A stretch of 64,000 nt of DNA, taken from Sutcliffiella horikoshii (GTDB lineage: Bacteria > Bacillota > Bacilli > Bacillales > Bacillaceae_I). This document shows, piece by piece, positions 1-64,000 of this stretch. The position numbers and the translations under genes were made by a program. A model generated the notes under the pieces. That model did no database searches and was not told the origin of the DNA. It saw only the letters and a list, made by a program, of their open reading frames with translations. The stretch lies in contig NZ_CP020880.1 in assembly GCF_002157855.1 (NCBI RefSeq), forward strand, positions 1,922,001-1,986,000, given 5' to 3'. Position 1 is the first letter of the stretch, and each line of letters begins with the position of its first letter.

Positions 1-151
1 AGGAATCACTCGTTCTGTTATCGTAAACGCACTAAGAAAATTAGAAAGTGCCGGTGTTATCGAATCCCGTTCACTTGGGATGAAAGGTACTTATATTAAA
101 GTGCTAAACGACAAGTTCCTTATGGAGCTTTCCAAACTAAAATCACATTAA
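1..151 (+). CDS. codY: CodY, C-terminal end (5' truncated by window)
   Basis: The last 49 codons of the GTP- and branched-chain-amino-acid-sensing repressor CodY are present, reading in frame from base 2 to a TAA at 149-151. The visible part is the end of the winged helix-turn-helix: [18 protein letters not shown] is the DNA-recognition segment, followed by the wing motif [12 protein letters not shown]. It closes with the KSH tail that I recall from Bacillus CodY. CodY lies directly upstream of flgB in Bacillus and represses motility genes among many others in rich conditions. The ligand-binding GAF domain is outside the window. Identification is firm despite the truncation. Confidence 0.95.
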
Positions 152-163
152 TGCTAAATATAT

Positions 164-219
164 AAAAAAGGGTCTGACTTTTATCTGCATTTCGCAGAAG
201 AGTCAGACCCTTTTTATTT
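164..219 (+). terminator. Intrinsic terminator of codY
   Basis: A long, nearly perfect hairpin with arms AAAAGGGTCTGACTT and AGTCAGACCCTTTT is followed by a T-rich tract. It begins 12 bases after the codY stop. It should end the upstream operon and separate it from the flagellar operon. Confidence 0.93.
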
Positions 220-240
220 TATAGTGAGAAAGTTTATAAA

Positions 241-373
241 ACTGTTGATTTCCGTTCCAGGCGCTTCGCTTGCCTGCGGGCGGTCCGTGAGCCTCCTCGG
301 CTGCGCCTGTGGGGTCTCACCTGTCCCTTCCTCTCGCGGGCGTCTGCGCGCCTTCCACTCCAATCAACAAGGT
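241..373 (-). repeat. Intergenic structured repeat, copy 1 (reverse)
   Basis: This is a GC-rich element of about 130 bp, present nine times in the window; here it lies in reverse orientation. Its ends form an inverted repeat, ACTGTTGATT against AATCAACAAGGT. An inner helix pairs AGGCGC (259-264) with GCGCCT (348-353). On the minus strand it carries GTGAG ... CTCAC around a GAGGAGG-containing loop. It is closest to copy 8 and, like copy 8, is followed by a forward copy a short distance away. No ORF in it is convincing. Confidence 0.9.
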
Positions 374-431
374 GACCTCATTCATTAAAGGGTTTATGAA
401 AAGCCATCTAATATGGTTTACGTAATTTTCA

Positions 432-558
432 GCTGTGGATTGGAGCAAATGGCGGAGACTCCAGCGGGGGAGTAACGGTTGGTTGAGACCCCGCAACGAA
501 GTGAGGAGGCTCAAGCACCGTCCCGCGGAAAGCGAAGCCATTTGCGGAAAGGAACAGC
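432..558 (+). repeat. Intergenic structured repeat, copy 2 (forward)
   Basis: Forward copy of the same family, 58 bases after copy 1. The ends GCTGT (432-436) and ACAGC (554-558) pair. A perfect 9-bp inner helix is formed by GCAAATGGC (445-453) and GCCATTTGC (537-545). Further in, GCGGG/CCCGC and ACGGT/ACCGT pair, then TTGAG/CTCAA closes a loop with GAGGAGG. It is nearly identical to copy 9, so copies 1+2 and 8+9 look like one compound unit. Confidence 0.9.
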
Positions 559-663
559 GGCGTATAAGTTATTAGTAATTTTTCTATCCTAAAATAGCAA
601 TAGGTCTTTATGCCTATGGAGGAAAATGAGTCAAATTGACGATTTTTTTTAACAATTGACACA

Positions 664-692
664 TAGACATATCGGTTACCTTAATTTACAAT
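664..692 (+). promoter_or_regulatory. Candidate sigma-A promoter of the fla/che operon
   Basis: TAGACA (664-669), a 17-base spacer and TACAAT (687-692) fit sigma-A with one mismatch in each box. Transcription would begin near 699, leaving a leader of about 60 bases before flgB. The rest of 559-761 is AT-rich. It holds ATTGAC repeated at 635-640 and 655-660, which might be a regulator site, but no gene. I found no good sigma-D promoter here, although B. subtilis has one for this operon. Confidence 0.5.
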
Positions 693-761
693 AAAAACAT
701 ACATACATATTTCGACAAAAATATATAATTCGTAACAAAAGATATATTTATGGGGGTACTA

Positions 762-1151
762 ATGAAGATTTTTTCGACATCAATCCAAGCATTGGAAAAA
801 GGTATACAGTATTCGGGTGCAAAACATAAAGCTATTTCACATAATATCGCAAACGTTGATACACCCAACTTTAAACGAAAAGAAATAAAACCGAACTTTG
901 GTGAAACTTACCAAAGAGCACTTGAAGCAAATAAAACAGATGACAGACATAGAGAATTTTCCGGAAGTTCAAATAAAGCGTTTAAAATGGATAACACATC
1001 TTATTCCTACTCACATAATGGCAATAATGTCGACATAGATAAAGAAATGTCAGATTTGGCTGAAAATCAAATATATTATTACACATTAATTGATCAAATG
1101 AGCGGGAAGTTCCAATCCCTTCAAAACGTAATTAAAGGAGGGAGAGGATAA
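762..1151 (+). CDS. flgB: Flagellar basal-body rod protein FlgB
   Basis: FlgB is a proximal rod subunit exported by the flagellar type III apparatus. The protein has 129 residues. The N-terminal rod-family motif SHNIANVDTPNFKRKEI is visible near residue 25, and helical ends suited to rod packing flank it. The start is the ATG at 762, six bases after GGGGG; an earlier in-frame ATG at 750 would contain that Shine-Dalgarno sequence, and FlgB proteins normally begin MK(I/L)FS. It is the first gene of the long fla/che operon, and its TAA overlaps the flgC ATG by one base. Confidence 0.97.
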   Translation: MKIFSTSIQALEKGIQYSGAKHKAISHNIANVDTPNFKRKEIKPNFGETYQRALEANKTDDRHREFSGSSNKAFKMDNTSYSYSHNGNNVDIDKEMSDLAENQIYYYTLIDQMSGKFQSLQNVIKGGRG

Positions 1152-1603
1152 TGTCCATGTTTAAAAGTATGAACATCTCGAGCTCCGCTCTTACCGCACA
1201 GAGGCTCAGAATGGATGTTATATCATCAAATATGGCAAACGTCGACTCAACCCGCGGGGAATACCGTAACGGGCAGTGGGAACCGTACAGAAGGAAGCTG
1301 GTAGAAACCGCACCGAAGGAAAACAGTTTCCAATCCTATTTACAAAAAGCCTCTGGAAATGGAAGTGGTTTTGGAAGTGGAGTGAAGGTAACTAGAATTA
1401 AAGAAGATGATGCTCCTTTCCGTGTAATGTTCGACCCAGAGCACCCGGACGCAAATGAAGACGGATATGTTGAACTGCCCAATGTCGATCCTTTAAAAGA
1501 AATGGTCGACCTTATGAGTGCATCAAGGTCCTATGAGGCGAATGTGACGGTATTTAATGCTTCAAAAGGTATTATGATGAAAACGTTGGAGCTTGGTAAA
1601 TAA
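1151..1603 (+). CDS. flgC: Flagellar basal-body rod protein FlgC
   Basis: FlgC is the second proximal rod subunit. Its 150 residues fit the family. The N-terminal motif NISSSALTAQRLRMDVISSNMANVDSTR and the C-terminal SASRSYEANVTVFNASK segment are the conserved rod-protein ends that pair into a coiled coil, here paraphrased by their key blocks. The start overlaps the flgB stop (TAATG), implying coupled translation. Assembly needs FlgB and FliE from the same transcript. Confidence 0.97.
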   Translation: MSMFKSMNISSSALTAQRLRMDVISSNMANVDSTRGEYRNGQWEPYRRKLVETAPKENSFQSYLQKASGNGSGFGSGVKVTRIKEDDAPFRVMFDPEHPDANEDGYVELPNVDPLKEMVDLMSASRSYEANVTVFNASKGIMMKTLELGK

Positions 1604-1618
1604 GTGGAGGTCATATAG

Positions 1619-1915
1619 ATGATTACTAAAATAGCTAATTCTAATCAAATGGTTCAGAATCTAAATAGTGTTCAGAAAACGAGTGGGGATGTGCATCAAC
1701 AGTTTTCTACCTATTTAAAAGATGCTTTAAATGAAGTGAACAATGCACAAGTTGCTTCCAATCAAATTACTACAAAGCTAGTTAATAATGAGGGAGTAGA
1801 GCTTCATGACGTGCTGATTGCTCAGCAAAAAGCAAGTGTAGCCATGTCGCTTACGATGGAAGTAAGAAACAAAGGCGTGGAAGCATATCAGGAAATTATG
1901 AGAATGCAAGTGTAG
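1619..1915 (+). CDS. fliE: Flagellar hook-basal body protein FliE
   Basis: FliE (98 residues) forms the adaptor between the MS ring/export gate and the rod. The C-terminal segment with VLIAQQKASVAMSLT, followed by EVRNKGVEAYQEIMRMQV, is the family signature. The start has GTGGAGG eight bases upstream. It lies 15 bases after flgC. A 148-bp gap with a hairpin separates it from fliF, the widest gap in the early part of the operon. Confidence 0.97.
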   Translation: MITKIANSNQMVQNLNSVQKTSGDVHQQFSTYLKDALNEVNNAQVASNQITTKLVNNEGVELHDVLIAQQKASVAMSLTMEVRNKGVEAYQEIMRMQV

Positions 1916-2009
1916 CCTAAAGGATATGGCTAAGTAACTCCGCTCAACCTTGATACATAAATAATTTTTGTCACCCAAGCGTGACTGTGATCTTACAGAT
2001 AGAAAAATG

Positions 2010-2049
2010 CGGTTATTTACTGCATAACTTTGCTGCAAGATAATAACCG
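2010..2049 (+). promoter_or_regulatory. Hairpin overlapping the fliF ribosome binding site
   Basis: CGGTTATT (2010-2017) pairs perfectly with AATAACCG (2042-2049). The 3' arm runs into the GGGGGA Shine-Dalgarno sequence of fliF (ATG at 2064). There is no U-tract, so it is not a terminator. If formed, it could mask part of the ribosome binding site or mark an mRNA processing point between fliE and fliF. Confidence 0.45.
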
Positions 2050-2063
2050 GGGGAATTGACGTA

Positions 2064-3653
2064 ATGAAAGAGAGATTACAAGAGATAAAGACAAAAACTT
2101 TTTCCTTTTGGACTAGTAGAACGAAAGCTCAAAAGACAGCAATGCTCAGTACAGTTATCGTATCCATTTTTGCAATAGCTGCGATGGTGTACTTCCTGAA
2201 TAAGACGGACATGGCTCCTCTATATAAAGATTTGACCGTGCAGGAAACAGGTCAAATTAAGGAAGTGTTAGATGGAAGAGGCATCCAATCGCAGATTACA
2301 AATAACGGTACCGCTATTTTGGTACCTCAACAATCAGTAGATTCATTGAAAGTGGAATTGGCTGCTGAGGGCCTTCCGAAAAGCGGTAGCATTGATTATG
2401 GTTTTTTTGGAGAAAGATCAGGGTTTGGAATGACAGATAATGAATTCCGAATAATGAAATTGGATGCCATGCAAACAGAACTTGCGAATTTGGTTAAAAG
2501 TATTGAAGGTGTGAAAGAAGCACAGGTCATGCTTAGTCTCCCTGAAGAAGGGGTGTTTGTAAGAGAGTCAACACAAGAGGCTTCAGCCTCCATCGTCATA
2601 GAAAACGATCCTGGGTATCAATTTGACCAGAATCATGTTAATGCGCTTTATCATCTTGTTTCAAAGAGTATTCCTAACTTAGCTACAGATAATATCGTCA
2701 TCATGAACCAAAATTTTGAGTATTTTGATTTAAATAATAACCAGAGTTCCGGTAACACCTTTAATGCGTCCACGCAATTGGAGCTAAAGAAGGAAATTGA
2801 AAGAGACATCCAAAGGCAAGTACAGCAGATGTTAGGAATGATGATGGGTTACAACAAAGTAGTAGTTTCCGTAACCACTGACATTGATTTCACGCAGGAA
2901 GCAAGAGAAGAGAATAGGGTAACACCAGTTGATCCAGAAAACATGGAAGGAATTGCAGTAAGCGTTGAACGAATTACGGAGAGTTATACAGGTAGTGAAG
3001 ACACTGCTGGTGGGGTTCCTGGAACTGGAGAAGCAGATATCCCTGCATATGTAGCCGGAGGAGGATCCGGCAGTGGCGATTATGAAAAAATGGAAGAAAG
3101 AATCAATAATGAAGTGAATCGAATCAGATCTGAAATTGTAGAAAGCCCTTATAAAGTTAGAGATTTGGGCATCCAAGTTATGGTTGAACCTCCTGTCGCT
3201 GATGACCCATTATCCATGCAGGAAAATACGATAAATGATATTAGACAAATACTAAGTACAATTGTCCGAACAACCATTGATAAAAATATGTTAGGGGAAG
3301 ACCCTGAACTAGCTAACATTGATGAGAAAATTGTTGTTTCCGTTCAAGAGTTCAATGGAAAAGTAGAAATGGAAGAATCAACTGAATCTACAATTCCAAC
3401 ATGGGTATATATCGCTGCTGGAATTCTCTTAGCTGTCATCCTCTTGTTATTGTTCCTACTATTCAAACGAAGTAGTAAAGAGGAAGAGGAAGAAATAATG
3501 GTTACAGAAGAGGAAACTGTTCCATTCCAAGTGCCGGATATAAACAATGAAAAAGAGTCAGAAAGTTCAGCGCGCCGAAAACAACTAGAAAAAATGGCCA
3601 AAGAAAAGCCGGACGAATTTGCGAAACTTTTACGTTCGTGGTTGTCGGAATAG
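2064..3653 (+). CDS. fliF: Flagellar MS-ring protein FliF
   Basis: FliF builds the membrane-embedded MS ring that anchors rod, export gate and C-ring. It has 529 residues, close to the usual 530-560. A transmembrane helix lies at about 25-46 (TVIVSIFAIAAMVYFL) and a second at about 446-467 (YIAAGILLAVILLLLFLLF). The ring-building motifs lie between, including KLDAMQTELANLVKSIEGV and the region after YNKVVVSVTTDIDF. The acidic C-terminal tail, ending EKPDEFAKLLRSWLSE, is the FliG-binding segment. It is followed 18 bases later by fliG. Confidence 0.97.
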   Translation: MKERLQEIKTKTFSFWTSRTKAQKTAMLSTVIVSIFAIAAMVYFLNKTDMAPLYKDLTVQETGQIKEVLDGRGIQSQITNNGTAILVPQQSVDSLKVELAAEGLPKSGSIDYGFFGERSGFGMTDNEFRIMKLDAMQTELANLVKSIEGVKEAQVMLSLPEEGVFVRESTQEASASIVIENDPGYQFDQNHVNALYHLVSKSIPNLATDNIVIMNQNFEYFDLNNNQSSGNTFNASTQLELKKEIERDIQRQVQQMLGMMMGYNKVVVSVTTDIDFTQEAREENRVTPVDPENMEGIAVSVERITESYTGSEDTAGGVPGTGEADIPAYVAGGGSGSGDYEKMEERINNEVNRIRSEIVESPYKVRDLGIQVMVEPPVADDPLSMQENTINDIRQILSTIVRTTIDKNMLGEDPELANIDEKIVVSVQEFNGKVEMEESTESTIPTWVYIAAGILLAVILLLLFLLFKRSSKEEEEEIMVTEEETVPFQVPDINNEKESESSARRKQLEKMAKEKPDEFAKLLRSWLSE

Positions 3654-3671
3654 AAGGGAAGGGAGACGAAT

Positions 3672-4691
3672 ATGGCAAAAGCAACGCAGGCAAAAGCCTT
3701 TTCAAATAAGCAAAAGGCAGCCATCTTATTGATCTCGCTTGGTCCGGATGTTTCGGCTTCCGTTTACAAGCACTTATCAGAAGAAGAAATCGAGAAATTA
3801 ACACTTGAAATCAGCGGTGTGCGTACAGTCGATTCTCATATTAAAGAGGATGTTCTGGAAGAGTTTCACCAAATCGCCCTTGCTCAAGATTATATATCTC
3901 AAGGAGGAATTGGTTACGCCAAAACAGTTTTAGAGAAAGCCTTGGGGAAAGACCAGGCTACAGCCATCATCACAAGGCTTACCTCTTCTTTGCAAGTTAA
4001 GCCCTTTGACTTTGCAAGAAAAGCGGATGCTTCTCAAATCCTTAATTTTATACAAAACGAACACCCACAAACGATTGCACTTGTCTTATCTTACTTGGAA
4101 CCGACAAAGTCCGGTCAAATATTATCAGAGTTACCGCAAGAATTGCAGGCGGATATTGCAAAAAGGATTGCAGTCATGGACAGTACCTCACCTGAGATTA
4201 TTAATGAGGTAGAGCAAATCCTTGAACGAAAGCTTTCTACTACCGTTACTCGGGATTATACAAACACTGGCGGAATTGACTCTGTCGTAGAAGTGTTAAA
4301 TCAGGTAGACAGAAGTACAGAAAGAACCATCCTTGACTCCTTGGAAATTCAAGACCCTGAATTGGCAGAAGAAATCAAGAAACGCATGTTTGTATTCGAA
4401 GACATTGTTACGCTTGATAACATGGCCATTCAGCGAGTAATTCGTGACGTTGAAAATGAAGATATGATGCTTGCACTGAAGGTTGCAAGTGAAGAGGTCA
4501 AAGAGATTGTATTTAAGAATATGTCTAAACGAATGGTAGAAACCATGAAAGACGATATGGAATACATGGGTCCTGTTCGCTTGAAGGATGTTGAAGAGTC
4601 TCAATCTCGTATCGTAGGAATCATTAGAAAGCTTGAAGAAGCAGGGGAGATCGTCATTGCTCGTGGCGGAGGAGATGACATCATTGTCTAA
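3672..4691 (+). CDS. fliG: Flagellar motor switch protein FliG
   Basis: FliG (339 residues) is the C-ring component that meets the MotAB stators and sets rotation direction. The N-terminal armadillo-like part binds FliF. The middle domain shows the hallmark EHPQT within NEHPQTIALVLSYL. The C-terminal torque domain has the charged helix around RVIRDVENEDMMLALK. The start has GGGAGA upstream. Its end overlaps the likely fliH start, as expected for tightly linked switch and export genes. Confidence 0.97.
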   Translation: MAKATQAKAFSNKQKAAILLISLGPDVSASVYKHLSEEEIEKLTLEISGVRTVDSHIKEDVLEEFHQIALAQDYISQGGIGYAKTVLEKALGKDQATAIITRLTSSLQVKPFDFARKADASQILNFIQNEHPQTIALVLSYLEPTKSGQILSELPQELQADIAKRIAVMDSTSPEIINEVEQILERKLSTTVTRDYTNTGGIDSVVEVLNQVDRSTERTILDSLEIQDPELAEEIKKRMFVFEDIVTLDNMAIQRVIRDVENEDMMLALKVASEEVKEIVFKNMSKRMVETMKDDMEYMGPVRLKDVEESQSRIVGIIRKLEEAGEIVIARGGGDDIIV

Positions 4692-5454
4692 GTTAATAAA
4701 ATCTTTTTCTCTTAAAGAAGGAAATTCTCAATCTGTTGCTATAAAAGTTGCTCCGATTTTCAACAAGAAACAAACGGATGCAAATACAGAAACAGTACTT
4801 GGTCATAGTATAGAATCTATTAATCATGCCATAGAAAAGGCAAATCGTGAGGCTGCCGATATTTTGGAACAGGCATCCTTGGAACGACAAACTGCTGCAA
4901 AGAAGATTGAAGAGGACAAGAAAGCATGGGAGTCAGAGAAAGAATCTTGGATGCAAAAAGCATATGATAAAGGCCATGATCAAGGTTATCAAGCAGGGGA
5001 AAAAGAGGCACAAGCACTATATGAAGAGAAGCTTAACGAGGCAAATCAAATAATTGAACTTGCCCAATTGCATTATAATGAAAAACTTGACAGCTCATTG
5101 GAGTCCATCGTCAAGCTTGGTGTAAAAGTGGCTGAAAAGATTATTGGGTCTTCCTTGGATTCAGATCCTTCCACTTTTACGCAGTTGGTTCAAGCAGCCC
5201 TTAAAGAAGTAAAAGAAAAAGAGGATGTAAAAATTTATGTATGTCCTAAACAATACCCAACTCTTATGATGAATAAACAGATTTTGCAAAATATCATCAA
5301 TAGCCAATTTGAACTTATTATCTATCCTGACTCAGAGTTGAAAGAAAACGGTTGCTGGATTGATTCTACTGCAGGAAGAATGGATGTATCTATTGATACT
5401 CAGTTGAAGGAAATTAAAGAACATCTTTTACAACTTGTAAGAGCGGAGTTGTAA
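4675..5454 (+). CDS. fliH: Flagellar export regulator FliH
   Basis: FliH is the stator-like regulator that dimerises and holds the export ATPase FliI at the C-ring. From the chosen ATG it has 259 residues. There is a long charged, Ala/Glu-rich coiled coil at about 45-130, then the conserved C-terminal domain with VKLGVKVAEKIIG and a Cys-containing IYVCPKQYP block. The start is uncertain: ATG 4675 gives MTSLSKLIK, and TTG 4684 has a better distance from GGAGG (4668-4672). Both overlap the end of fliG. Confidence 0.88.
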   Translation: MTSLSKLIKSFSLKEGNSQSVAIKVAPIFNKKQTDANTETVLGHSIESINHAIEKANREAADILEQASLERQTAAKKIEEDKKAWESEKESWMQKAYDKGHDQGYQAGEKEAQALYEEKLNEANQIIELAQLHYNEKLDSSLESIVKLGVKVAEKIIGSSLDSDPSTFTQLVQAALKEVKEKEDVKIYVCPKQYPTLMMNKQILQNIINSQFELIIYPDSELKENGCWIDSTAGRMDVSIDTQLKEIKEHLLQLVRAEL

Positions 5455-5456
5455 CC

Positions 5457-6770
5457 ATGTTGACAATTGAGGAGTTACTGCAAGAAATAGACACGATGAA
5501 TTCGTACAGGCGCTATGGAAAAGTAAAAAGAGTTATCGGTCTTATGATTGAGTCCAAGGGGCCAGAGAGCTCCATTGGGGATGTATGCAATATCATCATC
5601 CATAAAAAGAAAAAAAGAATTGTACAAGCGGAGGTCGTCGGCTTCAGAGATGACCACGTTATTTTAATGCCATTTACTGATATCCAGGATATTGGACCTG
5701 GATGTATGGTGGAGGCGACAAATAACCCTTTGGAAATTAGAATCGGTGAAGAGTTGAGGGGAAAGGTACTTGATGCACTGGGAAAACCTCTAAATCAAGA
5801 GGAGGAATTACCAGTCGGTTTAGGTAAATACCCTACAGACCAAGCACCCCCAAACCCAATGACGCGACCATCAATTACAGAAGAATTGGAAGTGGGAGTA
5901 AAAGTCATTGACGGCCTGCTTACAGTAGGCAAAGGGCAGAGGGTCGGGATTTTTGCTGGTAGTGGAGTTGGAAAAAGTACACTTCTTGGGATGATTGCAC
6001 GAAATACTCATGCAGATATTAATGTGATAGCACTTATTGGGGAACGAGGCAGAGAAGTTCGAGACTTTTTGGAACGTGACCTTGGTCCTGAAGGGTTAAG
6101 TCGTTCCATCGTTATCGTGGCTACATCCGATCAACCCGCACTTATGCGGATAAAAGGGGCATATACGGCAACGGCCATCTCAGAGTATTTCCGAGATATG
6201 GGCTATAATGTCATGCTCATGATGGATTCAGTGACAAGGGTGGCAATGGCGCAAAGAGAGGTTGGTTTGGCAGTGGGAGAACCGCCGACCACCAAAGGTT
6301 ATACACCCAGCGTATTTTCCATGCTTCCTAAATTGTTGGAAAGAACCGGCACAAACCAACACGGGTCCATCACGGCCTTCTACACAGTGCTGGTGGATGG
6401 GGATGACATGAATGAGCCCATAGCTGATACAGTTCGCGGGATACTTGACGGTCATTTTGTTTTAGATAGAGATCTTGCAAATAAGGGGCAATACCCGGCA
6501 ATTAACGTGTTAAAAAGTGTGAGTCGGGTTATGAACCATATCGTCGATAATGAACATAAACGTGCAGCGGAATCCATGAGGGAAAAGCTTTCGAAATATT
6601 ACCAAGCTGAAGACCTTATTAATATTGGGGCCTATAAGCGAGGAAGCTCCAGAGAAATCGATGATGCCATTCAATCCTACCCGGCCATCATAAACTATTT
6701 AAAACAAGAAGTGGATGATAGCTGGAAGTTTACTGATACAAAAAAAGAATTAACAAACTTAATGAAGTAG
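5457..6770 (+). CDS. fliI: Flagellum-specific export ATPase FliI
   Basis: FliI is the hexameric ATPase that unloads substrates for the flagellar type III export gate; it is homologous to the F1 beta subunit. It has 437 residues, the normal size. Walker A is GSGVGKST at 168-175, Walker B lies in VMLMMDSVTRVAMAQRE, and the family signature PPTTKGYTPSVF follows. A GCGGAG Shine-Dalgarno sequence precedes the ATG, which is two bases after the fliH stop. FliH, FliI and FliJ form one export subcomplex. Confidence 0.98.
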   Translation: MLTIEELLQEIDTMNSYRRYGKVKRVIGLMIESKGPESSIGDVCNIIIHKKKKRIVQAEVVGFRDDHVILMPFTDIQDIGPGCMVEATNNPLEIRIGEELRGKVLDALGKPLNQEEELPVGLGKYPTDQAPPNPMTRPSITEELEVGVKVIDGLLTVGKGQRVGIFAGSGVGKSTLLGMIARNTHADINVIALIGERGREVRDFLERDLGPEGLSRSIVIVATSDQPALMRIKGAYTATAISEYFRDMGYNVMLMMDSVTRVAMAQREVGLAVGEPPTTKGYTPSVFSMLPKLLERTGTNQHGSITAFYTVLVDGDDMNEPIADTVRGILDGHFVLDRDLANKGQYPAINVLKSVSRVMNHIVDNEHKRAAESMREKLSKYYQAEDLINIGAYKRGSSREIDDAIQSYPAIINYLKQEVDDSWKFTDTKKELTNLMK

Positions 6771-6779
6771 GTGGTAGGC

Positions 6780-7229
6780 ATGTCTGTTAGAAGAGGCCGT
6801 TTAGAAAAGTTGTTGGTGGTGAAAAAAGCCGAAAAAGACCAGGCAAGTTCAGAATATCAAACGGCAATTTCACAGTTTGAAACAGAAGGCCAAACCTTAT
6901 ATGAATTATTAAAGAAGAAAGAGCAATTAGATGAAGTTTTGCAAGTTAGCCTCCAAACTGGAATACCAATAGAAACACTTAAACAGCAGCAATTCTTTAT
7001 GGGGAACTTGGAAAAAAACTTGCTTCACCAACAAAAAAAAGTAAGCCATGCTAGGGCATTCATGAACTTAAAAGAAGAAAAACTAAAAGAACAATCGGTG
7101 GAATGTAAAAAATATGAAGTGTTGGATAACAAAGAAAAACTTTATTGGAAGCAAAATGATCTTAAAGTGGAGGCAACATTTATAGACGAACTCTCCATTC
7201 TTCAATATTCGCAACACACGAATAGGTGA
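6780..7229 (+). CDS. fliJ: Flagellar export protein FliJ
   Basis: FliJ (149 residues) is a coiled-coil protein inserted in the FliI hexamer, linking it to FlhA. The whole protein is predicted by eye to be helical and charged, with the typical opening RRGRLEKLLVVKKAEKDQ. The start is ATG 6780 after GGTGG; a GTG at 6771 is in frame but falls within the Shine-Dalgarno sequence. Position between fliI and ylxF supports the call, since the family is poorly conserved in sequence. Confidence 0.92.
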   Translation: MSVRRGRLEKLLVVKKAEKDQASSEYQTAISQFETEGQTLYELLKKKEQLDEVLQVSLQTGIPIETLKQQQFFMGNLEKNLLHQQKKVSHARAFMNLKEEKLKEQSVECKKYEVLDNKEKLYWKQNDLKVEATFIDELSILQYSQHTNR

Positions 7230-7236
7230 ATAAAAA

Positions 7237-7809
7237 ATGAAAATAGAAAAACAAACAGAAGAAGTAGAAGAAAAATATACATTCCTGCAAAAGCTTTTGT
7301 ATTTGTTTATCATTCCGCTTCTTTTCACACTTGTCATTGTACTGGGCTATCTGACGTATGAAGGGAAAAATGTATTTGAAGTTGCCCAATCTTTCCTCCC
7401 TGCCAAGGAAGAAGTGATTATTACTGAGGAAGAAAAAGAAGAAGAAGGGTCGTCATCTACAAAAAATGACAACACAAATTCCTCGCAAGAAATCATTCTC
7501 CTAGAAAGGCAAATTAGTGATAAAGAAAGGGAGATCACTAAGCTTGTTGCAAGTCTAGAAGAAGCGAATAGTAAAATAGAAGATTTAGAGAAACAACAAC
7601 AAGAAATAAGATCTTCAACAAAAGAGTTGGCCAAGCTATATGAAGGAATGTCCACGAAAAAGGCTGCTCAAATCATAATAGAACTGGATGAAGATATGGC
7701 GCTCTTGATCTTAAATGAATTAAGCACCTCCAAAACATCTTCTATCTTAGGACAACTCGAACCAGAACAGGCAGCAAGATTTACGGAACTACTAGCCGAT
7801 AAGGAATAG
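7237..7809 (+). CDS. ylxF: MotE-like protein YlxF
   Basis: This 190-residue protein has one N-terminal transmembrane helix (about 21-42, LYLFIIPLLFTLVIVLGYL), an acidic linker, and a coiled coil at about 85-130. The C-terminal MgtE-N-like/MotE domain contains YEGMSTKKAAQIIIELDEDM and ILGQLEPEQAARFTELL. The family is encoded between fliJ and fliK in Bacillus. Related MotE proteins act as periplasmic chaperones of motor or hook-length components, so a similar role is inferred here. Confidence 0.88.
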   Translation: MKIEKQTEEVEEKYTFLQKLLYLFIIPLLFTLVIVLGYLTYEGKNVFEVAQSFLPAKEEVIITEEEKEEEGSSSTKNDNTNSSQEIILLERQISDKEREITKLVASLEEANSKIEDLEKQQQEIRSSTKELAKLYEGMSTKKAAQIIIELDEDMALLILNELSTSKTSSILGQLEPEQAARFTELLADKE

Positions 7810-7832
7810 GTTTTTAGAAAGGAATGAAAGAA

Positions 7833-9023
7833 GTGAACTTTTTTGTAACTGGTGAAGCTTCTGCTTCCGTCGGTTCAAGCAAGAAAATGAGTCCAGACGG
7901 TATGAAAAAGTCAGAGCAACTAACCGAAAGTGTGTCGGACAGTTTCCGTTCAATCTTGTCTGAAAGTCTCCTTTCTGCCATGTTGTCCCTTTCTCAGTCT
8001 GATAGTGAGATGGTAGGAGAAGATAATGCCGCAGTGGAGAAATTGATGAAAGAAATGGATGACATCACAACATTGCAGCTTGCTATTCTTAATGAACTAC
8101 AAGAGTGGCAAAACATGCAGACTGATTCAAATGAAAATAAAGAACTACCAGAAGAATATTTCCATTTGTTAGAAGATGTTATGGCGATGATGTCCCTCCT
8201 CTCAAATTTTGACGGCAATATTCAAGGAAAAGTCGATAAAAAGTTAATACAACCATTCACTCAGCTATCAGATAGAGTGATGATATTTATGAAAAGTTAT
8301 ATTACGCCAATGGATGAAAAGTCAGATCTACAAATGTCTACTAAAGAACAGTCAAACATACAGGATCTGTTAAAGGCAATAGATTCCAAGATGGGCAAGG
8401 TAGAACAGATGGTAAGGGCAGCGACCCCAACTTTTCCACCCACATCGGATTCGTCTTCATTGAAAACAGCTTTTATGCCTAGTGAATCCTTACTACAAAA
8501 TGGTCCCGTTACGATGAACTTGTTGCAACAACCAAAACAGACGACCATCCAATGGGTAGTGGATACAACTTCAAATGAGGTTGCACGAGAACAATTGATG
8601 CAAAAGCTTGAAGGTATCTTGTCTAAAACAACTACAAGACTAGTTAACGGTAACCAGTCCATGACCATCCGGTTGGCTCCCGATCATCTTGGAACATTAC
8701 ATATAAAATTACAGGAAACCGAGAACGGTTTAGTCACTAAACTTATTGTTCATTCCAAGTCTGCTGCATCGCTTCTTGAGAGCGGTATTGCCAATTTGAA
8801 ACAAACTCTTGCACAGGCGAATGCGAATATGGATAAGATTGAAATTGTGTTTTTAGATCAAGAGCAAAAGTTCACACAACAGCATAAAGGAACAAATGAA
8901 GAAAATTCCCAAGCAAAGCAATCTTTTAAGCAGAACAAGCAACAAGACGATTCCAATCAAACTTTTGAAGATGTCCTTTTAGAAGAGTTAGAAATAAAAA
9001 TCCCTGAAGGTGAGAGAACATGA
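7833..9023 (+). CDS. fliK: Flagellar hook-length control protein FliK
   Basis: FliK is the secreted ruler that measures the hook and switches the export specificity of FlhB. The N-terminal two thirds is a variable, Ser/Met-rich ruler. The C-terminal Flg_hook domain is clear at about 255-345, with [18 protein letters not shown]. The start is set at GTG 7833, nine bases after AAAGGA; ATG 7824 abuts that sequence and would be poorly initiated. The length is 396 residues. The stop overlaps flgD (ATGA). Confidence 0.93.
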
Positions 9024-9673
9024 CAAATACTATTTCATCTGATCTTTACATTCAGAACCGTCCGGTGGAAACATCTAATCAGAACAATGTGATGGGAAAA
9101 GACGATTTCCTACGTCTTCTTATTACCCAATTGCAAAACCAGGATCCATTAAACCCAATGGAAGACAGAGAATTTATTGCCCAAATGGCAAATTTCTCTT
9201 CTCTTGAACAAATGGCGAACTTGAATAAAAGCATGGAAGGTTTTATAGACACCCAGAATAAAATGAACGTACTCTCCCTGCAACAATATCTAGGCTCAGA
9301 ACTTACTTGGCAGCACACATATATGGTGGAAGACGAACCATTTGTCGAAATGAAGAACGGTACGGTTACAAGTATCTCCATGCAAGATGGAAAGGCGAGA
9401 CTTATCATGGATGATGGAAGTGAGATCACTGTAGAGCAAATCACAAAAGTGAATCAGTCTGGAGAGATCTCTCAAGGTGGAAATGCCTCCCTACTATCAG
9501 CAAGTCACCTAATTGGAAAAAAGGTTTCCATCACTTTAGGGGAAGAATCCTATGAAAACGTCATGGTTAACTCCGTATTTACCAAGGACGGAAAAATTCA
9601 TCTCACAGTTACAGATGAGCGCTTGTCAGATAAAAAGATACCGCTTAATGCCATCCACCAAATTACACAATAA
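9020..9673 (+). CDS. flgD: Flagellar hook capping protein FlgD
   Basis: FlgD forms the temporary cap under which hook subunits polymerise. The diagnostic N-terminal block [20 protein letters not shown] begins at residue 26, followed by [13 protein letters not shown]. The protein has 217 residues, with a full C-terminal beta-domain after about residue 90 that ends [21 protein letters not shown]. Translation is coupled to fliK through ATGA, and flgE, which it caps, follows after 39 bases. Confidence 0.96.
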
Positions 9674-9712
9674 ATAGTGATAGACCAGAAAGCAAAATGA
9701 GGGGGAAAAAGA

Positions 9713-11194
9713 ATGTTACGTTCCATGTATTCAAGTATCGGAGCACTTAGAAACTTTCAAACAAAACTAGATGTGATTGGTAACAATATTGCAAACGTCA
9801 ATACGTATGGCTTTAAAAAAGGAAGAGCTACTTTTCAAGAGATGATGGTCCAACAATTATCAGGTGCAAGCGGACCTGCAGCAGGAAAAGGTGGAGTTAA
9901 TGCGAAGCAAATTGGACTAGGCTCCATGATTAGTACGATAGATACCATCCAAACTCAAGGGTCACTGCAAACCACTGCAAGACCACTTGATTTAGCCTTA
10001 TCCGGAGATGGATTCTTCGCAGTAGCCTCCATTGCAGATGTTACAAGAGTGAATGTTGATAGTGACACCAACTATGGGGATAACAAGATACTAGGTGGTG
10101 CCGTTAACAATGCGGTAGCGATGAACTATACAAGGTCAGGTAACTTCTACCTTGATAATAATGGATACATCGTAAACTCAAACGGAATGTACATGGTTGG
10201 AGAAACAGGGGAGAAGCGAATTCCAAATGACCAAATCATGGAAGCGTCCAACGCTGCGTTGAATTCTGGGGAGATTTTCTTTGATGAATACAGGGACTTT
10301 AGAAATGACACGAACAAATTCCTAGACCTTTCAATGAAGTTCTTGGAAGCTCAACGAACATTTGAAGATGCTGAAAAAGCGAATCTGGAATCAGGCGGAA
10401 ATGATCCTCAACTTGCAGCAGCGGCGACAGCAGCCGAAACCGCCAGAGATAATGCAGCAACCCAGTTCAATGATTTCAATACGGATATTTATGTGAATCA
10501 AAGAACTGCTTTTACAACTTCAGCCCAAAACATGAACGACGGGATAGACAGTTTTATTGGTGAAACTGGTGAAGTAGCATACAGAATGATTGACCCGGTT
10601 GTCCAAGACCCAACCATCCCGATGCCTACTGCAGCAACAGCCAATGTCAATGACCTTTCAAATCTTGTAAGCTATGCACAATCAGTCAAAACCAGCCTTG
10701 ACACCGCATACAAGACTTTCGAGAATTTCATCGCCAAAGCTGAAATGATCCAACAACCTACATGGACAGATTCATTAAGCGGCAGCCCTGGTCTAATCCA
10801 AATTCCGCCTAATGCAAGAAGCTTCAGTATTTCCGGAGATGGAAAAGTGAACTTTATTGATCAGTTTGGAGATTTAAAAGTTGCAGGTCAGCTAATGTTA
10901 GCTAAATTTCCAAATGATGCTGGTTTAGAAAGAATTGGAGAAAATCTATTCCAACAATCCAACAACTCCGGAACAATGGATAAAAATGGTGATGGAATCC
11001 AGCTTGAGGAAATGTTTAAACCAGGTGACGATGGCGCTGCATCCATTATTTCCGGCACACTTGAAATGTCCAATGTGGACTTATCTGAGGAATTTACGGA
11101 AATGATCACGGCTCAAAGAGGGTTCCAAGCGAACACCAGAATCATCACGACATCAGATGAAATTCTTCAAGAGCTTGTCAATCTGAAGCGATAA
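9713..11194 (+). CDS. flgE: Flagellar hook protein FlgE with large insert
   Basis: FlgE polymerises into the hook. The N-terminal signature NIANVNTYGFKKGRATFQEM and the C-terminal SNVDLSEEFTEMITAQRGFQANTRIITTSDEILQ region (key blocks SNVDL, EFTEMI, AQRGFQ) match the Bacillus hook protein, once called FlgG there. At 493 residues it is nearly twice the about 264 I recall for B. subtilis. The extra sequence runs from about residue 165 to 365, between NSNGMYMVGETGEKRIPND and IPPNARSFSISGDGK. It is Ala/Asn/Asp/Glu-rich and looks helical. The reading frame is intact and both ends are conserved. Confidence 0.95.
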   Translation: MLRSMYSSIGALRNFQTKLDVIGNNIANVNTYGFKKGRATFQEMMVQQLSGASGPAAGKGGVNAKQIGLGSMISTIDTIQTQGSLQTTARPLDLALSGDGFFAVASIADVTRVNVDSDTNYGDNKILGGAVNNAVAMNYTRSGNFYLDNNGYIVNSNGMYMVGETGEKRIPNDQIMEASNAALNSGEIFFDEYRDFRNDTNKFLDLSMKFLEAQRTFEDAEKANLESGGNDPQLAAAATAAETARDNAATQFNDFNTDIYVNQRTAFTTSAQNMNDGIDSFIGETGEVAYRMIDPVVQDPTIPMPTAATANVNDLSNLVSYAQSVKTSLDTAYKTFENFIAKAEMIQQPTWTDSLSGSPGLIQIPPNARSFSISGDGKVNFIDQFGDLKVAGQLMLAKFPNDAGLERIGENLFQQSNNSGTMDKNGDGIQLEEMFKPGDDGAASIISGTLEMSNVDLSEEFTEMITAQRGFQANTRIITTSDEILQELVNLKR

Positions 11195-11205
11195 AGGGGG
11201 AAGGG

Positions 11206-11238
11206 ATGAGTTGGAATAACTTAGCCCGACTAAAATGA
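11206..11238 (+). CDS. 10-codon leader ORF coupled to swrD
   Basis: ATG 11206 starts a ten-codon ORF, MSWNNLARLK, preceded by AAAGGGGGAAGGG, the strongest ribosome binding site in this stretch. Its TGA (11236-11238) overlaps the swrD ATG (11235-11237) as ATGA. swrD has no Shine-Dalgarno sequence of its own, so ribosomes probably reach it by terminating here. Whether the peptide itself does anything is unknown. Confidence 0.5.
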   Translation: MSWNNLARLK

Positions 11239-11453
11239 TAAAGCTAACAAAGCTTAACGGGAAGCCTTTTGCGCTCAATGTCTGGTTGATTGAGCAGGTA
11301 GAGGAAACACCTGATACGATGATTACCTTAAATAATGGTAAAAAGGTGATAGTCAAAGAGAGAATGGAAGAAGTGGTCCTGCATTGCAAAGAGTTCTTCG
11401 CTCACATGCATCATGGAACACATTTGGAGGGTACAAAAGATGTTTCGCAATAA
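11235..11453 (+). CDS. swrD: Flagellar motor power protein SwrD (FlbD family)
   Basis: This 72-residue protein belongs to the FlbD/YlzI family, recognised by the opening MIKLTKLNGKPFALNVWLIE and by TPDTMITLNNGKKVIVKE. In B. subtilis SwrD is needed for full motor torque and swarming; the mechanism is not settled. The start at 11235 is fixed by the family N-terminus but lacks a Shine-Dalgarno sequence, and translation is likely coupled to the short upstream ORF. It overlaps fliL by 14 bases. Confidence 0.92.
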   Translation: MIKLTKLNGKPFALNVWLIEQVEETPDTMITLNNGKKVIVKERMEEVVLHCKEFFAHMHHGTHLEGTKDVSQ

Positions 11454-11871
11454 GTTACTTAATATCATGATCATTATCCTCCTTGGTATTTCACTTATAG
11501 GAGTAATTGCATTGGTTACTGTGGATAAGTTCTATGCGGATGAATCAACTGAAGAGCCCACCATTGATGAAATCATTAAATACTCCATTGATTTCGATGA
11601 AATGACAACGAACCTGCAAAGCGGGGGCTATGTCCGTTTGAAGATGAAAGTCCAAACAGATAGTAAAAAAGCGACGGAAGAACTATTGAAAAGGGATTTT
11701 CAGGTTCAAAACATCGTGATACACCAAATTGCCAGCAAGACTGCTTCTGATTTTGAAGGTGGAAAAGGTCTGACGCAACTGGAAGAGGAAATTCAACAAA
11801 AAATCAATGAAGTGATGCAGGACGGAGAAATCGTGAAAGTCTATACAACCTCCTTTCTCCTTCAAAATTAA
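11440..11871 (+). CDS. fliL: Flagellar basal body-associated protein FliL
   Basis: FliL (143 residues) is a single-pass membrane protein that rings and stabilises the MotAB stators. A transmembrane helix lies at about 8-30 (IMIIILLGISLIGVIALVTV), followed by an extracytoplasmic domain with the stomatin-like FliL fold, seen in GGYVRLKMKVQTDSKKATEELLKR. The start is ATG 11440, seven bases or so after TTGGAGGG; an upstream in-frame ATG precedes that site and is rejected. Confidence 0.94.
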   Translation: MFRNKLLNIMIIILLGISLIGVIALVTVDKFYADESTEEPTIDEIIKYSIDFDEMTTNLQSGGYVRLKMKVQTDSKKATEELLKRDFQVQNIVIHQIASKTASDFEGGKGLTQLEEEIQQKINEVMQDGEIVKVYTTSFLLQN

Positions 11872-11909
11872 TCACCCAAGAGATTCATGTAAATTAGGAG
11901 GTGGTGGAT

Positions 11910-12908
11910 ATGTCGACAGAAGTGATGTCACAAAGTGAAATAGATGCGCTTCTTTCTGCCCTATCGACAGGGGAAATGAACGCCGAGGAGCTAAAAAAGG
12001 AAAATCAGGAGAAAAAGGTTAAAGTATATGACTTTAAAAGGGCACTTCGGTTTTCCAAAGATCAAATCAGAAATTTAACAAGAATTCATGAAAACTTTGC
12101 CAGATTGTTAACGACCTATTTTTCTGCTCAATTGCGAACCTACATACAAATCAGTGTGGCGTCTGTAGATCAGCTGCCTTATGAAGAATTCATTCGTTCT
12201 ATCCCTAAAATGACCATTCTGAATGTATTTGAAGTGGCGCCGCTTGAAGGAAGGGTTGTTCTTGAAATAAACCCAACTATTGCTTATGCGATGCTTGACA
12301 GGCAACTTGGAGGCAAGGGAACGGGCGTTAATAAAGTGGACAGCTTAACAGAAATAGAAACAAAGCTTATGACCACTCTTTTTGAGGGAGCCATTGAGAA
12401 CTTCGGCGAAGCATGGGATACAATAGCGGACATTCAACCATTTCTTTCAGATTTAGAAGTGAATCCGCAGTTTCTGCAATTAGTTTCTCCGAATGAAACA
12501 GTAATAGTAATATCCATGAATATTACGATCGGTGAAGTAACGGGGATGATCAATATATGTATTCCTCATGTAGTGCTAGAGCCAGTTATTCCTAAATTAT
12601 CTGCTCACTATTGGATGGAAGAGAAAAACAAAGTGAGGCAGGATCATGAGATAGCTACTCTAGAAAAAGCGATCAGAGCCACTGCATTAACGGTTACGAC
12701 TGAATTGGGACACTCAGAAATATCTTTTTCAGATCTATTGAACATAACAATTGGTGATGTACTTCCACTACAACAGAAAATAGATGAGCCCATAATTGTC
12801 AAAGTGGACAATAAACCTAGTTTTTATGGACAGGTCGGCCAGGTGAAGAAAAATATGGCCGTACAGATTTTAGAAAAAATCAAGGAGGGATACGAGGATG
12901 ATGAGTGA
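11910..12908 (+). CDS. fliM: Flagellar motor switch protein FliM
   Basis: FliM (332 residues) is the middle C-ring protein and binds phosphorylated CheY. The N-terminal CheY-binding peptide is LSQ-type (MSQSEIDALLSAL). The core contains the conserved YDFKRALRFSKDQIRNLTRIH and NPQFLQLVSPNETVIVIS. The C-terminal SpoA-type domain ends the protein. The start ATG 11910 follows AGGAGGTGG and gives the family's usual MS(T/G)EV opening. Its end overlaps fliY by 11 bases. Confidence 0.97.
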   Translation: MSTEVMSQSEIDALLSALSTGEMNAEELKKENQEKKVKVYDFKRALRFSKDQIRNLTRIHENFARLLTTYFSAQLRTYIQISVASVDQLPYEEFIRSIPKMTILNVFEVAPLEGRVVLEINPTIAYAMLDRQLGGKGTGVNKVDSLTEIETKLMTTLFEGAIENFGEAWDTIADIQPFLSDLEVNPQFLQLVSPNETVIVISMNITIGEVTGMINICIPHVVLEPVIPKLSAHYWMEEKNKVRQDHEIATLEKAIRATALTVTTELGHSEISFSDLLNITIGDVLPLQQKIDEPIIVKVDNKPSFYGQVGQVKKNMAVQILEKIKEGYEDDE

Positions 12909-14130
12909 TGGAATGTTATCTCAAGATGAGATAGATGCGTTGCTTCGAGGTACAGATAGCAACAATGAAGAACCCCTCTTTGTTGATCTTAATATTGAAG
13001 AATATCTATCTACAATGGAGCAGGATGCGCTTGGTGAAATTGGCAATATATCGTTTGGCAGTTCCGCAACCGCTTTATCCACTTTATTGAATCAAAAAGT
13101 TCAAATTACAACACCAAAGGTTACTTTGGTAGAGAAAAGCAGATTGGAAAGTGAATTCCCAGATCCTTATGTAGCAATAAGAGTAAGTTACACAGAAGGG
13201 TTTTCTGGTTCTAACATACTGGTTGTTGAACAAAAGGATGCTGCTATCATTGCAGATCTGATGCTTGGAGGAACAGGGGAGAACCCTCAGAATGAATTTG
13301 ATGAAATTCACTTGAGTGCCGTCCATGAAGCGATGAATCAGATGATGGGTTCTGCCGCTACTTCCATGTCGACTGTGTTCGCAAAAAAGATTGATATTTC
13401 ACCTCCTTCTGTCATGTTGATTGATTTTAAAGCAGGAGATGGGACCAGTGAGATGCCAGAAGATGAACTGTTAATTAAGGTGGCCTTTTCCATTAAGATC
13501 GGCAAATTAATAGATTCATCCATCATGCAAATACTTCCCTATCCATTTGCAAAGAAATTAGTGGAAGAACTCCTGCACCGCGATGACGAAACCAATCAAG
13601 TTTCAGAAGTTATCCAGGAAACAGAAAAACCAACTAGTCAAGCAAATGAATCTTCCTATGAGCAACGGAATCAAGAACAAACAGCTTCCACTGCAGATTA
13701 CTATCAAAGGGAAGAAGAGCGTTCGGTTACAGAAGCTCCTATTAGAGAACATGCATATGCAGGCGGGCATGAAAGGCCTAGCAATCCTGCACCAAGAACG
13801 CAGCAAGCAGTTAATGTACAACCTGCAGTCTTCTCGAGTTTTGAAACAACAACCGTGGAAGAATCTGAACCTAATAACTTAAATATGCTTTTGGATATAC
13901 CTCTACAGGTTACGGTGGAACTAGGAAGAACGAAGCGTTCTGTCAAAGACATCCTTGAATTGTCAACAGGCTCCATTATTGAACTGGATAAGCTTGCAGG
14001 GGAACCGGTGGATATTCTTGTCAATAACAAACTTATCGCGCAAGGTGAAGTGGTAGTGATAGATGAGAGTTTTGGAGTAAGAGTAACAGATATTGTAAGT
14101 CAAACAGATAGAATTAGAAAACTTCGATAG
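12898..14130 (+). CDS. fliY: Flagellar switch and CheY-P phosphatase FliY
   Basis: FliY combines a CheC-like phosphatase region with a C-terminal FliN-like SpoA domain that completes the C-ring. The N-terminus carries the CheY-P-binding LSQDEIDALLRG. Two CheC-type motifs are visible: DALGEIGNISFGSSATALS at about 41 and HEAMNQMMGSAATSM at about 142. A Gln/Glu/Thr-rich linker (about 225-320) joins the FliN domain (DIPLQVTVELGRTKRSVKDIL). The start 12898 lies nine bases after AAGGAGG. At 410 residues it is slightly longer than in B. subtilis because of the linker. Confidence 0.97.
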   Translation: MMSDGMLSQDEIDALLRGTDSNNEEPLFVDLNIEEYLSTMEQDALGEIGNISFGSSATALSTLLNQKVQITTPKVTLVEKSRLESEFPDPYVAIRVSYTEGFSGSNILVVEQKDAAIIADLMLGGTGENPQNEFDEIHLSAVHEAMNQMMGSAATSMSTVFAKKIDISPPSVMLIDFKAGDGTSEMPEDELLIKVAFSIKIGKLIDSSIMQILPYPFAKKLVEELLHRDDETNQVSEVIQETEKPTSQANESSYEQRNQEQTASTADYYQREEERSVTEAPIREHAYAGGHERPSNPAPRTQQAVNVQPAVFSSFETTTVEESEPNNLNMLLDIPLQVTVELGRTKRSVKDILELSTGSIIELDKLAGEPVDILVNNKLIAQGEVVVIDESFGVRVTDIVSQTDRIRKLR

Positions 14131-14148
14131 ATCCTAGGAGGAAATAAC

Positions 14149-14511
14149 ATGAGTAAAAGAATTTTAATTGTGGATGATGCGGCATTTATGAGAATGATGA
14201 TAAAAGATATCCTGACGAAAAACGGCTATGACGTTGTGGGTGAAGCAGCGGATGGCGTGCAAGCGGTGGAAAAATACAAAGAACACCACCCAGACCTAGT
14301 TACTATGGATATCACTATGCCTGAAATGGATGGAATCACTGCCCTTAAAGAAATCAAAGCGATCAATCCAAATGCAAAAGTAATCATGTGTTCTGCAATG
14401 GGGCAACAAGCAATGGTCATTGATGCAATCCAGGCGGGTGCGAAAGACTTCATCGTAAAACCTTTCCAGGCGGATCGAGTGATTGAAGCTATCCACAAAA
14501 CTCTTTCATAG
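14149..14511 (+). CDS. cheY: Chemotaxis response regulator CheY
   Basis: CheY (120 residues) is the diffusible output of chemotaxis. It shows the acid pocket D9-D10, the phospho-acceptor D54 in VTMDITMPEMDG, the switch Ser/Thr in MCSAMGQ, and the conserved Lys in FIVKPF. In Bacillus, CheY-P binding to FliM favours counter-clockwise rotation. It lies next to fliM and fliY, its targets. The start has AGGAGG eight bases upstream. Confidence 0.98.
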   Translation: MSKRILIVDDAAFMRMMIKDILTKNGYDVVGEAADGVQAVEKYKEHHPDLVTMDITMPEMDGITALKEIKAINPNAKVIMCSAMGQQAMVIDAIQAGAKDFIVKPFQADRVIEAIHKTLS

Positions 14512-14522
14512 AGGTGTCTGTT

Positions 14523-15179
14523 TTGTATGCCAACAAGATTTTACGTAGTTTACTAGTGGTGGCTCTTCTATTTTCACTGCCGATGACAGGCTTTGCGGCC
14601 GGTTTAGAAAATAGTGTAAAAAACGAATTAGACAAACAAAAAGCTGATCAAACAGAAGGAGAACTGAACACTCCTTCTGAAGGTGAACAGGATATTTTGG
14701 AGCAAAAGCCGCCATCTGTCTCCTTTTTTGATTTTATTAAAATGATATTCGCTCTGTTATTTGTATTGGCACTGCTCTATGGAGCGTTGAAACTAATCAA
14801 TAGCAGAAACAAGTTAGATAGTGGACGGTCGGTTGAAAACATTGGTGGGACAAACCTCGGAAACAACAAATCTCTTCAACTTGTGAAAGTTGGAAACAGT
14901 GTGTTGGTTGTCGGGGTGGGAGACTCCATCAATCTGCTGAAAGAAATAACAGATGAACAAGAACGTGAACAACTTATTCAGTCTTACAGAGACCGTTCTG
15001 AGAATATGACAATTAATTCCGATAAGTTGTCAAGTATGGTGGAAAAGTTCAAAGGAATAAAGAAAACAAACAGCAAATCAAGCTTTTCCTCTCTTTTACA
15101 AGATCAATTAGGTCAATTATCTAAAGATCGGAAAAAGAAGTTGACTGAAATGGATGATAAAAAGGAGTATGGGCAATGA
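14523..15179 (+). CDS. fliO: Flagellar export gate assembly protein FliO (FliZ)
   Basis: FliO helps FliP assemble into the export gate. The Bacillus form, also called FliZ, has a signal peptide (about 4-27, [21 protein letters not shown]), an acidic spacer, a transmembrane helix (about 73-92, [19 protein letters not shown]) and a cytoplasmic domain with [22 protein letters not shown]. The start is taken as TTG 14523, six bases after AGAGGTG; GTG 14514 lies inside that site. The stop overlaps fliP (ATGA). Confidence 0.9.
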
Positions 15180-15841
15180 CGGAATTCATGGGACTATTTA
15201 GCGGGAATGAAGCGTCGACTGTCTCCACATCCGTGCAACTATTATTATTACTGACTGTTTTCTCTTTAGCACCAGCGATACTTATTTTGATGACTAGTTT
15301 TACGAGGATAATTATTGTGTTATCGTTTGTCCGAACATCCCTTGCCACCCAATCAATGCCGCCAAACCAAGTTTTAATAGGCCTTGCATTGTTTTTGACA
15401 TTTTTTATTATGGCACCAACATTTTCACAAGTGAACGATCAGGCTCTTCAGCCTCTTTTCAACGAAGAAATAACGCTTGATGAGGCGTATGAAAAAGCGA
15501 GCATTCCTTTAAAGGAATTCATGAGCAAACATACTAGACAAAAGGACCTGGCATTATTTATCGATTATGCAGGAATGGAAAGACCTGAGAGCATTGAAGA
15601 TATACCGCTTACCGTTCTTGTACCGGCTTTTGCCATCAGTGAATTAAAAACCGCCTTTCAGATTGGCTTTATGATCTTTATTCCCTTCCTAGTCATTGAC
15701 ATGGTTGTCGCAAGTGTTTTGATGAGTATGGGGATGATGATGTTGCCGCCTGTTATGATTTCTTTGCCGTTCAAGATTTTATTGTTCGTCCTTGTGGACG
15801 GTTGGTATTTAATCGTGAAATCTTTATTGCAAACATTTTGA
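15176..15841 (+). CDS. fliP: Flagellar export gate protein FliP
   Basis: FliP forms the pentameric core of the export gate. The 221-residue protein has about four hydrophobic helices. Conserved blocks are [20 protein letters not shown] near residue 40, [17 protein letters not shown], and the C-terminal [16 protein letters not shown] with [16 protein letters not shown]. It is coupled to fliO by ATGA. FliP, FliQ, FliR, FlhB and FlhA are encoded here in a row, the full gate set. Confidence 0.98.
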
Positions 15842-15854
15842 ATGAGGTGTAAAA

Positions 15855-16124
15855 ATGAGCCCGGAATTTGTAATATCTATGGCAGAAAGAGGAGTTTATA
15901 CGATTCTATTAATTAGCGCACCTCTTCTGATATTGGCTTTAGTCGTGGGCTTAATTGTAAGTATCTTTCAAGCAACAACCCAGATCCAAGAGCAAACACT
16001 GGCTTTTATACCGAAAATTGTAGCGGTATTGGTGGGGTTGGTTGTTTTTGGTCCGTGGATGCTGTCCAACATGCTTTCCTATGCTTTGGAAATCTTCAAT
16101 AATATTCACCGGTATGTGAGTTAG
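15855..16124 (+). CDS. fliQ: Flagellar export gate protein FliQ
   Basis: FliQ (89 residues) is the small two-helix gate subunit; four copies wrap the FliP-FliR core. Two hydrophobic hairpins are visible (about 16-38 and 52-74), with the signature SIFQATTQIQEQTLAFIPKI between them. TGAGGTG lies upstream of the ATG. It sits 13 bases after fliP and four before fliR. Confidence 0.97.
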   Translation: MSPEFVISMAERGVYTILLISAPLLILALVVGLIVSIFQATTQIQEQTLAFIPKIVAVLVGLVVFGPWMLSNMLSYALEIFNNIHRYVS

Positions 16125-16128
16125 TCCC

Positions 16129-16905
16129 ATGCTAGAATGGGTGAACTATTTTCCAGCATTTTTATTGGTTTTGACAAGAGTGACGGCATTCTTTGTCACC
16201 CTGCCACTCTTTTCTTATCGGAATGTACCTTCCACTTTTAAAGTGGGTCTCGGATTTTTCTTTGCACTTGTTATGTCCTTTTCGTTGGACCTCCCGATTA
16301 TAGGGATTGATGGGACATATATTTTGTTGGTAATAAAAGAGTTGATGGTAGGGCTTTTGATAGGTCTGGTCGCATATATGGTCTTATCTGCCATTCAAAT
16401 TGCAGGGGGATTCATCGACTTCCAAATGGGATTTGCGATTGCCAATGTCATTGATCCGCAGACAGGCATACAGAGTCCAATCATGGGCCAATTCTTTTAT
16501 ACATTCGCCTTGCTGCTTCTTTTGGCTGTTAACGGGCACCACTTAATGATGGATGGCATCTTTTACAGCTATGAAATGATAGCAGTTACGCAGGCATGGA
16601 TACCACTTGGGGAAGCACAAGTATTTGAGTTTGTGCTCAAAACAATCAACACCATGTTTGTCATAGCGTTGCAACTAGCCATTCCAATAGTCGGTGTACT
16701 ATTTTTAGTGGATGTGGCGCTAGGGATTGTCGCTAGGACAGTGCCGCAGCTTAATGTTTTTGTGGTAGGTCTTCCTTTGAAGATAGGGGTAAGTTTTATT
16801 ACGATCATATTCTCTCTCACCATCCTTTTCACCCTGTTTTATAAGCTTTTTGAACTCATGCTTTATACCATGAGAGGCTTATTGGAATTGCTTGGAGGTA
16901 TCTAG
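16129..16905 (+). CDS. fliR: Flagellar export gate protein FliR
   Basis: FliR (258 residues) completes the helical export gate with FliP and FliQ. It is very hydrophobic, with about six membrane helices. Conserved stretches include AGGFIDFQMGFAIANVIDP and DVALGIVARTVPQLNVFVVG. The start lacks an obvious Shine-Dalgarno sequence and lies four bases after fliQ, so coupling is likely. Its TAG is directly followed by the flhB ATG. Confidence 0.97.
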   Translation: MLEWVNYFPAFLLVLTRVTAFFVTLPLFSYRNVPSTFKVGLGFFFALVMSFSLDLPIIGIDGTYILLVIKELMVGLLIGLVAYMVLSAIQIAGGFIDFQMGFAIANVIDPQTGIQSPIMGQFFYTFALLLLLAVNGHHLMMDGIFYSYEMIAVTQAWIPLGEAQVFEFVLKTINTMFVIALQLAIPIVGVLFLVDVALGIVARTVPQLNVFVVGLPLKIGVSFITIIFSLTILFTLFYKLFELMLYTMRGLLELLGGI

Positions 16906-17994
16906 ATGACAAATTGGGTTAGGTTAGACCTGCAATATTTCAGTGGTGAAAAGACGGAGAAAGCTACACCGAAAAAGAAGCAGGATACAAGGAAAAAAGG
17001 GCAGGTTGCCAAAAGTGCAGATGTAAATACTTCCTTCGTATTAATTGCAGTTTTCTTATGTCTGTTTGCTATCGGCCCTTGGATGAAGGAAGAAGTATTG
17101 AAGCTGTTTGAGCATTCCTTCCGTGTTTATCTGCTCGAGGAAGTGACTGTCCAAAAAGTTCATATGATATTTCTGGAGTTGATTATGCAATTGATCTGGA
17201 TCATCGGACCAATTATGCTAGCTGCTCTTCTTGGAGCAGTCATAGCAAATTATCTACAAGTAGGTCCATTATTCTCGACAGAAGCGATACATATGAAACT
17301 CAATAAGTTGGATCCAATACAAGGATTCAAACGGATTTATTCCGTTCGCGCCATAGTCGAATTCGTTAAGTCCATGCTGAAAATTGTTTTTGTAGGGATC
17401 ATAACTTTTTCTATTTTGTGGATGAGTTTAGAAGAAGTGCTGATTCTTTCTCAAAAGAATTTACATGATGCGTTTGCCTTCTTGGGGACCTTGACCGTGA
17501 GAATGGGTTTGTTTGCAGGAGGAGCGTTGCTGTTTTTATCCATTTTCGATTATTTATATCAAAAGTATGATTATGAAAAAAACATCCGAATGTCTAAGCA
17601 TGATGTAAAAGATGAGTATAAAAAAGCGGAAGGTGACCCGCTTATTAAATCAAAAATCAAGCAAAAACAACGCGAAATGGCGATGCAGAGGATGATGCAA
17701 GAGGTTCCTCAGGCAGATGTCATCATTACAAATCCGACCCATTATGCGATTGCATTGAAATATGATGAATCAAAAGGTGATGCGCCGATTGTTCTTGCTA
17801 AAGGCGTGGATTATGTCGCTAAAAAGATTAAAGAGAAAGCAAAAGAGCATAACATTGTCACAGTGGAAAATAAACCGCTGGCAAGGTCACTTTATAGCCA
17901 GGCTGAAATAGGAGATGCCATCCCTGAAGAATTTTTTCAGGCAGTAGCGGAGATTCTGGCATATGTTTATCGATTACAAAATCAAGTGAAATGA
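16906..17994 (+). CDS. flhB: Flagellar export switch protein FlhB
   Basis: FlhB (362 residues) controls the switch from rod/hook to filament export. It has the N-terminal GEKTEKATPKKKQDTRKKGQ-type basic segment, four transmembrane helices up to about residue 215, and a cytoplasmic domain with the self-cleavage site NPTH at 276-279, in IITNPTHYAIALKYD. FliK, encoded upstream, triggers the switch. The ATG abuts the fliR stop, with GGAGG ten bases before it. Confidence 0.98.
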   Translation: MTNWVRLDLQYFSGEKTEKATPKKKQDTRKKGQVAKSADVNTSFVLIAVFLCLFAIGPWMKEEVLKLFEHSFRVYLLEEVTVQKVHMIFLELIMQLIWIIGPIMLAALLGAVIANYLQVGPLFSTEAIHMKLNKLDPIQGFKRIYSVRAIVEFVKSMLKIVFVGIITFSILWMSLEEVLILSQKNLHDAFAFLGTLTVRMGLFAGGALLFLSIFDYLYQKYDYEKNIRMSKHDVKDEYKKAEGDPLIKSKIKQKQREMAMQRMMQEVPQADVIITNPTHYAIALKYDESKGDAPIVLAKGVDYVAKKIKEKAKEHNIVTVENKPLARSLYSQAEIGDAIPEEFFQAVAEILAYVYRLQNQVK

Positions 17995-18024
17995 TGGTTG
18001 AAAGAAAAGGAGAGATAGAAGTTC

Positions 18025-20064
18025 ATGTCAGCTAAAGATTTATCCGTATTACTTAGTGTCATTTTGATTATTGCCATGTTAATTATTCCTTTTTATCCAT
18101 GGATGCTAAGTATTTTTATCATTATTAATATCTCCCTTGCTCTAATTGTCCTATTAACAACCATGAATATTCAAGAGCCGTTGCAATTCTCCATATTTCC
18201 GTCCTTGCTTTTATTACTAACACTATACAGGTTAGGTCTAAACGTTTCTACGACAAGATCCATTCTGAGTGAAGGTACTGCGGGTACTGTTGTAGAAACG
18301 TTTGGAACATTCGTGGTAGGTGGCAATGTGGTCGTTGGACTTGTTGTATTTATCATTTTGGTGGTTATACAGTTTGTTGTTATTACGAAAGGTGCAGAAC
18401 GTGTCTCAGAGGTGGCTGCACGTTTTACATTGGATGCAATGCCAGGGAAACAAATGAGTATTGACGCAGACCTGAACGCAGGAATGATTTCTGAACAAGC
18501 AGCAAAAGAGAGACGTGAAAAAATAGCAAAAGAAGCAGACTTCTACGGAGCGATGGACGGGGCCAGTAAGTTTGTGAAAGGTGACGCCATAGCAGGGATT
18601 ATCATCGTATTCATCAATGTAATCTTCGGTATTGTTATCGGGATGGCTCAGATGGGATTGAGTTTTGCTGAATCTGCTCAAAAATTTACGCTTCTAACGG
18701 TAGGGGATGGAATTGTATCTCAAATTCCTGCCCTGCTGATAGCAACTGCTACAGGTATCGTGGTTACAAGGGCGGCATCTGAGGGGAATCTTGGTGGAGA
18801 TATTACGAAACAGTTGTTTGCCTATCCGCAGATGCTTTATGTTGCTGGAACCACCATTCTCCTTCTTGGTATTGCTACTCCGATTGGTCCGTTATTAACA
18901 GCACCAATTGCGTCTCTTATCATCGTAGGTGGCTATATGATAAGCCAAAAGCAAAAAGCAGACATTGTCGTGGAAGAGGAAACGGAAGAGGAAGTAGTGA
19001 CAGATGAATTGAGGAGTCCTGACAGTGTGGTCAACCTTTTATCTGTCGACCCGGTAGAATTTGAATTCGGTTATGGATTGATTCCATTGGCAGATTCCAA
19101 GCAGGGGGGAGACTTGCTAGATAGGATAGTCATGATAAGACGCCAACTAGCACTTGAGCTTGGGTTAGTCATCCCTGTTGTTCGCATCCGGGATAATATT
19201 CAGCTGCAACCCAACGAATACCGTTTAAAAATCAAAGGAAATGAAGTCGCAAAAGGCGAGCTATTGCTTGATCACTACCTTGCTATGAGCCCAGGAATGG
19301 ATGAAGACAGCATTGAAGGAATTGATACGATAGAACCTTCCTTTGGTCTCCCAGCAAAATGGATAAGCGAGGATATGAAGGATGAAGCAGAAATGTATGG
19401 CTATACCGTTGTAGATCCTCCTTCAGTGGTATCAACACATATTACAGAAAAAATGAAACAACATGCTTACGAACTTCTTGGTAGGCAGGAAACAAAACAA
19501 CTTGTCGATCATTTGAAAGAAAGTACGCCAATTTTAGTGGAAGAGGTAACACCTTCGCCACTTTCCATTGGGGATGTTCAAAAAGTCCTTGCCAAACTTC
19601 TTAAAGAAAACGTATCGATTAGGAACCTGCCTATTATTTTTGAAACGTTGGCAGATTACGGGAAGATGTCAGCAGACACAGACCTTCTGACAGAGTATGT
19701 AAGACAAGCACTAAGTAAACAGATAACCAATCAATATGCCGTTGGAAATGAGACGTTTAAGGTCGTTACATTGGCAGGCAGGGTGGAAAAACTGATTGCT
19801 GATCACATTCAACAAACAGAACATGGCAACTTCTTATCCCTTGACCCAAATGTATCAATGGAAATTGTCCAAAAGGTTGGCGAGCAGATGGAACAGTTCT
19901 CTGTTTATGAGCAATCACCGATCCTATTATGCTCTCCGGCTGTCAGGATGTATGTGAAGCAAATGCTAGATCGATATTTACCGCAAGTACCTGTTCTGTC
20001 TTATAACGAATTGGAAGCAAGCATAGAAGTACAAAGCATCGGGGTGGTGAATGTGGAAGGATGA
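18025..20064 (+). CDS. flhA: Flagellar export platform protein FlhA
   Basis: FlhA (679 residues) forms the nonameric ring that couples proton flow to export and docks chaperone-substrate pairs. The N-terminal half has about eight membrane helices and the FHIPEP-family loop with GAERVSEVAARFTLDAMPGK and DADLNAGMISEQAAKERR. The cytoplasmic half, from about residue 310, carries the docking domains. AAAGGAGAG precedes the ATG. The stop overlaps flhF (ATGA). Confidence 0.98.
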   Translation: MSAKDLSVLLSVILIIAMLIIPFYPWMLSIFIIINISLALIVLLTTMNIQEPLQFSIFPSLLLLLTLYRLGLNVSTTRSILSEGTAGTVVETFGTFVVGGNVVVGLVVFIILVVIQFVVITKGAERVSEVAARFTLDAMPGKQMSIDADLNAGMISEQAAKERREKIAKEADFYGAMDGASKFVKGDAIAGIIIVFINVIFGIVIGMAQMGLSFAESAQKFTLLTVGDGIVSQIPALLIATATGIVVTRAASEGNLGGDITKQLFAYPQMLYVAGTTILLLGIATPIGPLLTAPIASLIIVGGYMISQKQKADIVVEEETEEEVVTDELRSPDSVVNLLSVDPVEFEFGYGLIPLADSKQGGDLLDRIVMIRRQLALELGLVIPVVRIRDNIQLQPNEYRLKIKGNEVAKGELLLDHYLAMSPGMDEDSIEGIDTIEPSFGLPAKWISEDMKDEAEMYGYTVVDPPSVVSTHITEKMKQHAYELLGRQETKQLVDHLKESTPILVEEVTPSPLSIGDVQKVLAKLLKENVSIRNLPIIFETLADYGKMSADTDLLTEYVRQALSKQITNQYAVGNETFKVVTLAGRVEKLIADHIQQTEHGNFLSLDPNVSMEIVQKVGEQMEQFSVYEQSPILLCSPAVRMYVKQMLDRYLPQVPVLSYNELEASIEVQSIGVVNVEG

Positions 20065-21206
20065 AAGTGAAAAAATATAAGGCCGAGAATATGCAACAAG
20101 CTATGCAACTGGTCCGGCTTGAATTGGGAGATGATGCGGTCATCCTTAATTCCAAAGCAGTTAAAACATCAAGATTTTTTGGGCTCCTTTCCAAAAAGGG
20201 AGTGGAAGTGATAGCAGCAGTGGATGAAGATTTATCTGACCAGACGCTGAAAACAAAAAATATCCCAATTCAACCTGAGGGAATTTCAGATTCCAAGCAA
20301 AAAATCTCTACTCCAGCAGCCTCAAGACTAGAGCAAGATAAACTTTTTGACAGCATACAAGAAATGAAGAAAATGATGAAAAGCTTAACCCAAGAAAAGC
20401 AAAGGGACCCATCGTTGCCGGATTTTTTCTTCCATTTGGAAGAAAAGCTCTTAAAAAGTGAAATTAGCACCCTCCATGTAGAAGAGATAATGGAAATCAT
20501 TTATGAAAAATGGCTGGAAAATAAAACAATGACAGATAAATCTTTGTTGAAACTGTTGGAAACGGAAGTGCTTCAGTCTTTAGAAGAGGTATCTTTTGTT
20601 CAAGATTCTTACGAAAAGAAGTTTATCTGTCTAGTAGGCCCAACAGGAGTCGGTAAAACAACAACATTGGCAAAGCTTGCTGCCGACGCATCCCTTAAAA
20701 AGGGGAAATCAATCGGTTTCATTACAACAGATACTTACCGTATCGCTGCAATCGAACAATTAAAAACGTACGCAAGCATTCTAGATGCACCAATTGAAGT
20801 TTGTTATTCCGCCGAGGACTTTTTGGCAGCTAAAAACAAGCTGTCCCATTTGGATGTCGTCTTTATCGATACAGCTGGAAGAAATTTTCTAAACGAACGA
20901 TTTGTAGAAGAATTGAAGGAAGTACTGGATTTTAAAGAGGAAATGACGACTTTCTTGGTTTTATCCCTTACTTCCAAAATGTCTGATATGAAAAAAATAA
21001 CGGACCAGTTTTGGAATGTGGGAATCCATCAATTCATTTTTACTAAAAAAGACGAAACAACCTCGATTGGTTCGATGTACGAGATATCCAGAACGTATCA
21101 AAAAGGTGCTGCGTTTGTAACAGATGGCCAAAATGTTCCTGAGGACCTTATTCCGTTCACGAAAGAACTGATGGTTCGCACGATCATGGAGGAAATTGGG
21201 GAATGA
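20061..21206 (+). CDS. flhF: SRP-type GTPase FlhF
   Basis: FlhF sets flagellar number and placement. It has an N-terminal basic B-domain (MKVKKYKAENMQQAMQLVR), a helical N-domain, and an SRP-like G-domain. G1 is GPTGVGKTT at 193-201, G2/I-box TTDTYRIAAIEQLKTYA, and G3 DTAGR near residue 271. The length of 381 residues is slightly above the Bacillus norm. Its partner FlhG follows with an ATGA overlap and stimulates its GTPase. Confidence 0.97.
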   Translation: MKVKKYKAENMQQAMQLVRLELGDDAVILNSKAVKTSRFFGLLSKKGVEVIAAVDEDLSDQTLKTKNIPIQPEGISDSKQKISTPAASRLEQDKLFDSIQEMKKMMKSLTQEKQRDPSLPDFFFHLEEKLLKSEISTLHVEEIMEIIYEKWLENKTMTDKSLLKLLETEVLQSLEEVSFVQDSYEKKFICLVGPTGVGKTTTLAKLAADASLKKGKSIGFITTDTYRIAAIEQLKTYASILDAPIEVCYSAEDFLAAKNKLSHLDVVFIDTAGRNFLNERFVEELKEVLDFKEEMTTFLVLSLTSKMSDMKKITDQFWNVGIHQFIFTKKDETTSIGSMYEISRTYQKGAAFVTDGQNVPEDLIPFTKELMVRTIMEEIGE

Positions 21207-22084
21207 ATGATCAGGCAAGAGCTTTAAGGGAACAAGTGAAAAGATCAAAAGAAAGTCCGCAAGAAGACCCTGCCATAAGACAAGAAGCAAGGGCCATTGC
21301 GGTGATGAGCGGAAAAGGTGGGGTCGGCAAGTCGAATTTCTCATTGAACTTCTCCTTATCCCTGCAAAAAAAAGGCTATAACGTTTTACTTTTTGATATG
21401 GACATAGGGATGGCCAATATTGACATTCTACTGGGAGTTACGCAAAGATACAGCATTCTGCACCTTTTTGAACGGAACCTTCCATTAGAAGAGATTGTTC
21501 AAAAAGGGCCAGAAGGATTATCATATATTGCCGGTGGTTCCGGCTTAAAAGATATATTTCATTTTGATGATCAAAAAAGAAATCATTTTCTCTCTCAGCT
21601 TCAACGATTGTCCATTCAATATGATTACATTATTTTTGATATGGGAGCAGGGATTACAAATGAAAGTTTGCAATTAATCTTGTCCTGTAACGAAATAATC
21701 TTGATTTCAACATGCGAACCTACCGCAATGACAGATGCTTACTCTGCCATGAAATTTATCCACAACCACGATCAAAATATACCTTTTCAGTTGGTGGTCA
21801 ATCGTGCGATAAGTGCAAAACATGCCACAAATACTGCTGTAAGGCTACAATCTGTTTCTCGAAAATTCTTGAACAGAAGCCTTTCCCATTTGGGGTCGTT
21901 ACCTGACGATAAGTATGTGACGTTAGCTGTGATGGAACAAACTCCATTTGCATTAAGATTTCCCAACAGTCATGTAAGTCGTGCTGTCCAAGACATTGCT
22001 TCAAATTATTTACGTGGACAGGACACTAATTCCACCAAGAAAACGAACTCATTTATACATAAGCTGCGACGACTGTTCGGTTAG
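21203..22084 (+). CDS. flhG: Flagellar number regulator FlhG (YlxH, MinD-like ATPase)
   Basis: FlhG (293 residues) is a ParA/MinD-type ATPase that activates FlhF and controls flagellar pattern. The deviant Walker A GKGGVGKSN spans 37-45, switch I/II motifs DMDIGMANIDILLG and FDMGAGI follow, and the C-terminus ends in a basic amphipathic helix (SFIHKLRRLFG) typical of membrane targeting. The N-terminal DQARALREQV segment fits the FlhF-activating helix. The start overlaps the flhF stop. Confidence 0.96.
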   Translation: MNDQARALREQVKRSKESPQEDPAIRQEARAIAVMSGKGGVGKSNFSLNFSLSLQKKGYNVLLFDMDIGMANIDILLGVTQRYSILHLFERNLPLEEIVQKGPEGLSYIAGGSGLKDIFHFDDQKRNHFLSQLQRLSIQYDYIIFDMGAGITNESLQLILSCNEIILISTCEPTAMTDAYSAMKFIHNHDQNIPFQLVVNRAISAKHATNTAVRLQSVSRKFLNRSLSHLGSLPDDKYVTLAVMEQTPFALRFPNSHVSRAVQDIASNYLRGQDTNSTKKTNSFIHKLRRLFG

Positions 22085-22109
22085 CGTTATGGGAAGGAAG
22101 GCGTTTAGC

Positions 22110-23189
22110 ATGAACAAAGTGAAAGTACTTATTACAGATGACTCCATTTTTATGCGAAAGCTATTATCCGATCTATTGGAAAAACATCCTGAGATAGAGG
22201 TAATAGCCACTGCTAAAAACGGAAAAGAAGCTATTGAGAAAATTAAAGAGTACTCTCCTGATGTTATAACGTTGGATGTAGAGATGCCACAGATGAATGG
22301 CTTACAGGCACTAGAGGTCATTATGAGAGAACATCCGGTTCCTACTATTATGCTATCAAGTACAACAACAGAGGGTTCCTTAAATACGATCATTGCAATG
22401 GAACAAGGTGCAGTAGATTTCGTTGCCAAACCCTCAGGTGCCATTTCACTTGACATACATAAAGTGAAAGAGGAACTAATCGAAAAAATTCTGCTTGCAT
22501 CCAGATCAAACATCTCTCTTTTCAAGCAACCTATAAAAAAAGAGAAGGAAATACTTTCCTCTCAGAGTTTTTATAGTAAAATAGACCTATTGGAAAAGGC
22601 GGGTAAGCGTGATGCAGTGGTTTGTATCGGAACATCCACTGGAGGTCCACGTGCGTTGCAAACACTTCTTACGGCGCTTCCTAAATCTTTTCCTGCACCA
22701 CTATTTATTGTTCAGCATATGCCAAAACATTTTACCAAGTCACTTGCAAATAGACTAAACTCCATTTGCGAAATAACAGTAGTTGAGGCTGTACATAATC
22801 AAAAAGTGGAAAAGGGGACCGCATATATCGCACCGGGAGATTTTCATATGGAAGTGATAAAGCGTGCAGGAAGCCTCTTCATTCATCTTCATGAAGCCCC
22901 TCCTATTCGGGGTCACCGTCCTTCTGTAGACACATTATTCCGTTCCATTGGGAATCTTGAAACCTATCAAAAAATCGCTGTGATCCTAACGGGCATGGGG
23001 AATGATGGAACAGCCGGATTAAAGCAATTAAAGGAAAATGGAAAAACGGAAACAGTGGCACTTGCTGAGTCAGAAGAATCATGTATCGTTTATGGCATGC
23101 CAAGGGCCGCAATACATTCAGGTATGGTAGATGAAGTACATCATCTAAAAGATATGTCAAAGAGAATTAACCAATACATTTTGTCTTAG
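22110..23189 (+). CDS. cheB: Chemotaxis methylesterase CheB
   Basis: CheB removes methyl groups from chemoreceptors. The 359-residue protein has a receiver domain with D10, D11 and the phospho-acceptor D56 (TLDVEMPQMNG), and a C-terminal esterase. The catalytic triad is visible as the Ser in GTSTGGPRALQ, the His in IVQHMPKHF and the Asp in TGMGNDGTAG. ATG 22110 follows GGAAGGAAGG; upstream in-frame starts would reach into flhG and are rejected. Confidence 0.97.
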   Translation: MNKVKVLITDDSIFMRKLLSDLLEKHPEIEVIATAKNGKEAIEKIKEYSPDVITLDVEMPQMNGLQALEVIMREHPVPTIMLSSTTTEGSLNTIIAMEQGAVDFVAKPSGAISLDIHKVKEELIEKILLASRSNISLFKQPIKKEKEILSSQSFYSKIDLLEKAGKRDAVVCIGTSTGGPRALQTLLTALPKSFPAPLFIVQHMPKHFTKSLANRLNSICEITVVEAVHNQKVEKGTAYIAPGDFHMEVIKRAGSLFIHLHEAPPIRGHRPSVDTLFRSIGNLETYQKIAVILTGMGNDGTAGLKQLKENGKTETVALAESEESCIVYGMPRAAIHSGMVDEVHHLKDMSKRINQYILS

Positions 23190-23200
23190 GGGTGCAATGA

Positions 23201-25234
23201 ATGGACTTAAACCAATATTTAGATATTTTTCTTGAAGAGAGCAAAGAACATTTACAAACTATCAATAATCAGCTATTAGAGTTGGAGAAACACCCTGCCA
23301 ACATTGAGATTGTTAATGAGATTTTCCGGTCTGCGCATACCCTCAAAGGCATGTCTGCCACAATGGGTTATGAAGATCTGGCAAGCCTTACCCATCAGAT
23401 GGAAAATGTTCTTGATCTTATTCGTAATGAAAAATTAAATGTTACCACCAACCTGTTAGATATTATATTTCGTTCCGTTGAATACCTGGAGGAAATGGTG
23501 CTTTCTATTTCAGAAGGTGGAGATGGAAAGAAAGATGTCAAAGAAGTGGTTGCCCTGCTTATTAAAATTGAGAAGGGGGAAGAATATTCCTTGCCCACAA
23601 ACTCTAAGGAACAAAAATCTCCAGAGCATTTTTATGATTCCTATGAGATTACGATATTGCAACAATCAGAGGAACAGGGATACACACCATATGAAGTAAC
23701 AATCACTCTTCGACAAGACTGTCTATTAAAAGCAGCAAGAGTGTTCATGGTTTTTGAAGTGGTGGAGGGGATGGGAGAAGTCATCAAGTCAAATCCTTCC
23801 GTTGATCTCTTAGAAGAAGAGAAGTTTGAAAATAGTTTCCAAATTACGATGGTTTCAAAAGAAGAAGTAAGTAGTATCAAAGAAAAGATAATGAAGGTAT
23901 CTGAGCTTGAAAAGGTAAATGTCATTAAGCTAGATACACAACTTCTTGTAACTTTCGACGGCGAAAGTTCCGTAGAAGCAGCTGTAGAAGAAATAACTTC
24001 AGCACAAGTAGAAGCGGCTCCAACAACCTCAGTGTTGGAAAAAAAGGAAGAGAAGTCAACTCCAGTCAAGGGGACCCCGGGATCCAATAAAACAATCCGG
24101 GTTAGCATTGATCGTTTAGACGGTTTAATGAACTTGTTTGAAGAGCTTGTCATAGACAGAGGCAGATTAGAACAAATCTCTAAGGATTTGAATGAGCAGG
24201 AATTAATTGAAACTGTGGAAAGAATGTCCCGAATCTCTAATGATTTACAAAATATTATCCTAAATATGCGTATGGTCCCAATAGAAACAGTCTTTAACCG
24301 CTTTCCTAGAATGGTAAGGCAATTGGCCAGAGATCTAGGGAAAAAGGTGGACATTGAAATTATAGGAGCGGAAACAGAGCTTGATAGAACCGTGATGGAT
24401 GAAATAGGAGACCCTCTTGTTCATTTATTGCGCAATGCCATAGACCATGGCATTGAGATCCCGGAGATTAGAAGTCGTAATGGAAAGCCGGAAGAAGGCA
24501 AAATAACGCTAAAAGCGTATCATAGCGGAAATCATGTTTTTATTGAGATCATGGATAATGGTGCCGGTATTTCGAAAGAAAAGGTTCTTAACAAAGCCAT
24601 CAGTAAGGGTGTCATTACTCAACAAGAAGGGGAAAGATTAAGTGAACAAGAAGTGTATCAACTTATCCTTTCTTCCGGCTTTTCCACAGCAGAAGTAATT
24701 TCTGACATATCCGGCCGCGGCGTAGGACTTGATGTGGTGAAAAATACGATAGAGTCGTTAGGCGGGAAAATCACCATTGATTCCCTTGAAGGAGCAGGTA
24801 CAACATTTTCCATCCAGCTACCGTTAACACTTTCCATCATCTCCGTTTTATTAACGGAAATTGAGAACGAAAAATATGCGATTCCTTTATCTTCTATTAT
24901 AGAGACTGCCATTATAAAAAAAGAGGAAATCCTGACGGCACATAACCAGGAAGTCATTGATTTCAGGGGTAAAATTGTACCTGTAGTCTACTTGGAAAAA
25001 GTATTCGAGGTTCATAAGCAGCAAGTAGAACCTCCAGACTTTTATTCACTTGTCTTGGTGAAAAAAGGTGAAAAAATTGCCGCATTAGTGGTTGATTCCT
25101 TCATAGGACAACAAGAGGTCGTTCTTAAGGGACTAGGACAATACCTGAACTCTACCTTTGCAATCAGCGGAGCAACCATCCTCGGAGACGGCCAAGTAGC
25201 ACTAATCGTAGACTGTAATGCTTTAATTAAATAA
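23201..25234 (+). CDS. cheA: Chemotaxis histidine kinase CheA
   Basis: CheA (677 residues) phosphorylates CheY and CheB under receptor control. The order is: P1 with phospho-His H46 in FRSAHTLKGMSATMGY; a CheY-binding P2 domain at about 145-265; P3 dimerisation from about 298 (IRVSIDRLDGLMNLFEELV); the P4 kinase with N-box HLLRNAIDHGIE, G1 DNGAGI and G2 GRGVGLDVV; and a CheW-like P5. Shine-Dalgarno is GGGGTG. It is followed not directly by cheW but by a repeat element. Confidence 0.98.
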   Translation: MDLNQYLDIFLEESKEHLQTINNQLLELEKHPANIEIVNEIFRSAHTLKGMSATMGYEDLASLTHQMENVLDLIRNEKLNVTTNLLDIIFRSVEYLEEMVLSISEGGDGKKDVKEVVALLIKIEKGEEYSLPTNSKEQKSPEHFYDSYEITILQQSEEQGYTPYEVTITLRQDCLLKAARVFMVFEVVEGMGEVIKSNPSVDLLEEEKFENSFQITMVSKEEVSSIKEKIMKVSELEKVNVIKLDTQLLVTFDGESSVEAAVEEITSAQVEAAPTTSVLEKKEEKSTPVKGTPGSNKTIRVSIDRLDGLMNLFEELVIDRGRLEQISKDLNEQELIETVERMSRISNDLQNIILNMRMVPIETVFNRFPRMVRQLARDLGKKVDIEIIGAETELDRTVMDEIGDPLVHLLRNAIDHGIEIPEIRSRNGKPEEGKITLKAYHSGNHVFIEIMDNGAGISKEKVLNKAISKGVITQQEGERLSEQEVYQLILSSGFSTAEVISDISGRGVGLDVVKNTIESLGGKITIDSLEGAGTTFSIQLPLTLSIISVLLTEIENEKYAIPLSSIIETAIIKKEEILTAHNQEVIDFRGKIVPVVYLEKVFEVHKQQVEPPDFYSLVLVKKGEKIAALVVDSFIGQQEVVLKGLGQYLNSTFAISGATILGDGQVALIVDCNALIK

Positions 25235-25242
25235 AGACCCTA

Positions 25243-25426
25243 GCTGTTGATTGGAGCAAAAGGCGAAGACTCCTCGAAAATGCTACGCATTTTCTTCGTG
25301 CGATGTTTCGCTGCCGTAGCCTTCCTTGTCCTGAGGGAGATAGCGCTAGGTGGAGACCCCGCAGGCTTGCCGAGGAGGCTCTCGTCAGCCCCTAGGAAAG
25401 CGAAGCCATTTGCGGAAATCAACAGC
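25243..25426 (+). repeat. Intergenic structured repeat, copy 3 (extended), between cheA and cheW
   Basis: Forward copy, longest of the family at 184 bp. The ends form a perfect 10-bp inverted repeat, GCTGTTGATT (25243-25252) and AATCAACAGC (25417-25426). About 55 extra bases near the 5' side include a perfect hairpin, GAAAATGC (25276-25283) against GCATTTTC (25287-25294). It lies eight bases after the cheA stop, inside the operon, and has no U-tract, so read-through into cheW is expected. Confidence 0.88.
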
Positions 25427-25473
25427 AGTATCAAACGATACCATTTATTAAATATGAACAGGAGGTAACATTT

Positions 25474-25923
25474 ATGGAAGCAACAGAAAAGAAATTAAAG
25501 CTAATAGTATTCGAACTTCAAAAAGAAGAATACGCCATACCTGTCCAACAAGTACGTTCCATTGAAAAACTACTGCCGATCACACGTGTTCCCAACGTCC
25601 CTCCTCATATAAAAGGAGTCATCAACCTAAGGGGCGTCATCACACCAATTGTGGACTTGCGAGCAAGGTTCGACATTGAGGAAAAAAGAAAAACAGATGC
25701 GTCTCGTATCATCATTACCGTAGTGGACGAGCATGAAGTAGGATTTATTGTAGATGCGGCCAATGACGTAGTCGATATTACAGAGGACCAAATAGAACCC
25801 GCTCCGGAAGTTGTAGGCTCTTTAGAAAATAAATATGTCCAAGGTGTAGTGAAAATTGATAAAAGGCTTTTCGTATGTTTAGACCTAAATGAAATCCTGC
25901 AGCTAGATCAATCCAAGGATTGA
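25474..25923 (+). CDS. cheW: Chemotaxis coupling protein CheW
   Basis: CheW (149 residues) joins receptors to CheA. The SH3-like fold is marked by FELQKEEYAIPVQQVRSIE, the RVPNVPPHIKGVINLRGVI block that contacts receptors and P5, and VDAANDVVDI. AGGAGG lies nine bases before the ATG, just beyond the repeat element. cheC follows by ten bases. Confidence 0.98.
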   Translation: MEATEKKLKLIVFELQKEEYAIPVQQVRSIEKLLPITRVPNVPPHIKGVINLRGVITPIVDLRARFDIEEKRKTDASRIIITVVDEHEVGFIVDAANDVVDITEDQIEPAPEVVGSLENKYVQGVVKIDKRLFVCLDLNEILQLDQSKD

Positions 25924-25933
25924 GGCCATACAG

Positions 25934-26560
25934 ATGAACAATGAAGATAAATTAAATGAGTTAGATTTATTAAAAGAGTTGGGAAACATAGGGGCAGGCA
26001 ATGCAGCAACGGCATTATCCCAGCTTCTTAATAAAGAGATACACATGAATGTCCCACTAGCAAAAATTGTCTCTTTTAATGAGATGATGGACTTGATGGG
26101 AGGCTCAGACAGACCTGTCGCAGCTGTTTTTCTTAGAATGGAAGGTGAATTATCAGGAAGCTTATTCTTTGTTTTATCATTAGATGATGCAACGAAGCTG
26201 ATTAACCAACTTATTCCTGAGAAGAAAATAAGTGTAGAGGAACTTCCCTCACATGAACTTGGTTTATCCGCCTTACAAGAACTAGGGAATATAATTTCTG
26301 CCCACTATTTAACAGCGCTATCTGAGTGTATAGGGCTTGCGGTCACACCTTCTGTACCGCAAGTCACCATTGATATGGTAGGCGCGATTGTCGTAACTGG
26401 ACTTTTGGAAATATCCCAAGTCAGTGATCACTCCATTTTCATCGATACAGAATTGACAGAAACAACAGATAACCAGATAGAGAAGACGAAAGGCCATTTT
26501 TTCCTAATCCCCTATCCAGATTCATTTGAAAAAATATTGGCTGCTTTGGGTGAAAAATAA
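25934..26560 (+). CDS. cheC: CheY-P phosphatase CheC
   Basis: CheC dephosphorylates CheY-P and modulates CheD. Both active-site helices with the D/S-E-x3-N pattern are visible: LDLLKELGNIGAGNAATALSQ (E and N conserved) and LSALQELGNIISAHYLTAL near residue 115. It has 208 residues, the usual length. Its stop overlaps the cheD start, in keeping with CheC and CheD acting as a complex. Confidence 0.97.
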   Translation: MNNEDKLNELDLLKELGNIGAGNAATALSQLLNKEIHMNVPLAKIVSFNEMMDLMGGSDRPVAAVFLRMEGELSGSLFFVLSLDDATKLINQLIPEKKISVEELPSHELGLSALQELGNIISAHYLTALSECIGLAVTPSVPQVTIDMVGAIVVTGLLEISQVSDHSIFIDTELTETTDNQIEKTKGHFFLIPYPDSFEKILAALGEK

Positions 26561-27060
26561 TGACGAGCGTAGATTCAGTCGTTAAAGTCGGAATTGCGGA
26601 AATGGGAATAGTGAAATCTCCTCAACTGATTCGAACTTGTGGACTTGGTTCATGTGTAGGGGTTGTTATTTATGATACTTCTACCAAGATTGCCGGAATG
26701 GTCCATATCATGCTTCCAGATTCGAGTCTGACGAGACAGTCACCTTTCAATGAAGATAAATATGCGGATACAGGAATTTTGCATCTAGTTGAAAACCTTT
26801 TTTTAAAAGGAATCAAATCTTACAGCATGAAAGCCAAGATTGCAGGCGGAGCACAGATGTTCCAGTTCAGCAGTTCTGGAACTGACATGATGAGGATAGG
26901 ACCAAGAAATGTAGAAGCGGTAAAGGAGAAGCTTGCCGCCTTACATATTCCATTAATCAGTGAGGACTGTGGAGGAAACAATGGAAGAACCATTGAATTT
27001 AATCCTGAAAACGGGAAATTAATGATAAAAACCGTTAATAAAGGAGTATGTTACATTTAA
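26560..27060 (+). CDS. cheD: Chemoreceptor deamidase CheD
   Basis: CheD (166 residues) deamidates receptor glutamines and activates CheA; CheC-bound CheY-P withdraws it. The catalytic Cys lies in RTCGLGSCVGVVIYD (second Cys in a GLGSC motif) and the His in GMVHIMLPDS. The conserved AKIAGGAQMF segment follows. Translation overlaps cheC by one base. Confidence 0.97.
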   Translation: MTSVDSVVKVGIAEMGIVKSPQLIRTCGLGSCVGVVIYDTSTKIAGMVHIMLPDSSLTRQSPFNEDKYADTGILHLVENLFLKGIKSYSMKAKIAGGAQMFQFSSSGTDMMRIGPRNVEAVKEKLAALHIPLISEDCGGNNGRTIEFNPENGKLMIKTVNKGVCYI

Positions 27061-27097
27061 CCGCTTTCGGTCTTAGGAGTATATAAGGAGGAAAGCC

Positions 27098-27862
27098 ATG
27101 ACTACTTCAACTTCAAATAAGGATTCCGCCTATTGGGATCTTTGGAAAACAAAAAAAGATCCCGATGCAGGGGACTTCCTAGTGAAAAAATATATGCCAC
27201 TTGTCCATTACCATGTCCAGCGAATTTCAACCGGTCTGCCTAAAAGTGTGAAAAGGGAAGAATTAAAGAGCCTGGCATTTGTGGGACTGTTTGATGCAAT
27301 TGAAAAATTTGATCCGTCAAGGGATTTGAAGTTTGATACATATGCTTCTTTCAGAATCAGAGGATCTATTATAGATGGTTTACGAAAAGAGGACTGGCTC
27401 CCAAGAAGTGTAAGGGAAAAGGCAAAGAGAATCGAGTCCACTTTAGAAAAACTAGAACAGAAACTGATGAGGAATGCCACAGTGGAGGAAGTTGCAGCAC
27501 ATCTTGATATGCCGGAGGAAGAAGTCTCCACCGTCATGCATGAAGTCTTTTATTCGAACATACTTTCCATGGATGAGATGCCAAAAGAAAACGATGAACA
27601 ATCGCATGGTGCATATGTTCTTAAAGACGAAAAGGTTATTTCTCCAGAGGAAGAGTTAATAAAGTCGGAACTCATTCAACTTCTAGGCGAACAGATTGAG
27701 AATCTGACTGAAAATGAACAAATTGTTATTAGCTTATTTTATAAAGAAGAGCTTACTTTGACAGAGATTGGGCAAGTGTTGGGACTTACAACATCCCGTA
27801 TTTCCCAAATACATTCCAAGGCAATTTTCAAACTAAGAAAACAATTAAATCCTATGTTGTAA
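27098..27862 (+). CDS. sigD: RNA polymerase sigma factor SigD (FliA type)
   Basis: Sigma-D (254 residues) directs transcription of late flagellar, chemotaxis and autolysin genes. Region 2 is seen in GLFDAIEKFDPSRDLKFDTYASFRIRGSI (key blocks FDAIEKFD, FDTYASFRIRG), region 3 from about 90, and region 4 in LTENEQIVISLFYKEELTLTEIGQVLGLTTSRISQIH (key block TEIGQVLGLTTSRISQIH). AAGGAGG precedes the ATG. Its place near the 3' end of the operon matters in B. subtilis, where transcript decay towards the end makes SigD levels, and so motility, vary between cells. Confidence 0.98.
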   Translation: MTTSTSNKDSAYWDLWKTKKDPDAGDFLVKKYMPLVHYHVQRISTGLPKSVKREELKSLAFVGLFDAIEKFDPSRDLKFDTYASFRIRGSIIDGLRKEDWLPRSVREKAKRIESTLEKLEQKLMRNATVEEVAAHLDMPEEEVSTVMHEVFYSNILSMDEMPKENDEQSHGAYVLKDEKVISPEEELIKSELIQLLGEQIENLTENEQIVISLFYKEELTLTEIGQVLGLTTSRISQIHSKAIFKLRKQLNPML

Positions 27863-27877
27863 CACGCGTGTATGGCC

Positions 27878-27904
27878 GCCTGCTTTCCAATGTGGACAGC
27901 AGGC
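27878..27904 (+). promoter_or_regulatory. Hairpin between sigD and swrB
   Basis: GCCTGCT (27878-27884) pairs with AGCAGGC (27898-27904). After one mismatch the stem continues as TCCA/TGGA, closing a 3-base loop. No U-tract follows. It may stabilise the 3' end of sigD mRNA, slow polymerase, or mark a processing site; the sequence does not decide. Confidence 0.5.
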
Positions 27905-27928
27905 AAATGATAAAAGGGTTGTGAAGAC

Positions 27929-28405
27929 ATGTTAATAATTTTTACTATTGTAAATTTCGCACTCATTCTTCTTGTGATTTTTTTTATTATTTTACTTTTC
28001 ATCAAGCTATCCAGAGTTCAACAATTAGAACAAGAGTATCGTACTTTGATTCAAGAGGCAGAGGACACCATCACAAGCTATGTATTAGAACTAAAAGAAG
28101 AAAACAATTCCTTTTTACAAAAACTGTCCAATTCAAATCATGATATATCCCATTCAGACAAACAAGAAAGCTTTGATGCTAGGGAAGATGCGCTTACGGA
28201 GGCAGATTTAAAGGAATTATTAATGCAAGAAAACGTTCGGGAAGATCATAAAGAAACGTTGATCGCAGAGAAACCATTTGAGGAATGGAACTTCAAAGAT
28301 CAGGTAAAACATTTAAGTGAAAATGGGCTCACTTCTTCTGAAATTGCCAAAAAACTTAACAAAGGGAAAACAGAAATAGAATTACTTTTGAAATTTCGAC
28401 AATGA
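27929..28405 (+). CDS. swrB: Swarming motility protein SwrB (YlxL)
   Basis: This 158-residue protein has an N-terminal transmembrane helix (about 2-26, rich in I, L, F), a charged coiled-coil middle, and a C-terminal helix-turn-helix-like segment (QVKHLSENGLTSSEIAKKLNKG). In B. subtilis SwrB promotes C-ring maturation and export activation. It is the last gene of the fla/che operon. No terminator is visible before the rpsB promoter 15 bases on. Confidence 0.88.
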   Translation: MLIIFTIVNFALILLVIFFIILLFIKLSRVQQLEQEYRTLIQEAEDTITSYVLELKEENNSFLQKLSNSNHDISHSDKQESFDAREDALTEADLKELLMQENVREDHKETLIAEKPFEEWNFKDQVKHLSENGLTSSEIAKKLNKGKTEIELLLKFRQ

Positions 28406-28419
28406 AACCTATTTAAAAC

Positions 28420-28448
28420 TTGATTGTCAAAAGTGATTATGATATATT
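28420..28448 (+). promoter_or_regulatory. Sigma-A promoter and leader of rpsB
   Basis: TTGATT (28420-28425), a 17-base spacer and TATATT (28443-28448) form a plausible sigma-A promoter. The leader of about 110 bases contains two small hairpins, AGCA/TGCT near 28486-28499 and CGTCA/TGACG (28503-28507, 28522-28526). An S2 autoregulatory role is possible, but I do not recognise a named leader motif. Confidence 0.55.
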
Positions 28449-28551
28449 TATTTTCGGTGTTATAAATTCACACGTTTGCCGATCTGAGCATTGGTGCTGA
28501 TTCGTCAGTTTTGCTTGGAGATGACGTTAACGGAGGAAAAAAAACCATTAG

Positions 28552-29271
<720 letters not shown>

Positions 29272-29282
29272 TTTGATTTAAG

Positions 29283-29324
29283 AAAAAGGTGATAAGAGGG
29301 GAAAGCCTTTTATCACTTTTTTTT
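29283..29324 (+). terminator. Terminator or attenuator between rpsB and tsf
   Basis: GTGATAA (29289-29295) pairs with TTATCAC (29310-29316), supported by flanking A/T pairs, and eight T residues follow. It probably ends part of the rpsB transcripts and lowers tsf relative to rpsB. Confidence 0.85.
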
Positions 29325-29380
29325 GGAAAATATGACAATCTCAATAAAAATTTATACATATCCTAAGGAGGAAATGAACA

Positions 29381-30262
29381 ATGGCTGTTACTGCTCAAAT
29401 GGTAAAAGAATTACGTGAAAAAACTGGCGCTGGAATGATGGATTGCAAAAAAGCGTTAACGGAAACAAACGGAGACATGGAAAAAGCAATCGATTTCTTG
29501 CGTGAAAAAGGGATTGCTAAAGCTGCAAAGAAAACAGACCGTATCGCTGCTGAAGGTTTAACTGCTATCGTAACAAAAGGAAACGAAGCGGTAATCCTTG
29601 AAGTAAACTCCGAGACTGATTTCGTTGCGAAAAACGAAGGCTTCAAAACGCTTGTAAACGAATTAGGTGAATTCCTTATCTCCAACAAGCCTGAGTCTGT
29701 AGAAGTTGCTCTTGAAGCAAAAATGGACAACGGTGTTGCAGTTTCCGAGCACATCAACTCCGCAATTGCTAAAATTGGTGAGAAATTGACTCTTCGTCGT
29801 TACACAATCGTTACAAAAACTGACGCAGACGCATTCGGTGCATACTTGCACATGGGCGGACGCATCGGAGTATTGACTCTTCTTGAAGGTACTACTGATG
29901 AAGCAGCTGCAAAAGACGTTGCTATGCACATCGCTGCAATCAACCCTAAATACATCTCTCGTGACGAAGTTTCTCAAGAAGAAGCAGACCGCGAGCGTAA
30001 AGTATTAACTGAACAAGCTCTAAACGAAGGTAAGCCAGAAAACATCGTAGCTAAAATGGTAGAAGGCCGTCTTGGAAAATACTTTGAAGATATCTGCCTA
30101 CTTGACCAATCTTTCGTTAAGAACCCTGATATGAAAGTACGTCAATTCGTAGAAAGCAAAGGCGCTACTGTAAAATCCTTTATCCGTTACGAAGTTGGAG
30201 AAGGAATCGAAAAACGCCAAGACAACTTTGCTGAAGAAGTAATGAGCCAAGTTAAAAAATAA
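29381..30262 (+). CDS. tsf: Elongation factor Ts
   Basis: EF-Ts (293 residues) is the nucleotide exchange factor for EF-Tu. The UBA-like N-terminus [21 protein letters not shown] and the core signature [14 protein letters not shown] are clear, and the dimerisation segment ends the protein. AAGGAGG precedes the ATG. It is the normal partner of rpsB. A strong terminator follows. Confidence 0.99.
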
Positions 30263-30279
30263 GAGGAACAACATATATA

Positions 30280-30310
30280 AGAGGGGAACACAATATGTGT
30301 TCCTCTTTTT
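30280..30310 (+). terminator. Intrinsic terminator of tsf
   Basis: AGAGGGGAACACA pairs with TGTGTTCCTCT around a short ATA loop, with two G bulged on the 5' side, and a run of T follows. A second possible 5' arm, AAGAGGAACA at 30261-30270, could compete for the same 3' arm. Confidence 0.9.
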
Positions 30311-30348
30311 GAAAGGATAGGCTTGAATGAAATATCTCAAACCTATTT

Positions 30349-30478
30349 CCCTGTTGACTGAAGTGCAAGGTGTGAGACTCCGAAGGGAGGTAGCGGTAGG
30401 TTGAGACCCCGCAACGAAGTGAGGAGGCTCAAGCACCGCCCCTCGGAAAGCGAACACCTGGTACGGAAGGAAAAAGGA
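30349..30478 (+). repeat. Intergenic structured repeat, copy 4, before pyrH
   Basis: Forward copy. AGGTGT (30368-30373) pairs with ACACCT (30454-30459), GCGGT with ACCGC, and TTGAG with CTCAA. The 3' end is degenerate, so the outer helix (CCCTGTT at the 5' end) is incomplete. It lies between the tsf terminator and pyrH. An open frame through it gives a false N-terminal extension of PyrH containing [13 protein letters not shown]. Confidence 0.88.
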
Positions 30479-30517
30479 GTAAACGAAATCTCAACCCTTT
30501 TATTAATGGAGGTTACT

Positions 30518-31240
30518 ATGGCTCAAGCTAAATTTCAACGTATCGTACTAAAACTAAGCGGAGAAGCACTTGCAGGTGAACAAGGCTTCGGCATCAATCC
30601 AACTGTCATCAAATCTGTATCTCAACAAGTAAAAGAACTAACCGAACTAGGCGTAGAAGTCGCAGTTGTCGTAGGCGGCGGAAACATCTGGAGAGGAAAA
30701 GTAGGCAGCGAAATGGGCATGGACCGTGCATCAGCAGACTATATGGGCATGCTTGCAACTGTTATGAACTCCTTAGCACTTCAAGACAGCCTAGAAAACT
30801 CCGGTGTCCAAACACGAGTTCAAACATCGATTGAAATGCGCCAGGTTGCTGAACCTTACATTAGAAGAAAAGCAATTCGCCACTTAGAGAAAAAACGTGT
30901 AGTCATCTTCGCAGCTGGTACAGGGAACCCATACTTCTCTACAGATACTACTGCAGCATTGCGTGCAGCGGAAATCGAAGCAGATGTCATCTTGATGGCA
31001 AAGAACAATGTGGATGGAGTTTACAGTGCAGATCCAACTATCGATGCTACTGCAACTAAGTATGATACATTATCTTACCTAGATGTATTACGTGAAGGAC
31101 TAGCTGTTATGGACTCTACTGCATCTTCCTTATGTATGGACAACGATATCCCTATTATCGTTTTCTCCATCATGGAAGAAGGGAACATTAAGCGCGTAGT
31201 ATTAGGTGAAAATATCGGAACGATTGTGAGGGGGAAATAA
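30518..31240 (+). CDS. pyrH: Uridylate kinase PyrH
   Basis: PyrH converts UMP to UDP in pyrimidine synthesis; the bacterial enzyme belongs to the amino-acid-kinase fold. It has 240 residues. [10 protein letters not shown] and [11 protein letters not shown] are the phosphate-binding loops, and [19 protein letters not shown] the nucleotide/UMP site. The start is ATG 30518 after TGGAGG. Upstream in-frame codons come from the repeat element and are not part of the protein. Confidence 0.98.
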
Positions 31241-31242
31241 TT

Positions 31243-31800
31243 ATGGCAAATCAAGTTATTACTCAAACAAAAGACAGAATGGAAAAAGCGGTACAAGCCT
31301 ACTCTAGAGAATTGGCAACGATTCGTGCTGGACGAGCAAGTGCAGCACTCCTAGATAAAGTAACAGTTGACTACTACGGGGCACCAACTCCAGTCAACCA
31401 ATTGGCTTCTTTAAATGTACCTGAAGCAAGACTTCTTGTGGTACAACCTTATGATAAAACATCATTGGGTGATATTGAAAAAGCGATCATCAAAGCAGAC
31501 CTTGGATTAAACCCATCCAATGATGGTACAGTAATCCGTATTTCTATTCCTGCATTGACAGAAGAGCGCCGTAAAGAACTAGTAAAACAAATCAAGAAAA
31601 TTTCTGAAGAAGCGAAAGTGGGAATCCGCAATATTCGCCGTGATGGAAATGATGATTTGAAGAAACTAGAAAAGAACGGGGAAATCACGGAAGACGAGTT
31701 ACGCGGCTATACGGATGACATCCAAAAGCAGACCGACGCGTTCATCGCGAAGGTTGATACCGTTACAAAAGAAAAAGAAAAAGAAATCATGGAAGTATAA
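31243..31800 (+). CDS. frr: Ribosome recycling factor
   Basis: RRF (185 residues) splits post-termination ribosomes with EF-G. The signature [18 protein letters not shown] and the C-terminal helix with [19 protein letters not shown] show the three-helix body that mimics tRNA. GGGGG lies upstream. It starts two bases after the pyrH stop, the usual pyrH-frr pair, and ends at a terminator. Confidence 0.99.
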
Positions 31801-31832
31801 GCGATTTACATGTAAAATAGAAAGATGGAAAG

Positions 31833-31861
31833 ACCCTCTAATGTTTACAGGGGGTTTTTTT
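31833..31861 (+). terminator. Intrinsic terminator of pyrH-frr
   Basis: ACCCTCT pairs with AGGGGGT over a loop of about eight bases and is followed by seven T. Spacing after frr and before uppS suits a real transcription end, though I found no clear promoter for uppS. Confidence 0.88.
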
Positions 31862-31930
31862 GTTAATACTGTTACTATAAATGGATAGACCCCTATAGGT
31901 ACGTCTGTTTATTTTTAATGGAGGATTTTT

Positions 31931-32704
31931 ATGCTGAAGAAAATACAAGAGTGGAGAGGCAAAGAAACCTCTAAATCGCTTAGCTTAAAAGAAGAAATAA
32001 TGAATCATCCCATTCCAGAGCATATCGCCATTATCATGGACGGCAATGGAAGATGGGCCAAAAAGCGTGCAATGCCTAGAATAGCCGGACATCATGAAGG
32101 AATGAAGACGGTAAGGAAAATCACCAAGGCTGCAAATAGCCTGGGAGTAAAAGTTCTGACTATGTATGCATTCTCAACTGAAAATTGGAAGAGACCGAAA
32201 CTGGAAGTCGATTTTCTGATGAAACTGCCAGAAGAGTTCCTCGGTACATTTCTCCCTGAATTAATGGAAGAGAATGTACAAGTTCGGCTTATGGGGAATA
32301 AGTCTGATCTGCCAGAACATACGCTTAGAGCTGTTAACAATGCAATGGAGAAGACGAAGGATAACACTGGACTTATTCTTAACTTTGCATTAAATTATGG
32401 GGGACGCGATGAAATCCTTCGTGCTGTAAAGAATGTAGCTGCTGATATCAAGGATAATGCACTTACAACCGATCAATTAACAGAAGAGATGTTCTCAGAA
32501 TATCTTTTCAGCAATTTATTACCGGATCCGGATCTTTTAATACGTACAAGCGGCGAAATACGATTAAGCAATTTTATGCTATGGCAATTGGCTTATGCAG
32601 AATTTTATTTTACTGATGTACTATGGCCTGACTTTGAAGAAAACGATTTATATGAGGCTATCAATAGTTTTCAAATGCGCGGGAGAAGATTTGGTGGTAT
32701 ATAA
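31931..32704 (+). CDS. uppS: Undecaprenyl diphosphate synthase UppS
   Basis: UppS makes the C55 lipid carrier precursor for peptidoglycan and teichoic acids by cis-prenyl transfer. It has 257 residues. The catalytic Asp is D37 in IIMDGNGRWAKKR; YAFSTENWKRP and DPDLLIRTSGEIRLSNF are the substrate-binding signatures. TGGAGG precedes the ATG. It heads the lipid group uppS-cdsA-dxr-rasP. Confidence 0.98.
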   Translation: MLKKIQEWRGKETSKSLSLKEEIMNHPIPEHIAIIMDGNGRWAKKRAMPRIAGHHEGMKTVRKITKAANSLGVKVLTMYAFSTENWKRPKLEVDFLMKLPEEFLGTFLPELMEENVQVRLMGNKSDLPEHTLRAVNNAMEKTKDNTGLILNFALNYGGRDEILRAVKNVAADIKDNALTTDQLTEEMFSEYLFSNLLPDPDLLIRTSGEIRLSNFMLWQLAYAEFYFTDVLWPDFEENDLYEAINSFQMRGRRFGGI

Positions 32705-32722
32705 GAAGGTGTTGGACATACA

Positions 32723-33514
32723 ATGAAACAAAGAATTATAACAGCTGTTATTGCAGCTGCAGTTTTTTTACCAATTGTTATTTACGGAAAGCTTCCATTT
32801 GTTGCTTTTATCTATTTTCTTGCAACAGTCGGCCTATTTGAAGCGATGAGAATGAATCGTATGTCTATGGCAAGTGTACCTGGAGTGTTGTCATTGTTCC
32901 TTCTATGGTTTTTAATGATACCTTCAAACATGTTTGAGGCAGATTCGCTGATACTCTCAAAAATGGATTTCATCCTGCTTATCGCACTATTGCTATTATC
33001 GTACACGGTTCTTTCTAAGAATAGGTTCACATTCGATGATGTCGGATTTTTATTAATTTCGACCATCTATGTTGGATTAGGCTTTTATTATTTCATTGAA
33101 ATTAGAGAACTAGCATTAGCGTTTGTGTTTTTTGCATTATTCGTAATATGGACGACAGATTCCGGAGCATACTTTATTGGAAAATCAATGGGTAAAACCA
33201 AATTATGGCCAGAGATCAGTCCTAATAAAACAGTAGAAGGTTCACTTGGTGGAGTTATTTGTGCGATTGTTGTGGCATTAATTTTCCACTTTGTTGTTGA
33301 TTTCGATCACTCGCTTTTCATCACCATTATCATTGCTAGCCTTTTATCCATTTTTGGACAAATTGGCGACTTGGTGGAATCTGCTCTGAAAAGGCATTAC
33401 AAAATTAAAGATTCAGGTTCTATTTTACCTGGTCATGGTGGAATTTTAGATCGCTTTGACAGCCTTCTTTTTGTATTGCCGTTATTGCATTTTATACATA
33501 TCTTTCTTTTCTGA
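32723..33514 (+). CDS. cdsA: Phosphatidate cytidylyltransferase CdsA
   Basis: CdsA makes CDP-diacylglycerol, precursor of all membrane phospholipids. The 263-residue protein has about eight membrane helices. The signature KDSGSILPGHGGILDRFDS near the C-terminus holds the metal-binding Asp residues, and TDSGAYFIGKSMGK is also conserved. It begins 18 bases after uppS. Confidence 0.97.
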   Translation: MKQRIITAVIAAAVFLPIVIYGKLPFVAFIYFLATVGLFEAMRMNRMSMASVPGVLSLFLLWFLMIPSNMFEADSLILSKMDFILLIALLLLSYTVLSKNRFTFDDVGFLLISTIYVGLGFYYFIEIRELALAFVFFALFVIWTTDSGAYFIGKSMGKTKLWPEISPNKTVEGSLGGVICAIVVALIFHFVVDFDHSLFITIIIASLLSIFGQIGDLVESALKRHYKIKDSGSILPGHGGILDRFDSLLFVLPLLHFIHIFLF

Positions 33515-33548
33515 CACATTAGAGAAGGTTTTGGAGAGGTGAGTGTTG

Positions 33549-34700
33549 GTGAGGAAAATAAGTTTATTGGGAGCATCAGGCTCAATAGGAATACAAACTA
33601 TAGAAGTATTAAGACAGCATAGTGATCAATTTCAGTTACTGGCTTTTAGTGTAGGTGGTAATATCAAAGTCGCACAAGAATTGATTCAAGAATTTTCACC
33701 ACATGTCGTTTCTGTACAATCAAAAGAAGATTGTGAAACGCTGAAAAGTCAATTCGCTTCGACAGACACCCGCTTTGTTTATGGAGAAGAAGGCTTAATT
33801 GAAGTGGCTACCCTCAAAGAAGTCGATGTGTTGGTTAATGCTGTAATGGGAAGCGTGGGACTTGTTCCCACCCTGCATGCCATCGAAAATAAGAAGGTGA
33901 TTGCACTCGCTAACAAGGAAACTCTTGTGACAGCTGGTCATATCGTGATGGAGGCAGCCAGGAAGCATCAGGTGCCGATCCTTCCTGTCGACAGTGAGCA
34001 TTCAGCAATTTACCAGTGTCTTCAAGGGGAAAAGGAAAAAAACATTGAAACCATCATACTTACAGCATCAGGAGGAAGCTTTCGCGACCGTACGAGACAA
34101 CAGCTTGAAGGTGTGACAAGAGAAGATGCACTCAATCATCCAAACTGGTCCATGGGGGCAAAAATAACCATTGATTCGGCTACCATGATGAACAAGGGAT
34201 TGGAAGTAATAGAAGCTCATTGGCTGTTTGATATCCCTTATGAGGACATACAAGTGGTTTTGCATAGGGAAAGCGTCATTCATTCCATGGTGGAGTTTCA
34301 TGATACCAGTATCATTGCCCAGCTCGGAACACCAGATATGAGAGTTCCCATCCAGTATGCACTAACATATCCGGATAGATTGCCACATCCAACAGGCAAA
34401 AGATTAAACTTTATGGAAATGGGTAAACTTCATTTCGAAAAAATGGATTTTGACCGTTTCCGATGCTTACAGTACGCCTTTGATGCAGGAAAAGCAGGAG
34501 GTACCATGCCAACTGTGTTAAATGCAGCAAATGAGATTGCTGTCGAAGCGTTTCTTAATGGCAGAATAGAATTCCTTACCATAGAAACATTTATAGAAAA
34601 GGCAATGTCCAGGCATTCCAATCAATTAAATCCCGATTTACAGACGATTAGGGAAGTGGATTTGGAAACTAGAAATTATGTTCGTTCACTAATAGATTAG
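33549..34700 (+). CDS. dxr: 1-deoxy-D-xylulose 5-phosphate reductoisomerase
   Basis: Dxr catalyses the first committed step of the MEP isoprenoid pathway, which supplies UppS encoded just upstream. NADPH-binding [12 protein letters not shown] is at the N-terminus, and the active site includes [13 protein letters not shown] and [17 protein letters not shown]. The start is taken as GTG 33549, nine bases after GGAGAGG, giving 383 residues as in B. subtilis; GTG 33543 and TTG 33546 are in frame but too close to that site. Confidence 0.96.
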
Positions 34701-34713
34701 AGGTGGAAATCTA

Positions 34714-35973
34714 GTGAATACTGTAATCGCGTTTATTATTATTTTTGGAGTACTTGTTTTTGTCCATGAACTTGGACATCTAGTATTCGCCAAAAGAGCT
34801 GGTATACTTTGTAGAGAATTTGCAATTGGGTTTGGTCCGAAAGTGTTTTCTTTCAAGAAAAATGAAACTGTCTATACGATAAGACTTCTTCCTATAGGAG
34901 GTTTTGTTCGTATGGCTGGGGAAGATCCTGAAACCATTGAAATCAAACCAGGCTATCATATTGGCCTCCTGTTTAATGCTAATGGAGAAGTCAACAAAGT
35001 GGTAGTCAATAATAAAGATAAACACCCTGATGCAAAAGTCATCGAGGTGGAATATGCAGATCTCGAGAAGGAACTTGTCATCAGAGGATTTGAAATGAAT
35101 GAAGAGGAAGTTTTGAAAGAGTTTAAGGTGAGTGAAGAATCGTACTTTGTTATGGACGGGCAAGAAATTCAAAACGCTCCTTATAACAGACAATTTGGAT
35201 CAAAGACACTTGGTCAACGTACGATGGCAATATTTGCTGGACCTATGATGAACTTCGTACTAGCCTTTTTCATCTTCACATTCCTTGGGATGGTACAAGG
35301 TTACCCTATCAACGAATCTGTTATCGGTGAGCTGACTCCTGATGGAGCTGCACAGGCTGCAGGACTGCAACAAGGTGACAAAGTGGTAGCAATTAATGAT
35401 ACAGAAGTTTCGACCTGGGAAGAGGTAGTGAAAATCATTCAGGTGAACCCTGGTGAGGAACTTGATTTCTTGATTGAAAGAAACGGACAATCCGAAACAA
35501 TCGCAATCACGCCTAAAGCAGAAACCATTGAAGGTGAAACTCGTGGAATTATCGGTGTATACATGCCGATGGAACAGTCTTTCTGGGGCTCTTTCCCTAA
35601 AGCTGCCTCTGAGACGTATAACTGGTCAAAAGAGATAGTGGTAGGGTTAGGTAAATTAGTCACTGGTCAATTCTCCTTAGACATGCTGTCGGGTCCTGTT
35701 GGGATTTATAAATCAACGGAAGTTGTGGCAGAATCCGGCGTATTCCTATTGATGAGATGGGCTGCGGTCCTTAGTATCAACTTAGGTATTATCAATCTCC
35801 TGCCAATTCCTGCACTAGATGGGGGAAGATTGATGTTCTTCGCAGCAGAAGCAGTAAGAGGAAAGCCAGTTGACCGACATAAAGAAGGACTTGTCCACTT
35901 TATCGGCTTTGCATTGTTAATGCTGTTGATGCTTGTTGTAACATGGAATGACATTCAGAAATTCTTCCTGTAA
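34714..35973 (+). CDS. rasP: Site-2 intramembrane protease RasP (RseP)
   Basis: RasP cleaves membrane proteins such as the anti-sigma factor RsiW and signal-peptide remnants. It has 419 residues. The zinc motif HELGH is at 18-22 in the first membrane helix. A PDZ domain (about 195-270, GAAQAAGLQQGDKVVAINDTEV) follows, and the second metal motif is in NLLPIPALDGGR. The GTG start has AGAGGTGG upstream. Confidence 0.97.
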   Translation: MNTVIAFIIIFGVLVFVHELGHLVFAKRAGILCREFAIGFGPKVFSFKKNETVYTIRLLPIGGFVRMAGEDPETIEIKPGYHIGLLFNANGEVNKVVVNNKDKHPDAKVIEVEYADLEKELVIRGFEMNEEEVLKEFKVSEESYFVMDGQEIQNAPYNRQFGSKTLGQRTMAIFAGPMMNFVLAFFIFTFLGMVQGYPINESVIGELTPDGAAQAAGLQQGDKVVAINDTEVSTWEEVVKIIQVNPGEELDFLIERNGQSETIAITPKAETIEGETRGIIGVYMPMEQSFWGSFPKAASETYNWSKEIVVGLGKLVTGQFSLDMLSGPVGIYKSTEVVAESGVFLLMRWAAVLSINLGIINLLPIPALDGGRLMFFAAEAVRGKPVDRHKEGLVHFIGFALLMLLMLVVTWNDIQKFFL

Positions 35974-35995
35974 AATAGAAATAGAAGCACATGGA

Positions 35996-36030
35996 CTTGC
36001 ATCATGAAATGTGATGCAAGTTTTCTTTTT
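35996..36030 (+). terminator. Intrinsic terminator of rasP
   Basis: CTTGCATCA (35996-36004) pairs perfectly with TGATGCAAG (36012-36020), followed by TTTTCTTTTT. It separates the lipid gene group from proS. Confidence 0.93.
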
Positions 36031-36035
36031 CAACT

Positions 36036-36166
36036 CCCTGATGACTTCCGTTCCAGGTGTTCGCTTTCCGCGGGACGGTGCTTGAGCCTCCTCACTTCGT
36101 TGCGGGGTCTCAACCTACCGTTACTCCCCCGCAGGAGTCTCACACCTTGCACTTCAGTCATCAGGG
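36036..36166 (-). repeat. Intergenic structured repeat, copy 5 (reverse), before proS
   Basis: Reverse copy starting five bases after the rasP terminator. The ends are a perfect 11-bp inverted repeat, CCCTGATGACT (36036-36046) and AGTCATCAGGG (36156-36166). The next helix is AGGTGT (36055-36060) with ACACCT (36142-36147). The proS start lies 50 bases beyond. Confidence 0.9.
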
Positions 36167-36195
36167 TAAAATTGCAATTTACATAAATTTTATAG

Positions 36196-37902
<1,707 letters not shown>

Positions 37903-37932
37903 AATATAGTACAATAGAAATGCATATTAAAA

Positions 37933-37960
37933 GAAGGTACCCCATCCTGGCGGTACCTTC
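37933..37960 (+). promoter_or_regulatory. Hairpin in the proS-polC gap
   Basis: GAAGGTACC (37933-37941) pairs perfectly with GGTACCTTC (37952-37960) over a 10-base loop. No U-tract follows, so it is a poor terminator on either strand. It may set the 3' end of proS mRNA or act in the polC leader. Confidence 0.5.
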
Positions 37961-38025
37961 CATTATGTCGAAAATAGATTATTAAACATCGATGATCAAC
38001 TATGCAAGGGAAAGGGGACAGAACT

Positions 38026-41000
38026 TTGCTTGACCAGATGTCTCAAGAAAAAAAAGATAGATTCCGGTTATTGCTTCAACAGCTCGAATTGACAAGTGAT
38101 GATATTTTTCCTTACTTTGCAGAAGCTGGAATAGAAAAACTAACAGTAGAAAAAACAACAAAACGATGGCACTTTCATTTTGTTTTAGAAAACATCCTCC
38201 CAGCAAAAGTGTATATGCTCTTTTACGATAAACTGACTAAAAGCTTTGCACACATCGCAAATGTATCCTTTACTGTAGCGGTTCAGAACCGTTCTTTTGA
38301 AGATTCTTATATAGCCGACTATTGGCCAATCTGCTTAAAGGAGTTACAAGGTGGTTCTCCACCACTCATGATGTTGCTAAACGGGCAAACACCTTCCCTG
38401 CAAGGCAACAAGTTTATGCTCAAAGCAAGAAATGAAGCGGAAGCAATTGCTGTTAAGAAAAAGCTGAGTTCAACCATATGCTCTATATATGAAGGTTTTG
38501 GCTTTCCTACCTTCATCTTAGACACAACCCTTTCACATTCTGAGGAAGAATATCAGCAGTTTGTGGAACAAAAACAACAAGAAGATAAACAAAAAGCCCT
38601 GGCTGCTGTAACAGAAATGCAGAAAAAAGAATCCTCTAAAGATGAAGGTTCCGTTAGTGGGCCAGTAATGATTGGTTACACCATTAAAGACGATGCAGAA
38701 ATCAAAACATTGGCGGAAATTGTGGAAGAGGAAAGACGGGTTGCCGTTCAGGGGTATGTATTCGATGCGGAGACAAAAGAGCTTCGCAGCGGAAGAACTC
38801 TTCTAACTTTTAAGATTACTGACTACACAAATTCCATCATGGTGAAGATGTTCTCCCGTGATAAAGAAGATGTACCTTTATTACAAGCAGTCAAAAAGGG
38901 TATGTGGCTGAAAGTAAGAGGAAGCATCCAAAATGATACATTTGTCCGTGACCTTGTGATGATGGCTAATGATATTAATGAATTTCATGGAAAAGAAGTG
39001 CTGGATACTGCACCAGAAGGGGAAAAAAGGGTGGAATTACATCTGCATACCCCGATGAGTACGATGGACGCCGTGAGCTCCATTTCTTCTTTAGTGGCGC
39101 AAGCGAAAAAATGGGGTCATGAAGCCATTGCAGTTACCGACCACGCTGTTGCCCAAGCATACCCAGAAGCATATGCAGCAGGTAAAAAGAATGGTGTGAA
39201 AATCTTGTATGGGCTTGAGGTCAACCTTGTTGACGATGGTGTACCAATTGCCTATAACCCTGCACATCGAAACCTTGCAGAAGAAACCTACGTGGTCTTT
39301 GACGTGGAAACCACAGGGTTATCTGCTATGTATGATACGATAATTGAGCTTGCGGCAGTGAAAGTGAAAGGCGGGGAGATTATTGATCGATTTGAATCTT
39401 TTTCCAACCCTCACCATCCACTCTCGGCTACTACTATAAATTTAACAGGCATTACCGACGATATGGTACAGGATGCACCTGAAGTAGGAGATGTGTTGAA
39501 ACAATTTTCCGAATGGATGCAGGATGATATTTTAGTAGCACATAATGCAAGTTTTGATATGGGCTTTTTGAATATAGGATTCCAACGCATAGGGTTAGGA
39601 AAGGCAAAGAATCCTGTCATTGACACATTGGAATTGGGACGCCTTCTATTCCCGTCGTTAAAAAATCACCGTTTGAATACTTTATGTAAAAAGTTTGATA
39701 TTGAATTAACACAGCATCACCGTGCAATTTATGATGCAGAAGCAACAGGCTATTTGCTTGTTAAGATGCTAAAAGATGCGTTCGAAAAAGGGATAACGTT
39801 TCATGACGAATTAAATGAGCATTCTGGTACAACAGATGCCTACAAACGGGCAAGACCTTCTCATGTTACGCTGCTAGCCGTTAATGAAATAGGGTTGAAA
39901 AACATTTTTAAAATTGTTTCCATTTCACATATGAACTACTTTTTCCGTGTTCCTCGTATTCCAAGATCACAGCTACAAAAGCTGCGTGAAGGCATAATTG
40001 TCGGGACAGCATGTGACAAGGGCGAAGTGTTTGAGGGTATGATGCAAAAATCCCCAGATGAAGTGGAAGGGATAGCTGAGTTCTATGACTATATCGAGGT
40101 TCAGCCACCAAGCAACTATGCCCATTTATTGGAGCTGGAATTAGTGCGAGATGAAAAAGCGCTAAAAGAGATCATCACCAACATTGTCAAACTTGGTGAA
40201 AAACTCGAAAAACCTGTTGTGGCAACCGGTAATGTACATTACTTAAAAGAAACGGATAAAATTCACCGAGAGATTTTGGTTCGTTCACAATCAGGTGCCA
40301 ACCCGTTGAACAGGCATCAATTGCCGGATGTTCACTTTAAAACAACAGATGAAATGCTTGCAGCCTTTTCTTTCCTTGGAGAAGAAAAAGCAAAAGAAAT
40401 CGTTGTAACCAATACCCAAAAGGTTGCGGGAATGATTGAAGAAATCAAGCCAATCAAAGATGACCTATATACTCCGAAAATCGAAGGTGCAGATGAAGAA
40501 ATCCGGGAGATGAGTTATTCCAGGGCAAGAAGCATCTACGGCGATGATCTACCCGAGATTGTAGAGAAGCGGATTGAAAAGGAATTAAAAAGTATTATCG
40601 GTCACGGCTTCGCAGTCATCTATTTGATTTCCCAAAAGCTCGTGAAAAAGTCTCTAGACGACGGATACCTCGTAGGTTCACGTGGTTCTGTAGGGTCGTC
40701 CTTTGTGGCAACCATGACTGAGATCACTGAGGTAAATCCATTGCCTCCGCATTATGTGTGCCCATCATGTAAAAAGTCTGAGTTCTTTGATGACGGATCA
40801 GTAGGCTCTGGATTTGACCTGCCAGATAAAGATTGTCCGGATTGTGGCGAGGCATTCACGAAAGACGGCCATGATATCCCATTCGAAACTTTCCTTGGTT
40901 TTAAAGGAGATAAAGTACCAGATATTGACTTGAACTTCTCAGGTGAATATCAGCCAAGAGCCCATAACTATACAAAGGTGCTGTTTGGAGAAGATTATGT

Positions 41001-42339
41001 ATTCAGGGCGGGAACCATTGGTACAGTAGCTGATAAAACCGCCTATGGGTATGTAAAAGGTTATGCAAATGACCGCAATTTAATATTGCGTGGAGCCGAA
41101 GTGGACAGACTCTCAGCAGGGTGTACAGGGGTTAGAAGATCGACAGGACAGCATCCAGGAGGAATTATCGTTGTTCCCGATTATATGGATATATTCGATT
41201 TCTCCCCAATCCAATATCCAGCGGATGATCAGTCATCAGAATGGAAAACAACACATTTTGATTTCCACTCCATTCATGATAACTTGCTAAAGCTTGATAT
41301 TCTTGGACACGATGACCCGACCGTAATCAGGATGCTTCAGGATCTTAGTGGAATTGACCCAAAGACCATTCCGACAGATGATCCTTATGTGATGAAGATC
41401 TTCAGCGGTACGGAGTCGCTTGGCGTGACCGAAGAACAAATCATGTGTAAAACAGGAACCCTCGGGATTCCGGAGTTTGGTACAAGGTTTGTTAGACAGA
41501 TGCTTGAAGATACAAAACCGTCAACTTTCTCTGAATTAGTTCAGATTTCTGGATTATCTCACGGCACCGACGTTTGGCTTGGCAATGCACAAGAGCTCAT
41601 TCACAACAAGACTTGTACATTAAGTGAAGTTATTGGTTGTCGTGACGACATCATGGTTTACCTTATCTATAAAGGACTCGATCCATCCATGGCCTTTAAG
41701 ATCATGGAATCAGTTCGTAAAGGAAAAGGTCTGTCAGATGAGTTTAAAGAGGAAATGATCAAGAATGATGTACCGGCATGGTATATCGACTCCTGTTTAA
41801 AAATAAAATATATGTTCCCGAAAGCCCATGCAGCAGCTTATGTGCTTATGGCAGTTCGTATTGCATATTTTAAAGTTCACTTCCCATTGATGTACTATGC
41901 AGCGTACTTTACCGTTCGCGCAGATGACTTTGATATTGATACAATGGTCAAAGGTTCTGCAGCCATCCGGAAGGTTGTAGAAGAAATCAACGCAAAGGGC
42001 CTTGAAGCTTCACCGAAAGAAAAGTCCTTACTCACGGTAATGGAACTGGCATTGGAAATGAGTGAACGAGGATTCTCATTCAAAAAAGTGGACTTATATA
42101 AATCAAGCGCCACTGATTTCTTAATAGAGGGTGATTCCCTGATCCCGCCATTCAACTCCATTCCGGGACTTGGAACAAACGCAGCGATCAACATCGTGAA
42201 CTCAAGAGCAGATGGAGAGTTCTTATCCAAAGAAGATCTGCAACAAAGAGGAAGAATCTCCAAAACAATCTTAGAATACCTAGACAACCACGGTTGCCTA
42301 ACAGGATTACCAGACCAAAACCAACTATCATTATTCTAA
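38026..42339 (+). CDS. polC: DNA polymerase III alpha subunit PolC
   Basis: PolC is the Gram-positive replicative polymerase with built-in proofreading. It has 1437 residues, the B. subtilis length. The order is: an N-terminal domain; an OB fold (about 230-325); a PHP domain split by a DEDD exonuclease ([19 protein letters not shown] at about 425); a Cys4 zinc motif (YVCPSCKKS ... DCPDCGEAF); and the palm site PDIDLNFSG at about 968. TTG 38026 lies eight bases after AAAGGGG and gives the right length; ATG 38002 contains no room for a site and ATG 38038 is too far. Confidence 0.97.
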
Positions 42340-42372
42340 TTTTCATGCGAATTGACTGGCTTATTCAATCCA

Positions 42373-42502
42373 CCCTGTTGACTGAAGTGGAAGATGTGAG
42401 ACTCCGGCGGGAGGTAGCGGTAGGTCGAGACCCTGCAACGAAGTGAGGAGGCTCGATCATCGCCCCGCGGAAAGCGAACATCTGGAACGAAAGGAAACAG
42501 GG
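42373..42502 (+). repeat. Intergenic structured repeat, copy 6, after polC
   Basis: Forward copy. Ends CCCTGTT (42373-42379) and AACAGGG (42496-42502) pair. AGATGT (42392-42397) pairs with ACATCT (42478-42483), and TCGAG (42425-42429) with CTCGA (42452-42456). These last two helices carry different bases from other copies yet stay paired. It lies 33 bases after polC and upstream of the rimP promoter. Confidence 0.92.
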
Positions 42503-42548
42503 AGTTGAAAGCTGAGGTGCCGCAAACCCCTGAAAACACTAGAAAGAT

Positions 42549-42577
42549 TTGCATATTTCATAGGGATATGATATATT
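42549..42577 (+). promoter_or_regulatory. Sigma-A promoter of the rimP-nusA-infB operon
   Basis: TTGCAT (42549-42554), a 17-base spacer and TATATT (42572-42577) fit sigma-A. Transcripts would start near 42584 and have a leader of about 230 bases, holding the two terminator-like hairpins listed next. Confidence 0.6.
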
Positions 42578-42611
42578 TACATTGGAAATGCTATATACAG
42601 GTAATTAGCAG

Positions 42612-42645
42612 AGAGTGGGGAAACCCACTCTTTCGTATTGTATTC
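42612..42645 (+). terminator. Attenuator-like hairpin 1 in the rimP-nusA leader
   Basis: AGAGTGGG (42612-42619) pairs perfectly with CCCACTCT (42624-42631) over a GAAA tetraloop. The 3' tract TTTCGTATTGTATT is T-rich but interrupted, as in weak or NusA-dependent terminators. It lies about 30 bases into the leader. Confidence 0.65.
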
Positions 42646-42741
42646 CCATTTTTTCTGGCCACCTTGTTTTTCATGACAATGAGAAAAAAGGGAACGTTAG
42701 ATTTTCGTATCAGCTTTACATAAGCTTGCTTGTTTATGATT

Positions 42742-42768
42742 CCCTGCTTATTGGCAGGGTCTTTTGTT
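42742..42768 (+). terminator. Attenuator-like hairpin 2 in the rimP-nusA leader
   Basis: CCCTGC (42742-42747) pairs with GCAGGG (42753-42758), followed by TCTTTTGTT. The stem is short and the tract imperfect, so partial read-through is expected. It lies 45 bases before the rimP Shine-Dalgarno sequence. Confidence 0.55.
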
Positions 42769-42812
42769 CAGATTTTAAACACATCGTCTCGCGTTTGCGA
42801 AGGAGGAAAATG

Positions 42813-43283
42813 ATGAGCAAAAATGTTACAGAAACGGTGGAAGAACTAGCTCTTCCCATCGTAAAAGAAATGAATGTTGAATTAGTGGATATTGAATATG
42901 TAAAAGAAGGGTCCTCTTGGTTTTTACGTGTATTCGTCGATAAAGAAGGCGGTATCGACATCGAGGATTGCGGAACGGTAAGTGAAAAGTTAAGTGAAAA
43001 GCTTGATGAACTAGATCCTATTCCTCATAACTATTTCCTGGAAGTTTCCTCTCCTGGTGCTGAGCGCCCTCTAAAGAAGAAGGAAGACATCGAGAAATCG
43101 GTCGGTAAATATGTCAACATTAAAACGTATGAACCTATCGACGGCTTGAAGTCCTTTGAAGGTGATCTTCTGGATTTCGATGGAGAAACAATCAAACTCT
43201 CCATGACTATAAAAACACGTAAAAAGGAAGTTTCCATTCCATATCCAAAAGTAGCGAAAGCACGCTTGGCTGTCAGGTTCTAA
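42813..43283 (+). CDS. rimP: Ribosome maturation factor RimP
   Basis: RimP (156 residues) assists 30S assembly. The family blocks [20 protein letters not shown] and [14 protein letters not shown] are clear, with the C-terminal SH3-like barrel after about residue 90. Of two adjacent ATG codons, the second (42813) lies six bases after AGGAGG and gives the usual MSK start. It heads the conserved rimP-nusA-infB operon. Confidence 0.97.
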
Positions 43284-43373
43284 AACGAACCAGACAATCC
43301 AATTTCACCTTCGTTTAGGTGATTGTTGGAAAAAAATTTTGAATCATAGGTATTTTAAGGGGGACTTGGTTGT

Positions 43374-44498
43374 ATGAGCAGCGAGTTATTTGATGCTTTA
43401 ACCCTGATGGAAAAAGAAAAGGGCATTAGCAAAGATGTAATTATTGAAGCGATTGAGGCTGCACTTATATCTGCTTACAAAAGAAACTTTAATCAAGCAC
43501 AAAATGTACGAGTGGATATGAACCTAGAAACAGGTACAATGCGCGTATTTGCAAGAAAAGACGTAGTAGATGAAGTATTTGATTCCCGTCTGGAAATCTC
43601 CATTCAGGAAGCACGTCAGATTGATCCTAACTATCAAGAAAATGATGTTGTTGAGATTGAAGTGACACCAAAGGACTTCGGGCGTATTGCAGCTCAAACT
43701 GCAAAGCAAGTAGTAACTCAGAGAGTAAGAGAAGCAGAACGAGGAGTCATCTATTCTGAATATATTGAACGTGAAGAAGATATTATGACAGGTATCGTTC
43801 AGCGTCTAGACTCTAAATTCATCTATGTGAGCCTTGGCAAAATTGAGGCATTGTTGCCAGTTAATGAGCAAATGCCTAATGAACATTACAAGCCTCATGA
43901 TAGAATTAAAGTGTTCCTTACAAAAGTGGAAAAAACCACTAAAGGTCCACAAATTTTTGTTTCACGTTCTCATCCTGGGCTTTTAAAGCGCCTTTTTGAA
44001 CTTGAAGTTCCAGAAATTTATGATGGCACCGTAGAAATTAAGTCCGTAGCTCGTGAAGCTGGGGACCGTTCAAAGATTTCCGTTCACTGTGACAACCCAG
44101 AAGTAGATCCGGTGGGAGCATGTGTTGGACCTAAAGGACAAAGGGTGCAAGCAATTGTTAATGAATTAAAAGGTGAGAAAATTGACATCGTTCGATGGTC
44201 TAAAGATCCTGTTGAGTTCGTTGCAAATGCATTAAGTCCTTCTAAAGTACTGGAAGTTCAAGTTAATGAAGAAGAAAAGGCAACAACTGTCATCGTACCT
44301 GATTACCAACTTTCTTTGGCAATTGGTAAACGTGGACAAAACGCGAGACTAGCTGCTAAGTTAACAGGTTGGAAAATTGACATTAAGAGTGAATCTGAAG
44401 CGGAAGAACTAGGAATTTACCCAAGTCTTTCTTTATCCAAAAATGATACAGAAGATTCCGATGATGAATTCTACGATGACGACAATTTTGAAGACTGA
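43374..44498 (+). CDS. nusA: Transcription factor NusA
   Basis: NusA (374 residues) binds RNA polymerase and stimulates pausing and intrinsic termination. The order is: N-terminal domain (about 1-125), S1 domain (about 135-200, [23 protein letters not shown]), KH1 ([26 protein letters not shown] in part) and KH2 ([18 protein letters not shown]). It ends in an acidic tail. AAGGGGG lies upstream. It could act on the hairpins in its own leader. Confidence 0.98.
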
Positions 44499-44520
44499 TT
44501 TTTAAAAGAAGGTGAATCAG

Positions 44521-44808
44521 GTGATCAATCGCAAAAAAGTCCCAATGCGCAAATGTGTGGCAAGTCAAGAACTAAAGCCGAAAAAGGAATTGATTCGTAT
44601 CGTCCGTTCTAAAGAAGGCGAAGTTTCGATTGACCCTACAGGGAAAAAGTCAGGCCGAGGGGCATATCTTGCAAGAAACAAGGAGAGCATCCTCCTTGCT
44701 AAAAAGAAAAACATCCTAGCCCGTCACCTGGAAGTAGCGATTGATGATTCATTGTATGATGAATTGCTTCAGCTGGTAGAAACGGAGAATAACTCAACAC
44801 ATGAATAA
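44521..44808 (+). CDS. rnpM: RNase P modulator RnpM (YlxR)
   Basis: This 95-residue basic protein belongs to the YlxR family. The conserved [21 protein letters not shown] and [11 protein letters not shown] segments form the RNA-binding surface. In B. subtilis it has been reported to bind RNase P RNA and modulate its activity. The start GTG 44521 is eight bases after AGAAGG and gives the family N-terminus; GTG 44512 overlaps that site. It overlaps ylxQ by eight bases. Confidence 0.93.
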
Positions 44809-45100
44809 TCAATGGCTATCCATTGTCGGTCTTGCTACAAGAGCAAGAAAGACTATAACAGGGGAAGAACTTGTTATTAAAGAAGTGAGGGCAGGGAAGG
44901 CGAAGTTGGTCTTATTGGCAAGCGACGCTTCTGCTAACACGATGAAAAAATTACAAGATAAATGTACGTACTACAACGTACCGATCAGAACGGTAGACGA
45001 TCGGTATGAGTTAGGTCGAGCGATAGGAAAAGATGCGAGGGTTTCGGTCGCCATTCTTGATGAAGGGTTCGCCAAAAAGCTACTCTCCATGCTCGATTAA
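44801..45100 (+). CDS. ylxQ: L7Ae-family K-turn-binding protein YlxQ
   Basis: YlxQ (99 residues) is a ribosomal-protein L7Ae-like protein, recognised by [21 protein letters not shown] and [15 protein letters not shown]. The family binds kink-turn RNA; its cellular target is not settled. It overlaps rnpM and precedes infB by 17 bases, the standard Bacillus order. Confidence 0.94.
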
Positions 45101-45117
45101 TCTTTGGGGGTGAATGT

Positions 45118-47271
45118 ATGACGAAATTACGCGTGTACGAATACGCAAAACAAAAGAACGTATCAAGTAAAGATGTCATTACAAAACTAAAAGAAATGAA
45201 TATTGAGGTATCAAACCATATGGCAACATTAGACGACGACACGATCCAAAAATTGAACGGCACAAATAAAACAGAAGCACCAAAGAAAGCAGCACCACAA
45301 AACACTGCTTCTGCACCTAAGAAACAAAATAACAACCAAACTCAAGGCGGCAACCAAGGCGGAAAAGGAAAAAACACCTCTTCACCTAAAAAGCCATTTA
45401 ACAATAACAACAGCAATAACAATCATTCTTCTAAAGGGAAAAAGAAACAAAACAATAAACAAAATCAAAACCGCGGACAACAAGCTCCGCCACAACCTGT
45501 GAAGAAAAAAGAAACTCCTTCTAAAATCACTTTCACTGGCTCCCTGACAGTTGGTGAATTGGCGAATAAGCTAAACAAAGAGCCTTCTGAAATCATCAAA
45601 AAGCTCTTGATGCTTGGTGTCATGGCGACAATCAACCAGGATCTTGATAAAGATTCCATCGAGTTGATCGCTGGTGAGTACAATGTGGAAGTAGAAGAGG
45701 AAATTATCTTCGAAGTAACCGATTTTGAGGGATACGATTCCGAAGATACAGAAGAAGTAATGGAAGAGCGTCCTCCAGTTGTTACCATCATGGGTCACGT
45801 TGACCATGGTAAAACAACGCTTCTTGACTCTATCCGTAATACAAAGGTAACTGCAGGTGAAGCTGGTGGAATTACACAGCACATCGGGGCATACCAAGTA
45901 GAAGTGGAACAAGGTAAAAAAATCACATTCCTTGATACTCCTGGACATGCTGCGTTTACAACAATGCGTTCTCGTGGAGCACAAGTTACAGATATCACCA
46001 TCCTTGTAGTTGCAGCAGATGACGGTGTTATGCCTCAAACAGTGGAAGCCATCAACCATGCTAAAGCTGCGGAAGTACCAATCATCGTTGCGGTAAACAA
46101 AATGGATAAAGAAGGTGCCAATCCTGACCGTGTTATGCAAGAATTAACAGAACACGGATTAGTGTCAGAAGCTTGGGGCGGAGATACTATCTTTGTACCA
46201 CTTTCTGCAATCAATGGGGAAGGCATCGATACACTTCTAGAAATGATTCTTCTTGTATCCGAAGTCGAAGAATATAAAGCGAACTCCAAACGTGCTGCGT
46301 CTGGTACAGTTATCGAAGCACAGCTTGATAAAGGAAGAGGTTCAGTTGCTACCCTTCTTGTACAAAGAGGAACACTTCGCATTGGAGACCCAATCGTTGT
46401 AGGTAACACGTTCGGTCGAGTTCGTGCAATGGTCAACGATCTTGGACGTCGCGTGAAAGAAGCTGGTCCATCCACACCAGTTGAAATAACTGGACTAAAT
46501 GAAGTACCACAAGCTGGGGACAACTTCATGGTGTTTGCGGATGAGAAAACAGCTCGTAACGTCGGAGAAGCGCGTGCTCAAAAGCAACTTCAAGAACAAC
46601 GCAGTGAAAAAACGCGTGTAACACTTGATGACTTGTTCGAACAAATCAAACAAGGTGAAATGAAAGAAATCAACTTGATTGTAAAAGCAGACGTTCAAGG
46701 TTCTGTAGAAGCAATGGCTGCTTCCCTGCAGAAAATTGACGTAGAAGGTGCAAAAGTTAAAATCATCCACACTGGCGTTGGTGCCATCACGGAATCTGAT
46801 ATCATCTTAGCTTCTGCGTCCAATGCGATTGTCATTGGTTTCAACGTTCGCCCTGACGCTGGCGCGAAACGTACTGCAGATGTTGAAAACGTTGATATCC
46901 GTCTTCACCGTATCATCTATAAAGCAATTGAAGAAATTGAAGCGGCAATGAAAGGTATGCTTGACCCTGAATTCGAAGAAAAAGTAATCGGTCAAGTTGA
47001 AGTTCGCCAGACATTCAAAGTTTCAAAAGTAGGTACAATTGCAGGTGCATACGTAACAGATGGGAAAATCACTCGTGATTCCAGCATTCGTTTAATTCGT
47101 GACGGAATTGTTATTTTTGAAGGGGAACTTGATACACTCAAGCGTTTCAAAGACGATGTGAAAGAAGTTGCGACAAACTACGAATGTGGTGTAACAATCA
47201 AGAACTTTAACGATATTAAAGAAGGCGACATCATCGAAGCGTATGTAATGCAAGAAATCGAAAGAAAATGA
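45118..47271 (+). CDS. infB: Translation initiation factor IF-2
   Basis: IF-2 (717 residues) brings initiator tRNA to the 30S subunit and promotes subunit joining. The N-terminal helix ([20 protein letters not shown]) is followed by an Asn/Gln/Lys-rich low-complexity linker (about 45-130). The G-domain has G1 GHVDHGKTT near residue 226, G3 DTPGH and G4 NKMD. Beta-barrel and C2 domains follow. GGGGGTG lies upstream. ylxP overlaps its stop. Confidence 0.98.
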
Positions 47272-47546
47272 TTGGATATTTAGAGTGTGACTGTATGATC
47301 TATGATGCTCAATCTTTGAAAGAAAAAAGAGCAGTCCTTCAGCGCATTATGACAAGGCTGAAGCAGAGGTTCAATATTTCCATCTCAGAGATTGATCATC
47401 AGGACGTATGGCAACGGACGAAGATTGGAATTGTATCCATCTCTTCTTCCAAATCCATCACCGAGAAAGAATTGCAAAAAGTGCTCGATTACCTGGATTC
47501 CTTTCCAGAGATAGAGCGGGCAGAAACTTCGCTTGATTGGCTTTAA
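47268..47546 (+). CDS. ylxP: DUF503 protein YlxP
   Basis: This 92-residue DUF503 protein is of unknown function. The family opening [20 protein letters not shown] and the block [18 protein letters not shown] are visible. It always travels with infB and rbfA, so a role in ribosome assembly is possible but only inferred. Its ATG overlaps the infB TGA. Confidence 0.92.
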
Positions 47547-47559
47547 AGGGGTGAAAGGT

Positions 47560-47925
47560 ATGACACTCAGATCAAACAGAGTTGGAGAGCAAATGAAAAA
47601 AGAGCTTTCCGATATCATTGGTCGTAAAATCAAAGACCCTCGTGTAGGCTTTGTAACAGTAACGGATGTACAGGTTACTGGAGATCTTCAACAAGCCAAG
47701 GTTTTCATCTCTGTGCTTGGAGACGATGAGAAAAGACAAGACACATTGATTGGCTTGGCAAAAGCAAAAGGCTTCATCCGCAGTGAAATTGGACGCAGAA
47801 TTCGCTTAAGAAAAACTCCAGAGCTTTTCTTTGAGTTTGACGAATCCATCGCTTACGGTAACCACATCAATAGCCTGATACACGAATTGAATAGAAAAGA
47901 CTCTGACTCTGATGATGAAGAGTAA
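47560..47925 (+). CDS. rbfA: Ribosome-binding factor A
   Basis: RbfA (121 residues) is a KH-type factor for 16S 5'-end maturation and cold adaptation. [42 protein letters not shown] and the [18 protein letters not shown] segment are the family marks. The start is ATG 47560 after GAAAGG. The Asp/Ser-rich acidic tail is common. A strong terminator follows at once. Confidence 0.97.
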
Positions 47926-47926
47926 C

Positions 47927-47960
47927 AAAAAAGGATAGGCAGCACTTGTCTATCCTTTTT
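47927..47960 (+). terminator. Intrinsic terminator after rbfA
   Basis: AAAAAAGGATAG pairs with CTATCCTTTTT over an 11-base loop, giving a hairpin with A-tract and T-tract. It overlaps the -35 region of the next promoter by closeness only. Confidence 0.93.
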
Positions 47961-47961
47961 G

Positions 47962-47991
47962 TTGACTCAAAGTGTTAGAGAAATGTATATA
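47962..47991 (+). promoter_or_regulatory. Sigma-A promoter of truB-ribC
   Basis: TTGACT (47962-47967), an 18-base spacer and TATATA (47986-47991) make one of the best sigma-A matches in the window. The start would be near 47998, so repeat copy 7 would be transcribed as part of the truB leader. Confidence 0.7.
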
Positions 47992-48014
47992 ACAAGTAAT
48001 GGGATACATGTTTC

Positions 48015-48146
48015 CTCTGGAGATTGGAATGCAAGGTATGAGACTTCAGCGGGGGAGTAACGGTAGGTTGAGACCCCTGAAGCGTTGGGAGGAGGCTCAA
48101 GCACCGTCCCGCGGAAAGCGAATACCTGGAACGTAAGTCTACAGAG
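48015..48146 (+). repeat. Intergenic structured repeat, copy 7, in the truB leader
   Basis: Forward copy. Ends CTCTG (48015-48019) and CAGAG (48142-48146) pair, unlike the ends of other copies. AGGTAT (48034-48039) pairs with ATACCT (48122-48127), and TTGAG with CTCAA. It lies downstream of a strong promoter and so is very likely transcribed. Confidence 0.92.
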
Positions 48147-48185
48147 TGTTAACGCGAACATAATTTTATGAAAGGAGTGGCCTAA

Positions 48186-49097
48186 ATGGATGGCATTTTA
48201 ATTTTAAACAAACCAAAAGGCTTCACTTCACATGACTGCGTATTTAAAGTGAGGAAAATACTACAAACAAAAAAAGTCGGCCACACCGGAACACTAGACC
48301 CCGAAGTGACCGGAGTCCTTCCTATCTGTATCGGCAGAGCGACAAAAGTCGTAGAATTCCTGACTGCAGAACAAAAAACATATGTAGCAGAGGTCACCAT
48401 CGGAACCGCAACCACAACAGAAGACCAAACAGGGGAAGTGGTGGAAGAAAAATGGGTGGACAACCCTATAGCAAAAGAAAAAATACTTTCCGTTCTTCAA
48501 GAACTTAAAGGAGAAATTGACCAAACACCTCCCATGTACTCCGCTGTAAAAATTAAAGGGAAAAAGCTTTATGAATACGCAAGAGAAGGGAAGGTAATCG
48601 ACAGACCTTCAAGAAAAGTGACCATCCATGATATCTTCCTTACAAGCGATATTACATATGAAGAAGAAAATGGCCAAGTTAAATTTTCCTTTCAAGTAAA
48701 CTGCAGCAAAGGGACATATGTAAGAACCCTTGCTGTACAAATTGGTGAGTTGCTTGGTTATCCTGCTCACATGTCCTATTTGACCAGAATTTCTTCTGGA
48801 GACTTTACCATAGATCAAGCAATCACTTTAGAACAATTAAGTGAATTGGCAGAACAAGGAATGGTCCAAGAGAAACTGTTGCCCATGGAAAAAGCACTAA
48901 GTTCATTGCCTAAGTTGGAGATTAGTGATAAAGTAGCAGAGAAAGTGTATAATGGTGCGGTTTTGCCGTACCCGGAAAATATTGATGAATCAAATGAATA
49001 CTTTAGTGTATTCCATGAAGATAAATGCTTGGCCATCTATATGAAACATCCATCAAAGCCAGGCCTTATGAAACCAAAGAAAGTTTTTCATGACTAA
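48186..49097 (+). CDS. truB: tRNA pseudouridine-55 synthase TruB
   Basis: TruB makes pseudouridine 55 in the T loop of tRNAs. The 303-residue protein opens with GILILNKPKGFTSHD. The catalytic Asp is D38 in VGHTGTLDPEVTGVLPI, and YVRTLAVQIGELLG is conserved. The C-terminal PUA-like part ends the protein. AAGGAG lies upstream. It is followed by ribC after 49 bases. Confidence 0.98.
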   Translation: MDGILILNKPKGFTSHDCVFKVRKILQTKKVGHTGTLDPEVTGVLPICIGRATKVVEFLTAEQKTYVAEVTIGTATTTEDQTGEVVEEKWVDNPIAKEKILSVLQELKGEIDQTPPMYSAVKIKGKKLYEYAREGKVIDRPSRKVTIHDIFLTSDITYEEENGQVKFSFQVNCSKGTYVRTLAVQIGELLGYPAHMSYLTRISSGDFTIDQAITLEQLSELAEQGMVQEKLLPMEKALSSLPKLEISDKVAEKVYNGAVLPYPENIDESNEYFSVFHEDKCLAIYMKHPSKPGLMKPKKVFHD

Positions 49098-49146
49098 TTG
49101 GTGTGTGAAGGTCCTGCATGATTAATTAAGATTTAGGTGATAAATG

Positions 49147-50118
49147 ATGAAAGTTGTGTATTTGGAGCATCCGCATTCCCTTTCAAAAGAAGAATGTATC
49201 CCTGCTACAGTGGCCCTCGGTTTTTTCGATGGCATTCATTTGGGACATCAAAAAGTGATTAAAAGTGCACTGTCTAAAGCCAAAGACCTTGGTGTGGCAA
49301 GTGCCGTAATGACATTGGATCCGCATCCTTCAGTCGTTTTGAGAAAGACTGTCCAACATGTCCGCTACATAACGCCACTTTCTGAAAAGATTAGATTGCT
49401 TTCATCTTTAGGTGTGGACATTCTTTATGTGGTCAAATTTGACATGTCTTTTGCGTCACTTGTACCGCAGGACTTTGTAGATCAATATATTATTGGGCTG
49501 AATATTAAACATGTGGTAGCTGGATTTGATTATTCCTATGGAAGTCTTGGTAAAGGGACTATGGAGACCCTTCCGTTTCATTCCAGACAGCAATTTGATC
49601 AGACTGTTGTGGAGAAATACACGACAAATGATTTGAAAGTAAGTTCGACCTTCATTAGAGAGCAGCTGAAGGATGGCAAAGTTTCCGATCTGCCGAATAC
49701 TTTAGGCCGTTATTATCAAATTCGTGGAAAAGTCGGGCATGGAGAAAAGAGGGGCCGGACAATCGGTTTTCCAACTGCCAATGTAGTCCTTGGTGATGAT
49801 TATGTAATTCCTAAGACAGGTGTCTACACGGTACGAATGAACGTGAATGACAGATGGTTCAATGGGGTGTGCAATGTCGGCTATAAACCAACTTTTCACA
49901 AACAGGAAAAAGAAAGCTTACCGTCCATAGAAGTACATCTTTTGGATTTTGATCAGCAGATCTATGGAGCAGTGGTAATAATAGAATGGCATGATTGTAT
50001 AAGGGAAGAAAAGAAGTTTTCGGGTATTGATGCACTTGTTGCTCAGATTAGAAAAGACAAGGGAATTGCTGAAGACTATTTTCAAAAAAACCTGCACGAT
50101 ACTTGCTTTTTGACGTAA
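49147..50118 (+). CDS. ribC: Riboflavin kinase/FAD synthetase RibC (RibF)
   Basis: This bifunctional enzyme phosphorylates riboflavin to FMN and adenylylates FMN to FAD; in Bacillus it affects the FMN riboswitch by setting FMN levels. The FAD synthetase half shows GFFDGIHLGHQKVI and VAGFDYSYG; the kinase half shows KRGRTIGFPTANV and NGVCNVGYKPTF. The second of two ATG codons (49147), six bases after AGGTGA, gives 323 residues and the usual MK start. Confidence 0.97.
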   Translation: MKVVYLEHPHSLSKEECIPATVALGFFDGIHLGHQKVIKSALSKAKDLGVASAVMTLDPHPSVVLRKTVQHVRYITPLSEKIRLLSSLGVDILYVVKFDMSFASLVPQDFVDQYIIGLNIKHVVAGFDYSYGSLGKGTMETLPFHSRQQFDQTVVEKYTTNDLKVSSTFIREQLKDGKVSDLPNTLGRYYQIRGKVGHGEKRGRTIGFPTANVVLGDDYVIPKTGVYTVRMNVNDRWFNGVCNVGYKPTFHKQEKESLPSIEVHLLDFDQQIYGAVVIIEWHDCIREEKKFSGIDALVAQIRKDKGIAEDYFQKNLHDTCFLT

Positions 50119-50131
50119 AAAGAGGTATGCT
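50103..50131 (+). promoter_or_regulatory. Candidate sigma-A promoter of rpsO
   Basis: TTGCTT (50103-50108), a 17-base spacer and TATGCT (50126-50131) lie across the ribC stop. A second -35 candidate, TTGACG (50110-50115), is less well spaced. Transcripts would begin near 50138, just before the leader hairpin. Confidence 0.45.
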
Positions 50132-50145
50132 ATTAAACGTACTAA

Positions 50146-50490
<345 letters not shown>

Positions 50491-50499
50491 GTTTGTCAG

Positions 50500-50527
50500 A
50501 AAAAGCGGGAGAATTCCCGCTTTTTTA
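50500..50527 (+). terminator. Intrinsic terminator of rpsO
   Basis: AAAAGCGGGA pairs with TCCCGCTTTT over GAAT, with further T residues. It is a strong terminator. Confidence 0.95.
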
Positions 50528-50609
50528 TTAGTATTTTAGAAGTTATTTTTCAAAAATTGCTTATAAAACACCAAAAAGCGATTTTTTTCCTATACATGCT
50601 GGAATTCTA

Positions 50610-50639
50610 TTGATATGTAGTAGTTATTTCGTTCATACT
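50610..50639 (+). promoter_or_regulatory. Candidate pnpA promoter
   Basis: TTGATA (50610-50615), an 18-base spacer and CATACT (50634-50639) are a fair sigma-A match. The leader of about 120 bases contains the hairpin listed next. Confidence 0.4.
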
Positions 50640-50688
50640 ATACATAATACTAAAACTTATTTTCACATAGACTGTTCTACTAATTAAG

Positions 50689-50712
50689 CTGCATTCCGAT
50701 GATTGGATGCAG
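50689..50712 (+). promoter_or_regulatory. pnpA leader hairpin
   Basis: CTGCATTCC (50689-50697) pairs with GGATGCAG (50705-50712) with one bulged T. In E. coli, pnp mRNA is controlled through a leader hairpin cleaved by RNase III and then degraded by PNPase. This hairpin could serve the same way here, which is inference. Confidence 0.4.
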
Positions 50713-50766
50713 GCATTGAGAAGAAGGTCAATACATATGAAAGCTAGAGAGGGGTTAAACGAACTC

Positions 50767-52884
50767 ATGGGACAAGATAAACAAGTCTTTTCTATCGACT
50801 GGGCTGGAAGAAACCTGACGGTAGAAGTAGGACAATTAGCGAAGCAAGCAAACGGAGCTGTTATGGTCCGCTACGGAGATACTGCTGTGCTCAGCACTGC
50901 AACCGCTTCAAAAGAACCGAAGAAATTAGATTTCTTTCCATTAACAGTTAACTATGAAGAAAGATTATACGCAGTAGGTAAAATCCCTGGTGGATTCATT
51001 AAGAGAGAGGGACGTCCAAGTGAGAAGGCTGTACTGGCTAGCCGCTTGATTGACCGCCCAATTCGTCCGCTATTTGCTGATGGTTTCCGTAACGAAGTAC
51101 AAGTTATCAGCATCGTGATGAGTGTAGATCAGAACTGCTCTTCCGAAATGGCAGCGATGTTTGGTTCTTCTTTGGCACTTTCTGTTTCCGATATTCCTTT
51201 CCAAGGTCCGATCGCAGGGGTAACAGTAGGAAGAATCAATGACGAATTCGTTATTAATCCTAATGTTGACCAGCTTGAAAAGAGTGATATCAACTTGGTT
51301 GTAGCTGGTACAAAGGATGCAATCAACATGGTTGAAGCTGGTGCTGATGAAGTGCCGGAAGAAGTAATGTTAGAAGCAATCATGTTTGGTCATAACGAAA
51401 TCAAACGTTTAATTGCTTTCCAAGAAGAAATTGTACAAGCAGTAGGGAAAGAGAAAACAGAAGTTACTCTTTATGAAGTTGATAAAAACCTTGAACATGA
51501 AATCCGTGCACTTGCTGAAGAGAAAATGACAAAAGCTGTTCAAGTCTTTGAAAAGCATGCTCGTGAAGCAGCTATCAAAGAAGTGAAGACAGAGGTCCTT
51601 GCTCGCTATGAAGAGCAAGAAGCAGAAGCTGATGTGTTGAAGCAAGTCAACGAAATCCTAAGTATGCTAGTGAAAGAAGAAGTAAGACGCCTTATTACAG
51701 AGGATAAAGTACGCCCTGATGGACGTAAGAGCGACGAGATCCGTCCACTTGCTTCTGAGGTCGGCTTATTGCCTCGTACTCACGGTTCAGGTCTGTTTAC
51801 ACGTGGACAAACTCAAGCATTGAGCATCTGTACTTTAGGTGCACTTGGTGACGTGCAGATTCTTGACGGATTAGGTATTGAAGAAGAGAAACGTTTCATG
51901 CATCACTATAACTTCCCATTATTCAGTGTTGGGGAAACTGGTCCAATGAGAGGTCCGGGCCGTCGCGAAATCGGACATGGTGCTCTTGGTGAGCGTGCCC
52001 TTGATCCGGTTATTCCTTCCGAGAAAGACTTCCCGTACACAGTTCGTCTTGTATCTGAAGTTCTTGAATCGAACGGTTCCACTTCTCAAGCAAGTATCTG
52101 TGCAAGCACACTTGCCATGATGGATGCAGGTGTACCTATTAAAGCTCCAGTAGCAGGTATTGCAATGGGATTAATTAAAAAGGGCGAGCATTATACTGTT
52201 CTTTCCGATATTCAAGGAATGGAAGATCACCTTGGAGATATGGACTTTAAAGTTGCTGGGACAGCCAAAGGTGTTACGGCACTTCAAATGGATATTAAGA
52301 TTGAAGGTCTTTCCCGCGATATTTTAGAAGAAGCACTTCAACAGGCTAAAATTGGACGTATGCATATTCTTGATTCCATGCTTGCTACGATTGATGAGTC
52401 TCGTAAAGAGCTTTCTCCTTATGCGCCTAAGATCTTGATGATGAGCATCAACCCTGATAAGATCCGTGATGTAATTGGACCTAGCGGTAAACAAATCAAT
52501 AAGATTATTGAAGAAACTGGCGTTAAAATTGATATCGAACAAGATGGAACGGTATTTATTTCTTCCATTAATATGGAGATGAATGACAAAGCGAAGAAAA
52601 TCATCGAAGATATCGTACGTGAAGTCCAAGTGGGCGAAATCTACATGGGTAAAGTAAAACGTATTGAAAAGTTCGGTGCATTTGTTGAGCTATTCAGTGG
52701 AAAAGATGGACTTGTCCACATCTCAGAACTTGCAGAAGAACGCGTGAAACAAGTGGAAGATGTTGTGAAACTTGGGGAAGAAGTTCTTGTAAAAGTTATG
52801 GAAATCGACAAGCAGGGAAGAGTGAATCTTTCTAGAAAAGTTTTACTTAAAGAGAAAAAAGAAAAAAACGAACAAATGTCCTAA
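50767..52884 (+). CDS. pnpA: Polynucleotide phosphorylase
   Basis: PNPase degrades RNA by 3'-5' phosphorolysis and is the main 3' exonuclease of Bacillus. Two RNase PH domains (about 1-225 and 310-545) flank a helical domain. KH ([20 protein letters not shown]) and S1 ([21 protein letters not shown]) domains follow. GTGGTACTGC-type catalytic blocks such as [14 protein letters not shown] are intact. ATG 50767 gives the 705-residue family form, [20 protein letters not shown] is 12 bases upstream. Earlier in-frame ATGs would add unconserved residues. Confidence 0.96.
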
Positions 52885-52890
52885 GATAGG

Positions 52891-52916
52891 AGCCTGGTTT
52901 GACCGCCGGGCTTTTT
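52891..52916 (+). terminator. Intrinsic terminator of pnpA
   Basis: AGCCTGG (52891-52897) pairs with CCGGGCT (52906-52912), followed by TTTT. A second inverted repeat, CCCCAT/ATGGGG (52926-52931, 52945-52950), lies just beyond but lacks a T tract. Confidence 0.8.
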
Positions 52917-52986
52917 GCAGTACCTCCCCATGAACATTTATTTAATGGGGGTTGGTATCTAACAAGCTTTATTTGTTCTACCTTGT

Positions 52987-53022
52987 CCACTTCCTACATA
53001 AATTTTAAGTAGGAAGGAGTGG
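52987..53022 (+). promoter_or_regulatory. Hairpin masking the ylxY ribosome binding site
   Basis: TTCCTAC (52991-52997) pairs perfectly with GTAGGAA (53009-53015), and CCAC/GTGG extends the stem across a short bulge. The 3' arm contains the AGGAAGGAG Shine-Dalgarno sequence of ylxY, so the hairpin would reduce its translation when folded. Confidence 0.5.
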
Positions 53023-53027
53023 GTGGA

Positions 53028-53993
53028 ATGAAAAGAAGTACGTTTCAACTGTTGGCATTTGTTATTATTGCATTTTTTACATATAACACGGTGAGTCATC
53101 CTTTTCAGGGTGATATAGCAGCTATACTTTCTAAAGATATAGCAGAAGTGGCCCAGAAAAAGGATGCACTTTATGTGGAGATTGAGCAAAAAGCGTCCAC
53201 ATATGAAGTGGCCCCGCAAGACGCTAAAATAGACAAGGTTTGGAAGGCCCAGCCCGGACTTAACGGTTTAAAAGTGGATCTTGAAGCCTCATATAAAAAC
53301 ATGAAAAAGAGCGGTGTATTTGACGAGAAAAAGCTCGTAATGGAGCAAATATCGCCTAAAATTCACCTTTCCGACTTGCCACCTTCACCAATTTATAGAG
53401 GGCACCCAGAAAAGCCAATGGTATCGTTTTTGATAAATGTGGCGTGGGGAAACGAGCATATTCCAGGGATGCTAGAAACTTTGAAAAATCATGGAGTGCA
53501 GGCAACTTTTTTTCTTGAAGGAAGATGGGTTAAAGAAAACCCTTCGATGGCTAAAATGATAATAGATGCTGGACATGAAGTGGGGAATCATTCTTACACA
53601 CACCCTAATATGAAAACATTGGGAAGTACTGCGGTCAGGGAACAGCTTTTAAAGACAAATGAAGTCATTGAGGCGATTTCTGGCAGTAAAGTCACTTGGT
53701 TTGCCCCTCCAAGTGGAAGCTACCGCGACGAGGTCGTTAACATTGCCCATGAGATGAAATTAGGGACGATTATGTGGAGTGTTGATACCATTGATTGGCA
53801 GAAGCCGTCACCTGATGTTCTCGTTAATCGAGTGATGGGGAAGATTCATCCTGGTGCAATGGTTCTTATGCATCCTACGCCATCAACAGCTAACAGTTTG
53901 GAAACTCTTATTACATCCATTAAAGATAAAGGGCTCGAACTAGGGACGGTTTCTTCTCTTTTAAGTGAAGAAAGGATCGTTCACCACAACTAG
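53028..53993 (+). CDS. ylxY: NodB-like polysaccharide deacetylase-family protein YlxY
   Basis: This 321-residue protein has an N-terminal membrane anchor or signal (about 5-24, FQLLAFVIIAFFTYN) and a NodB-type domain from about 130. The zinc motif 2, NHSYTHPN, and the later WSVDTIDW and HPGAMVLMHPTP blocks are present. Motif 1, normally TFDDG, reads INVAWGNE, so the general-base and metal-binding Asp pair is missing. Enzyme activity is therefore doubtful. The start ATG 53028 follows GGAAGGAGTGGGTGGA. Function in sporulation is suspected from family and position. Confidence 0.9.
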   Translation: MKRSTFQLLAFVIIAFFTYNTVSHPFQGDIAAILSKDIAEVAQKKDALYVEIEQKASTYEVAPQDAKIDKVWKAQPGLNGLKVDLEASYKNMKKSGVFDEKKLVMEQISPKIHLSDLPPSPIYRGHPEKPMVSFLINVAWGNEHIPGMLETLKNHGVQATFFLEGRWVKENPSMAKMIIDAGHEVGNHSYTHPNMKTLGSTAVREQLLKTNEVIEAISGSKVTWFAPPSGSYRDEVVNIAHEMKLGTIMWSVDTIDWQKPSPDVLVNRVMGKIHPGAMVLMHPTPSTANSLETLITSIKDKGLELGTVSSLLSEERIVHHN

Positions 53994-54023
53994 ATTTGGC
54001 AAACTTGAATAGGAGGATTATCG

Positions 54024-55268
54024 TTGCTTACTAAACATACATGTTCAAACGGAGTAAGAATTGTATTAGAAAATATTCCACATGTCCGATCGGTTGCGAT
54101 TGGCGTATGGATTGGAACAGGTTCACGAAATGAAGACAATGTAAACAATGGAGTATCTCATTTCCTTGAGCATATGTTCTTCAAAGGAACAGAAACAAAA
54201 AATGCACGTGAAATTGCCGAGGCTTTCGATTCTATCGGAGGGCAGGTAAATGCATTTACTTCAAAGGAATACACTTGTTATTATGCAAAAGTGATGGATG
54301 AACACTCTTCCTATGCACTTGGAGTGTTAGCTGATATGTTTTTCCATTCCATCTTTGATGAAGAAGAATTGAAGAAGGAAAAGAATGTTGTGTACGAGGA
54401 AATCAAAATGTATGAAGATGCACCAGATGATATCGTTCATGACGTTTTGGCAAGAGCTTCCTACGGTAACCATCCTTTAGGTTATCCGATACTTGGAACA
54501 GAAGAAACTTTATCTGCTTTTAACGGAAATACGTTGCGTGATTATATGAAAGAAACCTATACACCTGACAATGTCGTGATCTCCGTAGCTGGTAATATTG
54601 ATGAGTCATTTGTGAAAGAGATTGAAAATCTATTTGGAAGTTATGAAACTGGGCACTCAAAGCGTGAGTATGTAAAACCTAGCTTTGAAACCGGAAGAAT
54701 TGCCAAAAAGAAAACTACCGAACAGGCTCATCTCTGCATTGGTTACGACGGGCTTCAAATTGGTGATAAAGATATTTACAACCTGATTGTGTTGAACAAT
54801 GTGCTTGGCGGCAGCATGAGCAGTCGTCTATTCCAAGATGTCAGAGAAGAACGCGGACTTGCGTATTCTGTCTATTCCTATCACTCCACCTTCCAAGACA
54901 ATGGTATGCTAACCATTTATGGTGGAACTGGCAGCAACCAATTAGATCTTCTGTTTGAAACCATTCAACAGACGCTTAACACACTGAAGCGTGACGGAAT
55001 AACTAAAAAAGAGCTTGTCAACAGTAAGGAGCAAATAAAAGGTAGCCTTATGTTGAGTCTTGAGAGCACAAACAGTCGTATGAGCAGAAACGGAAAGAAC
55101 GAACTTCTTCTCGGAAGACATCGCTCCCTAGATGATATCTTAGAAAGAATCAATAGTATCACAGAGGAATCTGTCAATAACTTGGCAACCAAGATTTTCA
55201 CAGATGAATATTCTGTTGCTTTGATCAGCCCTAGCGGTGAGATGCCTAAATCAATTCAAGAAAAATAA
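54024..55268 (+). CDS. mlpA: M16-family processing protease MlpA (YmxG)
   Basis: MlpA (414 residues) is related to mitochondrial processing peptidase. The inverted zinc motif HFLEH is at 46-50, with the distal Glu in EEIKMYEDAPDD about 75 residues on. The C-terminal half contains GGSMSSRLFQDVREERGLAYSVYS. The TTG start lies ten bases after AGGAGG. Its physiological substrate is not established. A strong terminator follows. Confidence 0.95.
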   Translation: MLTKHTCSNGVRIVLENIPHVRSVAIGVWIGTGSRNEDNVNNGVSHFLEHMFFKGTETKNAREIAEAFDSIGGQVNAFTSKEYTCYYAKVMDEHSSYALGVLADMFFHSIFDEEELKKEKNVVYEEIKMYEDAPDDIVHDVLARASYGNHPLGYPILGTEETLSAFNGNTLRDYMKETYTPDNVVISVAGNIDESFVKEIENLFGSYETGHSKREYVKPSFETGRIAKKKTTEQAHLCIGYDGLQIGDKDIYNLIVLNNVLGGSMSSRLFQDVREERGLAYSVYSYHSTFQDNGMLTIYGGTGSNQLDLLFETIQQTLNTLKRDGITKKELVNSKEQIKGSLMLSLESTNSRMSRNGKNELLLGRHRSLDDILERINSITEESVNNLATKIFTDEYSVALISPSGEMPKSIQEK

Positions 55269-55272
55269 GAAG

Positions 55273-55306
55273 AAACCTGCCATTTTTCATTGGCAGGTTT
55301 TTTTTT
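55273..55306 (+). terminator. Intrinsic terminator of mlpA
   Basis: AAACCTGCCA pairs perfectly with TGGCAGGTTT over an eight-base T-rich loop, followed by T residues. Confidence 0.95.
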
Positions 55307-55347
55307 GGACGCCTTCTAATATAGATAGTATAGGAGGTGTTTTTTAT

Positions 55348-55593
55348 ATGAGGTTAAGTGAAATGAGCGGAAAGGAAATTGTCGATGTGAAACGTGCAGA
55401 ACGGTTAGGGATACTTGGTCATACGGATCTTGAGATCAACGAAAATACTGGTGAGATACGTTCGCTCATCATTCCTTCGTTGAAATGGTTCGGGTTGAAG
55501 AAGGAAGGCAGTGACATTCGTGTGCCGTGGAATCATATTAAAAAGATTGGAACAGATATGATTATTATAGATATACCGGAAGAGGAAGAATGA
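55348..55593 (+). CDS. ymxH: PRC-barrel sporulation protein YmxH (YlmC family)
   Basis: This 81-residue YlmC/YmxH-type PRC-barrel protein opens MRLSEMSGKEIVDVKRAERL and has the barrel strands LEINENTGEIRSLIIPS and IRVPWNHIKKIGTDMIII. Its function is unknown; it travels with the dipicolinate synthase genes. The start is ATG 55348 after AGGAGG; an in-frame upstream start would cross the mlpA terminator and is rejected. Confidence 0.93.
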   Translation: MRLSEMSGKEIVDVKRAERLGILGHTDLEINENTGEIRSLIIPSLKWFGLKKEGSDIRVPWNHIKKIGTDMIIIDIPEEEE

Positions 55594-55595
55594 CT

Positions 55596-55623
55596 GACTT
55601 GGCGCGAGCTAGGTCTTTTTTTG
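55596..55623 (+). terminator. Intrinsic terminator of ymxH
   Basis: GACTTGGC pairs with GCTAGGTC (two G-U pairs) over a GCGA tetraloop, followed by seven T. Confidence 0.85.
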
Positions 55624-55630
55624 TTTGGAG

Positions 55631-55984
55631 CGCTCTATACGCCCGAACGGAAGGAATCCCGAGGTCTTCGGTAGTATAGAAGCGTTCTATACGCCCGAAC
55701 AGAAGGAAACCCGAGGTCTCTGGTAGTATAGAAGCGCTCTATACGCCCGCACGGTAGAAATCACAAGTTCTTCGGTAGTATAGAAGCGCTCTATACACCC
55801 GAACGGAAGGAATTCCGAGGTCTTCGATAGTATAGAAGCCTTCTATAAGCCCGAACAGAAGGAATCACACAGTCTTCGGTAGTATAGAAGCGTTCTATAC
55901 GCCCGCAAGGAAGGAATAACACAGACTTCGGTAGTATAGAAGCCTTCTATATGCCCGAAAGAAAGAAATCACCACGTCTTCGGG
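55631..55984 (+). repeat. Tandem array of seven 52-bp palindromic units
   Basis: Six full units and one partial unit begin at 55631, 55683, 55735, 55787, 55839, 55891 and 55943, with no insertion or deletion between them. Each reads roughly CG(C/T)TCTATACGCCCGAA, 16-18 variable bases, then TTCGGTAGTATAGAAG. The two conserved parts are near-complementary, so each unit is an imperfect hairpin, and adjacent units share a palindrome such as TATAGAAGCGTTCTATA. The unit is not a multiple of three and has no persistent ORF. The bases 55985-56160 after it hold no gene. Confidence 0.95.
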
Positions 55985-56075
55985 CAGAAAGCTCAGAAAG
56001 ACTCAATCAAAATATTTACAAAATACTAAATAACACTCCCCTTGCAAACTCTTCCCTTTCTCCCTGGATTCAAGC

Positions 56076-56103
56076 ACAGATTTTCTCTAGCTTACATAAG
56101 ATG
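56076..56103 (+). promoter_or_regulatory. Candidate sigma-K promoter of spoVFAB
   Basis: AC (56076-56077), a 17-base spacer and CATAAGATG (56095-56103) fit the sigma-K pattern AC-N16/17-CATANNNTA with one mismatch at the last base. Dipicolinate synthase is a sigma-K gene in the B. subtilis mother cell, which supports the call. The leader would be about 55 bases. Confidence 0.5.
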
Positions 56104-56168
56104 TGGAAGTAAGAAAAACTTGAGCCAGATTTACAAACTTTCACGAAGTAGAAGAAGGTGAACGATAT

Positions 56169-57065
56169 ATGCTGACCGGTTTGCACATAGCTGTCATTGG
56201 CGGTGATGCAAGGCAGCTGGAAGTGATACGTAAGCTTATTGAGCTGGACGCGAAGCTTTCGCTTGTAGGATTTGACCAACTAGATCACGGCTTTACAGGT
56301 GCTTCAAAGGAGCAAATGAATGAAGTGGATTTCACGACTGTCCATGCCATTATCCTTCCTGTTCCCGGCACAAATTTAGAGGGGCAGGTTGATACAATCT
56401 TCTCTAATGAAAAAATTGTGCTGACAGAGGAACTAGTCAAGAACACACCAGAGCACTGTACCATTTATTCCGGTATTACGAATCCTTATTTGAATCAATT
56501 GGTGGCAAGTACAAACAGGAAATTGGTTCAATTGTTTGATCGTGATGATGTTGCCATTTATAACGCAATCCCGACAGTGGAAGGTACCATTATGATGGTG
56601 ATTCAACATACAGATATTACGATTCATAACTCCAAAGTGGCAGTGTTGGGATTAGGAAGAGTCGGTATGAGTGTAGCGCGTACTTTTGCCGCACTAGGTG
56701 CTAATGTACGTGTAGGTGCGAGAAAATCCGAACATATTGCCCGTATCTTTGAGATGGGCGTTACACCATTTCATCTAAATGATTTGGCTGCGAATGTTAC
56801 AGATGTAGATGTGTGTATTAATACTATTCCACATCCTATCGTAACATCGGATGTAATCTCCAAAATGCCTGCTCACACTCTCATCATTGATCTGGCATCA
56901 AAACCAGGGGGAACTGATTTTCGATATGCCGAAAAAAGAGGAATTAAAGCATTATTAGCTCCAGGACTTCCAGGAATTGTTGCTCCGAAAACTGCGGGGC
57001 AGATCGTGGCGAATGTCTTGTCACAATTACTTAAAGAAGAAATGGAAGGGAGAAAGGGGAATTAA
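56169..57065 (+). CDS. spoVFA: Dipicolinate synthase subunit A
   Basis: SpoVFA (DpaA) with SpoVFB oxidises dihydrodipicolinate to dipicolinate, the calcium chelator of the spore core. The 298-residue protein opens MLTGLHIAVIGGDARQLEVI and has a second Rossmann motif, VAVLGLGRVGMSVARTFAALG, for the nucleotide. LLAPGLPGIVAPKTAGQI is conserved near the end. AGAAGGTGA precedes the ATG. spoVFB follows after two bases. Confidence 0.97.
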   Translation: MLTGLHIAVIGGDARQLEVIRKLIELDAKLSLVGFDQLDHGFTGASKEQMNEVDFTTVHAIILPVPGTNLEGQVDTIFSNEKIVLTEELVKNTPEHCTIYSGITNPYLNQLVASTNRKLVQLFDRDDVAIYNAIPTVEGTIMMVIQHTDITIHNSKVAVLGLGRVGMSVARTFAALGANVRVGARKSEHIARIFEMGVTPFHLNDLAANVTDVDVCINTIPHPIVTSDVISKMPAHTLIIDLASKPGGTDFRYAEKRGIKALLAPGLPGIVAPKTAGQIVANVLSQLLKEEMEGRKGN

Positions 57066-57067
57066 CC

Positions 57068-57667
57068 ATGCAATTAAAAGGTAAACGGCTAGGTTTTGGT
57101 TTAACGGGATCTCATTGTACGTATGATGCAGTTATACCGGAGATACAAAAGCTACTTGATGCTGGTGCAGAAGTGAGGCCAGTAGTTACTTCGACCGTTC
57201 AACATACAAATACCAGATTTGGTCAAGGCGAAGATTGGATAAAACTGATTGAAGATATGACAGGATTTAAAGTAATAGATTCCATTGTAAAAGCAGAGCC
57301 GCTTGGACCGAAAATTCCATTGGATTGTATGATCATTGCCCCTTTAACTGGGAATTCAATGAGTAAATTAGCCAATGCACTTACAGATTCACCTGTACTA
57401 ATGGCTGCAAAGGCAACACTAAGGAATCATAACCCGGTTGTTTTAGGGATATCAACAAATGATGCCCTTGGATTAAATGGATTAAATTTAATGAGATTAA
57501 TGGCTACCAAAAATATATACTTTATTCCTTATGGGCAAGATGCACCAGATAAAAAACCAAATTCCATGGTTGCAAGAATGAGTATGCTCATGCCTACAGT
57601 GGAGCATGCATTAGAGCATAAGCAAATACAACCAGTCATCGTGGAAAGATATAAAGACGATTTATAA
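57068..57667 (+). CDS. spoVFB: Dipicolinate synthase subunit B
   Basis: SpoVFB (DpaB, 199 residues) is the flavoprotein-like partner of SpoVFA. The LGFGLTGSHCTYDAVIPEIQ segment and MIIAPLTGNSMSKLANALTDSPVLMAAKA resemble the Dfp/UbiX flavoprotein fold. AAGGGGA lies upstream. A long hairpin terminator follows, so the pair is a separate unit from asd. Confidence 0.97.
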   Translation: MQLKGKRLGFGLTGSHCTYDAVIPEIQKLLDAGAEVRPVVTSTVQHTNTRFGQGEDWIKLIEDMTGFKVIDSIVKAEPLGPKIPLDCMIIAPLTGNSMSKLANALTDSPVLMAAKATLRNHNPVVLGISTNDALGLNGLNLMRLMATKNIYFIPYGQDAPDKKPNSMVARMSMLMPTVEHALEHKQIQPVIVERYKDDL

Positions 57668-57679
57668 TAAAATTTGCTT

Positions 57680-57722
57680 AGAAGAGAAGAAAAGTAAGAA
57701 TTTCTTCTCTTCTTTATTTCAG
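57680..57722 (+). terminator. Intrinsic terminator of spoVFAB
   Basis: AGAAGAGAAGAAA (57680-57692) pairs perfectly with TTTCTTCTCTTCT (57701-57713), followed by TTATTT. The stem is AT-rich but 13 bp long. Confidence 0.88.
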
Positions 57723-57817
57723 TAATATGATAAAATAAAAAACTATATATGAATATTTATTCTGAAAGCTCAGATAAACATTAAGAGCTATTTTTAAAAT
57801 GGAGAGGTGCTTAATAG

Positions 57818-58861
57818 ATGAGTGGTTTACATGTAGCAGTAGTAGGCGCAACAGGAGCAGTAGGGCAGCAGATGCTTCATACATTAGAAGAAAGAAATTT
57901 CCCTATCAAGAAGCTTACGCTATTATCTTCGGAGCGCTCTGCAGGTAAAAAAGTATTATTCAAAGGGGAAGAAGTGACAATTGAAGTGGCAACACCTGAT
58001 AAATTTGAGGGTGTTCATATAGCATTGTTCAGTGCAGGTGGAAGTGTTTCCAAGGAGCTTGCGCCTGAAGCGGCAAAGCGGGGAGCAATTGTGGTTGATA
58101 ATACTAGCTACTTCCGTATGGATCCTAATGTGCCGTTGGTCGTACCAGAAGTAAATGAGGAAGACATCAAATCCCATAATGGCATCATTGCAAACCCGAA
58201 TTGCTCGACGATTCAAATGGTAGTTGCATTAGAGCCGATTCGTAAATCATATGGTCTTACTAAGGTCATAGTCAGCACATATCAAGCTGTATCAGGAGCA
58301 GGTGCGGCGGCAATTGATGAGCTTGAGTCCCAATCACAGGCAATCTTAAACAAAGAAGCTTTCACACCAAGCATTCTACCTGTTAAAGGTGATAAAAAGC
58401 ATTATCAAATTGCATTTAATGCCATTCCACAGATTGATAAGTTTGAAGAAAACGGTTTTACGTTTGAAGAATTAAAAATGATTAATGAAACAAAAAAAAT
58501 CATGCATGACCAAAACTTACAGGTTGCTGCGACATGTGTACGCCTTCCGGTTGTAACAGGACATTCCGAGTCTGTATATATTGAAGTAGAAGACGAAAAT
58601 GTGACTGTTCAAGATATGAAAGCGTTGCTTGAAAAAGCTCCTGGCGTTGTACTGCAAGACAATCCGGCAGAACAGGTTTACCCGATGCCTGCTGATTGTG
58701 TGGGCTCTAACGATGTGTTTGTCGGTAGAATCAGGAAGGACTTGGATAACAAAAAAGGGTTCCATTTATGGATTGTTTCCGACAACTTGCTAAAAGGTGC
58801 AGCCTGGAATTCCGTACAAATTGCTGAGAGCTTAGTGAAACTTGGTGTCATCAACCGATAA
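57818..58861 (+). CDS. asd: Aspartate-semialdehyde dehydrogenase
   Basis: Asd reduces aspartyl phosphate to the semialdehyde, the branch point to lysine, DAP, dipicolinate, threonine and methionine. It has 347 residues. [16 protein letters not shown] binds NADP; the catalytic Cys is C129 in [21 protein letters not shown] holds the catalytic His. GGAGAGGTG precedes the ATG. A promoter is not obvious upstream beyond AT-rich sequence (57723-57770). Confidence 0.98.
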
Positions 58862-58870
58862 AAAGATAGA

Positions 58871-58900
58871 GAAAAGGTCTTTGTAAGACCTTTTCTTTTC
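58871..58900 (+). terminator. Intrinsic terminator after asd
   Basis: GAAAAGGTCTT pairs perfectly with AAGACCTTTTC over a short TGT loop, followed by TTTTC. Confidence 0.88.
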
Positions 58901-59025
58901 GGAACAAAGTCGGGTTTCATTCCAATGCCATTCTTGAACAGGGAGTCCCATTCACAGGGTACTATTTTCATCACATCTTTCGTATGTATTAAGGATGTTT
59001 CTAAACCGCGATGAGGTGTCAATAT

Positions 59026-60297
59026 ATGAAAATTATAGTTCAAAAGTTTGGTGGAACGTCTGTAAGGGATGAAACCAGTAGACATGCTGCAGTCAAACAT
59101 ATAAAGAAAGCCGTGAATGATGGATACAAAGTAGTTGTTGTCGTATCCGCCATGGGAAGAAAAGGGGAGCCCTACGCAACAGACACCCTTTTGAACCTTG
59201 TGGAAAAAGGAAAGAACAACGTGTCTAGGCGCGAAATAGATATGCTTTTATCCTGTGGGGAAATTATCTCTTCCATTGTTTTCAGTAGCCTGTTGCAAAA
59301 AGAAGGAATTTCCGCAACAGCATTGAATGGTCCACAGGCCGGATTTCGAACCAATAATGACCACACAAATGCGCGTATCATTGAAATGAAATGTGAAAGA
59401 CTTCTTGAAATGCTAGAATTGCATCAAGTGGTGGTTGTAGCAGGATTTCAAGGCGAAACGAAGAACGGAGATATTTCTACCATTGGGCGTGGAGGAAGTG
59501 ATACTTCAGCTGCCGCATTAGGTGCAGCCCTTCAGGCAGAATGGATTGATATTTTTACAGATGTGGAAGGGGTCATGACCGCAGATCCGCGTATCGTCAA
59601 AGATGCTTCTCCATTGCCTGTTGTCACCTATAACGAAATATGTAACATGGCATATCAGGGCGCGAAAGTAATCCATCCGCGGGCCGTGGAAATTGCGATG
59701 CAAGCAAAGATTCCAATTCGTATCAGGTCGACGTATTCTAACTCAACTGGGACATTAGTCACCTCCCTTGATAGAATGGGTAAAGGTGCTGATGTGAAGG
59801 ACCGCTTGATAACAGGGATAGCCCATGTACCGAATGTCACGCAAATAAAGGTATTTGCAAAAGAAGGAAATTATGGTATCCAAACAGAAGTCTTTCGAGC
59901 AATGGCAAATGAACAGATAAGCGTAGACTTTTTCAATATCTCCCCTACTAGTGTCGTCTATACCGTCACAGATGAGATGAGTGAAAAAGCGATAAATGTA
60001 TTGCGAAAGTTGGGTTATGAGCCGAAAGTTAACCGCCACTGTGCAAAAGTTGCCACAGTTGGAGCAGGAATGACAGGCGTCCCAGGCGTAACATCAAAAA
60101 TAGTGACGGCACTTTCAGAATTAGGCATACAGATTCTTCAATCCGCAGATAGTCACACTACAATCTGGGTACTTGTAAAACAGGAAGATATGATTAAAGC
60201 GGTGAATGCTTTACACAAGGCTTTCAATCTTGCAAAAAAACAAATAACGATCATACACCCAACCGCAGAAGAAGGAGAGAAAACAGTTCATGATTAA
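59026..60297 (+). CDS. dapG: Aspartokinase I (DAP-sensitive) DapG
   Basis: DapG phosphorylates aspartate; the Bacillus isozyme is feedback-inhibited by meso-diaminopimelate. KFGGTSVRD and GRGGSDTSAAALGAAL are the kinase motifs, and two ACT domains occupy about 265-405. The 423-residue protein has about 19 more C-terminal residues than I recall for B. subtilis. The start is ATG 59026, eight bases after GAGGTG. It overlaps dapA by eight bases. Confidence 0.96.
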   Translation: MKIIVQKFGGTSVRDETSRHAAVKHIKKAVNDGYKVVVVVSAMGRKGEPYATDTLLNLVEKGKNNVSRREIDMLLSCGEIISSIVFSSLLQKEGISATALNGPQAGFRTNNDHTNARIIEMKCERLLEMLELHQVVVVAGFQGETKNGDISTIGRGGSDTSAAALGAALQAEWIDIFTDVEGVMTADPRIVKDASPLPVVTYNEICNMAYQGAKVIHPRAVEIAMQAKIPIRIRSTYSNSTGTLVTSLDRMGKGADVKDRLITGIAHVPNVTQIKVFAKEGNYGIQTEVFRAMANEQISVDFFNISPTSVVYTVTDEMSEKAINVLRKLGYEPKVNRHCAKVATVGAGMTGVPGVTSKIVTALSELGIQILQSADSHTTIWVLVKQEDMIKAVNALHKAFNLAKKQITIIHPTAEEGEKTVHD

Positions 60298-61162
60298 CTT
60301 TGGTAAAGTATCAACAGCTATGGTAACCCCTTTTGATAATAAAGGAAACATAGATTTTGAAAAAACAACACAATTGATTAACTATTTGATTAAAAACGGG
60401 ACGGATTCCGTTGTTGTTGCCGGTACAACAGGAGAATCTCCTACACTATCAACAGAAGAAAAGCTTGCCCTTTTCTCCCATGTAGTAAAGATTGTCGATG
60501 GTAGAATTCCCGTAATAGCAGGAACAGGAAGCAATAATACCCGAGCATCTATTGACCTGACGAAAAAGGCGGAGGCTGCAGGTGTTGACGCCATCATGCT
60601 AGTGGCACCATATTACAGTAAGCCTAGTCAAGAGGGGCTTTATCAGCACTTCAGTACAATCGCATCTGAAACTACCCTGCCTGTCATGCTATACAATATT
60701 CCTGGCAGATCTGTTGTTAACATGTCAGTTGAAACCATTGTGCGCCTTTCTGCTATTGAAAATATCGTTGCAGTCAAGGAAGCAAGCGGTAACCTGGATG
60801 CCATGACGGAAATAATTGCAAATACACCGGATGAATTTGTCCTATACAGTGGGGATGACGGGTTAACCTTGCCGGTTCTTTCTATAGGAGGTAATGGTGT
60901 GGTTTCTGTAGCCTCACATGTTTTAGGGAATCAAATGCAAGAGATGATTCGTTCTTTTGAGACAGGAGAGTTTGCAAGTGCAGCTAAACAGCATCAATCG
61001 TTGCTGCCTATCATGAAGGGACTATTCAGTGCTCCGAGTCCTTCCCCAGTAAAAACAGCCCTGCAATTAAAGGGAATGGATGTCGGCGGTGTCAGACTAC
61101 CGTTGGTGCCGTTAACAGAAGAAGAAAGAAATACGTTAACAAAACTTATAGAAACTGTTTAA
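60290..61162 (+). CDS. dapA: 4-hydroxy-tetrahydrodipicolinate synthase DapA
   Basis: DapA condenses pyruvate with aspartate semialdehyde. Its product feeds lysine, DAP and spore dipicolinate. The 290-residue TIM barrel has GTTGESPTLS at about 46, the Tyr in YNIPGRSVVNM, and the Schiff-base Lys K163 in AVKEASGN. GAAGGAGAG lies upstream within dapG. Coupled translation with dapG is likely. Confidence 0.98.
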   Translation: MINFGKVSTAMVTPFDNKGNIDFEKTTQLINYLIKNGTDSVVVAGTTGESPTLSTEEKLALFSHVVKIVDGRIPVIAGTGSNNTRASIDLTKKAEAAGVDAIMLVAPYYSKPSQEGLYQHFSTIASETTLPVMLYNIPGRSVVNMSVETIVRLSAIENIVAVKEASGNLDAMTEIIANTPDEFVLYSGDDGLTLPVLSIGGNGVVSVASHVLGNQMQEMIRSFETGEFASAAKQHQSLLPIMKGLFSAPSPSPVKTALQLKGMDVGGVRLPLVPLTEEERNTLTKLIETV

Positions 61163-61173
61163 TATACAAAAAG

Positions 61174-61207
61174 AACCAAGGCTTGTTATAAAGCTTTGGT
61201 TTTTTTG
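61174..61207 (+). terminator. Intrinsic terminator of dapG-dapA
   Basis: AACCAAGGCTT (61174-61184) pairs with AAGCTTTGGTT (61191-61201), with one G-U pair, followed by T residues. Confidence 0.93.
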
Positions 61208-61231
61208 ATAGATAAGAAAGAATGTATGAAA

Positions 61232-61363
61232 ACTGATGATTTCCGTTCCAGGCGCTTCGCTTGCCTGCGGGCGGTCCGTGAGCCTCCTCACATCCGTTGC
61301 GGGGTCTCACCTGTCCCTTCCTCCCGCGGGCGTCTGCGCGCCTTCCACTCCAATCTACAAAGT
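61232..61363 (-). repeat. Intergenic structured repeat, copy 8 (reverse)
   Basis: Reverse copy, closest to copy 1. Ends ACTGATGATT and AATCTACAAAGT pair imperfectly; AGGCGC/GCGCCT form the next helix. It follows the dapA terminator by 24 bases and is paired with copy 9. Confidence 0.9.
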
Positions 61364-61440
61364 GATTGCATTTACCTTTGTTAAAAAGACAATCTCTCAG
61401 TTACTAAAGAACTTTTTACATTTCTTTAACATACTTTCTA

Positions 61441-61568
61441 GCTGTGTATTGGAGCAAATGGCGTAGACTCCAGCGGGGGAGTAACGGTTGATTGAGACCC
61501 CTGAAGCGTTGTGAGGAGGCTCAAACACCGTCCCGCGGAAAGCGAAGCCATTTGCGTAAAGGAACAGC
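61441..61568 (+). repeat. Intergenic structured repeat, copy 9 (forward)
   Basis: Forward copy, closest to copy 2, 77 bases after copy 8. Ends GCTGT and ACAGC pair, and GCAAATGGC (61454-61462) pairs perfectly with GCCATTTGC (61547-61555). It precedes the rnjB promoter. Confidence 0.92.
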
Positions 61569-61622
61569 GGGGATTAACCAATCAACTAAAAAACCATTAA
61601 ATTCCAGTTATTATAATATTTC

Positions 61623-61652
61623 TTGTATTCCAATTCTTTCATACGTTATAAT
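61623..61652 (+). promoter_or_regulatory. Sigma-A promoter of rnjB
   Basis: TTGTAT (61623-61628), an 18-base spacer and TATAAT (61647-61652) form a good promoter. The leader would be about 120 bases, AT-rich, with only a small ATGCA/TGCAT inverted repeat near 61720-61735. Confidence 0.6.
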
Positions 61653-61778
61653 AATTTCAAATGACATGGAGCGGATAAATTGATTTGGCACTAGGTAGCT
61701 GAAAATTTAATAGATCTCTTGATGCAAAGCGTGCATTATCGTCATAATTCGTGTTACAGATATATAGGAGGTAAAAAA

Positions 61779-63443
61779 GTGAATACACCACAGATAGAGA
61801 AACTTAAAGTGTTTGCCCTCGGGGGGATCGGGGAAATCGGTAAGAATATGTACGTTTTAGAAATGGAAGATTCGATTTATATCATGGACACAGGTGTCAT
61901 GATTCCAGAAGACGGGATGCTTGGTATTGATATGGTAATACCAGATACCACTTATCTTGAAGATAACAAGGACAAGATTCAGGGTGTTTTCCTCACGCAT
62001 GGCCATGAAGAACATATGGGCGGGCTTGCATACATCCTAAGGAAGTTTAAAGCTCCTGTATATGGTACTAAATTTACTTTGGCACTTGCAAAAGAACTTG
62101 TGAACGGGCTTGGATCTAAAGAACAAGTAGAGTTTAAAGAGGTAGATGATACCACTGTCTTAGAGTTACCTCAAACAACAGTGACCTTCTTCAGAACGAA
62201 CCATAGCATTCCTGATTCTGTGGGTATATGCTTTCATACTTCACAAGGTGCAATCGTGCATACAGGTGACTTCAAATTTGATCAATCCCAGTTATCCCAG
62301 AATGCAGATTTGGGGAAAATTGCGGAAATAGGCAATAAAGGTGTTTTATGTGTTCTTTCAGATAGCACCAATGCAGAGAAGCCTGGGTATACGGTTTCCG
62401 AATCCGTTGTTAAACAAGAAATTGCAGATGTAACATATAATGCAAAGGGACGCGTATTTGCAGCATGCCTTTCCACTAACGTCGGACGTATTCAACAAAT
62501 TGTTCAGGCAGCTGTAGACAGCAACAGAAAGCTTGTCGTTGTTTCTCATCCAACAGACCGAAACTTCACGATTGCAACAGAACTAGAATACTTAAACATA
62601 CCGGATGACCTGCTTGTACCTGTTAATGAACTTGGTAGCCTAAAAGATGATAATGTAGTGGTCCTTACGATTGGGACGCATTCCCAACTTATGTCTTCTC
62701 TTTTAAAAATGGCCAAAGGCACTCATAAACATGCTCAGATAAAACAACAAGACATTGTTATGATTGCAGCTTCGCCCTCACCTGGGACAGAAGTAACGGT
62801 AGCTAAGGTGATAGACAAGCTATACCGCGCCGGTGCTGTTGTTATTTATGGTCAAAAGAAAATTCATTCCTCTGGTCACGGTTGTCAGGAAGAACTTAAG
62901 TTAATGTTGAACTTGCTTAAGCCAACGTATGTTATTCCAATCCAAGGGGAATTCAAAATGCAAAGAGCGCTCTCTAAAGTGGCAGAAAGCGTTGGAATTA
63001 ATAAAGATAACATTTTCTTATTGAATAAAGGAGAAGTTGTTGAGTTTAACAAAGGTACTGGAAAATATGCTGGAAAAGTATATGCTGGAAATGTTTTAAT
63101 AGACGGTCTTGGCGTCGGGGACATTGGAAATATCGTTTTAAGAGATCGTAGATTGTTGTCGCAAGACGGTATTATGGTGGTTGTCGTTTCCATCAGCAAG
63201 AGCCAAAAAAGAATTATTGCAGGTCCAGAAATTCTTTCAAGAGGTTTTGTATATGTAAGGGAGTCAGAGGAACTTCTAGACAGAGCAAATGCGATTGTGA
63301 CAGAAATTCTCGACAATGCAGTAAAAGAACAAGTTCTCGAGTGGTCAAGCTTGAAACTGAAAATAAGAGAATCCCTCAATCAGCACTTATATGAAAAGAC
63401 TAGACGTCGTCCAATGATCCTTCCGATCATCATGGAAGTATAA
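61779..63443 (+). CDS. rnjB: Ribonuclease J2
   Basis: RNase J2 partners RNase J1 in 5'-3' RNA decay and rRNA maturation. The 554-residue protein has the metallo-beta-lactamase and beta-CASP folds. The zinc motif reads HGHEEH at 74-79 where RNase J1 has HxHxDH, so one metal-ligand Asp is Glu. HTGDFKFDQ and HSSGHGCQEELKLML are intact. The GTG start lies seven bases after TAGGAGG; the upstream in-frame ATG would contain that site. Assignment as J2 rather than J1 rests on this motif and on tepA lying next. Confidence 0.93.
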   Translation: MNTPQIEKLKVFALGGIGEIGKNMYVLEMEDSIYIMDTGVMIPEDGMLGIDMVIPDTTYLEDNKDKIQGVFLTHGHEEHMGGLAYILRKFKAPVYGTKFTLALAKELVNGLGSKEQVEFKEVDDTTVLELPQTTVTFFRTNHSIPDSVGICFHTSQGAIVHTGDFKFDQSQLSQNADLGKIAEIGNKGVLCVLSDSTNAEKPGYTVSESVVKQEIADVTYNAKGRVFAACLSTNVGRIQQIVQAAVDSNRKLVVVSHPTDRNFTIATELEYLNIPDDLLVPVNELGSLKDDNVVVLTIGTHSQLMSSLLKMAKGTHKHAQIKQQDIVMIAASPSPGTEVTVAKVIDKLYRAGAVVIYGQKKIHSSGHGCQEELKLMLNLLKPTYVIPIQGEFKMQRALSKVAESVGINKDNIFLLNKGEVVEFNKGTGKYAGKVYAGNVLIDGLGVGDIGNIVLRDRRLLSQDGIMVVVVSISKSQKRIIAGPEILSRGFVYVRESEELLDRANAIVTEILDNAVKEQVLEWSSLKLKIRESLNQHLYEKTRRRPMILPIIMEV

Positions 63444-63453
63444 TATTTCCTTA

Positions 63454-63496
63454 CCCGCAGTGTGGCAGTTAATGCCGCACTGCGGGTTTTGTTTTT
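63454..63496 (+). terminator. Intrinsic terminator of rnjB
   Basis: CCCGCAGTGTGGCA pairs with TGCCGCACTGCGGG at 13 of 14 positions over a GTTAA loop, followed by a T-rich tract. Confidence 0.95.
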
Positions 63497-63581
63497 CTTT
63501 TAGTTGCGAATGAAAAAAAACATCGCGTCAATACTATACTTAAGAAAACTTATTCTAGATGGGACGGAAGGAGATTATCAC

Positions 63582-64000
63582 ATGTCTGATTTTACATATC
63601 AATCATCAGAACAAACACAAGGGGAGCCAAACAAGCAGGATGCAGGGAAGGATTCCTTAGTCAATAAAATCCAGCAGCTTGGTCAAACGAATGTTGCCCA
63701 AATGCCATCTGACTCAAAAATTCATTGTCTTACCATAGTCGGTCAAATTGAGGGGCATGTCCAATTACCTCCTCAAAACAAAACAACCAAATACGAACAT
63801 GTTATTCCTCAAATAGTTGCAATTGAGCAAAATCCAAATATTGAAGGCCTGCTAGTTATTTTAAATACGGTAGGTGGAGATGTCGAAGCGGGGTTGGCTA
63901 TATCGGAAATGCTAGCTTCCTTGTCAAAACCAACCGTCTCACTCGTGCTTGGTGGCGGGCATTCCATCGGTGTACCTATTGCGGTCTCTTGTGATTATTC
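63582..64000 (+). CDS. tepA: Translocation-enhancing protein TepA (3' truncated by window)
   Basis: The first 139 codons of a ClpP-fold serine protease are present, with the rest beyond the window. A polar Gln/Ser-rich N-terminus (about 1-45) precedes [21 protein letters not shown]-type sequence. [20 protein letters not shown] carries the oxyanion-hole glycines, and [13 protein letters not shown] holds the catalytic Ser. TepA is a cytosolic ClpP-like protease encoded just after rnjB in Bacillus. GGAAGGAG precedes the ATG. Confidence 0.93.

Follow-up and report, generated by a model that had tools for sequence, protein, structure and literature searches.

What kind of element lies nine times between the genes of one 64,000-nt stretch of the Sutcliffiella horikoshii genome (the window), with the two arms of its helices varying in step? 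A sequence-only reading had described nine intergenic elements with paired changes in their helices, and had left a non-coding RNA, a MITE-like element and a protein-binding palindrome as open options. When the sequence is read directly, all nine copies are located at the coordinates given there and 9/9 lie between genes; copies 241, 36036 and 61232 being reversed, they align as one family. The variants of one helix that had been reported are likewise present, namely AGGCGC/GCGCCT in copies 241 and 61232, ATGGC/GCCAT in 432 and 61441, AGGTGT/ACACCT in 30349 and 36036, AGATGT/ACATCT in 42373 and AGGTAT/ATACCT in 48015. The description as nine elements requires amendment: the copies are real but are not nine independent units, because 241 with 432 and 61232 with 61441 constitute two head-to-head doublets.

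Doublet 1 (219..562, unstranded) consists of a leader, a reversed P-type hairpin (copy 241, 237..376, minus strand), a spacer and a forward hairpin (copy 432, 427..562, plus strand), and the whole segment is missing at the orthologous site of genome G009. Its target is an intrinsic-terminator-like hairpin and T-run at the end of a CodY-type gene (170..218, plus strand), read directly as the stem GGGTCTGACT/AGTCAGACCC followed by TTTTTATT, the counterpart of which is present in G009 without the doublet. Doublet 2 (61207..61572, unstranded; its tail may extend further) has the same composition, with copy 61232 as the reversed P-type hairpin (61228..61366, minus strand) and copy 61441 as the forward one (61436..61572, plus strand). 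It is targeted to a terminator-like hairpin with an AT-rich stem and a T-run, read directly 3' of the dapA ORF (61174..61206, plus strand). A terminator scanner with a loop limit of 8 listed none at 170..218, and none was listed at 61174..61206. All four hairpins of the doublets are placed by alignment and covariance-model match.

The remaining copies are solos. Copy 25243 (25238..25430, plus strand), lengthened by an additional arm of ~57 nt, lies between CheA-type and CheW-type ORFs and starts 8 bp past the former. Copy 30349 (30345..30481, plus strand; alignment and covariance-model match) lies between tsf and pyrH, its overlap with the pyrH ORF involving only an over-extended start, as the pyrH family match runs from residue 46. 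Copy 36036 (36033..36170, minus strand), between an rseP-family protease gene and proS, and copy 48015 (48011..48149, plus strand), between rbfA and truB, are both inverted in G009, and copy 42373 (42369..42505, plus strand), placed by alignment, separates polC and rimP. Among the covariance-model matches listed are 8/9 window copies, 42373 being the one that is not among them.

The covariance model of the nine copies returned at least 150 genomic hits from 699 candidates. Own-genome statistics derive from stretches around the 150 best-scoring hits, which make up 18% of the genome and are not a random sample; in the 788,920 bp fetched, 239 hits were kept, 3 weak hits of 231 (E > 1e-4) having been dropped before this number was reached. 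By extrapolation, a Sutcliffiella genome holds about 350 copies. A genome-wide search with the core pattern gave 248 matches and its reversed control 0, and 146/150 copies are intergenic by our own ORF caller. The family is present in 105/150 genomes sampled from the order; a search of phages found no family match, whilst 13 plasmid records match with a query coverage of at most 43%. None of the 4227 families of Rfam 15 reaches its gathering score over the window. A literature search found no description of this repeat arrangement. By description only, the repeats can be likened to bcr1 of the Bacillus cereus group and Bhal-1 of B. halodurans, likewise intergenic structured repeats of Bacillaceae, the latter listed in PMC2267715 at 74 bp and 36 copies.

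The predicted fold of each copy is an imperfect, rod-like hairpin, ~130 nt long, that has short inverted repeats at its ends, and RNAalifold on the nine window copies gives 34 pairs, 14 of which show changes in both partners. For covariation, 15/239 copies outside 120-150 bp and then 4 identical sequences were removed, leaving 220 copies. An R-scape-like G+APC test of these (142 non-P and 78 P copies) against a tree null found 0 significant pairs. An event-based test, which counts double changes on the same branch and was devised after the G+APC test failed, found 74 in the helices against a mean of 18 under a random-branch null, also far above slid-partner controls; both tests have to be weighed. 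Between orthologous copies, pairs with <84% identity or <120 aligned bases being left out, 13 double changes were observed where 2.0 are expected under independence. The earlier proposal that the folded form is what is kept is thus favoured by the event test and the orthologue double changes and finds no significant pair in the stricter G+APC test; on balance, it is supported that the helices covary beyond relatedness and that the folded form is kept. Inversion of a simple palindrome had been named as a process that might alone generate the paired changes. Whole-copy inversion is seen in 2/24 orthologue comparisons, the other 22 not being inverted, and 11/13 of the orthologue double changes fall in these 22. 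The paired cells (n=8,553) comprise 8,003 Watson-Crick, 155 G-T, 94 A-C and 301 other combinations; G-T is rare, and DNA folding therefore fits at least as well as RNA folding.

Across the sampled stretches, neighbours <600 bp apart are head-to-head in 71/73 cases, 66 with gaps of 40-82 bp. The inserted unit is often such a doublet, which measures ~350 bp and runs from the leader through the reversed P hairpin and a ~75-bp spacer to the forward hairpin; leader, spacer and tail are all conserved, and some copies carry a terminator-like hairpin at their right end. No tight doublets were seen in two other genera examined. For the counts of target and orientation, 5/168 units were dropped because they lay at the edge of a stretch or contained three hits, as were 13/68 units of two hits in which the number of P partners was not exactly one; a first version of the P-type rule was too loose and was replaced, only the control of 410 windows being retained from it. 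A same-strand terminator-like hairpin with its T-run ending 4-20 bp upstream precedes 37/55 doublets, compared with 16/80 solos, 0/15 P solos and 108/410 unoccupied gene-end windows. Doublets are oriented with replication in 54/55 cases, against 125/164 unoccupied gene-end terminators (p 6e-6), and the terminators with a doublet behind them are co-oriented in 31 cases and head-on in 0 (Fisher p 9e-4). Solos run with replication in 61/80 cases, with no bias beyond background. Selection against head-on insertions could also yield the 54/55.

That these units move is evident from comparison with G009: the 30 units that can be compared there comprise 7 with an empty site, 18 with an occupied one, 3 with another repeat in place and 2 that are uninformative. 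At the empty sites, the doublets have been inserted directly behind intrinsic terminators, with no target duplication evident. Among the options that had been left open, a MITE- or REPIN-like element is favoured by the evidence, because of the empty sites, the doublets with conserved spacers, the terminator targeting and the replication orientation, and nothing observed requires a functional RNA, although one may exist. The third option, a plain palindrome bound as double-stranded DNA by a protein, leaves both the conserved internal loops and the doublets unexplained. In common with MITEs, the repeats are short and non-autonomous, have inverted-repeat ends and differ in presence between relatives at orthologous sites; they may differ from MITEs in that the doublets show no evident target duplication, and no parent transposase with ends matching theirs was found. 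We consider it about an even call that the repeats are REPIN-like non-autonomous mobile elements whose hairpins would be recognised, when the element transposes, in their folded single-stranded DNA form.

A classical REPIN system, in which the genome's own RAYT (Y1 REP-associated tyrosine transposase) mobilises the doublets, is possible but doubtful. The repeats resemble REPINs/BIMEs as described in PMC3116915 and PMC6006769 in being intergenic palindromes of many copies, with two in inverted orientation forming a head-to-head unit, and a single-stranded DNA structure and possible lagging-strand coupling are further points of likeness. A Y1_Tnp match occurs in 16/16 genus genomes, intact in 15, and the own-genome Y1 gene scores 77.8 bits against NF047646, just below the cutoff of 80. 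This model replaced PF01797 for screening because the latter mixes IS200 and RAYT proteins; it matched 102/150 genomes at E<=1e-3, of which 92 at E<=1e-14 were counted positive. In the raw order-wide association, at least 20 repeats are found in 43/92 RAYT-positive but only 5/58 RAYT-negative genomes. However, stratification by family, which left out 9/150 genomes (6 of the genus and 3 without a family label), removes its significance (p 0.33, 0.62 and 0.056), and a search around 20 Y1 genes, reaching out to about 1.5 kb (loci of ~3.3 kb), found 0 repeats (E<=1), so that in 0/20 Y1 loci is the gene flanked by the same palindromes as is characteristic of RAYTs. Lacking both linkage and stratified association, a RAYT was rejected as the required mobiliser. 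In addition, the tetranucleotide GT[AG]G that marks the foot of REP hairpins is missing from most copies (58/220 have it no further than 14 nt from the 5' end), the hairpins are ~130 nt long compared with 21-65 nt for REPINs in PMC6006769, the P and forward partners are distinct, and insertion is terminator-adjacent. Some RAYT-negative genomes have many hits, e.g. 54 in G142, and repeats may outlive the enzyme.

Function at the RNA level, with the helices maintained by RNA folding of hairpins in 3' untranslated RNA or small RNAs (as stabiliser or attenuator), is unlikely. Gene context is in its favour, as the 146 intergenic copies include 6 between divergent and 36 between convergent genes and, in tandem contexts, 86/104 are co-directional with the genes; single-side changes also favour G-T over A-C (124 versus 79). 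Nevertheless, the doublets stand behind terminators, where transcription should stop, orthologous sites hold inverted copies (the 2/24 above), and the rarity of G-T among paired cells may also count against RNA folding. No Rfam family reaches its gathering score, and a permissive scan of window positions 200-620 returned two sub-threshold matches only, tsr24 (18 bits against a gathering score of 50) and Flavivirus_DB (13.4 bits against 41.5). Equally unlikely is an absence of selection on the fold, whereby paired changes would be by-products of gene conversion among copies and of correction in which one part of the palindrome templates another. Consistent with such processes, apical cassettes differ as blocks, on both arms, between orthologues (e.g. 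units 52, 65 and 70), and whole copies do invert; yet internal loops retain their mismatches instead of losing them, and isolated double changes occur in near-identical orthologues (units 53 and 57, only 57 being in the count of 13).

It is a little less probable again that an IS1182-type transposase moves the repeats as hairpin MITEs of a hairpin-targeting IS. The two are physically associated: the IS1182-family element inserts into the apical loops of repeat hairpins, and a repeat is found in every one of its five 1,864-bp copies, which have direct repeats of 8-9 bp and lie in what looks like loop sequence. Of four short derivatives, 215-221 bp in length, that enclose a repeat between IS ends, three show direct repeats and a loop-like site of the same kind. 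According to PMC4923244, the relative IS1272 targets hairpins, terminators included, and is reported without target duplication, which differs from the apical-loop insertions with 8-9 bp direct repeats seen here. Against this explanation, doublet ends are unlike IS ends, IS ends flank both sides of only 3/163 units, and a Priestia IS match begins at base 234, beyond the repeat, which therefore looks like a passenger of the IS. That a reverse transcriptase of the group IIC kind retro-inserts the repeats is very improbable, and such an enzyme was rejected as the required mobiliser, for although doublets share with group IIC introns (PMC4424553) an insertion target behind intrinsic terminators and reverse transcriptase genes occur in 10/16 genus genomes (5 matches in that of S. 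horikoshii), the match is missing in 6/16, 4 of which have at least 150 repeats, no linked reverse transcriptase is needed, and no group II intron family is among the permissive Rfam matches at 200-620.

Under the REPIN-like reading, a transposase supplied in trans would recognise the hairpins as folded single-stranded DNA, in the manner of REPINs and the ends of IS200/IS605, and this would probably involve only one strand of the replication fork. The need for hairpin recognition would preserve both helices and internal loops, whilst apical cassettes may be swapped by recombination between copies. Solos would be partly doublet remnants and partly passengers of the IS1182-family element. The full scenario is more tentative, and somewhat short of an even prospect: terminator-targeting, replication-strand-specific pairs of ~130 nt head-to-head hairpins, inserted as folded single-stranded DNA by an enzyme encoded elsewhere, would serve as self-renewing landing pads for a transposon of the IS1182 family that itself carries the repeat. 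The matter is of consequence for a family present in 105/150 genomes of the order and yet with no Rfam match at gathering score in the window. If the scenario is true, a REPIN-like mode of spread operates in Bacillales under a new rule for the target, which lies behind terminators, and the orientation rule would point to single-stranded replication intermediates. A transposon whose landing site and cargo are the same hairpin would offer a testable case.

The nine copies that the sequence-only reading had placed in the window (C1:1922001-1986000) are all found at the positions given, and reversing those at 241, 36036 and 61232 brings them into one alignment. They are predicted to fold into a rod of ~130 nt with short inverted-repeat ends, helices parted by conserved internal loops and a hairpin at the apex. 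A model, R1, was built from the nine copies, and the best 150 of its 699 candidates in the 4.30 Mb genome were scored; 239 matches were retained in 105 stretches (788,920 bp) around these scored matches. A core pattern occurs 248 times genome-wide, against 0 for the reversed pattern, and 171 of these occurrences lie inside the 105 stretches, from which extrapolation gives about 350 copies in total. The repeat is carried by 18/18 genomes of the family group (48 to at least 150 matches each) and by 105/150 of an order-wide sample, in which at most 22 matches were counted per genome. By ProS, strains of Sutcliffiella horikoshii and Bacillus sp. are the nearest named relatives in a comparison that may omit the source genome's own records; the best segments of the top five share 95-96% of their amino acids with the window's protein. 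A long subfamily with an extra arm comprises seven own-genome matches >170 bp, including the copy at window 25238-25430, where ~57 nt are inserted into one hairpin strand.

That the fold is conserved, as also claimed from the sequence, is borne out by changes mapped onto a tree but not by a G-statistic. Same-branch changes of both partners number 74 among the 142 non-P copies, 59 of them from one Watson-Crick pair to another; the null has a mean of 18 and a maximum of 30, and sliding one partner yields 16-27 double changes (0-3 Watson-Crick). The 78 P copies gave 30 (26 Watson-Crick) against a null mean of 4.2 and maximum of 12, and 2-11 (0-5 Watson-Crick) in the slid-partner control; 24 orthologous pairs gave 13 (11 Watson-Crick) where 2.0 were expected. 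The G-statistic, APC-corrected and set against a tree null that deep clades may have made permissive, returned zero significant pairs in either set. The 8,553 paired cells comprise 8,003 Watson-Crick, 155 G-T, 94 A-C and 301 others, and changes on a single side lean towards G-T (124 versus 79 A-C). Since this preference is only mild, we infer that DNA folding fits at least as well as RNA. Apical cassettes vary blockwise from one orthologue to the next, so the family is also shaped by recombination among copies.

Copies are often arranged as doublets of ~350 bp. Neighbouring matches <600 bp apart (n = 73) stand '-+' in 71 cases and '--' in 2, with a gap of 40-82 bp in 66 of the '-+' pairs; exactly one distinct P-type partner, by which the doublet is oriented, is found in 55/68 two-hit units. 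In the consensus a conserved leader (AGAAAGTATA) follows a T-run, and the spacer and tail are also conserved. Some copies (C1:1727682, 1780077) bear an extra terminator-like hairpin at the right end, within a segment absent from G009, the genome of a relative. Two other genera (52 and 54 matches among the best 150 of 273 and 339 candidates) show, by eye, no pair <555 bp apart, so such doublets may be a peculiarity of this genus.

Gene context, taken from our own ORF caller, places 146/150 copies between genes: 104 in tandem pairs, 36 convergent and 6 divergent, the copy following gene direction in 86/104 tandem contexts. At three window sites compared in eight close relatives (L137-L144), the repeat occupies rseP-proS in 8/8, tsf-pyrH in 7/8 and polC-rimP in 6/8; at rseP-proS, copies stand in both orientations.

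A same-strand terminator-like hairpin, its T-run ending 4-20 bp upstream, precedes 37/55 orientable doublets, 16/80 solos and 0/15 P solos; the figure for unoccupied gene-end windows is 108/410. In G009 (94% identity over 21 kb), the sites of 30 own units are occupied in 18 cases, empty in seven, taken up by a 52-bp tandem array in three and uninformative in two. The empty sites correspond to four doublets, two solos and one P solo. At three of the four doublet sites empty in G009, the insertion starts cleanly at the T-run after a terminator; alignment at the fourth is poor. The window's example is the doublet behind the terminator of a CodY-type gene (HTH_CodY match); the terminator stem was read directly, the terminator scanner listing none there. 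No target duplication is evident at doublets, the ends of which are blurred by divergence.

The G009 arrays (L236-L255) take the doublet's place behind a terminator, at the counterparts of own sites C1:1133310, 1838945 and 1983228, the last being window 61228. One of the three ends with the doublet's right arm (TTTGCGGAAAGGAACAGCG), and for this reason element interiors seem to be exchanged. A different array, a 52-bp unit repeated 6.8 times with dyad symmetry, lies at window 55629-55983, 3' of a YlmC/YmxH-family ORF.

Replication direction was inferred from the strand switch of matches near 2.1 Mb rather than from a mapped origin or terminus. By strand, 121/150 copies follow this direction, as do 54/55 doublets, against backgrounds of 125/164 unoccupied gene-end terminators (binomial p 6e-6) and 600/732 genes. 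Terminators followed by a doublet are co-oriented in 31 cases and head-on in 0, versus 125 and 39 (Fisher p 9e-4). Solos remain at background level (61/80), and P solos follow the direction in 9/15. Purifying selection on head-on copies may also account for the doublet orientation. REP/REPIN features and the lagging strand are treated in PMC6006769 and PMC3116915.

Candidate mobilisers are a RAYT-type Y1 transposase gene, reverse transcriptases and IS1182. RAYT-type Y1 genes were matched in 16/16 genus genomes, although one relative (G011) has only a short fragment with a stop. The single own gene (L001:1273-1965; NF047646, 77.8 bits, cutoff 80) has no repeat nearby, repeats linked to RAYT genes are absent, and an order-wide association is not robust. 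Reverse transcriptases occur in 10/16 genus genomes; the five own matches (C1:346914, 3245402, 565948, 3259945, 3848762) form two size classes, with open frames of 442 and 621 aa. PMC4424553 concerns group IIC introns and terminators.

Five 1,864-bp IS1182-family copies (L091:2960-4823, L090:6137-8000, L095:3287-5150, L121:5183-7046, L128:1315-3178) each have a repeat near one end and share a 484-aa transposase (NF033551, E 4.5e-107 for the one tested). For those in L090 and L091 the insertion site is a repeat copy's apical loop, and the flanks in L095, L121 and L128 are loop-like too. Direct repeats of 8-9 bp flank all five, and 3/4 short derivatives (215-221 bp) carry the same kind of duplication, whereas IS1272, a hairpin-targeting relative, is described without target duplication in PMC4923244. 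A Priestia IS match begins at base 234, beyond the repeat, and runs onward. PMC1525189 deals with IS elements inside REPs.

No description of this hairpin family was found in the literature searched, which left most subscription journals outside, and one may be in print; Bhal-1, a B. halodurans family covered in PMC2267715, could be related. The family is real, structured and mobile, of the REPIN/MITE kind, its mechanism of mobility being inferred, and its interest lies in the terminator rule, its orientation along replication and its nesting with IS1182.
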